Assembly (NCBI GenBank): GCA_022478985.1
Contig: JAKSZP010005265.1
Location: forward strand, 339,227-403,226
Length of the DNA stretch: 64,000 nt
Source of the DNA: Massospora cicadina
Lineage: Eukaryota; Entomophthoromycota; Entomophthoromycetes; Entomophthorales; Entomophthoraceae
Direction of reading: 5' to 3'
The translations under genes and the position numbers were made by a program. Below are positions 1-64,000 of the stretch, in pieces (the stretch's first letter is position 1; the number at the start of each line of letters is the position of its first letter). The notes below the pieces were generated by a model that was not told where the DNA came from, did no database searches, and saw only the letters and a list, made by a program, of their open reading frames with translations.

Positions 1-837
1 GATGCGGACGAAATACTGGTTACCTTCCTCAATGTCAGCTTGGAAGCAGCTTTAACTAGTTCAGCAACATGATGTTCAGTTTGAATGCAGGCTTAAAGAA
101 GTTGGGAAAATTGGTGATATTTTGTCAGGTGATTTTAGCAGATGGGTCAAATCTTCTAGTTGTGCCACATGCATGACCGCGTTATTGGCTTCAGTGGCCA
201 ATTTAGTAAATTTCTCCTGTGCTACTTTGGGGAAATCAGGAAGGTTTCTTTGTGCTCAGCCCTTGGTGGTATTGAGAAACAGATTGGGCCACCATTTTGT
301 GTAGGTTTAGGCTATGGGTGAGGCCACCACTGTTAAGATGGGCTGGTGTTCACTTTGGTAGAGCATGGCATTGGGTTAAGGAGCAAATCACTTTGGGATG
401 GGTTTAAAATTATCATTGTAAAGTTTGGCTAAAACACTATCAAGATGGCTGAGAGGTTCACTAGATTCCTCAATGGTGACAACGTTACTGATTTGTAAAT
501 CTAGGCCAATATGCCCCATGAATCTTGGTTCACAAGAATAGTGGATGAAGAACTTGGGTGAGTAAGAGCTGAATGGGCTGCTTGGGGAAAATGGTGGTCC
601 AGGCCTGACTGATTGGCGTGAGCGAAATTAGGTAGGTTAATGTGGGTGGGTGATTTGATGGAGGATGATTTCCCACTCTGGCATATTAAACAAAAATGTT
701 GAGTGGAAGGGGCAACAAATTGCCACATTTGGAATCTGCCAAAGATGGCTCAGAAGCCTTACCAGAGGAAGTGATTTGGGGGTAGGATTTTTTGCGATAG
801 TCAATTCTGAAACAGAGGGGACAAATTTTGTGACTAT
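1..837 (-). pseudogene. HAL-A, C-terminal part (ORF1-only LINE relative)
   Basis: This is the 3' half of an ORF1-only non-LTR element on the minus strand, cut off on the left by the window edge and on the right by gypsy-1. It aligns collinearly with HAL-C (39456-41354): the proline-rich linker, the 'VNQ.(P/S)W..LAE' stretch near 500-540 and the C-terminal region. The zinc knuckle near 780-825 is decayed: C-P-L-C is kept, but the His and last Cys are Tyr, both explained by G:C to A:T changes. Stops and frameshifts interrupt the frame. The last roughly 270 bp, including the 3' tail, should lie left of the window. It continues at 6914 beyond gypsy-1. Confidence 0.8.
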
Positions 838-939
838 TGTCATAATTCTGATATGAATGGATGATAAGCCCTAAGTCATGATGGTGGAATGGATAGGACC
901 CACCGATTTTACTATTAGTAATGATTATTTGAGCACCTT

Positions 940-1071
940 TTTTTAGTACTAGATGGTCCCATAAGAATTTTTTTCTAGCCAGTACAGGTTTTGAACTCAA
1001 AACCTGCACTAGGGGTGGAAGCAGTTTTACCCGCTCGGCTAAACACCCTTCCCACTTGGCTAAACACCCTT
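940..1071 (-). mobile_element. SINE-A: short tRNA-derived SINE
   Basis: A 132-bp insertion in the gypsy-1 LTR flanked by a perfect 16-bp duplication, ATTATTTGAGCACCTT (924-939 and 1072-1087). On the minus strand it starts with a tRNA-like head holding box A TAGCCGAGCGG and box B AGTTCAAAACC, then a short A-rich body, then the tail GGGACCATCTAGTACT followed by A's. The first roughly 20 bp (GTGTTTAGCC.AG..GG) are present twice in tandem. It encodes no protein and depends on a LINE. Its tail differs from the LINE in this window, so another LINE family probably moves it. Confidence 0.88.
987..1041 (-). promoter_or_regulatory. Internal Pol III promoter (boxes A and B) of SINE-A
   Basis: Box A TAGCCGAGCGG (1041 to 1031) fits the tRNA D-arm consensus. 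Box B AGTTCAAAACC (997 to 987) fits the T-arm consensus at 8 of 11 positions and lies in an 8-bp stem, CAGGTTTT/AAAACCTG. The spacing of about 44 bp is usual for a Pol III type 2 promoter. Confidence 0.75.
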
Positions 1072-1482
1072 ATTATTTGAGCACCTTGAAGTGAGGCAAT
1101 TTTTGTTGTTGGGGAATTGTCTCAAATAGGCGATTGTGAATTTAACGAATGAAGAGTCAACAGAACCAATGAGATATGGCGAATCAAATTACTAAGCCAT
1201 GAAAGCGGTAGCAAACAAAGTCGCTACAATATAGATGAGATAAGATTATCAGGAAAAGGAGGTTGTTAATAAGTTGAGAAGAGTGAAAGAGCGAGGATCC
1301 GCTGTGTTATCATATTAAATAAAGAATATAGTGGGAGCAAGTGCTCCATATTATTCATTAGTTTATTTTGATTGTTTCAAAGGGCAATGATTGTCATATC
1401 GTTGGTCCTATTGCTCAATGGGCCAAAACCCTGTGCAAAACCATCACGGCATATCTTAACAATTCCGCTGATTTTATAACAG

Positions 1483-1500
1483 TGGTGCTCACTACAGGGA
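1483..1500 (+). other. gypsy-1 tRNA primer-binding site
   Basis: TGGTGCTCACTACAGGGA starts two bases after the 5' LTR end. Its complement ends in ...GAGCACCA, so it matches a tRNA 3' end with CCA and an acceptor stem starting GCTCACT. The same site occurs in gypsy-2, gypsy-3 and gypsy-4. Confidence 0.8.
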
Positions 1501-2950
1501 GCCCATTGATCAATCACAATACCAACAACATTCCTTAGTCGCTGGCCATGTCCTATAGGGCTTGCTCTGGCAAGGAGTCTTTTTGAGATGTCACAACCAT
1601 TAGATATGCAGAACTCAAGCTTGCCTTGGGCGCTATGCTCCAGTGGAAGAAGGAGTTTCTACAGGAGATTTGTATTGATAAGCTGCTTCCGTTTGATTGC
1701 AATGGGAAATTTATGGATTTTTTAAGTGATTTGAGTTTGCAGTAGAAGGAGCTTCAGATTGATGTAAAGCCAAATTATTAATATCCACCTTGGATGTCGA
1801 AAGTGATGACCAAGTTACTTGCTATCTTCCCACTAGTTCCGCTACGTATCAAAAAGTGAAAGATACTATGTTGTGGTTATTCAGAAGAACTATTAAAATG
1901 GCATAGAGGAAGGCTGAGTTCTTAACCATTGGGTTTCAGCATAATGAGACCCTCACCGCATTTGCTGATCACCATATGGTGGAAGCCCATGTGTTAATTG
2001 TGGCATAAATTTTAACCGAATCAGATGTATGCATAGCATTGACTTCACTGTGAAACCATACCGTGAGCTTTTCAATACCATGGCTCCATATTTCGAAGTT
2101 GGTATACCTTTGCTTAATCTTGTTCAAATCTTGCGCCGGTTACCCACTACCTTCCTTCCGCCAAAAATAGAGTGGCACCATATCCTCTTTGCTGCTTGAC
2201 CTTCTTATTCAGGTAAGTTATCTCTTCCAGTTCAGTATCCATTTTGTAGCCCCCAGCCTTATTATCAATACACACTCCTCTCAAACGGAGTTGCTACCAG
2301 CAGTTCAACTATCAGGAAGGGTCTGTTTACACTGCTCAACCCCAGCCTAACTTTTGGGGTGGACCATTTCACAACAATCATGGACGCAGATCTTACAGAA
2401 TCAATTGTTTCTTGTGAAGTCACTATGGGAACTTTTCCAGAAGTTATCTTCATCATCAGGTTCATTCCATACCACATGAACAGTACAATCAGGGAAAAGT
2501 CAGAGTGGAGTAGAGATGGGACTCTCTACTTCCGCTATTCTAACTCAAAATGTCCCACCTGAACCTATCCCAGTACATCCAGTGGAAGTTCCCCAGTATA
2601 ACGATGCCTTTCTATTTCAGCAGCCGGCTGGAGGGGTGAATTTGTTGACACAAACATTATAGACTCGATGGAAGCAGGCCCCAGGAGCACCCAAAGCCTT
2701 ATGCCTGTCAAATGTTTAATCAACTTTCTACTGATGAACCTGATCCATATGCTGATGCGCTTCTCTTAAAAGGGGTTAACGTGGCCCTCCCTGTGAACGC
2801 TGTTGTTAAACCATATCCTAAAGTTGGGGAGGGTATTATGAGCTTCCTTGAAAAAAAAAAGATGCGTTAATTGTCCATGTTTTAAACAAGAAGAATGCAT
2901 CTTAGGCTGAGTGTAATTACTGTGACACTGTTGTAGCAAAAACCCGAGTT
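1501..2950 (+). pseudogene. gypsy-1 gag region, decayed
   Basis: This stretch lies between the primer-binding site and the protease remnant, where Gag (capsid and nucleocapsid) is encoded in Ty3/gypsy elements. No long frame survives; short frames and many stops are seen. No intact CCHC knuckle could be read, although C-N-Y-C-D appears near 2910, just before the protease. The assignment rests on position and general composition rather than on a domain match. Confidence 0.6.
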
Positions 2951-3180
2951 TGTGCGAAAATCAATATGGATGCCCCAATCAACATATTGTCCACAAAGTT
3001 GGTGGAAAATCTGGCATTAAAGCCTGACGTGGAGCATCATATGGTGTATGGGACTGCAGGCGCGGAAAGCACGGTCTCTGAAGGAGCGTACAGCGCACTA
3101 CCTTTTTCAGTTTGTGTCAATTGTCATTGTAGCCCCAGCCATAGTGCTGCCAAACAATAACTATGACCTTTTAATTAGAA
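2951..3180 (+). pseudogene. gypsy-1 aspartic protease remnant
   Basis: A short frame carries D-A-P-I-N-I-L-S-T-K-L-V followed about 20 residues later by Y-G-T-A-G. These match the protease of gypsy-2 (D-T-G-S-P-M-N-I-L-S-S-K-L, then F-G-T-A-G). The two residues between the catalytic Asp and Ala-Pro are lost, so the active site D-S/T-G is gone. In this family the protease cleaves the Gag-Pol precursor. The frame ends early, with a stop near 3160. Confidence 0.7.
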
Positions 3181-3879
3181 CTGCTTTTATGCGCCACTTT
3201 AGAGGTTGTTGTTGATATGACCGCAGAGACATTAAAATTCTGGAGCAACAGATCCCAATCTACTTCACTTCCAGTGAAATGCCAAGGGATCCGGTACACA
3301 TGAGTCACATTAACCTTGCATATGGTGATGAGGTGTATCAGTTTGCTATCATTGACTTAAGCGCAAGACCCAGGCCCTTCCCCATCAATTTTATGAATAT
3401 CAAGGGCTACCACTTAGAGCTGCGGGCCCTATATCTATTCCCTCTGGACACCAAGTAATCATAAACACCGAGTTAGAGGTGGAAGTGCCTGCTGGGCTTT
3501 ATGGGGAGGTCATTGGGCCTTATCAGCAATCATGGTCGAGCCCCACGTGGCCACAGGCATTATACTTCCAGGACATGGGGAGATTAAGGTCTTGGTAGCA
3601 AATCTTCAAAGAAAACAATGAAAATCCGCTGACACCAAATAGTGATGTACTTACATTTCATCCCAATTGAAGAGGTCCTCCAGGTTCATGAGTTTGGTTC
3701 ATTGGATGAATTTGGCCTGCCCATTAAAACACAACCTAGCGTAATGGCTGTTGTACCTCGTGAAAATTTAATGGGGCTAACGGAAGACTAAAGAGATCAA
3801 GCGTAATCCTTATTTCAAAAATAGAAAGATATCTTTGCTGTTGACAATCATGATTTAGGGTGCGCTTGGGGGGTAGTTT

Positions 3880-5160
3880 ATCAGCTGGACACTTGGGGAT
3901 CATCCTCCATTATGTCTCAGCCAATACGCTGATCAAGGGCAGCTGAAGAAGTCATCGATGCGGAGATTGACAAGCTGTTAGTGCAGGGAATTCTTGAACC
4001 ATCTAAGAGTCCATGAGCTTCACCTGTCCTAATTGTTAAGAAGAAGGATGGTACTAACAGCATAGTGATCGACTACCAGAAGCTTAATAGTATCACCAAA
4101 AAACTCTCTTACCCTCTTCCGCGGATTGATGATGCACTGGATTTGTTGGGTGGAGCTCACTATTTCTCAGCAATGGATCTGATATCTGGTTATTGGCAAA
4201 TTGAGTTTCCCATGGCGGAACAAGAAAAATGCGTTTTAATCACATCAAAAAGGCTTTTCCAACCAACTCATATGCTGCAAGGGCTATGTAATGCCCCGGC
4301 AACATTCCAACGAGCAATAGACACCATTCTGGGTGATCTGAAGCTGTCATGTGTACTTGTGTACCTCGATGATATTAACATCTTCTCTCACACGTTCACT
4401 GAGCACCTTACCCATCTGGAAGAGGTATTTCGCCAACTGCATGAGGCCAATATTAAGATCAAGCCCCAGAAATGTCACTTCTTTAAGGATCAGTTAAAGT
4501 ACCTTGGTTTTGTGGTGGATGTAACTGGGCTGAGACCCCAACCAGCCAAGGTGGAAGCTATTCAGAAGATGACTAAGCCAGTTAGTAAGCGGGACATTCA
4601 GGTGTTTTTGGGGATGGTTGGTTATTACTGACGCTTCATACCCAATTTCAGTTGCATCAGAGGTCCACTGTTTGAGCTGCTAAAGAAGAATGCCATGTTC
4701 AAATGGATGGAATGGTGCTAATGCGCCTTTGATACCCTTCTTATGGCACTATTTAGTGCACCTGTGTTACGCTACCCAAATTTTTTAAAGGAATTTGTTG
4801 TACAGATAGATGCATCTCTTTCCGCTGTGGGGGCTGTTTTGTCACAAAAAGAAGATTAAGGGAAGGAGCACCCAGTGGCATACTGCAGCCAAAGCCTAAA
4901 TATTCATGAATGTAATTATACTGTGACCAAGTGAGAGAGCTTAGCAGAAATCTACGCGTATAAGAAATTCAGAGTTTATCATCATGGGTTAAAGTTTAAA
5001 GTCATAATAGATTACCTGTCATTACGCTGATTGCAGAACCTCAAAGAAGCTGAAGGCCGGTTGGCTTGATGGGCTCATAAGCTGCAGGCTTATGACTTTG
5101 AGATCCTTCATCAGCCAGGAGTAAAGCATTAGAACGCTGACTGTTTATCTTGATTGCCAA
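3880..5160 (+). pseudogene. gypsy-1 reverse transcriptase and RNase H, broken
   Basis: The longest open part (4065-4631, 188 aa) holds RT fingers and palm: a PR-I-D-D region, F-S-A-M-D-L-I-S-G-Y-W-Q (catalytic Asp), Q-G-L-C-N-A-P-A-T-F-Q and the palm motif V-Y-L-D-D, which is intact. The N-terminal 'KL(L/V).QGIL.PS.SPW.SP' region is at 3960-4030 with a stop in it. RNase H follows (about 4740-5150) with Q-I-D-A-S-L-S-A-V-G-A-V-L and several stops. It would copy element RNA into DNA inside virus-like particles; in this copy it is dead. Confidence 0.9.
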
Positions 5161-5329
5161 CTGTTGCAGTGATGGCAGACCTCAGCGACGTGATGTACAA
5201 TAAGATGCCCAGAAGATAATATGATGATGAACTGCCTCAAGTGACCAAAGCATTAATCGAGATATGAACAAATACCTTCCAATGAAATTGGAACTGTACA
5301 AGTGAATTGTTAATTCCATGGTGATTTTC

Positions 5330-6390
5330 CACGACCCTCAGCATAACTGGAGTTCATTATGAGCGTGCACAAGGCAGTCGGACATGTTGGGGTGTGTAAG
5401 ACAATAGAGTTATTGCACCCTTGGTATTATTGGGAAAGCATGAGCTTCGATGTGCTCAAACTATTTCCTATTGCCATCAGTGCCAAATGGAGAAGCCATT
5501 CCACAGTAAGACTTCATACCGGGTAGTGAAACCACATTTCGCTTGGCACACAGAGACCTTGATGTTGTTGGTCCCTTGCCAACAGGAGCTGACTGGTGTA
5601 AGTATATTCTTGTGGCTATCAACTACTTTTACCCAGTGGGTTGAAGCAAGGGCAATACGAGATTTGGGGGCAGTTACAGTGGCCAAATTCGTGATGGAGT
5701 GCATATTCAGCAACACAGATGCCCTCAGTTTATTCTCACTGATAATGGAATCAACTTCACCTCGCACACCCTCCCCAAACTGAACGAGCTTATGGGTATC
5801 CACGGGGTTCTAACAACCCCATACCACCCTGAATCTAATGGAATTGTCGAATGGGTGAATGGAACTCTGGTGAGCATCCTATGAAAATTAGTAATGGATT
5901 GACCTACTGATTGGACCTCCCTCCTTTCCACTGCCGTGTTCACCTATAACTTCAGTTATCATTCATCCATGGGGAAGAGTCCCTTCCAATTACTATACGG
6001 CCAACACCCAGCTCTTCTGGAATTACTTTATTTGTGTGTGGAAGACACTAGTGGAGTGGAACCCCACTGCTATTTGACTAACCTTGCAAACATTCTTATA
6101 AAATTGCAAACTGAAGCATATTCCTTCAGCTTAGCCAAGAAAATCAGGAATCAGGCTGCCAATCAGGTACATCATAACGGGTTAACGCAGTTCAAGGAAG
6201 GCAAAATGGTTCTCTTCCATGACCAACAGGGTTTGGTCAGAAACACAAGTTGGGTAGTATCTGGATGGGGCCATTTGAAGATTTGATAAAACAGGTGTGG
6301 ATGCATATACTATCAAGGACCTTGCTAGCGGTCAGATCATCAACTGTTTGCATGCAAATTTCCTCCGTGTATATAGGCAATAGGAGCCTT
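5330..6390 (+). pseudogene. gypsy-1 integrase, broken
   Basis: Zinc-binding HHCC region: V-H-K-A-V-G-H-V-G near 5358-5390 and Y-C-H-Q-C near 5467. The catalytic core shows D-V-V-G-P-L-P (first Asp, about 5562), [10 protein letters not shown] (second Asp, about 5735) and [10 protein letters not shown] (Glu, about 5845). The C-terminal part has G-P-F-E-D, a GPY/F-like module, near 6270, and no chromodomain. Several frameshifts and stops separate the blocks. The family inserts the cDNA into the genome; this copy's own ACTAT duplication is the footprint of that step. Confidence 0.88.
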
Positions 6391-6401
6391 ATCATTCAGT
6401 C

Positions 6402-6414
6402 TAAGGGGGGGTGA
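6402..6414 (+). other. gypsy-1 polypurine tract
   Basis: AAGGGGGGG followed by tga directly abuts the 3' LTR start (TGTCGCGATTC). In LTR elements this RNase H-resistant tract primes plus-strand DNA. Confidence 0.8.
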
Positions 6415-6908
6415 TGTCGCGATTCTGATATGACTAAATGATATGCCCAAAGTCGTGATGGTGGAATGGATAGGATCTGCCAAGTGTACAATGAATAATG
6501 ATTATTTGAGCGCCTCAAAGTTAGGCAATATTGGGTTTTTGGGGAATTGTCTCAAATGGGCGATAGTGAAATTAATGTGTGAAAAATCGAGGGAACCAAT
6601 AATATATGGCGAATAAAATTACTAAGCAATGAAAGTGGTAGCAAGCGAAGTTGCTACAATATAAACAAGAAGAGATGATCACGAAAAGGAGGTTGTTAAG
6701 TTGAGAAGAGTGAAACAGCGAGGATCCGCTGTGTTATCATATTAAATAAAGAATATAGTGGGAGCAAGTGCTCCATATTATTTCATTAGTTTATTTTTGA
6801 TTGTTTCAAAAAGTAATGATTGTCATATCGTTGGTCCTATTGCTCAGTGGGCCAAAACCCTGTGCAAAACCCTCACGGCATCTTGCCAATTCTGCCGATT
6901 TTATAACA
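6415..6908 (+). repeat. gypsy-1 3' LTR
   Basis: A 494-bp direct repeat of 838-1481 without the SINE. It begins TGTCGCGATTCTG and ends GATTTTATAACA, followed by the target duplication ACTAT. Confidence 0.92.
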
Positions 6909-7709
6909 ACTATTAACCACCCAAGCCAAAAAGAAATGCTCAGGTGTCGCTGTATTAATAACATGGGTGGATTTGTTGGGCTATAGCAGGGTGGTGTGGG
7001 ATTATGGTGGCAGTGCAGCGTGGTGCAGAAAGGCACTATGCACCAGAAAGAACGGCGAAGACAAGGTTGAGCTGTGTCCTATAAGCCAGAAGCCCCTCCA
7101 TCAACTGATTATATAATATGTGGGGTGGGAGGTGAGATGGGAGGGATGCAAAGGACACCACTGATGTGGTGTCTGAAGGAAGGCGAGTTCAGGTATTAGG
7201 AATGAAAGTGTTTTTGTAGACTAGGAGAGTATATGCAGCTGCTGCAAGTTTTTCTCCATCTGGAAGACAATATCAATATAGCCTTTAAATGGGCAGAAAT
7301 CAATAAAGTCAGCCTTTGCAAACACAGCAGTGTCTACTTAGATAATTGCCTTGTTGACATATGAAAAACAAACTCCCATAGTTGACTTGTAGCAAAATCG
7401 AATATTGTAATGAGAGATGGCAAGAGTATGGGGAGAGAGAAGGGTGTATGCGCGCCAGGAGGAGCGCTAAATCTTGTGGGGGGATAAAACTGCCATAAGA
7501 AGATGGAGGGATATTTGACCCCATGCGAACACATTAGCCCACAGGGCAGAATATGCTAGGCAGTGAAGCACCGCTACCCCACATTGGAAAGTCAGACGGT
7601 GGATCCGCGGTCTTTTTTTGTAAAATGGGCGTGGTCAGATGGTGGTGGAAAATTAAACGTTTTTTCTTATAAAATTCGCTCAAAATGAGGGCAAGTGGAA
7701 AGAAAAGTT
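6909..7709 (-). pseudogene. HAL-A, N-terminal part
   Basis: The 5' half of HAL-A on the minus strand, continuing from 837 (6909-6913 is the duplicated ACTAT). It aligns with the N-terminal half of HAL-C, including the 'F-I-C-P-V-G/G-K-R-V-W' and 'F-I-P-P-(Q/R)-D-L-A-L-L-L-A-R-I-H-P' stretch at 7440-7550 and the RRM-like part. Several frameshifts are present. The 5' end (TTTTCTTTCCACTTGCC..., near 7709) has the family's terminal motif with a small hairpin CTCA-TTT-TGAG. The sequence then passes directly into gypsy-2 LTR DNA, so HAL-A sits within that LTR. Confidence 0.82.
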
Positions 7710-7856
7710 TTTTATAATTATAAGCTTTATTATAACTAGTGGTCAAAAACACCTTTATTTTATTATGGCAGTTGAGATATATACTTATTCTACTATACTG
7801 TTGAAATCAGGGACTAATTAGTACCAGTAAGCATACACCCTGCCCTGATTCCAACA
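7710..7856 (+). repeat. gypsy-2 5' LTR, distal remainder
   Basis: About 147 bp matching the last part of the 3' LTR (from about 14340): shared ACTAGTGGTCAAAAACA, TTGAATTCAGGGAC-like and ACCCTGCCCT..TTC.AACA segments. The upstream LTR sequence is missing because HAL-A interrupts it. Confidence 0.85.
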
Positions 7857-7858
7857 AG

Positions 7859-7877
7859 TAGTGCTCACTACAAGGGG
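7859..7877 (+). other. gypsy-2 primer-binding site, mutated
   Basis: TAGTGCTCACTACAAGGGG is the TGGTGCTCACTACAGGGAG site of the sister elements with TGG changed to TAG and an altered 3' part. It starts two bases after the LTR. Confidence 0.75.
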
Positions 7878-9140
7878 CAGTACACCACAAAAAACTCTTA
7901 AAATGGAGGTTGTGGGGGCAATTGACCCACAAAAACTCCCCGCTGCCTCTGAACCCTGGCTAGATGCTTTAACTCAGCAGCTAGTCAGTTCACTATCTCG
8001 ACTTGATTTACTTGAGCAGCGCTTTTCCCCGCCCTTCATGAGGCTTCTCCCAATTATCTATAAACCCCCTTTCAGGGACAAATCTATTCTGGGTCAGGGT
8101 AGCATAGCTTCGTTCCTCTTTGTTTATGAGGCTGTTATGGAAGGGACAACCAATCCCCAAAAAATAAAGCATATACTCCCCTGCCTCAGCCGCTCTGCCC
8201 AAGAGGTGATGGTACCTTATATGTTTCCCATTAAAACTTGGGCCGAGGTAAAAAAGCATTCATTGACAAATTTGGCTCTGTACAAAGTTTGAAGAGGAAA
8301 AAACAGGACTTTATTTCCTCTGCATTAAAAAAGGAAAATCCTCACCACTCTTGATGATCATATTATGGTGAAGCCCAGCACTTGGTGCATGCAAAAATGT
8401 TACCTCTTGATGATGCTCTAGCGGCCATTCTGACTGTCTTAGCTTCCACCCTTCTATAGTCGGAATTTTATCTCTGTAAATGTCACCTCTATACTATCCG
8501 TGTTTTGAGGAGGCTCTGCTGGAGGTTTCAGATATTTATAATGCTGAAGCTAATTCAGGTGTTGGGTAAAACCCCAGTTTTTGACCATTGGGGATTACTC
8601 AAATGTAGCCTCTCTGAAGGAGGCTATGATGATCCATATGAGCCCCCCTATTCTGGTTACTACTCTGAACCCAGCATCTGTGGCGCAGCTCAAACCTGAT
8701 CTCATTCCGCCCTGAAAGCCTAGGGTTGCTAATCCAATGAGTCTAAGTGCGCTACCATCAGTGAGGCCATGTTCTCGGCCACTAACCGTTGGCAAAACTC
8801 ATCGTTTGCCATCTATTAAGCCTCTGCTCCGCCCCAAGCCCTCCATGGAGAGGTCTCTCCTGGTATCCCAAAAGGATGCTCCTAAGCCCAAACCTCTATC
8901 TCTGGTGACAGTCGCTCCCAATCACCTTGGGCTAAAGGACAAGGCTGCTCAAGCTAAGCTTCCTGCTCCTCCAATGATCATAACTGCGGATGGCCCCACA
9001 ACTACCAAAGCTATGGATTCCACCTCCAACATCCCTTCTAGCGTCCATTATATTTGTGTGAACAACCCTTCTAATTACAAATCTGAAGGAGATTATGAGG
9101 ATATCAGTTATTATGTCCTAGGGCCCCAGACAAAGTAGGT
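7861..9140 (+). pseudogene. gypsy-2 gag region, broken
   Basis: Two open blocks remain: 7861-8292 (143 aa) and 8737-9138 (133 aa, rich in Pro, Lys and Ser). The first holds P-P-F-R-D-K-S-I-L-G-Q-G-S-I-A-S-F-L-F-V-Y-E, clearly related to the gypsy-3 Gag segment near 55100-55250 (F-T-P-G-Q-E-S-I-A-S-F-L-Y-A-Y-E). Gag forms the particle shell in this family. Between the blocks the frame is lost. No CCHC knuckle was found. The GTG at 7861 overlaps the primer-binding site, so the true start is not known. Confidence 0.75.
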
Positions 9141-9379
9141 ATACCAGACGGCTGAACCCTGAAAGAGTAGATAAAGCCCTGATCCCTCAAAAAATCTACC
9201 TTAATCAAGTGCTGGGGTGCCATGAGGTTATTGATATCGCTAGAGATGCTGATCAGGTTATTAATTTTCTGATCCGACCAATTCATCATGTTCATACCCT
9301 ACAGTTTATTAAAATAACTATCCCAAGACAGCTAAAAAGCTTGTCTCTACTCTCCATCTTAAGGAAGTATTAGCTCACA

Positions 9380-9770
9380 CACCTAACTTTGGTGGGACTA
9401 TAACTAAGGTAGATATCGTTATTCATAAAAAGGCCAGGTTAGGGCTCTCTTGGACACTGGATCTCCCATGAACATTCTCTCTTCGAAGCTGATCAATAAG
9501 ATTAAGCTGGCACCTGATCTCAAGTATATTCAGGAGTTTGGAACAGCGGGTCCCAACGACTCCAGTGCTATTGGAGTCTACTCCTCTTTGACTATTCAGA
9601 TTGAGAAACTCATCTTTCAGCTCCAGTCATGGCCTTGGACAATAACACTTATGACATGGTTATTGGCACACAGTTTATGGTTGAATATGACAGTATAAGT
9701 AAGATGAAACAGGGTTACCTCTCCCTTCTTGGTTATGAAGTCCCTATATTATTTAATAATGAAGATCCAA
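9380..9770 (+). pseudogene. gypsy-2 aspartic protease
   Basis: The intact catalytic motif L-D-T-G-S-P-M-N-I-L-S-S-K-L lies at 9448-9490, followed by F-G-T-A-G-P-N-D-S-S-A-I-G-V-Y-S-S-L. After a frameshift near 9620 comes D-N-N-T-Y-D-M-V-I-G-T-Q-F, the conserved 'IG..F' part of retroviral-type proteases. It would cut Gag-Pol, but the frameshift splits it. Confidence 0.82.
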
Positions 9771-10339
9771 TAAAAATAATACTCCTGCTTAGTTGAGTAC
9801 CCTTCTTCTGCTTTACCTTTTAATCTACACGACCTCTGGATGCAACATTAAGCTGCCTGATCTTGTAGACGCTTCAGAGATCATTCCCTTTTTTGCTTCA
9901 GAGGAGACAGTAATCAAGGCTGATGAAAAACGGGTGGCTGCTACCAATATTATGTTACAGATCTCCTGATCCTGTCTACTGCACATAACAAGTGATTAAG
10001 GAGTAAGCTCTAGATCCTGTGTGTTTCCAGGTATAATAGATTCCGCCTAATAAAGACCCATTAATATCCTATTGAGGAACCTTACTAGTAAACCCATCAT
10101 TGTCAATAAACATCAAGAGATAGGGAAAGGTTTTCTAATTCCCCTCCAAGAGATTGACAGGACCCACTTTATTAGGTCAATGTTGAATATGGGTTTACCC
10201 ACTGGTCAGTTGGTGTGTACTCTGCCTAACGTCCATATTTCAGATGATTTGACCCTAGATAGCTTGAAAAGTTCATTCTCTATTGGATACCTATGATTTT
10301 TTCTCCCAGACTGACATGGATTAAGGGCTTATGAAGGTA

Positions 10340-11620
10340 TGAAGTGTACCCATTGATGTTAGTGATGCCCAACCTTTTTAATCTAAAACTTATCATAAGT
10401 CTAAGGTTGAAGAGCAGCAATTGAGGGCTAAACTCAGTCAGTTATTAGACGCTGGGATATTTGTACCGTCCCAAAGCCCTTGAGCGTCTCCTCTCTTGCC
10501 AATCAAAATAAGAATGGAGGTCATTGGGTAGTGATGGACTACTATAAACTGAATAGCCACTTTATAAAAGACAGCTATCCTATCCCCCGCATAGATGATG
10601 CCTTTGAAGAACTCTACGACTCAAAAGTTCTCAGCCATAGATTTGTCCAGAGGATATTGGCAAATGGATCTTTCTCCACAAAATCAGGAGAAATGTGCTC
10701 TCATTTGTAGTGAAGGCTTATTTCAGCCTACCCGCCTACACCAAGGGTTGTGCAATGCGCTGGCATTCTTCCAACATGCAATGGATCACATTCTGTGGGA
10801 CCTCAAGATAAGCCATGTGATCATCTATCTTTATGACATCACCTTATTTTATGCGACATTCACCAATCATCTTGCTCATTTAAAAGAAGTCTTCCAACGC
10901 CTGCGGGCTACTAACATCAAGTTGAAACCATCAAAATGCACCTTCTTCCAAAAGAAGCTAGACTTCCTCAGACATGCCATCTCCTAAGAAGGGATCCAAC
11001 CTTTACAAGATAAGGCTAAAGCTATCTCTAAAAAGCCTTCTATAAGAACCTCCAGGACATCTAAGTATTTCTAAGTGCGATGGGGTATTACCATCAGTTC
11101 ATCTCCAAGTTCACTCATCTCAGTGAGCCCTTTTCCGATTATTGTCTAAAAGACCTCTTTTTATTAGGGTACAGAACAAGAAGTCACATTTAAACGTTAA
11201 AAAGTTGCTTCAGAAATACCTTAACCTACGCCACCCCAACTATGGGAAACCCTTCATATTGTTCATCAACGCCTCAAACTATGCTATTGGAGCCATCCTG
11301 GCCTAATTGGACAGTAATGGCGTAGATCACCCAATCTCCTACTTCATCAAGATGTTGTTTTAAGCTGAATGTAATTTCAGTGTTACAGAGAAGGAGTGCC
11401 TGGCTGTATTACTGGCTGTTAAACATTATCTCCCTTTCCTATACAGCACTTCATTCACTGTGGTTACTGACCACGCCTCCTTTAAAAACTGCAAAACGTG
11501 AAGGGTCCCACCGAACAGTTAGCCCGTTGGGTCCTCAAACCTCAACATTATGATATGAATATTGAGCACCAAGCTGTGAAGCGTCATATGAATGTGAATG
11601 GCTTACTAGGCTGCCTATCC
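10340..11620 (+). pseudogene. gypsy-2 reverse transcriptase and RNase H, broken
   Basis: RT: H-W-V-V-M-D-Y-Y-K-L-N at 10522-10555, S-A-I-D-L-S-R-G-Y-W-Q-M (10630-10665), Q-G-L-C-N-A near 10745 and the palm motif at about 10830 reading Y-L-Y-D instead of Y-L-D-D, so one catalytic Asp is lost. RNase H follows (11240-11480) with S-N-Y-A-I-G-A-I-L-A and a V-T-E-K-E-C-L-A-V-L-L-A-V block, both with stops or shifts nearby. Dead enzyme. Confidence 0.87.
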
Positions 11621-11819
11621 TTCATCTGGACAACAGTGAAGCGGAGAAATTACATGATTTTCTTATGACCCACGAGTCCTAGGATGATGAGGATGACCCA
11701 ATCCAGAAAATGCTAGCATGCCAATCCAGCAATACTAAGGTGCAGAGCGGAAAGTTATATAAAAATGTTGGAGTAAATTGGCTGTCATAATTGCGACCTT
11801 CAGAATGGGTATCGGTGAT

Positions 11820-12855
11820 CTTGGACGCCCACTCTACCCTTTGGGCATGGTGGAGTTAGTAAGACATATGAGTGGATTAAGGAACAAAACTATTAGGAGT
11901 GCATCATGAAATCTATTATTGAAGTCTTTGATGCCTTCTTAACCTGTAAAAACCAATCCTGCTTCAAGACCAAATACCAATACCAACCCAATACCCCTCA
12001 GAAACATTTTCACACGATCAGTATAGATGTGGTAGGATCTCTACCCCAGACTACAAGAGGGAATCAATACATACTGGTAGGTATTGACCACTTCAAAAAA
12101 TGAATGAAGATGTGGCTCTTCCTGCTCAAATTTCCAAAGCTACCGCCACTCTCCTCACCAGTCAATCTTCACCCACCATTGTTGCCCTCAGGTTCTCTTC
12201 TGTGACAATGGTAAAAAAATTTGCCTCCTGAGTGGTCAAAATCCTAGCTACCTCTTTGGGCACTAAACAACTTTTCTCCGCCCCTTACAAACCTTCTGCT
12301 AACAGAACTATAGAACAGAAAATGAAACTTAAGTATCCATACTATGGAAAATGGCCACCTCCGACCTTCTGCACTAGGATTAGTTTTTGCTCAGTGCTCT
12401 CACTGGCTATCACATTAGCTACCATCATATACTAAAAATGTCTCCATTCCATGCTTTGTATGGCCGGAAACCTGGCATACCTGCCCTTTTGGAACAATAT
12501 GTCTTTACATACAGGACTGATGACCCATACAATGCCATAAGGAAGTTGGCCCAATATATTATTCAACTACAATCTGAAGCTATTCTTAACTTAGACAAAA
12601 CTTTCAACAAAGAAAATTAAGAAGCTAATGAACTCAGACCCTCTCTACCACTTTATCAAATCTATAACCTGGTTTTATATTATAATAACCGCATTAGTCC
12701 CAGAAGTGAGAAGCTAGGGTTCATATTGGAAGGACCATTTGTCATCAAGTTTAATAGGTATGACGAATATTCCATTGAGTCACTCATTTTGACTAGTTGT
12801 CAACTGAGTTCATGGCCAGTTTCTCCGCCCCTACTCTAGCTTCCAATATTCTTGA
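11820..12855 (+). pseudogene. gypsy-2 integrase, broken
   Basis: I-S-I-D-V-V-G-S-L-P (first Asp) lies at 12020-12048, C-D-N-G (second Asp) near 12200 and N-R-T-I-E-Q-K (Glu) near 12305. Open blocks are 11906-12103, 12232-12435 and 12387-12620. The third includes Y-H-I-S-Y-H-H-I-L-K-M-S-P-F-H-A-L-Y-G, the conserved region after the core, also found in gypsy-1 and gypsy-3. A G-P-F-V-I-K (GPY/F-type) segment lies near 12735. No chromodomain was seen. Confidence 0.85.
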
Positions 12856-12864
12856 AGGGGGCAA
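12853..12864 (+). other. gypsy-2 polypurine tract
   Basis: GAAGGGGGCAA, preceded by CTT, abuts the LTR start TGTCAGAC. The CTTGAAGGGGGC core is the same as in gypsy-3, which supports close kinship. Confidence 0.75.
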
Positions 12865-14486
12865 TGTCAGACAAATGTTTGACTAGATAGAAAAAATAGT
12901 TCAAATGAGAATAGATCCAATTTATAATATATTATAAAAATTTATCCTATTCTTGGTGAAATCTGGCCTCTTGGAGTAATGCGATTACTCCCACTCCTCG
13001 GCCAAATAGGCCTATAGTTAGTATCAAGGTTACGCTGAATTGGCGGTGGAATCAAGGGAGCCATTCTGAGGTCCCTCAAAGGTTTATCTAATTTAGTTAA
13101 AATCCATCGTGGAGATCAGTCCCTTTTATAGGCCTAGAGGGGGTCACATCAGGTGCAATATTTTCCCCCACTGTCAGGAGAGTATCTATAACTCTCCAGT
13201 TCCCAGCATGGGGGTGCATGGTGCACATAACCAACGCAAGGGTTACCTGTTGTCAGTATTGCAAAAAGAATAGCCTCACAGAGGGTGCTTAGGCTAAAGT
13301 GGCATAGGTGAGGGTGGTGAACATGGTGAACATTAATAGACATCATAAAATCAGCAAAACTTGGCTGCGACCCAAAAGGGAGTCGATATCCAAACTTTGA
13401 ACAGGGCTAGAGTGCACAGGTGACTCAGTATGGAGGGAAATTGAGCTGAGCAGCGGTGTACCTGATGCTTTTGTAATTTTAAAGCAAATAAATCGGCTAA
13501 TATATTGCAAGACCTCCTCAAAGAGGTCCACGCACAGGTTTGCTCAAGTCCACATAAATTAAAAAAAAACTGTAAAAAAACGGGGTATTTTATTATAGGG
13601 AAGACAACCAATGAGGAAGGTTGGTATTGAAGGATTATTAGTAAACAAACTTGGTGAGATCATCTGTCAGAGGAAGTGGTGCTAAGCTGAGGTGCATCAG
13701 TAAGTGCACACTTCATATGACAGGGTGCTATACTTTAATATTCTAAATCAAATAATTGATTGAAGTCTATGCTGACCCAAGTTGGATTCCTTATAAATTG
13801 AACGGTTTTTAAGCCTATTCACCCTTTAATTGAATTGTGCCATCATTGTTCAACAGATAACTCGTCCATTTTAATGCAAGAACCAAAACAAGGGGCGGGC
13901 ATTATGCACCTCACCTTTACCAACCTGGGCATACTTGGCCTGTACCCAGCGTTGGTCCAAGGTGTGCTTTAGGTCAGGAAGGTCCTGCAACTTGACCCTT
14001 TGGACCTCCTGCCGCCAAGCCTTTTTTGATGTTTGTGCCCTCTATTAAGCCATGTAAACATGACACCCATGGTGAAAGCTCAAATATATCAAATTTCTAA
14101 CTCACGGCCTTGTCCTAGCTACTCTCAACCCTATATTGGCCGCTCCACTAAAGTGAGGAGAGTTTTGAGAGCTCTAATAGGTCAAACAAACATAATTTCT
14201 AAATAGGCTCGAAGCTAGTAGTGAATTATTTCCCTATTTCACTTCAAGCCTAGAGTTTTTTAAATATTAAGTTGTGCAATCTAATAGGGTTTGCTTTTCA
14301 TCCCCTCATCACAACCTAAAAAACTCATAAATAACAATTGTTTGTATAATTTATAAGTTTTATTCTTTTAACTAGTGGTCAAAAACATCTTATTTCCCAC
14401 GGAGGTTGAGGAAAATACTTCTGCTATATTGTTGAATTCAGGGACCAATTAGAACAGCGAGTAAACACCCTGCCCTTATTCTAACA
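12865..14486 (+). repeat. gypsy-2 3' LTR, unusually long (1622 bp)
   Basis: Starts TGTCAGAC after the polypurine tract and ends TTATTCTAACA. The last 150 bp match 7710-7856. The other gypsy LTRs here are 410-615 bp, so this one may hold one or more old insertions that I could not delimit, for instance around 13140-14330. No coding region was recognised inside. Confidence 0.7.
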
Positions 14487-14556
14487 TTATTTTTTATCTG
14501 ATTCATGTTGATTATAATTTATCTGTCTAAGTGTCAACCACTAAAATTGAGGCCAA

Positions 14557-15430
14557 AGTCACGTGTATCGTTATTTATTGCCAGAGTGAGGCTAAGTCAT
14601 TTGTATTATAATTATCCGCCAGAGTAGGGCCAAATTTACTTAATAATTAAGACTCACAAGGCTAAATTCTTCATATATTTAGAAAATCCACATTTTATTC
14701 AAAACCTGTAGTTAAGTGAACCTGTGAATCAGTAGAAACCCCGCGGTTTTTACACCACATCAGCATTTTGTGCCTAACTCTGATGCTGACTCACTCTAAA
14801 GTGACTACTGGCTCACCAAAGAGGTTGTTACCTCCTCTGAGTGTCAACCCTTCCAAGGCTAGTTCAACGTCAGTTTCAGTCTTGGACAAGGGCCTCTCAC
14901 TCCCGTACTTCCCACCATGCACCTCACACATAAAAAAGAGCAACTCTACTTTCAACAAGTTGCTATTAATGTGTACAAAAAAGTTACAGCAGTCATAATT
15001 TGACCCAAAGACTCTCATGACTAGCAACAATATCACCATCTTCTTCACCCTCTCCAGAGTTTGCCTTAAGCTGGAGAAAGCCTTTTCTGCATACATCATC
15101 CCCTTCCTAATACCAAAGATCAAGTTAAAAATCCCACTCTGCTAACCTGACCCCCATCTAAATGAAGCACCCACGCCAAGCTCTCAACTTTATGTCAAAC
15201 ACTGTCCACCCCAGATGAAGACAATGAGCCTCACATCCCCCTTCACCCTCTACCATGGATAGCAAGAAGTTTATCACTTCTGACTTATTTTAACAATTTA
15301 AGTCTTTTAAGTTGGTATAAGTGATACAAACATCTTGTCTTGACGGTTTTTATTTTTAATTTAAAGTTATCTTCTGAGCTTTGGTAATGTCTGTCCCCTG
15401 GTTGACTTAACTAAAGTAAATAAAGTATTG
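14557..15430 (+). pseudogene. HAL-F: 5'-truncated ORF1-only element
   Basis: A decayed C-terminal fragment of the HAL family. Translated pieces match HAL-E: T-P-H-Q-H-F-V-P-N-S-D-A against the P-P-K-K-Y-V-P-K-P-N-A region, S-D-Y-W-L-T-K-E-V-V-T-S against S-D-H-Q-L-A-E-A-V-V-A-S, and H-L-N-E-A-P-T-P-S-S-Q-L near 15160 against H-P-S-D-A-P-T-P-L-L-S-A-L. The shared 3' tail with TGTCCCCTGGTTG is at 15383-15411. Possible target duplication: 14537-14556 and 15431-15450, 14 of 20 bases matching. Heavily mutated, with no open frame. Confidence 0.75.
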
Positions 15431-15450
15431 ACCTCTAAAATTCTGCTCCA

Positions 15451-15943
15451 TTGACAGTCACAAATTGCTTATAACTGATAATAACCATTTGTTAAGTATA
15501 ATCTGGGATAAATTTTTAAATACATTTCCCAACTTTAAGTTATTTTAGGTATCTGAGCTAGTCGTGAGTAACTGAACTAAGTCATTTGTTAAATTTAGTG
15601 CACCTAGAGTATAACAACTTTTTATCTTGATCATGGATTGACTAGAATTTAATTGAGGTCACATTCCATGGTTTCTCACCTGATAGTTTCTCTCCTTTTA
15701 ATCATCACAGAAATTTCTCCCAATCTTGTTTATAACTGATCTTCCATTAGAAGAGTTTCATTATCTATACTTATAGATTTTTGTGGCCTTACATCTAATT
15801 TTTATGTGGTGGTGAACTTCTAAAACTTCACAATGACGCTGGCGCCATCCTGCAATTATGTTACTACTGGCGTGAGATATCCCAAGTCCATCATTCCAAC
15901 AAAGATTTTCCTGGTGTCCACTTAATTGTGACGATTGACAATT
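15451..15943. other. Unassigned AT-rich DNA
   Basis: About 490 bp with no open frame of note, no repeat match inside the window and no RNA-like signal that I can see. Confidence 0.6.
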
Positions 15944-16662
15944 TGTACATGAATCTTATAAGGTTGGGAATTATGAGATTTGTGTATGTTGATAAATGCA
16001 ATTCCGTTATTATGAGTAGGATTTTCCTATTTGGGTCAATAACAGACTAAATAAATAAATTTGTTTATTTAATTGGTTGTCAGTTCTGAGGTTTCCCCAT
16101 TTCACCACTGAGTTGCCTGGATGCCATCATTTCTGGAGGCTTTTGCGCCCCTCATTACCCACAATTCATTAAACCTTTTTATGAAGTATTTCAAAAATGA
16201 GGTCAGCCCCAATGGGCCTAACTTTGGAATTCTATTCCAACTCCGAGTCTACTTCCAATAAAGGCAGCTATATACTGGACTTGTTTGTTTAATTATATTT
16301 ATTTAAAGCAAGGTTGGGGGTGCAGATGGCGGTGCGATGAGGAGGAGAGGAAGGAGTAGATGCACCAGGATCCTCTTGGAGTGGTCTTTCCCTTAAGAGA
16401 GGGGATGGAGCAAGAGTGGCCTGAGGTGAAAGAGGCTGGTTGGCCGCACCTCAGCCTGGTGACCCTGAGGTGACAGAGGCTGTAAGGACGCACCTTAGCC
16501 TGGAGGCCCAAGGTTACAGAGGCTGGTGCACCACACCTCAGCCCAGTGTGCCCAGCAAGGCAATCCATTTGGTCAGGACCATTCAGAGTTGGTACAGCCA
16601 AATATGGGGGTGTAGGTTTAGGGCTGGTGGCGGGCTGGGCCTTGGGAACCCTATCCAATACA
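15944..16662. repeat. TRIM-2 left direct repeat
   Basis: 719 bp, matching 17040-17758 throughout with scattered substitutions. It shares GGAGGCTTTTGCGCCCCTCA, a TTTATTTAAAGCAAGGTTGG stretch and a GC-rich second half. Confidence 0.85.
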
Positions 16663-17039
16663 TTATTCCAAAGTCAACCTTACCTTGGCGGGCTGTGGCA
16701 CCAGCCAGCCTGCAAGATGGCCATGGTCAATGTCCTAAGCATCGCCATGGGTCATCGGTCCTTTTTGTTGGTTTGTAGGGCCTTCCAACGAAGGGGATGG
16801 GGAGCTTGGTGGGTGGGCTGGACTGCTGGCGGTTGATGGCCTCTTGTGCCCACCAGGAGAAATTTAAAGAACCCATTGATTTGATCTGGGGGCTCTGGAT
16901 TTACAATTGATTTCCCCAAGCTGCTTGCAAAAAAGGTCCCTAGTTGAAAAGTCATTGGTCACTGCACGCATGCCTTGCTGGTTCAGGTCTAAATCCGCCG
17001 GGATTTCCATTTTACAAGGGGTAATGTAATGAAAACAAT

Positions 17040-17758
17040 TGTACATAAATCTTTTAAGGTTGAGAATTATGAGATTTGTGTATGTCTATAGTTGTAATTC
17101 CGTTATTCTAAGTAGTGTTTTCCTATTTGGGTCAATAACAGTATAAATTAGATAAATCATTTATTTAATTGGTTATCCGTTCTGAGGTTCCCCCATTTCG
17201 CCATTGAGTTGCCTGGATGCCATCAAATCTGGAGGCTTTTGCGCCCCTCATTACCCACAATTCATTAAGCCTTTTTAGGAAGTATTTCAAAGCGAGGGCA
17301 GCCCTAATGTACCTCAATTTAGGATTCTATTCTGACTCTAAGTCTACTTCTAATAAAGGCCGCTATTCTCTGGACTTGTTTTATTTAAGTATCTTTATTT
17401 AAAGCAAGGTTGGGGGTGCGGATGGCGGTGCAATGAGGAGGAGAGGAAGGGGTGGATGCGCCAGGATCCTATTGGAGTGGTCTTGCCCTGGCGAGAGGAG
17501 AGGGAGCCAGAGTGGCCCGAGGCAACAGAGGCCAGTTGGCCACACCTCAGCCCGCTGACCCCAAGGCGACAGAGGCTTTAGGGACGCACCTCATCCTGGA
17601 GGCCCAAGGTGACAGAGGCTGGTGCACTGCACCTCAGCCCAGTGTGCCTGTCAAGGCCATCCATTTGGACAGGACCATTTTGAGTTGGTACGGCCACATA
17701 TGGGCATGTAGGTTTAAGGCTGTTGGTGGGCTGGGCCTTGGGAGCCCCATCCGTTACA
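17040..17758. repeat. TRIM-2 right direct repeat
   Basis: 719 bp, the second copy of 15944-16662. It begins TGTACATAAATC and ends CCGTTACA. Confidence 0.85.
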
Positions 17759-18642
17759 CCAAAAAGAAACTCCAATGATGAAGCTTGGACAAGGGCCCAG
17801 TTGTGAAATCATGGATGACCAGATACCATTAGTGTTAAATGCCCCCATACCTTGGTCTAAAATATTATTGAATGTTGGGTCAAAGTCATCTATGCACTCC
17901 TTGCAAAGCCCATCAGATGGCAGAAGCCAAAGTGGCATGGGCACCTGATGCACCTTGACATGTTGAGCCATCTTGTTATGCTGAATATCTTGGGCGTGTA
18001 TTTCTCTAGGAACACCCAGATCCAGTATATATTGGACTTACTTTTTAAGTAATGTTCACACCACAATTTCTTAGTTTAAAGCGACCAACTATTAATCCTA
18101 TAAATTAAGTTCATTTCTCAGAAGGTTAATTGTTTTTTCAATAACAATTGTTCCTTAGGAGCCACAAGTAATAAATTTAACTTTATGAGTCCAAAGAGAC
18201 TTTAATAACATAGTAGGTGTCAGGATTTGCCCATGCATAAGTGAATCCTAACCTGGGGTTTCCAACTTTATTTCTACATTGACTAAGCTAATATTGAAGT
18301 ATTGTTAATCAGAGCTTTGTCAGATTAAGGTCCAGAATTGTTAATAATCTAAGTTGTAAAGTAACAAGTGAATCCGTTGAATTATGACCTATGTGTATGC
18401 AAAGAAATGTAATTAATAATTTAGAAAATTCACCTCCCTAATGATCCACTGATAATAAGATATGTCAATCGCCCCATCTATTTATATTAAAATGATATAG
18501 AATAAAGAGGCCCTATATTATATTTATCTCGCCCAGTTGCACAGTTGTTAACCTCGCGCCATCTATTGTACCTTACTATTGGTTAGCTACCCAATATCAG
18601 ATAACTAAACCGCTATTTTAGCACATGAGCAAATGATAGTCT
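17759..18642. other. Unassigned region
   Basis: About 880 bp. The first 210 bp are moderately GC-rich and hold an 85-aa minus-strand frame (17714-17971) reaching into TRIM-2; I do not recognise it. The rest is AT-rich with nothing recognisable. Confidence 0.5.
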
Positions 18643-19257
18643 TGCAATTTGGTCTGACTAATTATTATATATTTTTTAATTAAGGTTTTAATTTCCTTGG
18701 GCCTTGATGCTGATATCTATTTGTCAAATTAAGTTATGGCGGATTTCCTTGCCATTGCTGGCAATCTATTGAATTAAGTTATGGCGGACAAGCTTTCCCA
18801 CATTCCCAAGTTATATATGTAAACCATATTAGCTATCATGGGTCTAATCCTTATTACCCCCCTAGCAAAATCCCCTGAATCACTTACTATTTATTTATGA
18901 TTATTTTCCAGCGTCATAAACAGACTACCTTTTTTATTTTTATGTTTTCTCTTTTTCACTGCCATCGTAAAACAGTTGTCAAGGGTTAATCCTCAAAATT
19001 AAGCCATTAATGACTACCATTTTTACAGATTAACTATGCAATGCTTGGTACTATATCATGTAGTTTATTAGGATGGATGGTTTTTATGGGAGAATAATTT
19101 TTTCATCTAGCTGTCTTAAGTTATTCAAAAAAACCTTTGAAGATAATTTAGTTATCTTCTTCTTTAGGGCTAAAGTCTCCATACAGTTTCCTTTAATTTA
19201 TTATCAAAAGTACTGGCCTGTGCAGGTGTATATTTTTGCCCAGCGTTGTTTACCACA
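18643..19257 (+). repeat. gypsy-4 5' LTR
   Basis: About 615 bp, matching 22017-22600 along its length. It shares TCCCCTGAATCACTTACTAT and GCTTGRTACTMTAYCATGTAG-like segments. The LTRs differ at many positions and by small indels, a sign of age. Confidence 0.85.
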
Positions 19258-19259
19258 TT

Positions 19260-19277
19260 TGGTGCTCACTAAAAGTA
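19260..19277 (+). other. gypsy-4 primer-binding site
   Basis: TGGTGCTCACTAAAAGTA starts two bases after the LTR. The first 11 bases equal the primer site of gypsy-1 and gypsy-3; the rest is mutated. Confidence 0.75.
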
Positions 19278-20228
19278 CCAATTTATTACCCTGTCTTCTT
19301 TTTAAACCACCTAAATAATGTATACTCTGATGACAATTGTCGATATGATCCACTAGTATCCCTTATAATGAACTTAATTACAGAGAGGGTCCATCAAGCT
19401 CTAATCTTACGGGTATACTTCCCAATTACTTTTAATTTGATAAAGAAACCCCTAAGTCTCCACGTTTCCTTAGTGGCCTTGCTTCTATAAATGGATATGT
19501 TTCTTTTGTCAATCTCTGGAAGAAGCTGAATGATTTACAAAGCCTTGTTCAATTCCAGGGGCATAATTTTAGTATATGAACTCTCAGTCAGATAAATCTA
19601 TCCAGAAACAGCGAAGGCTGAACAATTATTACGCCGGAATGGCAGAATTTTGCTAACATAGTAAAGCAACTCCGCCAGGACCTTGAAAATGCTACTTGCA
19701 AATTAAGACAAGAAAAAGCAAATGTGTTTCTTCAGATTCTACTTCTGACAATTTTACAGAGGCAGTTGGGGACAACTTGTACCGTGTATTAACTACCAAA
19801 CTACTTTGTCTTCTACTTTTGTTCCTTATTTGACGGCCGCCGCTTCTGTTAGCCCTGGTCCCCAAGATGAAAATATTGATCACTCTAGTGCTTCTGCCAA
19901 AGTTAACCCACTCACAATGCCCAAATTTAGCAGGCATGGAAAGAAACCATACCTCCATGCAATTATTTTAGATAACCATGAGCAATGCTAACACCAGACC
20001 AAACTGGCCACTCTGATGAATTTAATGGATTATATTAGTCAGGAGCTTCTGTTGCCAAAAATAACTGAAGCTGGTATGCCATGTCTAGATTCCATAAACA
20101 TCATTATTAATGAGTTTGGCATAAAGAAGTGATGTAAGCTGAAAACCCGCTTTTTTGGATACTAGCTATAACTCAGGTGAAGAAGTTTGACATTTGCTAA
20201 TTGCTTTTACTAAAAGGCTCATGTTTTT

Positions 20229-20520
20229 GTTATTATTTAACCAAGGCAAGCCAACCAGGGGACAGGCATTACCAAAAGAAAGAAATGACATGAAACCTGA
20301 ACAAGGTCAACTCCGTTGAAGAAAGTTTTTCCACCTGCAGATTGAGACTCAAATTTTTCTGTTTACGTCATGGGTAAGGTTTTCGTGTTATTAGACCTAC
20401 TAACCGCCAATAACTTCCTTTGGCTGGCACACCAATCGATGTGCGAAGGGCAGGAATTGAACCTGCAACCTTCAGGTTGGTAGCTGTACGCCCTTACCAA
20501 CTCGCCTTCCACCCCCTTAC
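20229..20520 (-). mobile_element. SINE-B: tRNA-derived SINE with the LINE-type 3' tail
   Basis: A complete 292-bp SINE flanked by the perfect 15-bp duplication AAGGCTCATGTTTTT (20214-20228 and 20521-20535). On the minus strand it starts with a tRNA-like head (boxes A and B, T stem GCAGG/CCTGC), continues with an unrelated body of about 150 bp and ends with the segment around TGTCCCCTGGTTGGC (20273 to 20245), followed by an AT-rich run. That last segment is the one ending the HAL elements and, in variant form, the LINE. It has no coding capacity and is presumably retrotransposed by the LINE's ORF2 protein. Confidence 0.9.
20453..20506 (-). promoter_or_regulatory. Internal Pol III promoter (boxes A and B) of SINE-B
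   Basis: Box A GGCGAGTTGGT (20506 to 20496) and box B GGTTCAATTCC (20463 to 20453; consensus GGTTCGANTCC, 10 of 11). The tRNA fold is partial: the T stem is perfect, while the acceptor stem has about 5 of 7 pairs, so this is a tRNA-derived head and not a working tRNA gene. Confidence 0.8.
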
Positions 20521-22016
20521 AAGGCTCATGTTTTTATGAGGCCCACGTTCTGAGTCATTATGATACTCATATCACCTTCTCCCAGCCTGTGAGCCTCACC
20601 TAGAATTGTATCAGGAAATGCTACCCATTCTGAATGCTGATGCTACCATTACTGAGATATTAAATTACCTTTAGCGCTACACCCTTACTTTTGGCGCTCC
20701 TGATACTAAGCCTTGTAAAAAGGAGTTAAATTATTCATTTACTGACTTCAACCACTAACAAAGACTTGAAAAAAGCTCAGGTGGATTAAAACAAGATATT
20801 CTACATCCTTTGAACATTCAAGAATCCAAGATAATGACTAAAGTTAATGGAATGCAACCTCATCTCAGAAACTTCCTTTACAAATTTAACCACCAATTTT
20901 TTGGGGCTCTGTGGCCTGAGGTAACCAAAGATTAATTAAATTTCTTAAGTGAATACAGTTGAAGTTCACATGATCACTGGCCCAATAATTACTTTGAGAG
21001 TCCTTATGTTGATATCAATGTATACAACATTTCATTTTGGGCAATTGTGGACGGCGGAGCCCCCGTCAATTTAGTTCCCTAAAACTATTAAAAAATTGGA
21101 GTTTAAACTTGATATTGACCACGGAAAAGGATATGACACTGTAAGCCCTAATGTCACTACTTCACTAGTAGCATATAGCTCTTTACCACCAGGGCTTAAT
21201 AAAAAAGTGCTGGCTTCTCCAGCTACTGTTTTACTTCATGACAATTATGAATTATTTATTAGTGTTTCTTTATGAGGAAATTTAAGCATAAAGCCAATTT
21301 TTGAAGATAATATTTTGGAGTCAGGCGGACATTACATCCCCTTGTATTATAACTTTGTTCCACCAAGGATGAATTTGGCCTGGTGGGCAAAGCTATTGAG
21401 CGTTTGATTGGTTTAATGAGATTTTGATTCCATCGTTGGATGATTAAAAGGCGGATCTTCTGTCAGAAGTTGATTATCTCCAAGAGCATAATATGCATAT
21501 TGTACAATGCAGCTTCCATTGACAGCACAAGCTGAATCCATTGCTCAATTTGAGTCATCATCACAAATTTCCTTAATTGTGTAGGTTGAGTTTGATGGGG
21601 TAATTATCACTATTGCTTATTGTAAAGGTGGTTAAAATACATTAAACGTACCTCAACTGATTATGAAGTCCAATAGGATCCTTCTATGCTTGAAAAAAGC
21701 ATGCAATTAAACCAGGGCATAAGGCCCTTGTTTATATTGATATTAGTCAGCAACTTTCTGATGTTCTGTATGGTAAGATTCTCCTGCCTTTTTCCCGATC
21801 CAAAAAGGATTCTGTCATTGACTCTGGTGTGGTTTATTCTCATCAGGGAAAAATCAAGGTGTCTTTGGAGAACACCTACACTTATCAGTGCATATATAGA
21901 AGCATCAAATGATTTCTTATGTTTATGTGCTGCCTGGCCTAACAGCCTCACCCTCTTAGCTACCATCTAACCCCTCTGCATTCTTAGTTTAATGTTTAGT
22001 CAAGTAGGTGGAATTT

Positions 22017-22600
22017 TGCAATTTGGTATGATTAAACATGCAATTAGGACAATTTTTATTTTTAGACTAAGGTTCTAATTCTCAGGCCTTGATGCTGAGA
22101 TTTATCTTTCAAGTAGAACTACGTAAAATTACCTTGATCACATTCCCAAGTTTTAATGTAAGCTAAATATCGATTAAGGATCAAATTTCTACTATTTTGC
22201 CAGCAATATCCCCTGAATCACTTACTATTGGTCTACTATGCTTTTTGGCGTCATAAATTGACTCCATTTCTAATATTTTCTCCCCTGCCATGCCAGCATA
22301 AAATAATTGTCAAGAGGTTTATCCCCAAGAAAATTTAAGCTAATGATGTCTACCATTTTTCAGAATACTATGCGCTGCTTGATACTCTACCATGTAGTTT
22401 ATTATAATTGGAATGTAGAATTATGGGGATCTTTTCTTTCACCTAGCTGCTTTTTTGATATATAATAAAAAACCTTTGACAAATATTTTGTTTATCTTCT
22501 GTTTTTAGGCTACTTTCTATATACAGTTTCTCTTATTATTTATTATAGAATATACTGACCTTTGCAGTTTTTATCAACGCCACCATCGCCTTTCACAACA
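22017..22600 (+). repeat. gypsy-4 3' LTR
   Basis: 584 bp, the direct repeat of 18643-19257, preceded by a weak purine tract (CAAGTAGGTGGAA). Confidence 0.85.
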
Positions 22601-23071
22601 GCCAAAATGAGGTTTGATGCAAGAGTTGAATAATAATTCTATACAGTTGGGATGGTAAATACTAATTTATTAATAACTCCTACCATGAACTGTGACTATC
22701 ATTTTAATTTTTGAATCTACTCCCAGCTTCACATATGGAATACTAACTTATTTATTATAACTTTGGTCCTTCACTGGTACTAAAAAACCTATTAACCTTA
22801 GCTTTATAAAGTACTTTCTACTTTAGTAATTATTTTTGTTAAATTCTGTTTGTTTTAGTTTTGTTATGTCAAAGTATTTTACAGTAATACATATAGGAAG
22901 TGCACCTTCTGAATCCTTCCATTACAAAAGTACCTAGCCATTGCATCTAGAAGACATATACCAACTTCAATACCAAATAAGTGTAGGAATATATGATTCT
23001 CCCTAAAGTAGGCTAAGTTCCAACCCTTCAGTTATCAACCTAAGCACCTCCAAGTACTCACCAATTCCTGC
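22601..23071. other. Unassigned AT-rich DNA
   Basis: About 470 bp between gypsy-4 and TRIM-1. No frame, repeat or RNA signal was recognised. Confidence 0.6.
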
Positions 23072-25421
23072 TATCACAATCAGACTAACGACAGTTGTGG
23101 CATTCATTTCTTTATTGCAACATATTAACGTACTAAACTGAAGGTTTACAACGCCTCTCTTCACTTGATTAATACCTCTATTTTAGCGCTAAGTCTAATC
23201 TAAGACCTCTAATTATGCTTATCATTAGCTTATCAGGTTAGATACATGCTGATCGGATGAACCAAGTGCTTTGCCAACCCTCTGAATAGTTCCCTCATTG
23301 ATGCGCAGGTAATTCCACTGAATATAGGTATTAAGGCTTCCTTGGAGAATCAAGAGGTCCACAATCTTGATTTCTATGCACTTTTAATATTTATTTGAGG
23401 TAAGCTTTTCAGGAGACGAATATTACCAAAACTAAAAAACTAAAACCTAACGTAACTAATTGAATTAAACAAAACGCCCAAAATGAGCGGATTGACTGAT
23501 ACTAATCAAAAACAACCAGCCAGGTGGGCAGCGGAAAATTTCTTATCTGACCATGGTGGAAGGGGAGGGGGATCAGGGTGCTCATCTTTGACAACAGCTT
23601 CCTCATCCTAGAGTAGGACATGGGCCAAGACGGAGAGCAAGGGCATCAGGGCATCAGCGGAATGTGGTTCAATATTGCTAAAGCTTGGTATCACATGGAA
23701 ATTGCCAGCTAAAAAATGGCGCTGATATACTCAGCTAAAGCTTTTTTGGCTTTAATGAAGGCATCTTGATTTTAATATATGTGGTAATATTGGTTCAGGT
23801 AATCTTAGCTTTATGATTCCGCTCTACAGTTACCACATTATGGATAGCATTGTTGGCATCTTTGTGTAATTGATTCATTGCATTCTTTATTGTGGTGTGA
23901 GGGTTGAAGGGATAACCGGAGGGGAGATACCTCCTGTGAGCATTGCCACTGATTTGGCAACAGCTTTGCAGAGGGGATGACAATCTGGCGTGGCAGCTGC
24001 TTTGACTGCAAGCTGGTGGCCACTGCAAAATGGTTCAGCATTTGGCTGTGGGCATATAAATAAAGGGGTATTTGGCGCCCCATTCTGAATTATAGAACCG
24101 CTCAATTTGTAGAGATAGTTCTTCTATTTAATTACCTTATTCGTCAATTTCAGCCAATAACCCATGGTTCTGGTAAATTAAATTGGGGAATCAGTATATG
24201 GTTGATGATTGCTTGCTTTGGTGGCAGCATGGGGGTAAACCATTTTCATTATTGTCCATGATTGGTGGTGGCATCTGTGGCACTGGGTGGTGGTGGAGCC
24301 TGATTGGTTGTTGCAGTTTTATTTGTAATTGTAGGCTTTGGAGGATGGGCAGGATAGTACCTCATACTGCAAAAATCATGGGGTTGGTAGCAGAATGTAT
24401 TCTGGTTTATGAGGGTGCAGATCCAGCAGAAGCCACCAGAAATGGGCATATGCATTTTAGTGTCTGACTTGAAACAGGATGGATAAATAGCCCATCCACA
24501 CTCGATGCATGCCCAGAATGGATGGTTGGGGGCAGATGGGATGGCATAACGGGAAGGAAATGCCAAAGCAATTTTATTACAATTAGAGCTGATTGTGGCA
24601 AAAACCAAGGCCCATATTGGCACGTGGCCCCATTTGGGACCACAAATTGTAGGATGGGGTTGTAGAACTGGCTGCCAAACCTTCCATCAGCTCCTCATGA
24701 AGCACCTTGGGAGGAAGGTGAGTGGGCAAAAGTAGCAAACTGGACCACCAAAGTGGTGTCTTCTGGGAGCCACATCTGAGTGGTGGGAATAGGGGTACTC
24801 TGGAAAATCAGGGGCACAGTTGCCACAGTGGCAGCATCAGCTTCACATGTGAAGCCCAAGTTGAAATACCCCTTGTAGGGGCGAAAGTTTATGAATCTGG
24901 AAGGTTGCATCACCGCCTGAGGTATTTTATTTATTTGTTTATCATTATATAGGAATAAATTCCCATATTCAACCCAAAGGCCAAAACGCATGATACTCTG
25001 GGGAGCATCATAGGACAGCGATGCACTGCCTGGGTACACAAAAGATGGGTGTCACGATCCTTGGGTGGCTTGAACTGACCCAAGATTTTGGTGGGACTGG
25101 ATGAACCAGTCCAAGCGCATTTTCCCACCGGATGAAAAATGCTGGGGGAGTTTTGCTGCTGCCTCACATTTGAGCAGCCAGTGGAGAATCTGATGACATG
25201 GTTTAGGATCAGCGGTCAGAAGTCCAAATTTATCTTAGTTTACTTTTTAAAGTCGCTTGTAAAGTAACACCAGTGCAAAAAGAAATTTTTATGTAGTTTT
25301 AGCCTTTTAATTATAAGATATTTTCCTAAATTTAAACAATATTCATAATTTTTTGGGCTTTGTTTTTGACATTCTGATCCCATGAGTTTAGGATCATTTT
25401 GGCGTTATTTGGTTTATCACA
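23072..25421 (+). repeat. TRIM-1 left LTR, split by HAL-B
   Basis: Two parts, 23072-23387 and 25289-25421, match the right LTR in order (TTCCCTCATTRATGYGCAGG left of HAL-B; TTTTCCTAAAT...TTTAGGATCATT...GGTTTATCACA right of it). Without HAL-B and one duplication it is about 435 bp. Confidence 0.75.
23388..25288 (-). mobile_element. HAL-B: ORF1-only LINE relative, decayed
   Basis: About 1.90 kb on the minus strand. The 3' tail segment (GGTAA...TTACC ends, core CGTCTCCTG) is at 23399-23427; the 5' end (TTTCTTTTTGCAC...) is near 25288. The flanks CTATGCACTTTTAA (23374-23387) and TTATGTAGTTTTAG (25289-25302) match at 10 of 14, an aged target duplication. Translated pieces align with HAL-C: G-K-C-A-W-T-G-S-S-S-P, F-I-N-F-R-P-Y-K-G-Y-F-N-L-G-F, P-E-D-T-T-L-V-V-Q-F-A. 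The zinc knuckle (near 24475) keeps only part of its Cys/His set. Stops and shifts prevent a full protein. Confidence 0.85.
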
Positions 25422-25823
25422 TTAGACTAAGATCATATTTTTGCCTTTCTTCCAAGTACCTGTACAAAGACTTGCATGCCTAATCCTAGGTGTCTGACCA
25501 CACCAGCCTTCCATTGAGCCACCACGCTTGCCATCTTTTGCACCTCTGCACCCCTCTATCATCACGTTGCCTTCAGTTGTTCCTGTCGCACTGCCATCAA
25601 TTGCATCTGATGTGCTTCCTCCACCCCTTTACTTTCAGCTCTTGCCGCGCTGCTTCTATGGTGCTTGCTGCAGTTGCAATCTATTGTTCCTGCAACATCC
25701 CCCTTTCAGTGTAACCATGAGCCATCAATTGTAACACTGCAACTGATGCCTGTCATTCCCACTGCGTCCTTACACAAGACCAACTCTTCTACCCACAAAT
25801 GCCTCCATCTTACAAGAGGGTAA
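25422..25823 (+). other. TRIM-1 internal region, no coding genes
   Basis: About 400 bp, C/T-rich on the plus strand. Frames of 68-74 aa (25490-25734) reflect this composition, are rich in His, Ser, Leu and Cys and resemble no family I know. Ends with the purine tract of the right LTR. Confidence 0.55.
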
Positions 25824-26227
25824 TGTCACAATCAGTCTAATGCCAATTGTGGCATAAGCAATCTTATTGCAGCTTAAGAGCACATGCCTTTGTAGCTTGA
25901 CAACGCCATGCTTAGATATGTAAAGTTGGACCTCTAAATTGTGTATATATAGCTTGTATTATCGTTCTCAGATCTGATGGCAAAAGTTCTTTGATTAACT
26001 TTTTTGGAGAATTCCCTCATTAATGTGCAGGATTTTTCCTGAATTTTAGTTATATAAGTTTTTCCATAGAAATAAGAGAGTCATAGCTTTGGGTTTCTAT
26101 ACATTTTTTTATCTTTAACTAGGTCATTTCCCTAAATAAAAACCTTAATCCCAAAAATTTAGCTTTGTATCTGGCTATGCTGAGCGCATGAATTTAGAGT
26201 CATTGTAGTGAGTTTTGGCTCATCACA
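25824..26227 (+). repeat. TRIM-1 right LTR
   Basis: 404 bp from TGTCACAATC to GGCTCATCACA. Includes the near-palindrome TGCCAATTGTGGCA. Confidence 0.75.
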
Positions 26228-26668
26228 CCTTGCAGATATTTTCAAACTGCATAAATACATGGTAGCCTTAGCGATAATGTCATTTTTTCATATATTAAAT
26301 GCACTAGTATATGAGGTATATGATTTAGATATAGTCTGATTATGTGATATTTTAAAAAGTTATTTTGGCACACTAATTTCAAGCTCTGTTATTTAAATAG
26401 AATTTTTTTTTTGGTCTAAATGTTAAATATATTTAATTTCAGACTATGTATGATTAGTTTATAAAAATGTTACTCAAAATTTGGTAATTAGGTCAATTAA
26501 AAATTCTTTAGATACATCTTATGACTTATTAATTCTCAAGTCAAATAAATTTTAAAAAGCAAAGTAGGTAATTATATATGCTAGTCTGACCAGTAACCAA
26601 TAAGCCTTAGTGACCATTTGCTTTATTCGTCTTAGTTAATCTAAGCTTAAGAAAGATTAAATAATATA
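26228..26668. other. Unassigned, strongly AT-rich DNA
   Basis: About 440 bp of low-GC sequence without frames, repeats or RNA signals that I can identify. Confidence 0.6.
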
Positions 26669-26690
26669 CCATCTAGTACTAAAAAAAAGA
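26669..26690 (+). repeat. SINE-A 3'-end fragment (about 22 bp)
   Basis: ACCATCTAGTACTAAAAAAAA, identical to the end of SINE-A. The flanks AGATTAAATAATAT and AGATTATCTAATAT match at 12 of 14, which suggests an extremely 5'-truncated insertion. Confidence 0.5.
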
Positions 26691-26701
26691 TTATCTAATA
26701 T

Positions 26702-26737
26702 ATTTAGTACTAGATGGTCCCAACCTGAAGGGGGGGA
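26702..26737 (-). repeat. SINE-A 3'-end fragment, reverse orientation
   Basis: On the minus strand this reads CCCCCCTTCAGGTTGGGACC followed by ATCTAGTACTAA. It matches the 3' end of the copy at 32396-32446, which reads CCCCCCTTGGGTTGGGACC. It directly abuts the target duplication of LINE L1. Confidence 0.6.
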
Positions 26738-26829
26738 AGATTACATATTATCTTTAAATTTTTAAATTTATTGTGGGGAAGGCCGACCATGGGACGGACA
26801 CTTCTGAATATGACTTAGACAAGACGAAA

Positions 26830-29800
26830 CTTGGTACCAGGGAGGCACCCCAGAGAAGCGATGCTATCTCTTGTTGCCAGCGGGAACGCCACTTATGGGA
26901 AAAGGGGAGGGAACGTGTGTAGGGGACGTAGCCACTATTGAGCACGTGTGGAGGAAGGGGTCTGATTTGATGAACCAGACTGGGAACCAGGAGGAGACCA
27001 GCTGTCGGCGACGCGGTGGGAGATATCCAAACATCCACACTTGAAAGTGATCCACCAAATGAGACCGGAATCTGTGGACAGCTTCAGGGAGGGTGGGGAT
27101 GGATCCAGCGATAGCATCCAAGACAATCGTGTGGATAGTCCACATGGCGATTGCAACCACCAGAGCACGGAGGGAGGGTGGGAGGGGGAGGCCATTAAAG
27201 AAGCAAACATATCTCTTAACAGACTGAAGGGATGTGTTTAATCCTGGCCTAGCAGAAGTTGGATTTCGCGCCATATTACTTTAGAGGTGGAGCACTTCTC
27301 CAGGCGGTGAAACAGCGTTCCATACTGGCCACACATGACACAGGATGAGTGTAAAGCATTAGAGCGCTCAGCTGTACGATACACCCGCCTCAGGCAGCGC
27401 CACACATGGGAGCGGACTTGAGGCTGCAACAGAGGATGGTGTGCGTATTTCCAGATAGTCTTTTGGGTCTCAGTGGAATAAGGGATGTCCATCATGTCCA
27501 GGTAGTCCACCCTGGATTTGACTTGGGGCCGAATGAGGATCACGCCATCATGGATGGGTAGCCCGTGTACCTCTTGTGTGAACTGAGGAGGGGGCGGCCT
27601 CTTTGGGTTGTATGTCCACTAATACAAAATCTCAACTCTGCGCTTCGCATGGAGAGTAGGATTCGTTTGTAGTGGGTTTTGGTCCCGTGAGGACCTGTGG
27701 CTGATGTGTGTGATGCGAGGTATTTCATCAGGGAGTGGGGGTTTGATGGATTGTTGAGGCCCAAGGCTCAGGAGAAGTTGGAGCGGGCCGCGCGGGACCA
27801 GTGTTGTAATGGGAGTGTAGGAGCAGTGACGGCTGCAATCCAGGTGCCTAGGATCTTGGCGGCATGGGCTTTGAAGTCAAGTAGGCCCATGCCACCATGA
27901 TAATGAGGGCCAAACATGACCTCTAGCCGTACTGGTGGAGGGCGGCCTGACCAAAGCCAACCTTGTAGCAAAGCATACAGGGATTTGAAGAAGCTTGGGG
28001 AGAAGGGGATGGCATGGGCTCCGAACCAGAATTTGGATAGGAGCATAGAGTTGGCAAGAACAACCCTGCCAGTGAGGGTAGTAGGGTGGGCTCTGAGAGA
28101 GGCGATTTGCTTCATCACGTTGTCCAGTATATGGCACTCCATTACTGCTGACGCATATCCACCTGCCTCCAACCACACGCCCAGATGGCGTACCGGTCCT
28201 ATGGTAGGTTGTGGCACAAAGGGGAGCACCAGTGGAGCGGTGTGTTTTAAGTTAGTAAGGCGTGGACGTGGGCGAGCAGATGGGCCGGGTTGGGAACTAC
28301 TTGCTGGGGCCCAGCAGTTCTGAAACTGACCAAGGAGGATGGTTTCGATTTTGGAGGCGTTCAGTGCCGCATTGCTTACCCGGGAATATTCCTGGATGAG
28401 GGCTTCAAGCGTGCGTGCATCTTTGTTATTAGACACCCCCACCACGCAATCATCTGCAAATGCCATCATCTTGACTGGGGTTTGGCCTGGCACATGGATC
28501 CTAGTGAGTTGGGCATTCACATTTCGCAGTAGTGGGTCAAGGCTGAAGTTGTATAAGAGTGGGCTCAGGGGGTCCCCTTGTCGCAGGCCCCTTTGAGGAC
28601 GGACTACTTCTGTTAGGAAACCTGGGCCGCGCACTGCCATTGTTGCAGATTCCGTGAGCAGCATCACCCAGTTAATGAAGCGGGGAGGTAGGCGGAATTG
28701 ATGGAGGCAGGCCCTAAGGTATTCCCAGTTTACTCTATCATAGGCCTTTTGTTTGTCCAAGAATACAAGTGCCCCAGAGGTAGTGGACTGACACACATTA
28801 GCCACAGAGTGCACGTTATCCCAAATTGACCTTTTGGGGATGAAACCAAATTGTTTAAAAGGAGATGGTGGCAGATGCTACAGTCCCTAAACGGTTAGCC
28901 ATGATTTTTGTTAAAATTTTGGTGTCTGTGTTTGTTAGAGAAATGGGGCGCCAGTTGGCTAAGTCTAGCCTATCCCCTTTCTTGAAGAGTGTGACCATAA
29001 AGGCCTCATGTCCTCCTGGTAGGAGGCGCGTTTCCAACAGGCTTTGGTTGAGTGAGGCTAGCAGCAATGGGGATATATATTTAAAATATTTTTTGTAGAA
29101 CTCATATGGAATGCCATCTGGGCCTGGGTATTTTCGGTTTGGCACACCGCGAATGGTAGTCCATAATTCGTTTGGAGTAATTAAATTAATTATTTCTGGG
29201 TATCAGAAAATGGTGTAGATATGAGCTCTGTCGAGAAATTCCGCCATTTTGGCCAGCTGAATTGGTTCAGCTCAGTATAACTCGGAGTAATATCTTTGCA
29301 TTTTGATTGCCACTTCAGCCGGTGTGTCCACAATAGAATTATCTGATCTTCGCACCTGTGTGCAGGCCATGCTCTGGTGTGGTGCAAAATTTTTTTGAAG
29401 AAGTATGCGGTGCACTTGTCACCTTTAGTGATGCATGTGGCCCTGTATTGGACACAAACCCAATGTTTGTGTTGCCTTTCAAGTGCGTTGAGGTGGGTGG
29501 CTGCCTCCGCCCACTTCTGGCCCAATGCAGGGCTATATCCTGAGGCTGGAATATTGGACTCCAAGTGGGTCAATTCCGCCAGCGCACACGATATAACTGC
29601 CAATGTGGCTCATGAGCGTCTGGATGAGAGATGGTGATAGTGGCGGATAGTGTCTTCTTTGAAAATTGCCCATGTGGAAATGGGGTCCGCACAAAATGGT
29701 GCAACAAACGATTTTGCCAAAGTTGCCTCTTCCACCCACATGGAAAATCCTGGTGACGCAAGCTCTGGGGGCGGATTTTGCACCAATGTGGGGCCTTTGC

Positions 29801-30520
29801 AGCTGTGACGGGTAAGTGGTATGTTATTGAGACCAGTCAGTGGTTGGAGAATTCCATTTTCATTGTTTTGAAGTGGGAGATGTGGGGTTGGAATTTCGCT
29901 GGTGCTAGAATAAGGTTGATGCAGGTCATGGACCTTAATTGGCCGTTGTGGACGTGGGGACATGTCATGTTTTTGAGCAATGGGGCATGTCACGGCAGCG
30001 CATCCATTATCCCAAGGGTGGCTTTTAGAATGCGTAGTTCTACATGACCCTGTGGGGCGTGGGGTGAGGGCAGCCACTGGTCCGTTGGTGAGGTTAGCCA
30101 ACAGTTCATGTCGCCAATTAGGAAAGAATCGGGGGGTAGTGGGAGGGATTTGACCATCGAGAAAAATTCCTGACGCTCTTGTGCACTGTTTGGGGTGTAA
30201 ATGTTGACGATTGTGTGTGCAACATTAGCCCATGAGAAGGTGACAACGAGCACTCGGCCATTTAGGAATGTTTCTGAAGATGTAAATTTGAAAAAATTGT
30301 TTTTCTGAATTAGCACCCCACAGTGCTTCAACCAAAAGGATAGGGATGGTGGGAGCATTGTTTTCCAAGCTTCCTCAGAACCTTGTGGACAGTGGGACTC
30401 CTGGATGGCCAGGATATCCACGGGTAAATTATTTTGTAAAAAACTCAGTTTCCTAGCCCAGGACGGGGAGGCCTTGAGTCTGGCAATATTCAGCATCCCT
30501 AGAGTGAAGGTTTGCCCCAT
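26830..30520 (-). pseudogene. LINE L1 ORF2: APE endonuclease and reverse transcriptase, broken
   Basis: ATG at 30520. The endonuclease (29990-30520, 176 aa open) has L-A-I-Q-E-S-H, N-I-Y-T-P-N and L-I-G-D-M-N-C-W, the Glu/Asp/Asn catalytic blocks of APE nucleases. The RT (29145-27768) has G-P-D-G-I-P-Y-E-F-Y-K, N-W-R-P-I-S-L-T-N, F-L-D-K-Q-K-A-Y-D-R-V-N, G-L-R-Q-G-D-P-L-S-P and the palm F-A-D-D. The C-terminal part (27543-27238) has C-V-M-C-G-Q-Y-G-T-L-F-H-R-L-E-K-C, a C-x2-C-x7-H-x4-C knuckle usual in LINE ORF2. No RNase H domain was seen. Breaks lie near 29150-29990 and 28850. The protein nicks the target and primes cDNA there. Confidence 0.92.
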
Positions 30521-31930
30521 CGCACCTTAGGTGTGAGGGGTGGGCCCCCAGGCCTGCCAGCCTCTTCCAGGTCCCCACGGGCTTTCACAGCAGCGCGGGT
30601 ATTAGCAGCAACGCTATTGGGGTTTTTGTTAATTTTTGTGGAAAGAGTCGCGTTGGCTTTGGCCTCCGCTTTTTGTTTTCCCGACGTCGGACGAATTTTT
30701 GTGGTGCGGATAAGTTCAGTGCACCGTCGAGGGGGGCAAAAATTTTTTTGGTTGGGATAGGTCCCAAGTCAGTTTTGACTGGGGCTTGGGTGCAGCGATT
30801 GGGTGAGATCAAATCTCCCATCAGATCCTCAGATTGAGTGGCCCATTCAGCATGGGCCTCCCAATCTGATTGGGTGATGGATTCCCGAGTTGCTTCCACT
30901 GTGAAGGTCTCCAAGACCTCCTGGCATTGTGAGTGTGGGATGGTGGTGGTGGCCTTGGCCGCTTCCTTGGCCGCGGTCCTAAGGGCCTGCTTGGCCTTCT
31001 TCCTCTCCTGCGGGGAGATGGGCTTTACCAATAGGTAGCAGCCTTGTGCTCCCCACGGGAAAGCCTCCTTGGTGCTTGCGGTTGGTTTGTAGTGCGCCTC
31101 TCCGCTGGCCATGGCCGCTGAGGGGTGCTCTTGGAATGTGACGCCCTCTTTGATGGGGCATGCATACACCTTATGGCCAAACGCATCACAGTGGGTGCAA
31201 ATGGGGCGCGCTGTCCATGGTTACCCAAAATAGGTGGGTGGTGTGCCCTGCGATGTCAATAAAGGTGGAGTGCGGGATCTGGGTTAGGTCCTTTGCGACT
31301 CCTCAGTTGGGGTCAGAACTGCGATGGCTTTGCTGGTGCACAGGTGTGGCATCAGCGTGAAACGTTGCATTTCGAAAGATTGTATTTCGCTGTATATGGC
31401 AAGACCATCTTTCAGGTGTTGCTCCAAAATGTCACGTTTTACCATAGTAGGCAAAAAGTCAAACGTGAGGAAAATTTGGTTTGATTTTGTCCATCTGGTG
31501 CGTTTAGTTTCAACGACCTGTTGCCCTTTGGGGAGGTTGACCACTATGCACACCGCTGCAGCCTCATCTGCTGCTATTTTGCTTTTGAAACCTAGGTCCA
31601 GCCAACTGCGTGACATGGAGTGAGGTGCAACGTACACCGCGGTCAGGAAAATTTTGTGTACATCTTCACAAAATTTTTCCCATAGGGCCATTTTTGGATG
31701 TCCAGATACACATGGACTCTGAATTCCAACGACAAAAGTGGCTGGGAATGTGGCGTATTGATGTACTGGTTGCATCGTTCTTACCACACAGTATCTCTGG
31801 GGAAATTGTGACCACCAGTTTTTTTAGATTTTTCTATTCCGCCGGATTCTCCGGGGCGTTTTTGAATGATAGAGGCCGCGGGCCTTCCACCTGCTCCTCT
31901 TGCCTTGCTTGCCCAACTGCTCCCAGACAT
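30521..31930 (-). pseudogene. LINE L1 ORF1: RRM-like and CCHC RNA-binding protein, frameshifted
   Basis: ATG at 31930, shared with L2 and L3 (M-S-G-S-S-W-A-S-K-A in L2). The open block 31284-31787 (167 aa) contains S-W-L-D-L-G-F-K-S-K-I-A-A-D-E-A-A-A and I-F-L-T-F-D-F-L-P-T, an RRM-like region. The knuckle C-T-H-C-D-A-F-G-H-K-V-Y-A-C (about 31165-31210) is intact. A second open block, 30585-31169, is basic and Ala/Lys-rich. ORF1 proteins of this kind coat the LINE RNA and support target-primed reverse transcription. The junction with ORF2 reads GTGCGATGG, so the ORF1 stop seen in L3 is missing here. Confidence 0.88.
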
Positions 31931-32044
31931 GGGCGCAGACTAATCCCCTATATGAGATTATCAAACTAGATTTAGTCTTGAATTGAATGGGTTGCAAAAG
32001 TGTTTGCAACGAGAAAGAAAAGTTTTTAGATTACATATTATCTT

Positions 32045-32381
32045 ACTCATTAAATATAATTAATTATAAACTTAAATATCCTGAACAACTTTTTTAAATT
32101 AGAACTTTTCTTTACATTATTTGATAAGAGATAATGGGTTTATAATTATTAGTCTTTTTGATCTCCTTTTTACATTGAGGGACTTTTGCAATTTTGTTTT
32201 AAAAATCTATGGCTATAATGTATTTTGTCTAAAGTATATGCATTTCTTTCTATCCTATGTGGGGTCTAACATTGATAGTAATCACATATCAAAAGTGAAA
32301 ATATCATAAATGTATGGAATTACCTGAACTAGTTATCTATCACTATATTTTTGTCTTATTAATCACATAAAATAAGAAGCC
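32045..32381. other. Unassigned AT-rich spacer between LINEs
   Basis: About 340 bp of very AT-rich DNA between L1 and a SINE fragment. The 62-aa frame 32121-32309 is hydrophobic and composition-driven; no function is assigned. Confidence 0.55.
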
Positions 32382-32395
32382 ATAATATATGTTAT

Positions 32396-32446
32396 AAAAC
32401 ATCAAAGAATCCCCCCTTGGGTTGGGACCATCTAGTACTAAAAAAA
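32396..32446 (+). mobile_element. SINE-A, strongly 5'-truncated copy
   Basis: A 51-bp insertion ending GGGACCATCTAGTACTAAAA... and flanked by the perfect 14-bp duplication ATAATATATGTTAT (32382-32395 and 32447-32460). The tRNA head is absent, the usual result of incomplete reverse transcription. Confidence 0.8.
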
Positions 32447-32505
32447 ATAATATATGTTATGAAAACTATATTATAATTATTGCAACTTTAAACTTTTCTT
32501 TCTCA

Positions 32506-32523
32506 TTGCAAACACTTTTGCAA
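32506..32523 (+). promoter_or_regulatory. 5'-terminal hairpin of the LINE
   Basis: TTGCAAA-CACT-TTTGCAA forms a perfect 7-bp stem with a 4-nt loop, about 20 nt from the element's 5' end. It is present in L1, L2 and L3. A similar hairpin with different stem bases is at the same place in HAL elements. Confidence 0.6.
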
Positions 32524-32584
32524 CCCATTCAATTCAAGACTAAATCTAGTTTGATAATCTCATAGAGGGGATTAGTCTGCGCCC

Positions 32585-34023
32585 ATGTCTGGGAGCAGTT
32601 GGGCAAGCAAGGCAAGAGGAGCAGGCGGAAGGCCCGTGGCCTCTAACATTCAAAAACGCCCCGGAGAATCTGGCGGAATAGAAAAATATCTAAAAAAACT
32701 GGCGGTCACAATTTCCCCAGAGATACTCATGTGGCAAGCACGATGCAACCAGTACATCAACACGCCACATTCCCAGCCACTTTCATCGGTGGAATTTGGA
32801 GTCCGTGTGCATCTGGACATCCAAAAATGGCCCTATGGGAAAAATTTTGTGAAGATGTACACAAAAATTTCCCGACCGCGGTGTACGTTGCACCTCACTC
32901 CATGTCACGCGGTTGGCTGGACCTAGGTTTTGAAAGCAAAATAGCAGCAGATGAGGCTGCAGCGGTGCGCATAGTGGTCAACCTCCCTGAAGGGCAATGG
33001 GTCATCAAAACTAAACGTACCAGATGGACAAAATCAAACCAAATTTTCCTCACGTTTGACTTTTTGCCTACTACGGTAAAACGTGACATTTTGGAGCAAC
33101 ACCTGAAAGATGGTCTCGCCATATATGGCGAAATACAATCTTTCGAAATGCAACATTTCACACTGATGCCACACCTGTGCACCGGTAAAGCCATCGCAGT
33201 TCTGACCCCAACTGAGGAGATTGTGAAGGACCTAACCCAGATCCCGCACTCCACCTTTATTGACATCGCAGGGCACACCACCCACCCATTCCGGGTAACC
33301 ATGGACAGCGCGCCCCCATTTTCACCCACTGTGACGCGTTCAGCCATAAGGCACACACGTGCCCCATCAAAGAGGGCGTTACATTCCAAGAGCACCCCTC
33401 GGTGGCCATGGCCAGCGGAGAGGCGCACTACAAACCAACCGCAAGCACTAAAGAGGCTTTCCCGTGGGGAGCACAAGGCTGCTACCTATTGGTAAAGCCC
33501 ATCTCCCTGCAGGAGCATAAGAAGGCCAAGCAGGCCCATAGGACTGCGGCCAAGGAAGCGGCCAAGGTCACTACCACCATCCCACACTCACAACGCCAGG
33601 AGGACATGGAGACCTTCGCGGCGGAAGCAACTCGGGAATCCATCACCCAATCAGATTGGGAGGCCCAAGTCAAATGGGCCACTCAATCTGAGGATCCAAT
33701 GGGAGCTTTGATCTCACCCAATCGCTGCACCCAAGCCCCAGTTGAAACCAACTTGGGACCTATCCCAACCGAAAAAAAAATTTTGCCCCACTCAACGGTG
33801 CACCGAACTTATCCGCACCACAAAAAATTCGTCCGACGTTGGGAAAACAAAAGCGAAGGCCAAAGCCAACGTGACTCTTTCCACAAAAATTAACAAAAAC
33901 CCATATAGTGTTGCTGCTAATACCCACGCTGCTGTGAAAGCCTGTGGGGACCTGGAAGAGGCTGGTGGGCCAGGGGGCCCACCCCTCACACCTAAGGTGC
34001 GATGGGGGAAACCTTCACTCTAG
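32585..34023 (+). pseudogene. LINE L2 ORF1: RRM-like and CCHC protein, frameshifted
   Basis: Starts at the ATG shared by all full copies (32585), about 98 bp from the 5' end. Open pieces are 32585-32926, 32731-33495 (254 aa) and 33402-33893, in different frames. The RRM-like part (G-W-L-D-L-G-F-E-S-K-I-A-A-D-E-A-A-A, then T-F-D-F-L-P-T-T-V-K-R-D-I-L-E) is clear. In the knuckle (about 33312-33370) the first Cys is Phe and one base is missing. The end runs to TAG at 34021-34023 and overlaps the ORF2 start by 22 nt, because the stop TGA of L3 is CGA here. A 193-aa antisense frame (32895-33476) is only its shadow. Confidence 0.88.
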
Positions 34024-37000
34024 GGACGCTGAATATCGCCGGACTCAAGGCCTCCCCGTCCTGGGCTAGGAAACTGAGTTTTTTACAAAATAATTTACCC
34101 GTGGATATCCTGGCCATCCAGGAAACCCACTGTCCACGAGGTTCTGAGGATGCTTGGAAAACAATGTTCCTACCATCCCTATCCTTTTGGTTGAAGCACT
34201 ATGGGGTGCTAATTTGAAAAAATAATTTTTTTAAATTTACATCTTCAGAAACATTCCTAAATGACCGAGTGCTTGTTGTCACCTTCTCATGGGCTGATGT
34301 TGCACACACAATTGTCAACATTTACGCCCCAAACGGTGCACAAGAGCGTCAGGAATTTTTCTCGTTGGTCAAATCCCTCCTGCTACCCCCCAATTCTTTC
34401 CTAATTGGCGACATGAACTGTTGGCTAACCTCACCAACGGACTGGTGGCCGCCCTCACCCCATGCCCCACAGGGTCATGTAGAAGAACGCGTTCTAAAAG
34501 CCACCCTTGGGTTAATGGATGCGCTGCCGCGACATGCCCCACTGCTCAAAAACATGACACATCCCCACGTCCACAACGGCCAATTAAGGTCCATGACCCG
34601 CATTGACCTTATTCTAGCGCCGGCGAAATTCCAACCCCACATCTCCCACTTTCAAAACAACAAAAATGGAATTCTCCAACCACCGACTGGTCTCAATAAC
34701 ATACCACTTACCCGTCACAGTTGCAAAGCCCCACATTGGTGCAAAATCCGCCCCCAGAGCTTGCGTCACCAGGATTTTCCACGTGGGTGGAAGAGGCAAC
34801 TTTGGCAAAATCGTTTGTTGCACCATTTTGCGTGGACCCCATTTCCACATGGGCAACTTTCAAAGAAGACACCATCCGCCACTATCGCCATCTCTCATCC
34901 AGACGCTCACGAGCCACATCAGCGGTTATATTGCGTGCACTGGCGGAATTGGCCCACTTGGAATCAATATTCCAGCCTCAGGATATAGCCCTGCATGGGG
35001 CCAGAAGTGGGCGGAGGCAGCAGCCCACCTCAACGCACTTTGAAAGGCAACACAAACATCAGGTTTGTGTCCAATACAAGGCCACACGCATCATTTAAGG
35101 CGACAAATGCAAGCATACTTCTTCAAAAAAAATTTTGCACCACACCAGAGCATGGCCTGCACACAGGTGCGAAGATCAGATAATTTTATTGTGGACACAC
35201 CGGCTGAAGTGGCAATCAAAATGCAAAGATATTACTCCGAGTTATACTATGCTGAACCAATTCAACTGGCCAAAATGGCGGAATTTCTTGACAGAGCTCA
35301 TATCTGCACCATTTTCCGATACCCGGAAATAATGAATTTAATTACTCCAAACGAATTATGGACTACCATTCGCGGTGTGCCAAACTGAAAATACCCAGGC
35401 CCAGATGGCATTCCATATGAGTTCTACAAAAAATATTTTAAATATATATCCCCATTGCTGCTAGCCTCACTCAACCAAAGCCTGTTGGAAACGCGCCTCC
35501 TACCAGGAGGACATGAGGCCTTTATGGTCACACTCTTCAAGAAAGGGGATAGGCTAGACTTAGCCAACTGGCGCCCCATTTCTCTAACAAACACAGACAC
35601 CAAAATTTTAACAAAAATCATGGCTAACCGTTTAGGGACTGTAGCATCTGCCACCATCTCCCCTAAACAATTTGGTTTCATCCCCAGAAGGTCAATTTGG
35701 GATAACGTGCACTCTGTGGCTAATGTGTGTCAGTCCACAGCCTCTGGGGCACTTGTATTCTTGGACAAACAAAAGGCCTATGATAGAGTAAACTGGGAAT
35801 ACCTTAGGCCTGCCTCCAACAATTCCGCCTACCTCCCCGCTTCATTAACTGGGTGATGCTGCTCATGGAATCTGCAACAATGGCAGTGGCAAGTGGCCCA
35901 GGTTTCCTAACGGAAGTAGTCCATCCTCAAAGGGGCCTGCGACAAGGGGACCCCCTGAGCCCACTCTTATACAACTTCAGCCTTGACCCACTACTGCGAA
36001 ATGTGAATTCCCAAATCACTGGGGTCCATGTGCCAGGCCAAACCCCAGTCAAGATGATGGCATTTGCAGTGATTGCGTGGTGGGGGTGTCTAAAAATAAA
36101 GATGCACACGCGCTCGAAGCCCTCATCCAGGAATATTCCCAGGTAAGCAACGCGGCACTGAACGCCTCCAAAACCGAAATCATCCTCCTTGGTCAGTTTC
36201 AGAACTGCTGGGCCCCAGCAAGTAGTTCCCAACCCAGCCCAGCTGCTCACCCAAGTCCACGCCTTACTAACTCAAAACACACCGCTCCACTGGTGCTCCC
36301 CTTTGTGCCGCGACCTACCATAGGACCGGTACGCCATCTGGGCGTGTGGTTGGAGGCAGGAGGATACGCGTCGGCAGTAATGGAGGGCCATATACTGGAC
36401 AACGTGACTTAGCGAATCGCCTCTCTCAGAGCCCACCCTACTACCCTCACTGGCAGGGTTGTTCTTGCCAACTCTATGCTCCTATTCAAAGTCTGGTTTG
36501 GAGCCCACGCCATCCCCTTCTCCCCAAGCTTCTTCAAATCCCTGTATGCTTTGCTACAAGGTTGGCTTTGGTCAGGCCGCCCTCCACCAGTACGGCTAGA
36601 GGTCATGTTTGGCCCTCATCATCATGGTGGCATGGGCCTACTTGACTTCAAAGCCCCATGCTGCCAAGATCCTAGGCACCTGGATTGCAGCCGTCACTGC
36701 TCCTACACTCCCATCCCAACACTGGTCCCGCGCGGCCCGCTCCAACTTCTCCTGAGCCTTGGGCCTCAACAATCCATCAAACCCCCACTCCCTGATGAAA
36801 TACCTCGCATCACACACATCAGCCACAGGTCCTCACGGGACCAAAACCCACTACAAACGAATCCTACTCTCCATGTGAAGCGCAGAGTGGAGATTTTGTA
36901 TTAGTGGACATACAACCCAAAGAGGCCGCCCCTCCTCAGTTCACACAAGAGGTACACGGGCTACCCATCCATGATGGCGTGATCCTCATTCGGCCCCAAG

Positions 37001-37700
37001 TCAAATCCAGGGTGGACTACCTGGACATGATGGACATCCCTTATTCCACTGAGACCCAAAAGACTATCTGGAAATACGCACACCATCCTCTGTTGCAGCC
37101 TCAAGTCCGCTCCCATGTGTGGCGCTGCCTGAGGCGGGTGTATCGTACAGCTGAGCGCTCTAATGCTTTACACTCATCCTGTGTCGTGTGTGGCCAGTAT
37201 GGAACGCTGTTTCACCGCCTGGAGAAGTGCCCCACCTCTAAAGTAATATGGCGCGAAGTCCAACGTCTGCTAGGCCAGGATCAAACACATTTCTTCAGTC
37301 TGTCAAGAGATATGTTTGCTTCATCAATGGCCTCCCCCTCCCACCCTCCCTTCATGCTCTGGTGGTTGCAATCGCCATGTGGACTATCCACACGATTGTC
37401 TTGGATGCCATCGCCGGATCCATCCCCACCCTCCCTGAAGCTGTCCACAGATTCCGGTCTCATTTGATGGATCACTTTCAAGCGTGGATGTTTGGATATC
37501 TCCCACCACGTCGCCGGCAGCTGGTCTCCTCCTGGTTCCCAGTCTAGTTCATCAAATCAGACCCCTTCCTCCACACGTGCTCAATAGTGGCTACGCCCCC
37601 TACACACGTTCCCTCCCCCTTCCCATAAGTGGCGTTCCCGCTGGCAACAAGAGATAGCATCACTTCTCTGGGGTGCCTCACCTGGTACTAAGTTTTTCTC
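34002..37700 (+). pseudogene. LINE L2 ORF2: APE endonuclease and reverse transcriptase, broken
   Basis: ATG at 34002. The endonuclease shows L-A-I-Q-E-T-H, N-I-Y-A-P-N and L-I-G-D-M-N-C-W (to about 34430), with an in-frame stop after G-V-L-I near 34217. RT blocks are G-P-D-G-I-P-Y-E-F-Y-K (35401), N-W-R-P-I-S-L-T-N, K-A-Y-D-R-V-N and G-L-R-Q-G-D-P-L-S-P (35940). At the palm (about 36060) two bases are missing, so F-A-D-D becomes F-A-V-I. The C-terminal knuckle C-V-V-C-G-Q-Y-G-T-L-F-H-R-L-E-K-C is intact at 37183-37233. At least five frameshifts or stops inactivate it. Confidence 0.92.
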
Positions 37701-37780
37701 GTCTGAGTCATATTCGGAAGTGTCTTTCCATGGTCGGCCTTCCCCACAATAAATTTAAAATTTAAATAATTATTGCAACT

Positions 37781-38218
37781 AAATTTGTTTAAGTTGAACA
37801 TTTTAAATTTAAGTGAATATATACTAGCCATCTTTTAAGGTTCACATTTAATAAATACATTCTCATATTAAGTAACTTAAAGTCATGTATAAACTTTTAA
37901 GTCTACTGCACAGGTTCTGTAAATGATTTGTAAAAATAAAGTTGATTTTTAGTTGTATGGAAACATTTATCCAGTTGAGTCTTCCTTATAAGTAGTTTTA
38001 ACTCCATCCATATATCCTCTTAGAGGCAAGTAATATATTACTCACTTCAGGTTAATTAAGATGATAACCAAGAGTAAATGATTGGTGGAATTTGACATAG
38101 TCGTTGTGAAGCCTCAACTTTGGGCTTTTGAATTAAATATCTAATTAGGCATTCTTAACTTTTTTATTTACATTTATTATTAGTCGATGTTTATAAAGGG
38201 ATTAACACTTAAATTTAC
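37781..38218. other. Unassigned AT-rich DNA
   Basis: About 440 bp between LINE L2 and HAL-D without recognisable features. Confidence 0.6.
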
Positions 38219-39455
38219 TGTTGATATCAATTTACAATATATTTGAGTACACTGACCTGGAGATGGACTTTACCAATGCTTAAAAGCTAAAACTTAAGTA
38301 AATAAAATAAAATAAACTAAAAAGAGATATATGGATACACTCAAACTGACACAAAATCAAAGAAAATCACACCAACCAAGTTGGAAGTGGAAATAGCTAT
38401 CCAACCATGGTGGAGGGTGAAGGAGAGATCAGGAGGCTCTTCATCCTCATCTGGTGGGGACATGTAACAGCTCAAAGCTGTGAGCACTAGCGTAGCGCAT
38501 CATGGAAATGGGAGTTGAGATAACAGAGAAGTGCTTGCAACTCAATGTGTGCAATAAGGAGGTTAGAAATGTAGATTGTAAGGTCTTTCTCATCCTTGAG
38601 GCATACTTTAGGTAGTGTGTCAATAGTTGTGAGGTTGTTGCGGGTAATTCAGGCTTTTGTGATAAACTTTACAACTGCCATGACTTTTTTGAACTGCTGT
38701 ATGCGGCACCTGAAAGTATTGGATATGTTCTTTTTTATGTTTTGGGAGAATGGTAATAGGGAGGATAGGAGGTGGAAGGCCCACAGCCAGAAGCTTCATC
38801 TGATTTTGCAATGTCTTTAAGGGTTGGGCGACATCCCAGTTGGCAACTGCCTCTTCAACTAGTTGGTGGTCAACTCTAAATGGGGTGGCATCAGGGCGAG
38901 GCACATAATGGCGCTTTGTAAACTGGGCTGCATATTCAGCATTGAGTTATATCTTGAATGGATGAGGCCCAGCGTATTTGACTTTAGTGATAAACTCACC
39001 TGATTTGTCAACCTCAACAAGTAATTCCATGATATTTTGGTTTAATTTTATTGGGTTAATTGCATATGAGTGATCTGTGGCGGTTGGCTGGGAGGATACT
39101 TTAGAATTTACTGTAGTACATCCTGACTCCTTATTGGTTGATTCAGGAGAAGAGGTTTGTTAAGGTAATTTTTGGTTGGTTGATTCAGTGGTTGCTGTGG
39201 CTACCACTTTGGGGTGAGGGGGTAAGGATAGTGCCCCAATCAAAAAAGTTAATTGGATAAGCTATGGGATCATCATGCAAAGAGTTGCGTGTGGGTGTCA
39301 CAGCTTGGGTGATGGAGGGGCAGCGCCGTTTCAAATGGTCCATTTAAAAACAGGTAGGGCAGATGTTACGCCATCCATCCACTTGAGCCCAAAAAGGATG
39401 GTCAGGGGAAGAGGGGATAATGGTGTGAGAGGGTAATGAGAGGGCTACTTCTGTT

Positions 39456-41354
39456 CAATTCGATTTATTCGATTTATTCGAGGTACGCCAACCAGGGGAC
39501 GGACAGTACTGATCACAACACTCAAAATGGCAAAACAAACTACTAACCAGGTGGGAAGCAGAAACTGCTTAACCCACCATGGCAGAGGGTGAGGAGGGGT
39601 TGGGGGGTTGGTTTTCAGAAAGACCCGCCTCAATCAAGGGGTGTTGGTTGCAGTACTGGATCAGAGCAGAGAGCCAGGGCGTTGGGGCATCTGCATAGTG
39701 GGGGCTGAGGTCAGCGTAGTAGGAGTTTTCCACTTCTGCATCAAGATAATGACGGGAAAGTGTCTCAACAAAAGCTGCGAGGAGAACTTCAGCTTCTTTG
39801 CGGGCTTCAGGAAGTTGGGTGAAAAGGGAGATACTGTGGCGGGTGATTTTGGCTGAGGGGTTGAATGAAGCAAGTGTTGCGACATTCATAACAGCAATTT
39901 CAGCATCATCAAATAATTTTGAGATGTCACTGCAGGGAGATTCAGGGAAGTCAGGGGGAAGAAGATGGTGGGCAGGCCATGCTGGAGCTGAGCCACTGAC
40001 TGGGCCACCGCGGTGCGTAGTTTTGGGCAATGAGGAGAGGCCACCGCAGCTAAGGCGAGCTGGTGGTCACTTTGGAAGGGGGTTGTATTGGGTAGAGGAG
40101 CAAAATGGCGAGGGGTAGGGGTTTCATCAAAGTCGGGAAGGAAAAATTCTGCCCGACCATAATCGCCATGGCAGAGAGGTTGACCTGTATGCTTACTAAT
40201 AAGGATATTACCTGATTCGTCAGTTTCAGCCAATAGATCCCATGGATTTTGGTTCACTGGAATAGTGGCATTTAAATTTGAGTGGGTAGGATTGGGCGAA
40301 TGGGCAGCTGCTTGGGTACGAATGTTGGTCCAAGCATTGCTCTGATTGGCTGGCGTAGATTTAGGTGGGAGAGTGAGGATGGAGGTTTTGGGTGGGGCTG
40401 ATTTTCCATGTGGGCCCACTGAACGAGATTGGAGGGTGGGAGGGGGCAGCAAAGCGCCCCATAATGAACCTCCAGAGGGGGGCTCAGAAGCTGCATCAGC
40501 AGATTTGGCCTTAGGGCACGCTCTTTTTGCATGGTCGAGGCCAAAGCAGAGGGAACAAATCTGCCTACCATTATTGACCCAAGCCCAAAAGAAATGATCA
40601 GGTGCTGCAGCCACACTAGCGCGGGGTGGGATTTGTTGGGCTATGGTAGGGTGGTGTGGTATGATGGTGGCTGTTGCACGAGGAGCAGCAAGGCGTTCTG
40701 CACCAGAAGGAATGGCAAAGATGAGGTTGGGCTGAGTGCCATAAGCCATGAGCCCCGCGACCAACTGGTCATACAAAACCTGGGGTGGAAGGTGGGATGG
40801 GAGATTTGCAAAGGATACCACTAGCGTGGTGTCTGAAGGGAGGCGAGTACGGGTTGTGGGAATGGGGTTTTTTTTATAAATTAGAGGAGTTTGTGCTGCC
40901 GCTTCAGCATCCTCCTCAGATTGGAACCCAACGTCAAAGTAGCCCTTAAAAGGGCGGAAGTCTATAAAGCCAGCTGGCGCAAAGGCTGTAGTGGCTAGGT
41001 CAATAATTGCCTTATCAGCATATGGGAACAAACGTCCATAGTCCACTCTGAGGCAATAGCGAATAGCAGAGCGAGGGAGGGCGAGAGGATGGGGGCGAGA
41101 AGGGTGGATGCGCGCCAGGTGGAGTGCTAGGTCTCGTGGGGGGACAAAACGGTTGGAAGCAGTGGGCGGGCTGTTTGAACCTGTCCAAACGCGCTTGCCT
41201 GCAGGGCGGAAAACGCTAGGGGGTGCACTGCTGCCCCACACTAGGGTGGCAGGCGGCAGAGCCAAGGACATCAAAGAATAGGTTTGGGCAGATGGCTGTG
41301 GATAAATTAACTTAAATTTAAAATCGCTCAAAAGTGACTTGGAGCGGTTAAAGA
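39456..41354 (-). mobile_element. HAL-C: best-preserved ORF1-only LINE relative (1.90 kb)
   Basis: Bounded by the perfect 15-bp duplication AGGGCTACTTCTGTT (39441-39455 and 41355-41369), inside HAL-D. The 5' end has TTCTTT and a TCA-CTTT-TGA hairpin. There is one long ORF, then a 3' UTR of about 115 bp with the shared segment at 39482-39510 (CTGTCCGTCCCCTGGTTGGC) and a tail of repeated CGAATAAAT units. No ORF2, LTR or terminal inverted repeat is present. It is GC-richer than its surroundings, which suggests recent arrival. Confidence 0.92.
39569..41271 (-). pseudogene. HAL-C ORF1-like protein, one frameshift
   Basis: I take the ATG at 41271 (M-S-L-A-L-P-P-A-T-L) as the start; the open frame upstream to 41331 has no ATG. 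The frame runs to 39886, and the family C-terminus continues in another frame (40030-39569), so a single shift near 39960 splits a protein of about 567 residues. Order: N-terminal part with F-V-P-P-R-D-L-A-L-H-L-A-R-I-H; RRM-like region from F-K-G-Y-F-D-V-G-F-Q-S-E-E-D-A-E-A-A-A through L-V-V-S-F-A-N-L-P; CCHC knuckle C-S-L-C-F-G-L-D-H-A-K-R-A-C near 40545; Pro/Ser/Asn-rich linker; helical C-terminal part. Segments match LINE ORF1 in the same order (G-W-L-D-L-G-F-E-S-K-I-A-A-D-E-A-A-A; C-T-H-C-D-A-F-G-H). Probable RNA-binding particle protein. Confidence 0.88.
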
Positions 41355-42097
41355 AGGGCTACTTCTGTTGATACTGTACAAATAGTCACAAAGTCAGGGG
41401 CCTCCAAGGTGGGTGGCTCCATTGAGAACCAAAAATTGTAGTATAGGATCAGAAACATATTCTGATAATTCAGCAATAATCTCATTATGTAAAATTAGGG
41501 TGATATGTGGATAGGGAGGCCTGAGAACTAAACCATAAGAGTGGTATCGGTGGGCAACCAGGTATGAGTAGTTGGGAGGGGGGTGCCCTGGAACACCAGG
41601 GAGATGGTAGCTGCTATTGCAGCATCATCTTGATTTTAGAAGATGATCTCATAGTACCCCTTGAAGGGGAAGAGGTCAATGGAACCTGCAGGCTGCATAA
41701 CATTGTGGGCTAGTTCAATAATAGCTTTTTCTGAGTAGGGTAACAACTTACTATTTTCAACCCAAAGGCCAAATTGCATGTTGCTCTGGGGGAGCATGAG
41801 GGGGAAACGTGGCACCGCATGGGTTTAGGCAAGATGTAAGGTAAGTCCTTAGGTGGTACATAGCGTCCTGAAGAATTTGGAGGACTAGCTGAGACAGCTC
41901 AAGCACGTTTTGGCAATGGCTGAAAAACATTAGGAGGTGGCTTCACTGCCCCATGCAAGGGCAGTGGGCGTTGGTCACATCAACATAGGTAACGTGAAAA
42001 GAATGACAATGAGTGGAGCTGTCTTTAGTAAATTTTTACCTACAATTAATACAAAAGTGGGCGAATTTTGATACAGATAGGTGTTGATATCAATTTA

Positions 42098-43017
42098 AAA
42101 AATGGAACAATCTATATAGCCAAAATTTCTCATTAAAGAATCCAGGATGATTCACAATATAGTGCTCCACTAGTTGAAAAACCAATTCTTAATATTAGCG
42201 TTGTCTCCCCTTATCTCTTAAATTTTGGTTTACTGATTATAACCCTCTATCTATTTGCTAAATTTTCATTTAAAAATATAAGGTCTAGGAAAGTAAATCA
42301 TAGCACTTTCTACTCTTATCCTTATTGAACTCAAGACAAAGCTGACTTTAGGAATAGTAAGATCTTGCCATTCTGAGGCTTGATAAGCATGCTGAGAGCA
42401 TACCCTTTTATACTATAGTATCCCCAAGTATCTATTATATAATTTACTCTTAATTCAACTCTCTCATGTCAATTTCTAATTTAATTGCATTATTATTGCC
42501 TTAGAGAAGGAATTTTTCTGCTAAGAGGAGTCAAAGTTCTATACCCTAGTGAAAATTATTTCTATCAGGAAACCTCCTGATGCTAGTTTGCCTCATAAAT
42601 TGTCTAGCCCTCGAAGGAATTAGCCAATTATGTACATATCTTCCAGTTCTGTACTTTCTGTCAGGTACCTTCTTAGGATATCAGGTGAAAATGTAATTTC
42701 ACAAAGTTGAATAACTTAGCGCAGAAAATAACACTCTAAATAGAAAAAATTAGAGAAAACCAAAGTGTTTACTTTTTATAAAATACGCAAATTCCTTGAT
42801 CTGAAAGAACATGCCTATTCTCACCAAAAACTACTAGGGAAATTTACTTATCAACTCAACCAGACCCTAAAACAACTTGTAATTGATTTTTGAAATTAAA
42901 AAAGCATCATATGATTTATAAGTTACTTACCACCTATCTAAGAACAATCAATAATATCAGACGCTTAACTACTAGAATTACCATTATTTTAACAACAAAC
43001 TCAAATAACCAGTTTTC
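42098..43017. other. Unassigned AT-rich DNA
   Basis: About 920 bp between HAL-D and HAL-E. No frames above 60 codons, no repeat match and no RNA signal. Confidence 0.6.
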
Positions 43018-43033
43018 TATCCCTTAATATGAA

Positions 43034-44952
43034 ATAATTTTCTTTCTGCTTGACATCACTTTTGATGATTTTGATTAAAAAAGTAACCGTTAATTTTTCA
43101 TCGCCACCTACTTCACATCAGTTTTCCATTTAGCCTGCAGATCCACCATCTGTTGCCCCAGTGTGGGGCAGCAGTGCTTACCAGATAGCATTTACTGCTC
43201 ATCAGGTAAATGCATGTGGACTGGCTCATCCAGCCCATTTAATGCAACGGGACAATTTATCCCTCCAAGGGATTTGTTACTGCACCTAGCGCAAGTCCAC
43301 CCAACCCACCCCCACTCTCTAGCCCACCCCAATCAACATTTGTTTTTGCCTCTCCATCGAGTATGGACAATTTTTCTCATATGCTGACAAAGTGATAATT
43401 GAGCTGCAACGGCCACCTTTTCACTAGCTGGGTTTTTCAACTTCCGCCCTTACAAGTGCTATTTTGATATATTCTTTCCCACCAAAGAGGATGCGGCCAC
43501 TGCAGCAGCTATGCCCTTAATTTATAAAAATACACCCATTACCACCACCTGTACATGCCTCCCCAGTGATACCGGATTTTTGGTGACCTTTGCAAACCTT
43601 CCCTCACACCTTCCCCCTCAAACACTCTATGAAGAATTAATGACAGCGCTATCCAAATATGGCACAAACCACATCCTCCACTTCCTTGTCGTGAGCGGTG
43701 CTGAGCAACTAGTATCACCTTGGGCAATGGCATTATTACCCCCCCACCACCAACCAACCATAGCCCAGCACATCCCACCGCATGCCTATATCCCATATGC
43801 ACCGGATCACTTCTTTTGGGCTCACATTGACAACATCTTCACAGTTTGCCTCCTCTGACATGAACTGGACCATTCCAAAAAGGCCTGTCACCACAGTTAA
43901 AAAATTGCGGAAACTGCCAAGCCCATCCATGAGGCCACACTAACAGCATTCAATTGGGGATTTAGGCTGCCCCCACCCCCTCAAGATGAATGCTCAAAAA
44001 GCAGCAAAAACTTTTCAACAAAAGTCCAAGCTGGCCAATTTTCTAAAAAGCAATCCAATTGGGAGCAGGTTTGGACCCAAATTCAACCAAACAATTTCCT
44101 GCCCCAAACCTTACCAAACCACTGCCACATCTCTATGGCTCAATACCACTCAACCAAAATCCCTGTAACTTATTGGACGAAATAGCTGAATCTGGTGAAA
44201 TTGTCCTACCTCCAGATTTTCCAATTAACTTGGAGCTTTATCTACCTTCAGACTTCAATACCCCATTCCCGCCCAAGAAATATGTCCCCAAACCCAATGC
44301 TATCCTTTCTTGAGTGACCATCAGCTTGCTGAGGCCGTGGTGGCCTCACTTGATAGTTGCCATCTCCAGGATGCCATGGCACTCTCTGTTACTGAATTTA
44401 AGAAAGGGATTTATGTTACCCATAGCCCTCCTGATTTCCCTGAGGTTGTAAAAGTGGAATTGAACTGTTTAACTGAAACTGCCACCTCCGCTGTCAATCA
44501 TGTTGCTGCACTGGCAGATTTTCCCCCACCATGCATATCACCAGAGCTAATATTATAAAATTCGTCCAGTTTCCCAACTCACACATACAAGCTGAACATC
44601 ATGTTGCCAAACTCCTGGAGGCTTTGCTCCAGGCCCAAATTGCTAATGATGATCTTAACAATTATCTATTTCATCTTGACCTACATCCTTCAGATGCCCC
44701 TACCCCCTTGCTCTCAGCTTTGATTCGCCTCTTCAATGGTGAAGCTGAAATAAATATTCCGCCTGATCCCCCTCCCCTCCGCCATGGTGGGATAAGCAGT
44801 TCACCGCTGCTACATCTGGTAGATTATTTTTAATTTTGTTTTGGTGTCTCGCCGCTCATTTATAGCGTTTGGTTCATATTTTTGGTTCTCTTGTTTGGTT
44901 TTTGTTTCAATAATATACATCTCCTGGTTGGCTTACCTTTAATTATTTAATA
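43034..44952 (+). mobile_element. HAL-E: ORF1-only LINE relative (1.92 kb)
   Basis: The flanks TATCCCTTAATATGAA (43018-43033) and TATCCCTTCATATGAA (44953-44968) match at 15 of 16. The 5' end TTTTCTTTCTGCTTG is followed by a CATCA-CTTT-TGATG hairpin. The coding region is 43163-44810, the 3' segment 44909-44938 (core ATCTCCTGGTTGGCTTACC), then an AT-rich end. It is the only HAL on the plus strand apart from HAL-F. Confidence 0.9.
43160..44815 (+). pseudogene. HAL-E ORF1-like protein, broken
   Basis: Open pieces are 43163-43387, 43511-43858, 43986-44168, 44059-44313, 44310-44558 and 44531-44833, together collinear with HAL-C. Recognisable parts: V-W-G-S-S-A; F-I-P-P-R-D-L-L-L-H-L-A-Q-V-H-P; L-P-S-D-T-G-F-L-V-T-F-A-N-L-P; D-H-F-F-W-A. 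In the knuckle (about 43850-43890) the second Cys codon is TGA, giving C-L-L-stop-H-E-L-D-H-S-K-K-A-C. The C-terminal blocks S-D-H-Q-L-A-E-A-V-V-A-S and D-A-P-T-P-L-L-S-A-L-I-R define the family's conserved C-terminal region, which has no counterpart that I can recognise in LINE ORF1. Confidence 0.85.
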
Positions 44953-44968
44953 TATCCCTTCATATGAA

Positions 44969-45140
44969 GAAAATGAACACTGTAAGGAAATAAAAATACT
45001 TTAAGAGTGAGAAGAATAAATCTTCCACTACTTTCAAAGATGAAATTAATACCTTGGTGTCCACTTTTGGTTTACTGTAAAACCCTTTGCTGCTCTGACG
45101 CCAAAGTCAAAGCAGTCAACCTGACTGCCTTGGCGTCTAA
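44969..45140. other. Unassigned short spacer
   Basis: About 170 bp between HAL-E and gypsy-3; nothing recognised apart from the gypsy-3 target duplicate TACAG at its edge (45141-45145). Confidence 0.6.
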
Positions 45141-45319
45141 TACAGTGTCAGCGCTACAGTTCTTTGGACTGCTTCCATAGTTTGCAGTGTCTCAAAGCTG
45201 GAAAAATTGGAAAGAGCGCCAAGGAGGAAACGGGAAAATGAGTTAGAATACTGAATATTTTAAATTTTAAATTTATTGCGGGGAAGGCCGACCATGGGAC
45301 GGACACTTCCGAATATGAC

Positions 45320-48300
45320 TCAGATGAGACAAAACTTAGTACCAGGTGAGGCACCCCAGAGAAGCGATGCTATCTCTTGTTGCCAGCGGATACGCTACTT
45401 ATGGGAAGGGGAGGGAACGTGTGTAGGGGGCGTAGCCACTATTGAGCACGTGTGGAGGAAGGGGTCTGATTTGATGAACCAGACTGGGAACCAGGAGGAG
45501 ACCAGCTGCCGGCGACGTGGTGGGAGATATCCAAACATCCACGCTTGAAAGTGATCCACCAAATGAGACCGGAATCTGTGGACAACTTCAGGGAGGGTGG
45601 GGATGGATCCGGCGATGGCATCCAAGACAATCGTGTGGATAGTCCACATGGCGATTGCAACCACCAGAGCATGAAGGGAGGGTGGGAGGGGGAGGCCATT
45701 GATGAAGCAAACATATCTCTTGACAGACTGAAGAGATGTGTTTGATCCTGGCCTAGCAGACGTTGGACTTCGCGCCATATTACTTTAGAGGTGGGGCACT
45801 TCTCCAGGCGGTGAAACAGCGTTCCATACTGGCCACACATGACACAGGATGAGTGTAAAGCATTAGAGCGCTCAGCTGTATGATACACCTGCCTCAGGCA
45901 GCGCCACACATGGGAACGGACTTGAGGCTGCAACAGAGGATGGTGTGCGTATTTCCAGATAGTCTTTTGGGTCTCAGTGGAATAAGGGATGTCCATCATG
46001 TCCAGGTAGTCCACCCTGGATAGGACTTGGGGTCGAGTGGGGATCACGCCATCATGGATGGGTAGCCCCTGTACCTCTTGTGTGAACTGAGGAGAGGGGC
46101 GGCCTCTTTGGGTTGTATGTCCACTAATATGAATTCTCCACTCTGCGCTTCGCATAGAGTAGGATTCGTTTGTAGTGGGTTTTGGTCCCGTGAGGACCTG
46201 TGGCTGATGTGTGTGATGCGAGGTATTTCATCAGGGAGTGGGGGTTTGATGGATTGTTGAGGCCCAAGGCTCGGGAGAAGTTGGAGCGGGCCGCGCGGGA
46301 CCAGTGTTGGGATGGGAGTGTAGGAGCAGTGACGGCTGCAATCCAGGTGCCTAGGATCTTGGCGGCATGGGCTTTGAAGTCAAGTAGGCCCATGCCACCA
46401 TGATGATGAGGGCCAAACATGACCTCTAGCCGTACTGGTGGAGGGCGGCCTGACCAAAGCCAACCTTGTAGCAAAGCATACAGGGATTTGAAGAAGCTTG
46501 GGGAGAAGAGGATGGCGTGGGCTCCAAACCAGACTTTGGATAGGAGCATAGAGTTGGCAAGAACAACCCTGCCAGTGAGGGTAGTAGGGTGGGCTCTGAG
46601 AGAGGCGATTCGCTTCGTCACGTTGTCCAGTATATGGCCCTCCATTACTGCTGACGCGTATCCTCCTGCCTCCAACCACACGCCCAGATGGCGTACCGGT
46701 CCTATGGTAGGTCGCGGCACAAAGGGGAGCACCAGTGGAGCGGTGTGTTTTGAGTTAGTAAGGCGTGGACTTGGGCGAGCAGCTGGGCTGGGTTGGGAAC
46801 TACTTGCTGGGGCCCAGCAGTTCTGAAACCGACCAAGGAGGATGATTTCAGTTTTGGAGGCGTTCAGTGCCGCATTGCTTACCCGGGAATATTCCTGGAT
46901 GAGGGCTTCAAGCGCGCGTGCATCTTTATTATTAGACACCCCCACCACGCAATCATCTGCAAATGCCATCATCTTGACTGGGGTTTGGCCTGGCACATGG
47001 ACCCCAGTGAGTTGGGAATTCACATTTCGCAGTAGTGGGTCAAGGCTGAAGTTGTATAAGAGTGGGCTCAGGGGGTCCCCTTGTCGCAGGCCCCTTTGAG
47101 GATGGACTACATCCGTTAGGAAACCTGGGCCGCGCACAGCCATTGTTGCAGATTCTGTGAGCAGCATCACCCAGTTAATGAAGTGGGGAGGTAGGCGGAA
47201 TTGTTGGAGGCAGGCCCTAAGGTATTCCCAGTTTACTCTATCATAGGCCTTTTGTTGGTCCAAGAATACAAGTGCCCCAGAGGCTGTGGACTGACACACA
47301 TTAGCCACAGAGTGCACGTTATCCCAAATCGACCTTCTGGGGATGAAACTGAATTGTTCTGGAGAGATGGTGGCAGATGCTACAGTCCCTAAACGGTTAG
47401 CCATGATTTTTGTTAAAATTTTGGTGTCTGTGTTTGTTAGAGAAATGGGGCGCCAGTTGGCTAAGTCTAGCCTATCCCCTTTCTTGAAGAGTGTGACTGT
47501 AAAAGCCTCATGTCCTCCTGGTAGGAGGCGCGTTTCCAACAGGCTTTGGTTGAGTGAGGCTAGCAGCAATTTGGATATGTATTTAAAATATTTTTTGTAG
47601 AACTCATATGGAATGCCATCTGGGCCTAGGCATTTTTGGTTTGGCGCACCGCGAGTGGTAGTCTATAATTTGTTCGGAGTAATTAAATTCATTATTTCCG
47701 GGTATCGGAAAATGGTGCAGATATGAGCTCTGTCGAGAAATTCTGCCATTTTGGCCAGCTGAATTGGTTTGGCTCGGTATAACTTGGAGTAATATCTTTG
47801 CATTTCAATTGCCACTTCGGCCGGTGTGTCCATGATAGAATTATCCAATCTTCACACCTGTGTGCAGGCCACACTCTGGCGTGGTGCAAAAAAATTTTTG
47901 AAGAAGTATGCGGTGCACTTATCACCTTTAGTGATGCGTGTGGCCCTGTATTGGACACAAACCTGATGTTTGTGTTGCCTTTCAAGTGCGTTGAGGTGGG
48001 CTGCTGCCTCCGCCCACTTCTGGCCCCATGCAGGACTATATCCTGAGGCTGGAATGTTGGACTCCAAGTGGGCCAATTCTGCCAGCACACGCGATATAAC
48101 CACCAATGTGGCTCGTGAGCGTCTGGATGAGAGATAGCGATAGTGGCGGATGGTGTCTTTTTTGAAAGTTGCCCATGTGGAAATGTGGCCGCGCAAAATG
48201 TGCAACAAACGATTTTGCCAAAGTTGCCTCTTCCACCCATGTGGAAAATCCTGGCGACGTTAGCTCTGGGGGGTGGATTTTGCATCAATGTGGGGCCTTT

Positions 48301-49022
48301 GCAACTGTGACGGGTAAGTGGTATGTTATCAAGACCAGTCAGTGGTCGGAGAATTCCATTTTCGTTGTTTTGAAGTGGGAGATGTGGGGTTGGAATTTCG
48401 TCGGTGCTAGAATAAGGTCAATGCGGGTCATGGACCTTAACTGGCCATTGTGGATGTGGGGACGCGTCATGTTTTTGAGCAGTGGGGCATGTCACAGCAG
48501 CGCATCCATTAACCCAAGGGTGGCTTTTAGAATGCGTAGTTCTACGTGACCCTGTGGGGCGTGGGGTGAGGGCGGCCACTGGTCCATTGGTGAGGTTAGC
48601 CAACAGTTCATGTCGCCGATTAGGAAAGAATCAGGGGGTAGCGGGAGGGTTTTGACCAATGAGAAATATTCCTGACGCTCTTGTGCACCGTATGGGGTGT
48701 AAATGTTGACAATTGTGTGTGCAACATCGGCCTATGAGAAGGTGACAACGAGCACTTGGTCATTTAGGAATGTTTCTGAAGATGTAAATTTGAAAAAATT
48801 GTTTTTCTGAATTAGCACCCCACAGTGCTTCAATCAAAAGGATAGGGATGGTAGGAGCATTGTTTTCCAAGCATCCTCGGAACCTCGTGGACAGTGGGTT
48901 GCCTGGATGGCCAGGATATTCACGGGTAAATTATTTTGTAAAAAACTCAGTTTCCTAGCCCGGGATGGGGAGGCCTTGAGTCCGGCAATATTCAGCGTCC
49001 CTAGAGTGAAGGTTTCCCCCAT
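45320..49022 (-). pseudogene. LINE L3 ORF2: APE endonuclease and reverse transcriptase, partly open
   Basis: ATG at 49022, overlapping the ORF1 stop as TGATG. The endonuclease part (49022-48300) is broken: an in-frame stop after L-P-S-L-S-F (near 48834) and further shifts. The RT core is open for 481 aa (46124-47569): N-W-R-P-I-S-L-T-N, F-L-D-Q-Q-K-A-Y-D-R-V-N, G-L-R-Q-G-D-P-L-S-P-L-L-Y-N and an intact F-A-D-D palm. The thumb and connection continue, then after one shift the 238-aa block 45439-46155 carries the knuckle C-V-M-C-G-Q-Y-G-T-L-F-H-R-L-E-K-C. The FADD palm and APE domain place it among APE-type LINEs; I cannot fix the clade by eye. Confidence 0.92.
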
Positions 49023-50443
49023 CACACCTTAGGTGCGAGGGGTGGGCCCCCTGGCCCACCAGCCTCTTCCAGGTCCCCACGGGCTTTCACAGCAGCGCGG
49101 GTATTAGCAGCAATGCTATCGGGGTTTTTGTTAATTTTTGCAGAAAGAGTCGCGTTGGCTTTGGCCTTTGCTTTTTGTTTTCCTGATGTCGGACGAATTT
49201 TTTGCAGTGCGGATAAGTTTGGTGCACCGTCGAGTGGGGCAAAAAAAAATTTTTTTTTGTTGGGATAGGTCCCAAGTCAGTTTCAACTGGGGCTTGGGTG
49301 CAGCGATTGGGTGAGATCAAATCTCCCATCGGATCCTCGGATTGAGTGGCCCGTTTGGCTTGGGCCTCCCAATCTGATTGGGTGATGGATTCCCGAGTTG
49401 CTTCCACCGCAAAGGTCTCCATGTCCTCCTAGCGTTGTGAGTGTGGGATGGTGGTGGTGACCTTGGCCGCTTCCTTGGCTGCAGTCCTATGGGCCTGCTT
49501 GGCCTTCTTCCGCTCCTGCAGGGAGATGGGCTTTACCAATAGGTAGCAGCCTTGTGCTCCCCACGGGAAAGCCTCCTTGGTGCTTGCGGTTGGTTTGTAG
49601 TGCGCCTCTCCGCTGGCCATGGCCGCTGAGGGGTGCTCTTGGAATGTAACGCCCTCTTTAATGGGGCACGCATGTGCCTTATGGCCGAACGCATCACAGT
49701 GGGTGCAAATGGGGGGCGCGCTGTCCACGGTTACCCAGAATGGGTGGGTGGTGTGCCCTGCGATAGTAATAAAGGTGGAGTGCGGGATCTGGGTTAGGTC
49801 CTTCGCGATCTCCTCAGTTGGGGTCAGAACTGCGATGGCTTTGCCGGTGCACAGGTGTGGCATCAGCGTGAAACGTTGCATTTCAAAAGATTGTATTTCG
49901 CCATATATGGCGAGACCATCTTTCAGGTGTTGCTCAAAATGTCACGTTTTACCGTAGTAGGCAAAAAGTCAAACGTGAGGAAAATTTGGTTTGATTTTGT
50001 CCATCTGGTGCGTTTAGTTTTGATGACCCGTTGCCCTTCGGGGAGGTCAACCACTACGCGCACCGCTGCAGCCTCATCTGCTGCTATTTTGCTTTCAAAA
50101 CCTAGGTCCAGCCAACCGCACGACATGGAGTGAGGTGCAATGTACACCGCGGTTGGGAAAATTTTGTGTACATCTTCACAAAATTTTTCCCATAGGGCCG
50201 TTTTTTGGATGTCCAGATACACATGGACTCCAAATTCCACCGACAAAAGTGGCTGGGAATGTGGCGTATTGATGTACTGGTTGCATCGTGCTTGCCACGC
50301 GAGTATCTCTGGGGAAATTGTGACCGCCGGTTTTTTTAGATTTTTTCTATTCCGCCAGATTCTCCGGGGCGTTTTTGAACGTTAGAGGCCGCGGGCCTTT
50401 CGCCTGCTCCTCTTGCCTTGCTTGCCCAACTGCTCCCAGACAT
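49023..50443 (-). pseudogene. LINE L3 ORF1: RRM-like and CCHC protein, frameshifted
   Basis: ATG at 50443. Pieces are 49923-50246 (RRM-like: G-W-L-D-L-G-F-E-S-K-I-A-A-D-E-A-A-A), 49429-49881 (150 aa with the intact knuckle C-T-H-C-D-A-F-G-H-K-A-H-A-C near 49670-49710) and 49087-49422 (basic C-terminal part). One base lost near 49936 and others break the frame. The stop is TGA inside GTGTGATGG, sharing its A with the ORF2 ATG. Such a stop-start overlap suggests that ORF2 is made by re-initiation after ORF1. Confidence 0.88.
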
Positions 50444-50854
50444 GGGCGCAGACTAATCCCCTCTATGAGATTATCAAACTAGATTTAGTCTTGAATTGAA
50501 TGGGTTGCAAAAGTGTTTGCAACGAGAAAAGAAAAGTTTAGAATACTGAATATTTTAATAAACTAAAAGGCTTTGATATTTATAGGGTGCATTGGGACTT
50601 GGTGCCTTCAGGATCATCAGGGCCTCATCCAATCAGGATCTTTACTGATCTTCTGGAATGGCCTCCTTGTGGGCGTCCTTATTGGATAGCGTCGCTCACC
50701 TGACTGAATGGGTGGAAATGCCGCCCCACGTGACTCAGGAATAGGTGAGGATGATCCTGAAATAGATTTAGCTCTAATAAGTTTGACAAACAATTTGGCA
50801 CGGCCTGATTCAGAAGATGGGAATTTGATATAATTTTTATCTTGAATCCCAAAA

Positions 50855-50871
50855 GGCCCCCTTCAAGATCC
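50855..50871 (-). other. gypsy-3 polypurine tract
   Basis: On the minus strand CTTGAAGGGGGCC directly precedes the 3' LTR. The LTR's terminal TGT has changed here: the plus strand reads CCCAAAA where the other LTR has CCCAACA. Confidence 0.75.
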
Positions 50872-50899
50872 TGTCAGTAGGGGTATACAGCTGGAGGAA

Positions 50900-52220
50900 C
50901 TGACCATGCACCCGATTTACAACAGTCTCTTGATTGATGGTGGCAATAAAGTACTCAGACTTCGCCATATGTATGACTTTATAGGGTCCAGACCACAGTA
51001 TGTCAAGCTTATTCTGTCAGCCTCCAGGTCAATGATGATAAAAGAGAATGAGGTCACCTAGTTGAAAATCTGGTAAGGAGGGTCATCCGAGATTTGATTG
51101 GTATGTCTCTCTTCCAGTGGTGGTTATAATGCCTTGAGTGGCTTGGGCTTAGAGCCGGACAATTTCATTGGCTAGAGCCCTCATAGTTAAATTGGAGTTC
51201 TCAGGGGTGGAGGCTTTGAGCAGGGACTGGACGCTACTGGGTAGCTGAGGTGCCCGCCTGTACAGAGCTTTTAATGGGGACATCTTGATGACACGGTGAT
51301 AGCTTACCCGGTAGGCGAGCAAGGAGCTGGGAAGATAATGGTTCCAAAGGGCAGGATCTGAGGCGGCCAACTTTTGTAGGATGGAAATAAGAGTTCCGTT
51401 AGCGCGTTCTACCGCCCAGTTAGTAGAAGGGTGGTAGGGGGCAGCGAAACTCTAGGTGGTGCCAAATAGCGAAGTTAGTTCCTGTACTACCTGGGAAGTG
51501 AAGTTCAACCCATTGTTTAAAAGCAAGGTCTGGGGGCACCCATGCTGGGTGAAAATGGAGCGAACAAGAAATAGAGTGGTAGCCTTGGCGGTGGCTGTAG
51601 GGACTGAGATCGCCTTGACCCACTTAGTTAAGTGGTCTATGGCCAGGATAATATACTTGTGACCATGCAGCCCAGTGGGAAGGGGACCCACCACGTCGAT
51701 ACTAATGACATTTAAAAAGTTTTGGTCAGGGCAACAACTGAGTTCTGATATCAAGGGTTGGCCTAGTCTTGGGATTGGCAGGTCATACAAGCTTCAAGAA
51801 CCTCTTGGATAGTTTCTATCATTAGATCCCAGTAGCAGCGTGACTTCAGCCACTCATGGGTCTTCTTAACCGCACCATGTCCCACAGTAGAATGGCCTTC
51901 CAGAATGACGTCAGTTTGAGAGGAAGGTCAGATGTAGGGAAGCCACTTCTTGTTGACTCTCTTGTAGAGTAGCCCATCCTTGATTTGAGTGTCCTGAGTC
52001 TTCAGCAGAGTTTGGCCTGAACCTCAGGAGTTTCCAGTTCCCATCATTTGGGTTATCCTATCAGGTCATAGAGCCAATCCTCCTCCAGGGTCAGAACTGC
52101 TAATACTGGCATCCTGGAGAGGCTGTCAGCATTCTAGTGTATAGCGCTGTGCGGTGGACAATGGTGAAGTCGAGGCTTTGCAGTTGTAGGGCCCACCTGG
52201 CCAACCGACCATCAGGGTAA
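50900..52220 (-). pseudogene. gypsy-3 integrase, broken
   Basis: The open piece 51452-51790 holds I-S-I-D-V-V-G-P-L-P-T (first Asp) and L-L-N-N-G-L-N-F-T-S where the usual second Asp is Asn. The Glu block V-E-R-A-N-G-T-L lies near 51405 and Y-R-V-S-Y-H-R-V-I-K-M-S-P-L-K-A-L-Y at 51240-51310. The N-terminal zinc region is decayed (51780-51900). The C-terminal G-P-Y-K-V-I-H (GPY/F module) is near 50980; no chromodomain follows. The Asp to Asn change would by itself stop catalysis. Confidence 0.87.
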
Positions 52221-53345
52221 TTCATTTGTTGCAGCTACCGGAGGGAAGAATGGTCTGTAATAATAGTAAAATGTGTACCGTAGAGGTAGGGCCAGAAATG
52301 GTTGATGGCTAAGAGAACGGCTAGACATTCCCTATCAGTGACACTGTAGTTCCGCTCAGCCTTGCTTAGCATCTTACAAAAATAAGCCACGGGATGATTG
52401 ACCTGGTCCTCATCGTGCTGAGCCAGGATAGCTCTGACGACGACGTTGCTTGCGTCTGTAAACAGCAAGAAAGGTTGGTCAAAGCGAGGATGAACTAGAA
52501 CAGGTTTAGTACATAAGGCCGTACGTAAAGCGTTGAAGGCCTGATCCTGCTCAGGTCGCCACTCAAATGGTACGTTCTTTTGTAGGAGGTAGAACAACAG
52601 CTTGGCTAGGTCAGCAAACTGAGGGATGAGCTGATGGTAATAGCCCACCATACCTAGAAAGACTTGAATATCTCATAGGCTTTGGGGGCGCGACATCTTT
52701 CTTGGCGTCAACTTTGTTGGGTATAGGTTGGATGCCACCCTTAGAGACCTTGTGTCCTAGAAATTCTAGCTCATGCTGGAAAAAGGAGCACTTTGAGAGC
52801 TTGAGCTTGATGGAGGCCTTCCTGAGGCGCTCAAAGACTTCCTTAAGATGCTCTACATGTCCATTAAAGGTTAGCGAAAAAATGGTGATGTCATCCAGGT
52901 AGACGAGGACACAGAAGAGCTTCAAGTCCCCAAGGATCCCATCCATGGCACGCTGGAACGTGGCTGGGGCGTTGCAGAGGCCTTGAAGCATTCAGGTGGC
53001 TCAAACAGCCCCTCGTGGGTGATTAGAGCACACTTATTTCAGTCTTTGGGGATGAGCTCAACCTGCTAATACCCGCTGGCGAGGTCCATGGCCAAGAAGT
53101 ACTGGGAACCCGCAAGCAGATGGAGAGAATCGTCAATCCAGGGCAGAGGATAGCTGTCCTTCTTGGTGATGAGATTGAGTCGTCAATAATCCATTACCAC
53201 CTGGTGCTTTCCTTCCTTCTTTCAAACCATCAGAAGAGGGGAAGACCAAGGACTACGCAAAGGGACCAAGAGCCCAGCGTTGAGCATCTGCTTGAGTTCT
53301 ACCATGACCTGGTCCTCTTCAACCTTGCTCTTTCAGTAAGGTTGT
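52221..53345 (-). pseudogene. gypsy-3 reverse transcriptase and RNase H, broken
   Basis: RT: an N-terminal part from about 53345 with stops, then the open frame 52611-52991 with Q-G-L-C-N-A-P-A-T-F-Q-R-A-M-D and the intact palm V-Y-L-D-D. RNase H: open frame 52235-52651 (138 aa) with F-T-D-A-S-N (catalytic Asp), V-T-D-R-E-C-L-A-V-L-L-A-I (Glu) and I-I-T-D-H (Asp), all intact. A frameshift near 52650-52690 separates the two. This is the best-preserved pol segment of the gypsy elements here. Confidence 0.9.
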
Positions 53346-54126
53346 GACTGAAAAAGGGGTGTCCCCAGTTTCTACGTGATGGAGGACTTCGTTCATCCTT
53401 CCAAAATCATAGGTTGAAGTGGAGAATAGGTCTGAGTATTCCTCCAGGAGCTCCTGAACTTAAAGTCGCTGTTTGTCAGAGAGGTCCTTTCCTATATTAG
53501 TGTCGACCAAATTAACTGAGGGTGGTGACTCCAAGCCAAAGTCCCTTAAGTCCCCAATGCTTTGAACATCTGCAACAGCCCCAATTGGTAACAGGCAGAT
53601 GTAAGCGGCGGGTTGGTTTGGACCTACAACTTTTGGTTTGTCAGTCAGGTTGGTTAGCAACACTGATATAGATCCAGCATACGCTGGACCAAGGATCCTG
53701 GGGAAGGTCAGCACTTCCTTGGGAGATGGGTTATCTAGGCCTTGGACCTCCAGTAATTACCCCAAGGGAATCTTGATGTGGACCCAGGCGTTGACAATGG
53801 CTTGGGATTTTGGGGGTACAGTAGTCGCCTGGGGCAAGTAGATCGGCATCCCTTTTAATCCATCAACAGCAGGAGGGGGTAGTCAGACTCAAGAGCCCCG
53901 GATGTGATACTTGAGCAAATTGATTTGTCCTTTGGTCTCCAGATGCAGGCTCAGGCCTTGACCTCAGCCCTAGAGTCATGAGCAGTCTCAAAAACTAGAG
54001 GTACTCAATGTCCTAGAAGGGAGAGGAAACTACCATCGTAGTGGAGAACTGCCAAAGAGTCTCAAAGGAACTGTGTCCTGAGGAGCAGATCATAGCTAGG
54101 GTTGTCCAGAGTGATGGCAGTTGTAT

Positions 54127-54525
54127 CTAAAGCGATCTTTCCAAACCAAATCGGTAGAGAGGAATAGGCCCTATGGATCGGGTGCACTGGGGGCCAGCCA
54201 TGCCATACTCCATGTAGTGTGGTATATTGGTAGTGACCTTGATGCGTTTCATCAGCTTGGAAGAGATGATGTTCATGGGGGAGCTACTGTCAACTATGGC
54301 GTAAACTGGAATCTTGTGGACCCAAATGGCGACTTGGGTGACCAAACTTCCAAACTGGGGCAGTAACATAAGGAATATGGGAGAATCATCAGAAGAAGAG
54401 TAAGCAGTATCAATGTCTTTATTGTCTTCAGATACCACAACTACTTCCTTGGAAACGATGTCTTCTGGTTTATGCGTGGGGGATACTTGAGGCCTGGGCA
54501 GGGATGTCAGCATGGAGCGCCTCAT
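54127..54525 (-). pseudogene. gypsy-3 aspartic protease
   Basis: A 132-aa frame with Y-A-I-V-D-S-S-S-P-M-N-I-I-S-S-K-L-M, the site where retroviral-type proteases have D-S/T-G. The Gly is Ser here, so activity is doubtful. Downstream Y-G-M-A-G-P-Q follows as in gypsy-2 (F-G-T-A-G-P-N). Upstream is an acidic linker (E-D-N-K-D-I-D) joining Gag and protease. The region 53350-54126 continues toward RT with stops (for example the 84-aa frame 53460-53714, not recognised). Confidence 0.8.
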
Positions 54526-56270
54526 CCTTCATGCTGACGACCTTTTTCCTGCCTCCTCAGTAAGACGTTTCCAGCAGGTCTTAGCACCATGTCTAAAGCC
54601 ATTACAATAGGTGCATCAAGGATGAGGTTCTTCTGGTTTTCGACTATATGGACCCTAGGGCGGTTAGAGGGGCCAGTAGACTTGGCCTTAAAGTGTAGGA
54701 TCGAGTCAGGGATCTCGTTGAGGGCCTCCTTAATCTCCCTGATACATGTGAAACCGTTCTTCTGCCCAATCATGTGCATTTGGACCTCAGGATAGGACCC
54801 CAAGGTGGAGATGACAGCGGTGATGGCATCATCCAGAGTGATACAGTTTGTCATGCAAAAGGTTGTGCCTGGGCGTAGAACCGGTTGGCAAGCTCCATAG
54901 GGTTTTCTCCTTTGTTCAGTCAAATTCCCATGAACGCTTGCTTCTGGTTGGCCAGGGTTTGGTTGCTGCCAAACTCTTGGATCAAGGCGGTTCGGATTTG
55001 TTCCCAGGTGTTACACTCCTTCAAATGGGGAGTCATGATTTCCCGGGCAGTGCTGTCTAGACAGGAGTTGATGTGCTTCACCTTTTATTGATCGGTGGCC
55101 TCCTCCATAGAACTCTCATAGGCATACAGGAAGGAGGCAATACTTTCCTGACCGGGGGTGAACCTTTCCTTATAACTAGGTTTAAAGTTAGCTACAATGG
55201 GAGTGGAAAGGGTGTTAACGCCTGGGATAGGGGTTGGATCCAAGATCTCCATTTCTGCATAATCTCGAGGAACCTGCTGATCAAACCGCCTCCACAAGCC
55301 CTCTAAGTCCTCTTAGATGTATTCCCAATTCCGGCTGAGGGTGAAAGCAGAAGCTTTATTGGCAACCTGCTCCTTTAAGATTGAATCTCGGCGCTCTGTA
55401 GATGGAGCTGGTTTTTGATGGTGGTCAACCAGGTTTCAAACCCACGACAAGTTGTTTCAAGCTGTAAGATACAGGCGTCAGTAAGCTTTGTGAAGGCACT
55501 GAAGTTATCTATCTCATCTAACAATGCTTCGATGGAGACCATGGGGTTGAAGGGGACACCATCCAATTGGAGCTTGCACCCCAATGCCACCTTTTGGATT
55601 TGATCCCATAAGGCAGCCTGGGCGGTCATTATATCCCTTCGCCAGGGGTCTTTGGGTTCACCCAAGGTTGGAGGGCCTGGGGGCCCTTGAGGCTCACATG
55701 GTCCCTCAGGTCCAGCTGGCCCTTGAAGCCCCTCAGGACCTTCTGGCCTTGCACTCATGGAGGGGTAGTCATGAGAGGCCAGCTCTTGGTAGTGCTGCTG
55801 TAGGGATCATACCAGTTCTTTGACTTGTTGTAGATGCTGGGTCCATGTCACTTTGAACAGCTAAGCATCTTGGCGAAATGCTCCTCAAGGTAGCCAGAGA
55901 TTCCACTTTCCAGTACTACAATCTGATCGCGGATCTCATTAATTAATCATCAGTCATCAAGAATAGCTTTGCGATTGTTGTGCATGAAGGAGGAGGTGGC
56001 ATCAAAGAAGTCGATAATGTAGGAATGTAAATTCTGGGTGAGCCATAGTTGCCAGGAGACCTCCTGATGGTGTAATCTGACTAACTGGAGGAGGTGATGG
56101 ATAGCGGGGTGGACAAAGTTATGAAGGTAGCAGTCAGGCCCTGGGGTAAGCTCCCCAGCTGGCAATATGGCCGAGGTGTAGAGGTCCCACATCATGGAAG
56201 GTACAGAGGAGGTGCAGGAGCAGCTGGAGTGGGCGCCCTCAGAGTATATGCCATTTACCAATTGTTAAAT
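54522..56270 (-). pseudogene. gypsy-3 Gag with collagen-like segment, broken
   Basis: Pieces on the minus strand: 56261-55950; 55758-55375 (127 aa) starting M-S-A-R-P-E-G-P-E-G and holding a Gly-x-y-like, Pro-rich run (G-P-A-G-P-E-G-P, G-P-P-G-P-P); 55297-55085 with P-I-V-A-N-F-K-P-S-Y-K-E-R-F and G-Q-E-S-I-A-S-F-L-Y-A-Y-E, matching gypsy-2 Gag; 54923-54522, a retrotransposon-Gag-like part with D-D-A-I-T-A-V-I. In place of a full CCHC knuckle only C-Q-P-V-L-R-P-G and basic residues are seen. Gag would build the particle. The collagen-like run is not present in gypsy-1 or -2 as far as I can read. Confidence 0.75.
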
Positions 56271-56502
56271 GACATCAATTATATGCTCATACTGAAGTTG
56301 GTATTGGCTCCCATCTAGGGAGGGCAGCGAGAGTTAAAAGGCGGCGCGAAATTCTAGCCTTTCTGGCTGCAACAGCAGCGTTGCATACTGCAAGTTACTA
56401 ACCCATTGTGTAACGCTCCTCGATTGACCAGTCATTTGGTCGTCAGGGCTGCTATTGGTTTCCATTTTTGTGATAGACGTTTTCACTTAGGTCAGCTCAG
56501 AT

Positions 56503-56521
56503 CTCCCTGTAGTGAGCACCA
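56503..56521 (-). other. gypsy-3 primer-binding site
   Basis: On the minus strand TGGTGCTCACTACAGGGAG starts four bases after the 5' LTR (ACA-GAAG-TGG). It is the most complete version of the primer site shared by four elements. Confidence 0.8.
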
Positions 56522-56525
56522 CTTC

Positions 56526-56939
56526 TGTTGGCGCTACAGTTCTTTGGACTGGTGCCAGGGTTCGTGGTGGCTCAAAGCTGGAAAGATTGGAAAGAGTGCT
56601 GAGGAGGAAATGGGAAAACGATTTAGAATACTGAATATTTTATTAAACTAAAAGGCTTTGATATTTATAGGGTGCATTGGGACTTGGTGCCTTCAGGATT
56701 GTCACGGCCTCATCTGATCAGGATCTTTACTGATTTTCCAGAATGGCCTCCTTGTGGGCGTCCTTAATGAATAGCATCGCTCACCTGACTGAATGGGTGG
56801 AAATGCCGCCCCACGTGACTCAGGAATAGGTGAGGATGATCCTGAAATAGATTTAGCTCTGGTAACTTTGACAATCAATTTGGCACAGCCTGATTTGGAA
56901 GATAGGAATTTGATATGATTTTTATCTTGAATCCCAACA
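56526..56939 (-). repeat. gypsy-3 5' LTR, intact (414 bp)
   Basis: Minus strand TGTTGGGATTC...GCGCCAACA, with the terminal inverted repeat TGTTGG/CCAACA. Flanked by TACAG. Confidence 0.92.
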
Positions 56940-56944
56940 TACAG

Positions 56945-58375
56945 TTTCCATATTGAAAATTACTGAGAAGAACTTGGGCTTACTGAAACTGACAAATCTG
57001 ATGTTAACAAGCTAAAGTCCAAGAAAATTTAAGTTTAATTAAGTGGACATACTGGAGCCTCTCTGCAGTTAAAATAAAGCTACCAATCTAAATAATTCCT
57101 CCACCACTTTGTTTCCTGACGCTAAGGCTCACAGATGCTCAAATGGCCTAATTAAACCAAATAATCCGGTGCAAAATTATTCTACTCTGACAAGGCTACT
57201 AAAATCTCCTAATTTTCTTGAGCCAGCTGATCCAAGTGCTCTCAAAACCAAATTTCCCTATCCTACCACTTCAAATTTATTCAAAAAAATTATATATTCT
57301 TATTATTTGTTTTTCACTAAAATCTTAGGATCTCCGTCTAACCTCAGAAAAAAGATAAAAATTTCTTGGCAAAGCTCATTAAGGTTAAAAGGATTTTATT
57401 AATTTTCCCTCAATTGCCTTTTTAAGTGAAGCTATGCTCTTAATCTGTTGCCTTTTATGCATTGGTCAACCCAAGCAACCAAATCACCTTACATATGCAA
57501 CTTAGATATTTATATGTCACCTCCGCGATTTTCTGTTTAATGACTGATCCTGGAGCCAGAATCTTTCATGAACTGCTAGCCATAATATTGAATTCATGTG
57601 AGACCAAATAAATATTCCGTGACTTTATTATCATGTGAACTGGGCCAAACACCTCAAATACTTTCCATTTGCTATTTTGGTTCTTACCTTGAATCTAAAA
57701 ACCTGACGCCTCCTAATTCAAGCTTTTATTAAACTGATGATGCCACAAACTTTTATTCAACAAAAATTATTAAGCAAAAAATTGTTTATGAACTGCTTAA
57801 CTGACATTTCAAATTGAAGTGATGCTATAATGGAAATCTATTGCTTCTGCTTTCACGTCAACCAATTAAAGCAACCAAATATTTTTTTGCTATTTCAGTA
57901 AGTACATCCAGTTTACCTAACTAAATCTTCTTGACCAAAGTTTACCTGTTTTTGTCACCCCAGTGAACTTCTATCTACCAAACATTTTCCTCAGATGGTT
58001 GCATAAACCTTGCTATAATTCCTTTATCATCTTATTTCTCTTAATGCAGTTACACATGACTTACTACCCAGTAAAATCACCATCCATGTTCTTGAGAAAA
58101 ATTATAATGTTTTCCCTGTAATGGATTGCTTCCTCCATTCATTGAACAACTTTTGGGTTCAACCGCAGGGTCAGTTTAAGATATCCATACAACCGCTTTA
58201 TGCAGCTGTGTTGTTGATTTCAAATTCACCTCCATATACTTCTTCATAGCTTTTACCTGTCAGGGACTGGAATATCTTTAACCTAGTCTGGCATAGCAAC
58301 TCGTGAACTTACCATGCCTGAGCTAAGAGTTCAGTATAACATGGAAGGATGCGGATGAAAAATATAATAGCCGTG
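56945..58375. other. Unassigned AT-rich DNA
   Basis: About 1.43 kb between gypsy-3 and LINE L4. The longest frame is 97 aa (57109-57402) with no recognisable motif. No repeat shared with the rest of the window was found; it could be eroded TE or intergenic DNA. Confidence 0.55.
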
Positions 58376-58392
58376 AATAAGGGTCTGTTGGG

Positions 58393-60384
58393 TAAGGCCT
58401 ATGATAGAGTAAACTGAGAATACCTTAGGGCCTGCCTCCAACAATTCCGCCTACCTCCCCGCTTCATTAACTGGGTGATGCTGCTCACGGAATCTGCAAC
58501 AATGGCAGTACGTGGCCCTGGCTTCCTAACAGAAGTAGTCCGCCCTCAAAGGGGCTTGCGACAAGGGGACCCCCTCAGCCCACTCTTATACAACTTCAGC
58601 CTTAACCCACTACTGCGAAATGTGAATGCCTAACTCACTGGGGTCCATGTGCCAGGCCAAGCCCCAGTCAAGATAATGGCGTTCATAGATGATTGTGTGG
58701 TTGGGGTGTCTAATAATCAAAATGCACGCGCGCTTGAAGCTCTCATCCAGGAGTATTCCCAGGTAAGTAACGCGGCACTGAACGCTTCCAAAACTGAAAT
58801 TATCCTCCTTGGTCGGTTTCAGAACTGCTGGGCCCCAGCAATTTGTTCCCAACCCGGCCCATCTGCTCGCCCACGTCCTCGCCCTACCAGCTTAACACAC
58901 ACCGCCCCACTGGTGCTCCCCTTCGTTCCACGCCCTACCATAGAACCGGTACGCCATCTGGGCGTGTGGATGGAGGCAGGAGGATACGCATCAGCAGTAA
59001 TGGAGTGCCATATTCTGGACAACGTGATGAAGTGAATCACCTCTCTCAGAGCCCACCCTACTTCCCTTACTGGCAGGGTTGTTTTAGCCAACTCTATGCT
59101 CCTCTCCAATGTCTAGTTAGGAGCCCACGCCATCCCCTTCTCCCCAAGCTTCTTCAAATCCTTATATGCCCTGCTGCAAGGATGGCTTTGGTCAGGCCGC
59201 CCTTCACCAGTACAGCTAGAGGTCATGTTTGGCCCTCATCATCATGGAGGCATGGGTCTGCTCGACTTCAGAGCCCATGCTGCCAAGATCTTGGGTACCT
59301 GGATAGCAGCCGTCACTGCCCCTATGCTCCCCTCCCAACACTGGTCCCGCATGGCCCACTCCAACTTCTTCCAAGCCTTGGGCCTCAACAACCCATCTAA
59401 CCCCCACTCCCTGATAAAATACCTCGCATCACACACATTGGCCACAGGCCCTCACGGGACTAAAACCCACTACAAACGAATCCTCCTCTTCATGTGGAGC
59501 GCTGAGTGGAGAATTTGTATTAGCGGACACACAGCCCAGAGAGGCCGCCCCTCTCCTCAGTTCACACAAAAGGTACAGGGGCTACCCATCCAAGATGGCA
59601 TGATCCCCACACGGCCCCATGTCCTATCCAGGGTGGACTACCTGGACATGATGGACATCCCTTACTCCATTGAGACCCAAAAACTATCTGTAAATACGTA
59701 CACCATCCTCTGTTGCAGCCTCAAGTCCGCTCCCATGTGTGGCGCTGCCTGAGGTGGGTGTATCGTACAGCTGAGCGCTCTAACGCTTTACACTCATCCT
59801 GTGTCATTTGTGGCCAGTATGTAACGCTTTTCCACCGCCTGGAGAAGTGCCCTACCTTTAAAGTGATATGGCGCGAAGTTCAACGTCTGCTGGGCCAGGA
59901 TCAAACGCATCCCTTCAGTCTTCCAAGAGATATGTTTGCTCTATCAATGGCCTCCTCACTTCCACCCTCCCTCTGTGCTTTGGTGGTTGCAATCGCCATG
60001 TGGACCATCCACACGATTTTCTTAGATGCCATCGCAGTCTCCACCCCCACCCTCCCAGAAGCTGTCCACAGATTCTGGTCTCATTTGGTGGACCACTTTC
60101 AATCGTGGATGTTTGAATACCTCCCACCGCGTTGCTGACAGCTGGTCTCCTCCTGGTCCCCAGTCTGGTTCATCAGATCAGACCCCTTCCTCCACACATG
60201 TTCAATTGTGGCTAAGGCCCCTTCACACGTTCCCTCCCCCTCCCCATAAGTGGCGTTCCCGCTGGCAACAAGAGATAGCATCGCTTCTCTGGGGTGCCTT
60301 CCCTGGTACTAAGTTTTGTCTCTTCTGAGTCATATTCAGAAGTGTCTGTACCATGGTCAGCCTTCCCCGCAATAAATTAAATTA
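58393..60384 (+). mobile_element. LINE copy L4, 5'-truncated (2.0 kb)
   Basis: Bounded by the perfect 17-bp duplication AATAAGGGTCTGTTGGG (58376-58392 and 60385-60401). It starts inside the RT at K-A-Y-D-R-V-N and runs to the 3' segment (60338-60368) and AT-rich tail. Lack of the first 3.3 kb is the normal outcome of incomplete target-primed synthesis. The duplication overlaps the end of the gypsy-5 LTR by seven bases (TGTTGGG), so L4 landed on the LTR border. Confidence 0.92.
58395..60330 (+). pseudogene. LINE L4 ORF2 fragment (RT palm to C-terminus)
   Basis: Contains G-L-R-Q-G-D-P-L-S-P, a palm with F-I-D-D in place of F-A-D-D (58682), the thumb, and the C-terminal knuckle C-V-I-C-G-Q-Y-V-T-L-F-H-R-L-E-K-C near 59800. 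Open blocks are 58649-59035, 59225-59752 and 59713-60138. Stops occur near 58415 and 59035, with a frameshift near 59690. It has no start and cannot make an active protein. Confidence 0.9.
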
Positions 60385-60394
60385 AATAAGGGTC

Positions 60395-60976
60395 TGTTGG
60401 GCCCTATTATAGGTTTTAGAGCTTCAGCTTGACCAACCCCTGTTAGGGCCAAGATACCAGTGACAGTGGGTAATTGTGAAATTGAGTTAGAGGAATTATT
60501 TGGATTTACAGAGTTGTTTAATTGATATATGCTTGATAATAAAGATACTTGTACTTTACTAAGGATCAAAATCAGGTAAATCAAATAAAAATTAAGAACT
60601 TATTTTAACTTTGTTGACTGCAAGGAATGATTTTAGAAATATTCAGCTTATATACACTTTTCAGACTAATTGACCTAGCTTTAGGGCTTACTTGATTCTT
60701 ATCTAGCTTTAGATATTTAGGCTCTTTCTGTCTTAGATAACCAAATCTTAGACTAGTAGTCAACTGCCTAGTTAGGACAACTAAGACCTGGCCCCAGGTG
60801 TTCCAATGATCAATTCAGATTTGATAGGCTTGAATTGACTCGTCTGACTTATTATTCATCTGCTATGTGATTTTGCTATCATCTTCAATTGTTTAAACTG
60901 ATTACATATATCATATATTCTATTAATAAGAACTGATATATCAATGATATCTTTCATGTCAGGCTTTGCCCTGACA
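60395..60976 (-). repeat. gypsy-5 3' LTR (582 bp)
   Basis: Minus strand TGTCAGGGCAAAGCCTGACA (start) to GGGCCCAACA (end). The start contains the hairpin TGTCAGG-GCAAAG-CCTGACA. The second LTR is not in the window, so the left end rests on the TGT...ACA pattern and on LINE L4 landing at that border. Confidence 0.7.
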
Positions 60977-60984
60977 ATATCCCC

Positions 60985-62412
60985 CACCAAGGCTGAAGCC
61001 ATCTGCAATTTTCTTTTTTCCATCCTTGAAGTAGATTCTTTGCATTTTTAAGGATTTCCTTTGGTTCCCAAGTACTTTCTTCAACAGGGTACCCTACCCA
61101 TTTTGCCAGGTACTGAATCTTCCCATAATGCTTCCTACTCTTAAGGATTGCTTCTACTACATACTCTGGAGTCTCTCCTTTAATCAAGGGAGGGGCTGCT
61201 GTTCTGATCTGTTAATGGGGTAGAGAGATGCCATCTTTCTTATGTAAAAGTGATCAGTGAGATACATTGTGAATTTTCATTCCATTGGTAATACTATCTG
61301 ATATGCTACCTTACCTATAATTTTTTCTACTGTAAAAGGTCTATGCGTTGGTGTACTAATTTGCGTGATGGAACACTTATAGGTACATTTCTTGCATCTA
61401 GGTAAACTTCGTCTCCAATCTCTAGGTTCTTCCCAGGTACTCTTTTCTTATTAGCAAAATCCTTATATGTCCTGATTGCTCTTTTAGATTTGCAAAGCAT
61501 AAGACATGAGTTTGTTGAATATCTTTAAAGTCTCTACCTGATGGGTTTTCTGAGATTTCAGTGAAGTTGGGTCCCCAATTCACATCATAGCCATAATTTG
61601 CTTTAAAAGGTGATATACCTATAGAAGCATGGTCCAAGTTATTATAGCAGAACTGGGCCATTGTTAAAAGCTCTTCCCAATTATTTTACTTAGAATTCGC
61701 ATAGCATCTTAGATACTGCTCTAATACTTTATTTACGCGTTCTGTCTGTCCAACAGTTTGAGGATATGAAGTGGATAGACATCTTTTATTACCTAGGTTC
61801 TTCATTAATTGATTCCAAAAATTTGATATAAACTGAGCGCCACGGTCTGTTATCACTTCTTTGGGAATGCCGTGTAAAAGAAAGACATTTTTTATAAATA
61901 GTTGGGCTGTTTCCAGCTGTTACAGATGTTTTAGTAGGTATAAAGTGAGCCATCTTTGTAAATCTATCAACGACTACTAAAATCGCATTGTAACCATTTA
62001 AATTTGGTAACTCAACTATTAAATCTAAGGAAACTGATTCCCACGGTTTTGTTGCCATACTTAGGGGTTCCAGTAAGCCCTGTGGTTGTCCTCTTCTAGC
62101 CTTTGTACGACAACAGGTCTCACAACCAGCTAGGTATTTGATCACATCTTTCATCAAACCAGGCCAACGGTATGTTCTCTGAATAAGTGAAAGCATTTTA
62201 TTTCTTCCAGGGTGACCTGCCATGCTTGTATCATGGTATTCACGTAATATAGTTAGTCGTTGAGGACCTTCTGGTATATAGAGACACTGTTTCCAAAGTA
62301 GAAAATATCCTTTAAGAGAATAACCCTTTTGGTACCAAATGCTATTTTTGTTATTCTTTAAATCAGATATGATTTTCTGGAAAAAAGTCTCTTTTCCCTG
62401 GGCATTGATCAA
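60985..62412 (-). pseudogene. gypsy-5 integrase with C-terminal chromodomain, broken
   Basis: The 207-aa open frame 61789-62412 has the zinc region Y-H-D-T-S-M-A-G-H-P-G and C-E-T-C, and the first core block S-L-D-L-I-V-E-L-P. A shift near 61870 breaks the second Asp block. 61422-61661 gives A-Q-F-C-Y-N-N-L-D-H-A-S-I-G-I-S-P-F, the post-core conserved part. The chromodomain (60954-61187) reads Y-V-V-E-A-I-L-K-S-R, then Y-L-A-K-W-V-G-Y-P and S-T-W-E-P, with the aromatic cage residues Tyr, Trp and Trp present. Chromodomains guide integration to methylated-histone chromatin. Confidence 0.9.
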
Positions 62413-62489
62413 TTCATCCTCCTATTTTACTAGGACAAGGTGAAAAAGTTGATCTGGTTTTCTGTTTGTTTTTAGTAAGACTTGAGTAA

Positions 62490-63485
62490 GGTAGTCTTCT
62501 AACTATCCTTCGTCTGGGATAAGATCTGATATTCTACTTAAAGCATCTGTGAATACATTAATTTTTCCTGTTTTATAACCAATTTCTAGCTCATAGTAAG
62601 CTAAAGTGAGGGCCCATCTGGCTTGACGTTGATTTATTTGCCAAGTAGAGAAGAAGTAAGTTAAGTTTTTATGATCAGTCAGAATGGTAACTGGATGTTT
62701 AGCCCCACATAGGTATCTTCTCCAATGCTTCAAGGTCTGAACAATGACTAACATCTCTTTATCATAAATGGGGTAATTACATTCAGAGGGGATAAACTTC
62801 TTTGAGTAGTAGGCTATAGGGTGAAGCCTATTATCATCCCCCTCCTGTAGTAAAACACCTCAAAGTGCAAATCCAGAGGCATTGATTTCAACCACAAATG
62901 GCCTCTCATAGTCTGGCATTGCTAAAACTGGTGCTGTAGTAAACGCTTTCTTTAAATCATTAAAGGATCTTTCTGCCTTTGATGACCATTTAAAAGTTAC
63001 ATTATCAGACGTGAGTTGCGTTAAAGGTAATGCAATTGTTGAAAAATTCTTGATAAAATCTCTGCAAATGTTTGCTATATCAAAGAAGCTTTTACCTCCT
63101 TTCTGCTAATTGGTGTAGGCCAAGAAGTAATAGCATCAACTTTACTTGGTGCCATTGTAAACCCGTTCTTGCCAACATAACCATGGAATTCTACTTCTTC
63201 TTGTGCAAACTCAAATTTTGATAATTTAACATGCAAATTAAATTTCTTGAAATTCTCAGATACTAGTTGAAGATGATTGAGATGATCCTCTTTGGATTTA
63301 TTGTATACTAAGATATCATCTAGGTAAGCAACACAAAATTGGTCCATGTAGCCTCCTAGTACAGTATTGATCATCTGTTGGAATGTTCTAGGTGCGTTGC
63401 ATAACCCAAATGGCATTACAAGATATTCATACAGGCCAAATCTTGTTTTAAAGGCAGTTTTCCACTCAACTCTGTCATGAAAGCG
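62490..63485 (-). pseudogene. gypsy-5 reverse transcriptase and RNase H, 5'-truncated
   Basis: RT (63480-63075): E-W-K-T-A-F-K-T-R-F-G-L-Y-E-Y-L-V-M-P-F-G-L-C-N-A-P and the intact palm V-A-Y-L-D-D-I-L-V-Y. The RT part before E-W-K-T-A-F is missing. RNase H (62950-62503) includes Y-D-K-E-M-L-V-I-V-Q-T-L, T-I-L-T-D-H-K-N-L-T-Y-F and A-R-W-A-L-T-L-A-Y-Y. A stop or shift near 63070 and others separate RT from RNase H. Confidence 0.88.
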
Positions 63486-63489
63486 GCTG

Positions 63490-64000
63490 ATAAAGATTTT
63501 ACTGGGCTCCCAGTCAGGGTATATGAGCACCCTGTGGAGAGCCCAGAATGCCAAGGGCACAGAGGTCCATGAAACTAGAAGAAGGGGAGATCTATTGGGG
63601 ACGTGAGGAAAGTAAATGTTAATTAATGTACCAAAGGCCCCCAAGGCAAACCAGATGGTTGCAATGGGGGCAACCGCGAGTCTTGTGGGAGCAACCCCCA
63701 AGGGCGGGAGAGGTGGTAAGGATGACGACTCCTCCAGGGTTCACAGTTGCTGGCCTTCAGGTTTGAGTAGGTGAGTCTGTGTGCCAGGGAGGGGCGGCAC
63801 AGGTTCCACCACGCGGGCAGGGGTGCTTTTAGAGGGGAAAATGGGCCTGCAACGAGCGTTAAGGCTGAGCCCCCTTGGGTGGGGTGCTTTGGAGCCCTCA
63901 GGTGGGCGGGATTAGTGGCGGATGAGCCAGGTGTGGGGGCTGAACTCGCGGCCATTGGGGCGAGGAAGCCTAGAGGCTGCTCCGATAGGGGAGCAGTCTT
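63490..64000 (-). other. GC-rich block, possible fragment of another non-LTR element
   Basis: About 510 bp, much GC-richer than gypsy-5, which it interrupts. On the minus strand one frame reads ...G-T-L-I-N-I-Y-F-P-H-V-P-N-R-S-P..., which resembles the N-I-Y-x-P-N-x-x-x-x-R block of APE endonucleases (compare N-I-Y-T-P-N in LINE L1). An overlapping 110-aa frame (63623-63955) is Pro/Ser/Ala-rich. The block continues beyond the window, so its nature is uncertain. Confidence 0.35.

Follow-up and report, generated by a model that had tools for sequence, protein, structure and literature searches.

Elements of the window

The window, that is, the whole 64-kb stretch of Massospora cicadina DNA analyzed here, carries four copies (L1 to L4) of a LINE that we call LINE_A, several half-LINEs (HAL) and a tRNA-headed SINE (Table 1). 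Target-site duplications flank all four LINE copies, and self-alignment identified the repeat at 56531-56937 as the empty-site paralogue of L3, with halves that overlap by 21 bp. The LINE ORF2 matches RVT_1 above the cut-off and Exo_endo_phos just under it (23.9; cut-off, 24.5), the combination of APE-type endonuclease and reverse transcriptase (RT) that characterizes L1/Tx1-like LINEs. The best solved structures for the RT, L1 (68 bits) and R2 (62 bits), scored similarly; a place in the L1 clade is putative. No intact ORF2 was seen within the window.

Table 1. Retroelements, coding frames and 3' hairpins in the 64-kb window
Feature	Position	Strand	Evidence or remark
LINE_A copy L1, full length	26755..32030	-	self-alignment; 17-bp target-site duplication
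L1 3' hairpin, AGAAG/CTTCC	26775..26805	-	letters, fold, tail profile
LINE_A copy L2, full length	32489..37765	+	self-alignment; 15-bp target-site duplication
L2 3' hairpin, GGAAG/CTTCC, core short by one base	37716..37745	+	letters, fold, tail profile
LINE_A copy L3, full length	45260..50540	-	self-alignment; 21-bp target-site duplication
L3 RT frame	46124-47404	-	RVT_1 1.9e-27
L3 3' hairpin, GGAAG/CTTCC	45280..45310	-	letters, fold, tail profile
LINE_A copy L4, 5'-truncated	58394..60389	+	self-alignment; 17-bp target-site duplication
L4 3' hairpin, AGAAG/CTTCC	60338..60368	+	letters, fold, tail profile
Half-LINE HAL-C, ORF1 only, 5' end approximate	39482..41927	-	self-alignment; colinear copies in other loci
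HAL-C ORF1, 461 aa, zinc-knuckle-like CCHC	39886..41271	-	homologous to LINE ORF1
HAL-C 3' hairpin, AGTAC/GTACC	39482..39510	-	letters, tail profile
Half-LINE HAL-B, 5' end approximate	23399..25139	-	hairpin 23399-23427, GGTAA/TTACC; self-alignment, tail profile
Half-LINE HAL-E, 5' end approximate	43156..44938	+	degraded hairpin 44909-44938; self-alignment, tail profile
HAL-D degraded 3' end	38246..38275	-	letters; body groups with HAL
"HAL-F" hairpin	15383..15411	+	tail profile E 1.5e-7; body without match to tested HAL or LINE
SINE-B, tRNA-headed	20245..20515	-	hairpin 20245-20273, GGTAA/TTGCC; B box; 15-bp flanking repeat AAAAACATGAGCCTT
Half-LINE copy HAL-A, split by inserted repeat-flanked retroelement	257..7583	-	two blocks match HAL-C (self-alignment)

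The half-LINEs resemble HAL1 in coding for an ORF1 homologous to that of the LINEs and lacking ORF2. HAL-C ORF1 is 31% identical to the ORF1 of LINE_B, a second LINE described below, over 164 aa, and 30% identical to that of LINE_A over 74 aa; it had no Pfam match, and its AlphaFold model, with a mean pLDDT of 35.5, was set aside. At loci with GTAC tails the HAL body is colinear down to the tail, without ORF2, and a LINE with the HAL-C stem was found at none of the 52 GTAC tail loci sampled out of 385. HAL-C is young, with a median distance of 3.1% from the family majority (n = 15); this value and the body comparison come from a set of 127 loci reduced to 113 (14 duplicate places; L099-L103 left out).

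In all five SINE copies (9 sequences examined) the 5' end bears a Pol III B box, as expected of a tRNA-derived SINE; the A box was judged by eye only. ARAGORN found no tRNA genes in the window or in 9 tail loci. Target-site duplications were detected on two of three HAL copies tested and on two of the three SINE copies testable by script, L054 (16 bp) and L051 (12 bp, within the shuffle range), and were read by eye for SINE L076 and the window copy. The script found none for SINE L009, nor for L137 and L018; it did not locate the junctions of L076 and L016, and L003 was left out. Since copies of all three kinds carry target-site duplications, we conclude that LINE, HAL and SINE were inserted by target priming.

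A common 3'-terminal hairpin

The LINEs, the ORF1-only half-LINEs and the tRNA SINE end in a hairpin of about 29 nt, in which a 5-bp basal stem encloses TGTCYGTCCC(A/C)TGGTYGGC. The exact core TGTCCGTCCCNTGGTYGGC occurs 5,379 times (2,707 + 2,672) in the 1.47-Gb genome, whereas the reversed pattern, used as a control, gave 0 + 0 matches; the core is thus far more abundant than chance allows. A search of Rfam gave no match at gathering scores, and neither the core pattern nor relatives of P0007 were found in viral contigs. Read from the outside in, the predicted RNA fold begins with the 5-bp basal stem; two U bulges, with a G-C pair between them, lead to a CCG/YGG helix, and beyond a U.U mismatch a CC/GG helix closes the 3-nt loop. 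An AT-rich tail follows the hairpin. The tails of six families adopt like folds in the predictions, the fold of the HAL_B tail being weak (-6.7 kcal/mol, z -0.72; best chimera control near, at -6.2). The shared core and like folds bear out the proposal of an earlier note on this DNA that one conserved 3'-terminal hairpin is common to the three kinds of element. The two distinct cores that it quoted, one for the LINE and one for HAL and SINE, were rejected as different sequences: both are pieces of one core, TGTCCGTCCCATGG being exact in two of the four window LINEs (L1, L3) and TGTCCCCTGGTTGGC in one of the six HAL/SINE copies (SINE-B).

Ten window copies had been said to share this end of about 30 nt. 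All ten positions do hold the segment or a degraded form of it, and a tail profile recovered nine of them at E<0.01, eight of the ten being themselves among the 38 tails, from all families, with which the profile was seeded (L2 and HAL-D were left out). HAL-D, whose body places it with the HALs, has a degraded tail that the profile did not recover at this threshold and that gave no comparable fold. "HAL-F", which lies outside the range of 20229-60384 given for the system, has the tail, but we rejected it as a HAL because its body matches none of the HALs or LINEs tested.

Compensated changes in the basal stem

All five basal pairs form in L2 and L3, and four in L1 and L4, where the outermost is A.C. 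Among the partners, five pairs form in HAL-B and in SINE-B (one of them a wobble), four in HAL-C and HAL-F, and three in HAL-E. We then considered 90 loci picked by the exact core alone, the first 90 of 100 core places listed. Pairs -1/+1 to -4/+4 form in 87, 89, 85 and 87 of them and the outermost pair in 67; two basal pairs co-vary, and the type of basal stem tracks the element family. In 31 distinct tails, paired cells (92.7% vs 86.1%), cells with both sides changed (29 vs 11.3) and the covariation score (0.236 vs 0.117) were each reached by 0 of 500 shuffles, a test in which related sequences may beat shuffles without structure. The count of co-varying pairs (2; reached by 466/500 shuffles) and that of further pair types (11; 106/500) were not above chance. 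Genome-wide, the pattern GTA(A/C)..(T/G)TAC fits 1,665 tails, only 68 of them with mismatched arms, and 17 further tails were sampled from the tail profile, independently of the exact core. The compensated pair changes number only three, on two branches. One basal-stem switch suffices for the LINE tree (37 of 38 rows, L018 left out; 100/100) and one for the HAL tree (18 of 21 rows, L022, L106 and L124 left out and W_HALD given the TAA/TTA label by default; 100/100). The claim that the outer bases pair and co-vary is supported as regards compensatory change in the basal stem. Variation of the inner helix, of which both arms are intact in only three of six HAL_B tails among the 90 loci, looks like CpG decay and was rejected as covariation.

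LINE_B comes from other loci and is not among the window tails. Its RT is only 48-59% identical to that of LINE_A. Its stem, GGTAA/TTACC, is identical to the HAL-B stem and differs from that of the SINE by one wobble, and some HAL_B copies share its downstream CAGTTAAAT. Because LINE_B has both the stem and the downstream tail of HAL-B, LINE_A is, as judged from these letters, not the nearest match or putative donor for HAL-B or the SINE; LINE_B appears nearer. The idea of one LINE-driven system gains from the shared hairpin, the compensated stems and the target-site duplications.

A probable recognition hairpin for the LINE machinery

The shared 3'-end sequence is as in stringent-type LINE/SINE systems, and so is the conserved 3' stem-loop suggested by folds and pair counts, with few independent events behind it. 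We consider it probable (about 0.78) that the last ~30 nt are a LINE recognition hairpin of this type. The LINE ORF2 protein would grip the hairpin, recognizing the basal stem by its shape and the inner core by its sequence; reverse transcription would start at the AT-rich tail, primed from the nicked target, and the ORF1-only half-LINEs and tRNA-headed SINE would be copied in trans. Binding by ORF2, priming and the matching of LINEs with partners are inferred. More tentatively, one LINE RT pool could serve a guild of at least two LINEs, two half-LINE lineages and the tRNA SINE, reading basal-stem shape and inner-core sequence. HAL-C would then have acquired a compensated stem of its own (A-U to C-G), found on no LINE here, and still have spread; the half-LINE lineage would have kept its ORF1 under coding constraint and be a long-lived partner with ORF1 alone, not a transient product of deletion.

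It is possible, if doubtful, that the same mechanism works strictly one to one, GGAAG belonging to LINE_A, GGTAA to LINE_B, HAL_B and the SINE, and HAL-C (GGTAC) being copied by a third LINE, extinct or unsampled. The match of stem type to family and the downstream sequence common to LINE_B and some HAL_B copies would fit; yet HAL-C is young and none of its sampled tails adjoins a LINE, and a swapped stem is tolerated by zebrafish L2 elements, according to the available part of PMC4176376. Inheritance or tail capture, leaving a tail common by descent or recombination and without a present role, is improbable. The homology of the ORF1s makes a common origin of the LINE and HAL ends plausible, but sequences 5' of the hairpin show little similarity and most family pairs cannot be aligned there, whereas the core is shared nonetheless and basal-stem changes are compensated. 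Least probable is that the hairpin signals 3'-end processing or polyadenylation and is no RT handle: CAATAAAT or AATAAAT directly follows the LINE_A and HAL-C hairpins, but LINE_B tails mostly have CAGTTAAAT without AATAAA, and the SINE, presumably transcribed by Pol III, bears the same hairpin.

Relation to known systems

A recognition hairpin common to LINEs and non-autonomous partners, the most likely reading here, is a kind of system known from eel, zebrafish and maize; the host is new. In zebrafish ZfL2-1 and ZfL2-2 and eel UnaL2, a 3' stem-loop is likewise present and is needed for copying; these are L2-clade elements, proven by experiment, whereas the fungal system is known from sequence alone, and zebrafish ORF2 is described as binding the stem in a general way and the loop with specificity (PMC4176376). 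In maize and sorghum, L1-clade LINEs (ME1 lineage) share a 3' end of about 50 nt with ZmSINE2 and ZmSINE3; it forms a hairpin in which stem changes are compensatory and the letters of the loop conserved, as here, but in a plant and with another sequence, and the portion of PMC3747384 at hand mentions no ORF1-only partner. That portion also lists fungal tRNA SINEs with a LINE 3' end, Mg-SINE/MgL and SINE2-1_BG/Tad1-24_BG (HaTad1-3, 1-5), in other fungi and, by name, of another LINE clade, and describes no hairpin for them; the name HaTad1, read as a name only, suggests half elements. Mammalian HAL1, a non-autonomous half-L1, codes for ORF1p only, like HAL (PMC5753468, in part); mammalian L1 is of the relaxed poly(A) type (PMC3747384, same portion), whereas the fungal half-LINE ends in a specific hairpin.

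An early-diverging fungus joins the hairpin-sharing LINE/SINE systems; here the SINE is accompanied by an ORF1-only partner, and copies run into the thousands. The naturally compensated, family-specific stems are a ready-made mutant series; it is therefore testable whether L1-like ORF2 proteins read the shape of the stem or its sequence. The same series bears on how relaxed recognition of the mammalian type could arise from stringent recognition.

Hairpin tails across the genome

The ten tails that the earlier note placed on LINE, ORF1-only half-LINE (HAL) and SINE copies could all be read out, and a profile built from 38 tails recovered nine of them, but not HAL-D. Across 1,469,884,898 bases in 16,968 contigs, TGTCCGTCCCNTGGTYGGC had 2,707 + 2,672 exact matches, against 0 + 0 for the reversed-pattern control. 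From the first 100 TGTCCGTCCCNTGGTYGGC places in contig order we took 90 loci (L009-L098), selected on the core without regard to the stem. Their bodies were LINE_A, the LINE of the window (64), LINE_B, a second LINE from other loci (5), HAL_C (8), HAL_B (6), SINE (4) or no family (3). Hairpin tails without a recognizable body upstream were also seen (L029, L066/L115, L091 and L165); perhaps truncation left these insertions with little more than the hairpin, or they represent additional short families.

The basal stem is typed by family

In the core-picked loci, the inner four arm bases were GAAG/CTTC in 57 of 64 LINE_A tails, GTAA/TTAC in 4 of 5 LINE_B and 3 of 6 HAL_B tails, GTAC/GTAC in 6 of 8 HAL_C tails, and GTAA/TTGC in 3 of 4 SINE tails; the remaining tails had arms one or two changes off the family type. 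Counting outwards from -1/+1 to -5/+5, pairs formed in 87, 89, 85, 87 and 67 of the 90 loci. Pair -1/+1 was G-C in 61, A-U in 17 and C-G in 6, and pair -3/+3 was A-U in 62, U-A in 17 and U-G in 5.

Among 31 distinct 29-mers, the paired cells, the both-side-changed cells and the covariation score were each reached by 0 of 500 shuffles, although relatedness of the sequences can by itself beat shuffles; the score was 0.236 in the true register and at most 0.114 in slid registers. The number of pairs with both-side change (2; reached by 466 of 500 shuffles) and of further pair types (11; 106 of 500), however, was unexceptional.

Genome-wide, GTAA..TTAC tails occurred at 1,212 places, GTAC..GTAC tails at 385, and a pattern spanning all four GTA(A/C)..(T/G)TAC arm combinations at 1,665, with mismatched arms in 68 (4.1%) of the last; each control gave 0. 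Stems were again mostly family-typed in 17 profile-found tails (9 from the window and 8 from sequence flanking other loci), which are not fully independent, as the profile itself was seeded with such tails; one LINE_B copy had a mismatched pair and several tails degraded arms.

A LINE tree of 37 rows, built from ORF2 C-terminal DNA with the tail left out, needed the stem to switch once between AAG/CTT and TAA/TTA (100/100 support; 2 rows ungrouped). One switch also sufficed in the HAL tree (18 rows, support 100/100, four long branches), where the TAC/GTA clade took in the divergent locus L130. Stem-specified searches supplied 10 of the 12 LINE_B rows and 6 of the 8 TAC/GTA rows; the core-picked 5 LINE_B and 8 HAL_C loci agree with them. 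Thus, the compensated pair changes number three and fall on two branches: the pattern is clear, the events few.

Inner helix, folding and surroundings

Core variants changed CCG to CTG, and CGG to TGG or CAG. Because this variation fits what CpG decay would produce, we set it aside as covariation proof of the inner helix, which is conserved but unproven by covariation. The A frequent at the outermost 5' base, where it disrupts the pair, may likewise come from CpG decay.

Six family tails shared one common predicted structure (-6.7 to -12.0 kcal/mol), and three cross-family chimeras lost the full basal stem in predicted folds (-6.2, -5.4 and -5.1 kcal/mol); the HAL_B tail (-6.7 kcal/mol, z -0.72) was barely more stable than the best chimera. 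Among predicted folds of the window's own tails, the family-type fold was absent in HAL-D, HAL-E and HAL-F (body unassigned) and partial in HAL-B.

RT fragments of LINE_A and LINE_B had 48-59% protein identity and differed at 259-273 of 394-415 third positions; comparison of the 60 nt preceding their hairpins gave z 1.7. In 15 between-family comparisons of this upstream stretch, similarity was clear only for LINE_A and its older subfamily A2 (z 10.0) and borderline for LINE_A/HAL_C (z 2.4) and LINE_A2/LINE_B (z 2.3); the other 12 had z -0.7 to 1.7.

Elements and their insertion

By self-comparison of the window, LINE copies L1, L2 and L3 are full-length (pairwise identity 93.8-94.7%) and L4 is 5'-truncated. 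Their ORF fragments matched RVT_1 above cut-off, and Exo_endo_phos and zf-RVT slightly under the cut-offs; as the longest stop-free frame was 512 codons, no copy is taken to have an intact ORF2. All four are flanked by target-site duplications (17, 15, 21 and 17 bp for L1 to L4), and on an empty-site paralogue the L3 flanks overlap by 21 bp, the length of its duplication. Junction duplications were found for HALs (L022, 18 bp; L136, 16 bp) and SINEs (L054, 16 bp; L051, 12 bp, a length that shuffles also reach, their maximum being 13); L009, L137 and L018 showed none. From these duplications, LINE, HAL and SINE insertion is by target-primed reverse transcription, an established mechanism.

HAL-C is about 2.5 kb with a single ORF1, and is partly alignable to HAL-B, HAL-E and HAL-A, the last of which is interrupted by an insertion. 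The ORF1 of HAL-C has up to 93% identity to Massospora cicadina hypothetical proteins, this species providing 11 of 12 homologues. Between HAL-C and HAL-E, ORF1 differed at 169, 121 and 232 first, second and third codon positions (389 codons); third positions hold most differences between lineages, so HAL ORF1 has been kept as a protein. A HAL ORF1 relative (P0007, 587 aa, 41% identity) and a LINE RT relative (P0014, 614 aa, 36%) are encoded on short contigs, and on that basis both lineages may be present outside this genome.

Features of the window
Feature	Position	Observation
Half-LINE copy	257-7583	broken by ~6-kb insertion, probably an LTR retrotransposon
Direct repeats of insertion	845-1481; 6422-6908	~85% alike
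RVT_1 frame in insertion	4173-4631	
Direct repeat	15938-16662; 17035-17758	~725 bp, 86% identical, spacing 1,096 bp
SINE-B	20245-20515	tRNA-like head with B box, 15-bp flanking repeat (by inspection)
Palindrome adjoining L1	26668-26718	51 bp, 16-bp ends ACCATCTAGTACTAAA; possibly a small DNA element
ACCATCTAGTACTAAA elsewhere	32427-32442; 942-957 (inverted)	
HAL-C ORF1	39886-41271	
L3 flanks	45151-45262; 50537-50852	
L3 empty-site paralogue	56531-56937	contiguous match to both flanks

LINEs and their probable partners

LINE_B is about 5.2 kb and has an RVT_1 match; four of five copies examined were full-length (identity 90-91%). Its ORF1 has 40% identity to LINE_A ORF1 over 186 aa and 31% to HAL-C ORF1 over 164 aa. 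The 25 GTAA-stem loci comprised 14 LINE_B, 10 HAL and 1 of no family. At 52 GTAC-stem loci sampled of 385 we found HAL_C (45), divergent HAL (6) or no family (1), and no LINE. Median distance to the family majority, with many copies picked by core or stem, was 4.0% for both LINE_A (n=68) and LINE_B (n=15), 3.1% for HAL_C (n=15), 11.5% for SINE (n=5) and 16.9% for HAL_B (n=15).

Relation to known systems

The published M. cicadina assembly has 19,694 scaffolds, 1.488 Gb and 92% transposable elements (PMC9584336), and a LINE expansion in this species is described in text where SINE is not a whole word (PMC10515909). In zebrafish L2 LINEs, the part of ORF2 lying between endonuclease and RT reads the stem generally and the loop specifically (PMC4176376); L1-clade LINEs and SINEs of maize and sorghum end in hairpins with compensatory stems, and fungal LINE/SINE pairs are listed for Magnaporthe and for Blumeria, where HaTad1 elements accompany the pair (PMC3747384); in mammals, the element that encodes ORF1 only is HAL1 (PMC5753468). 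Searches of an open-licence literature collection listed no paper on a hairpin of this kind from Massospora or, more widely, Entomophthorales. The kind of system is already known; the host group, the hairpin and its guild appear to be new.
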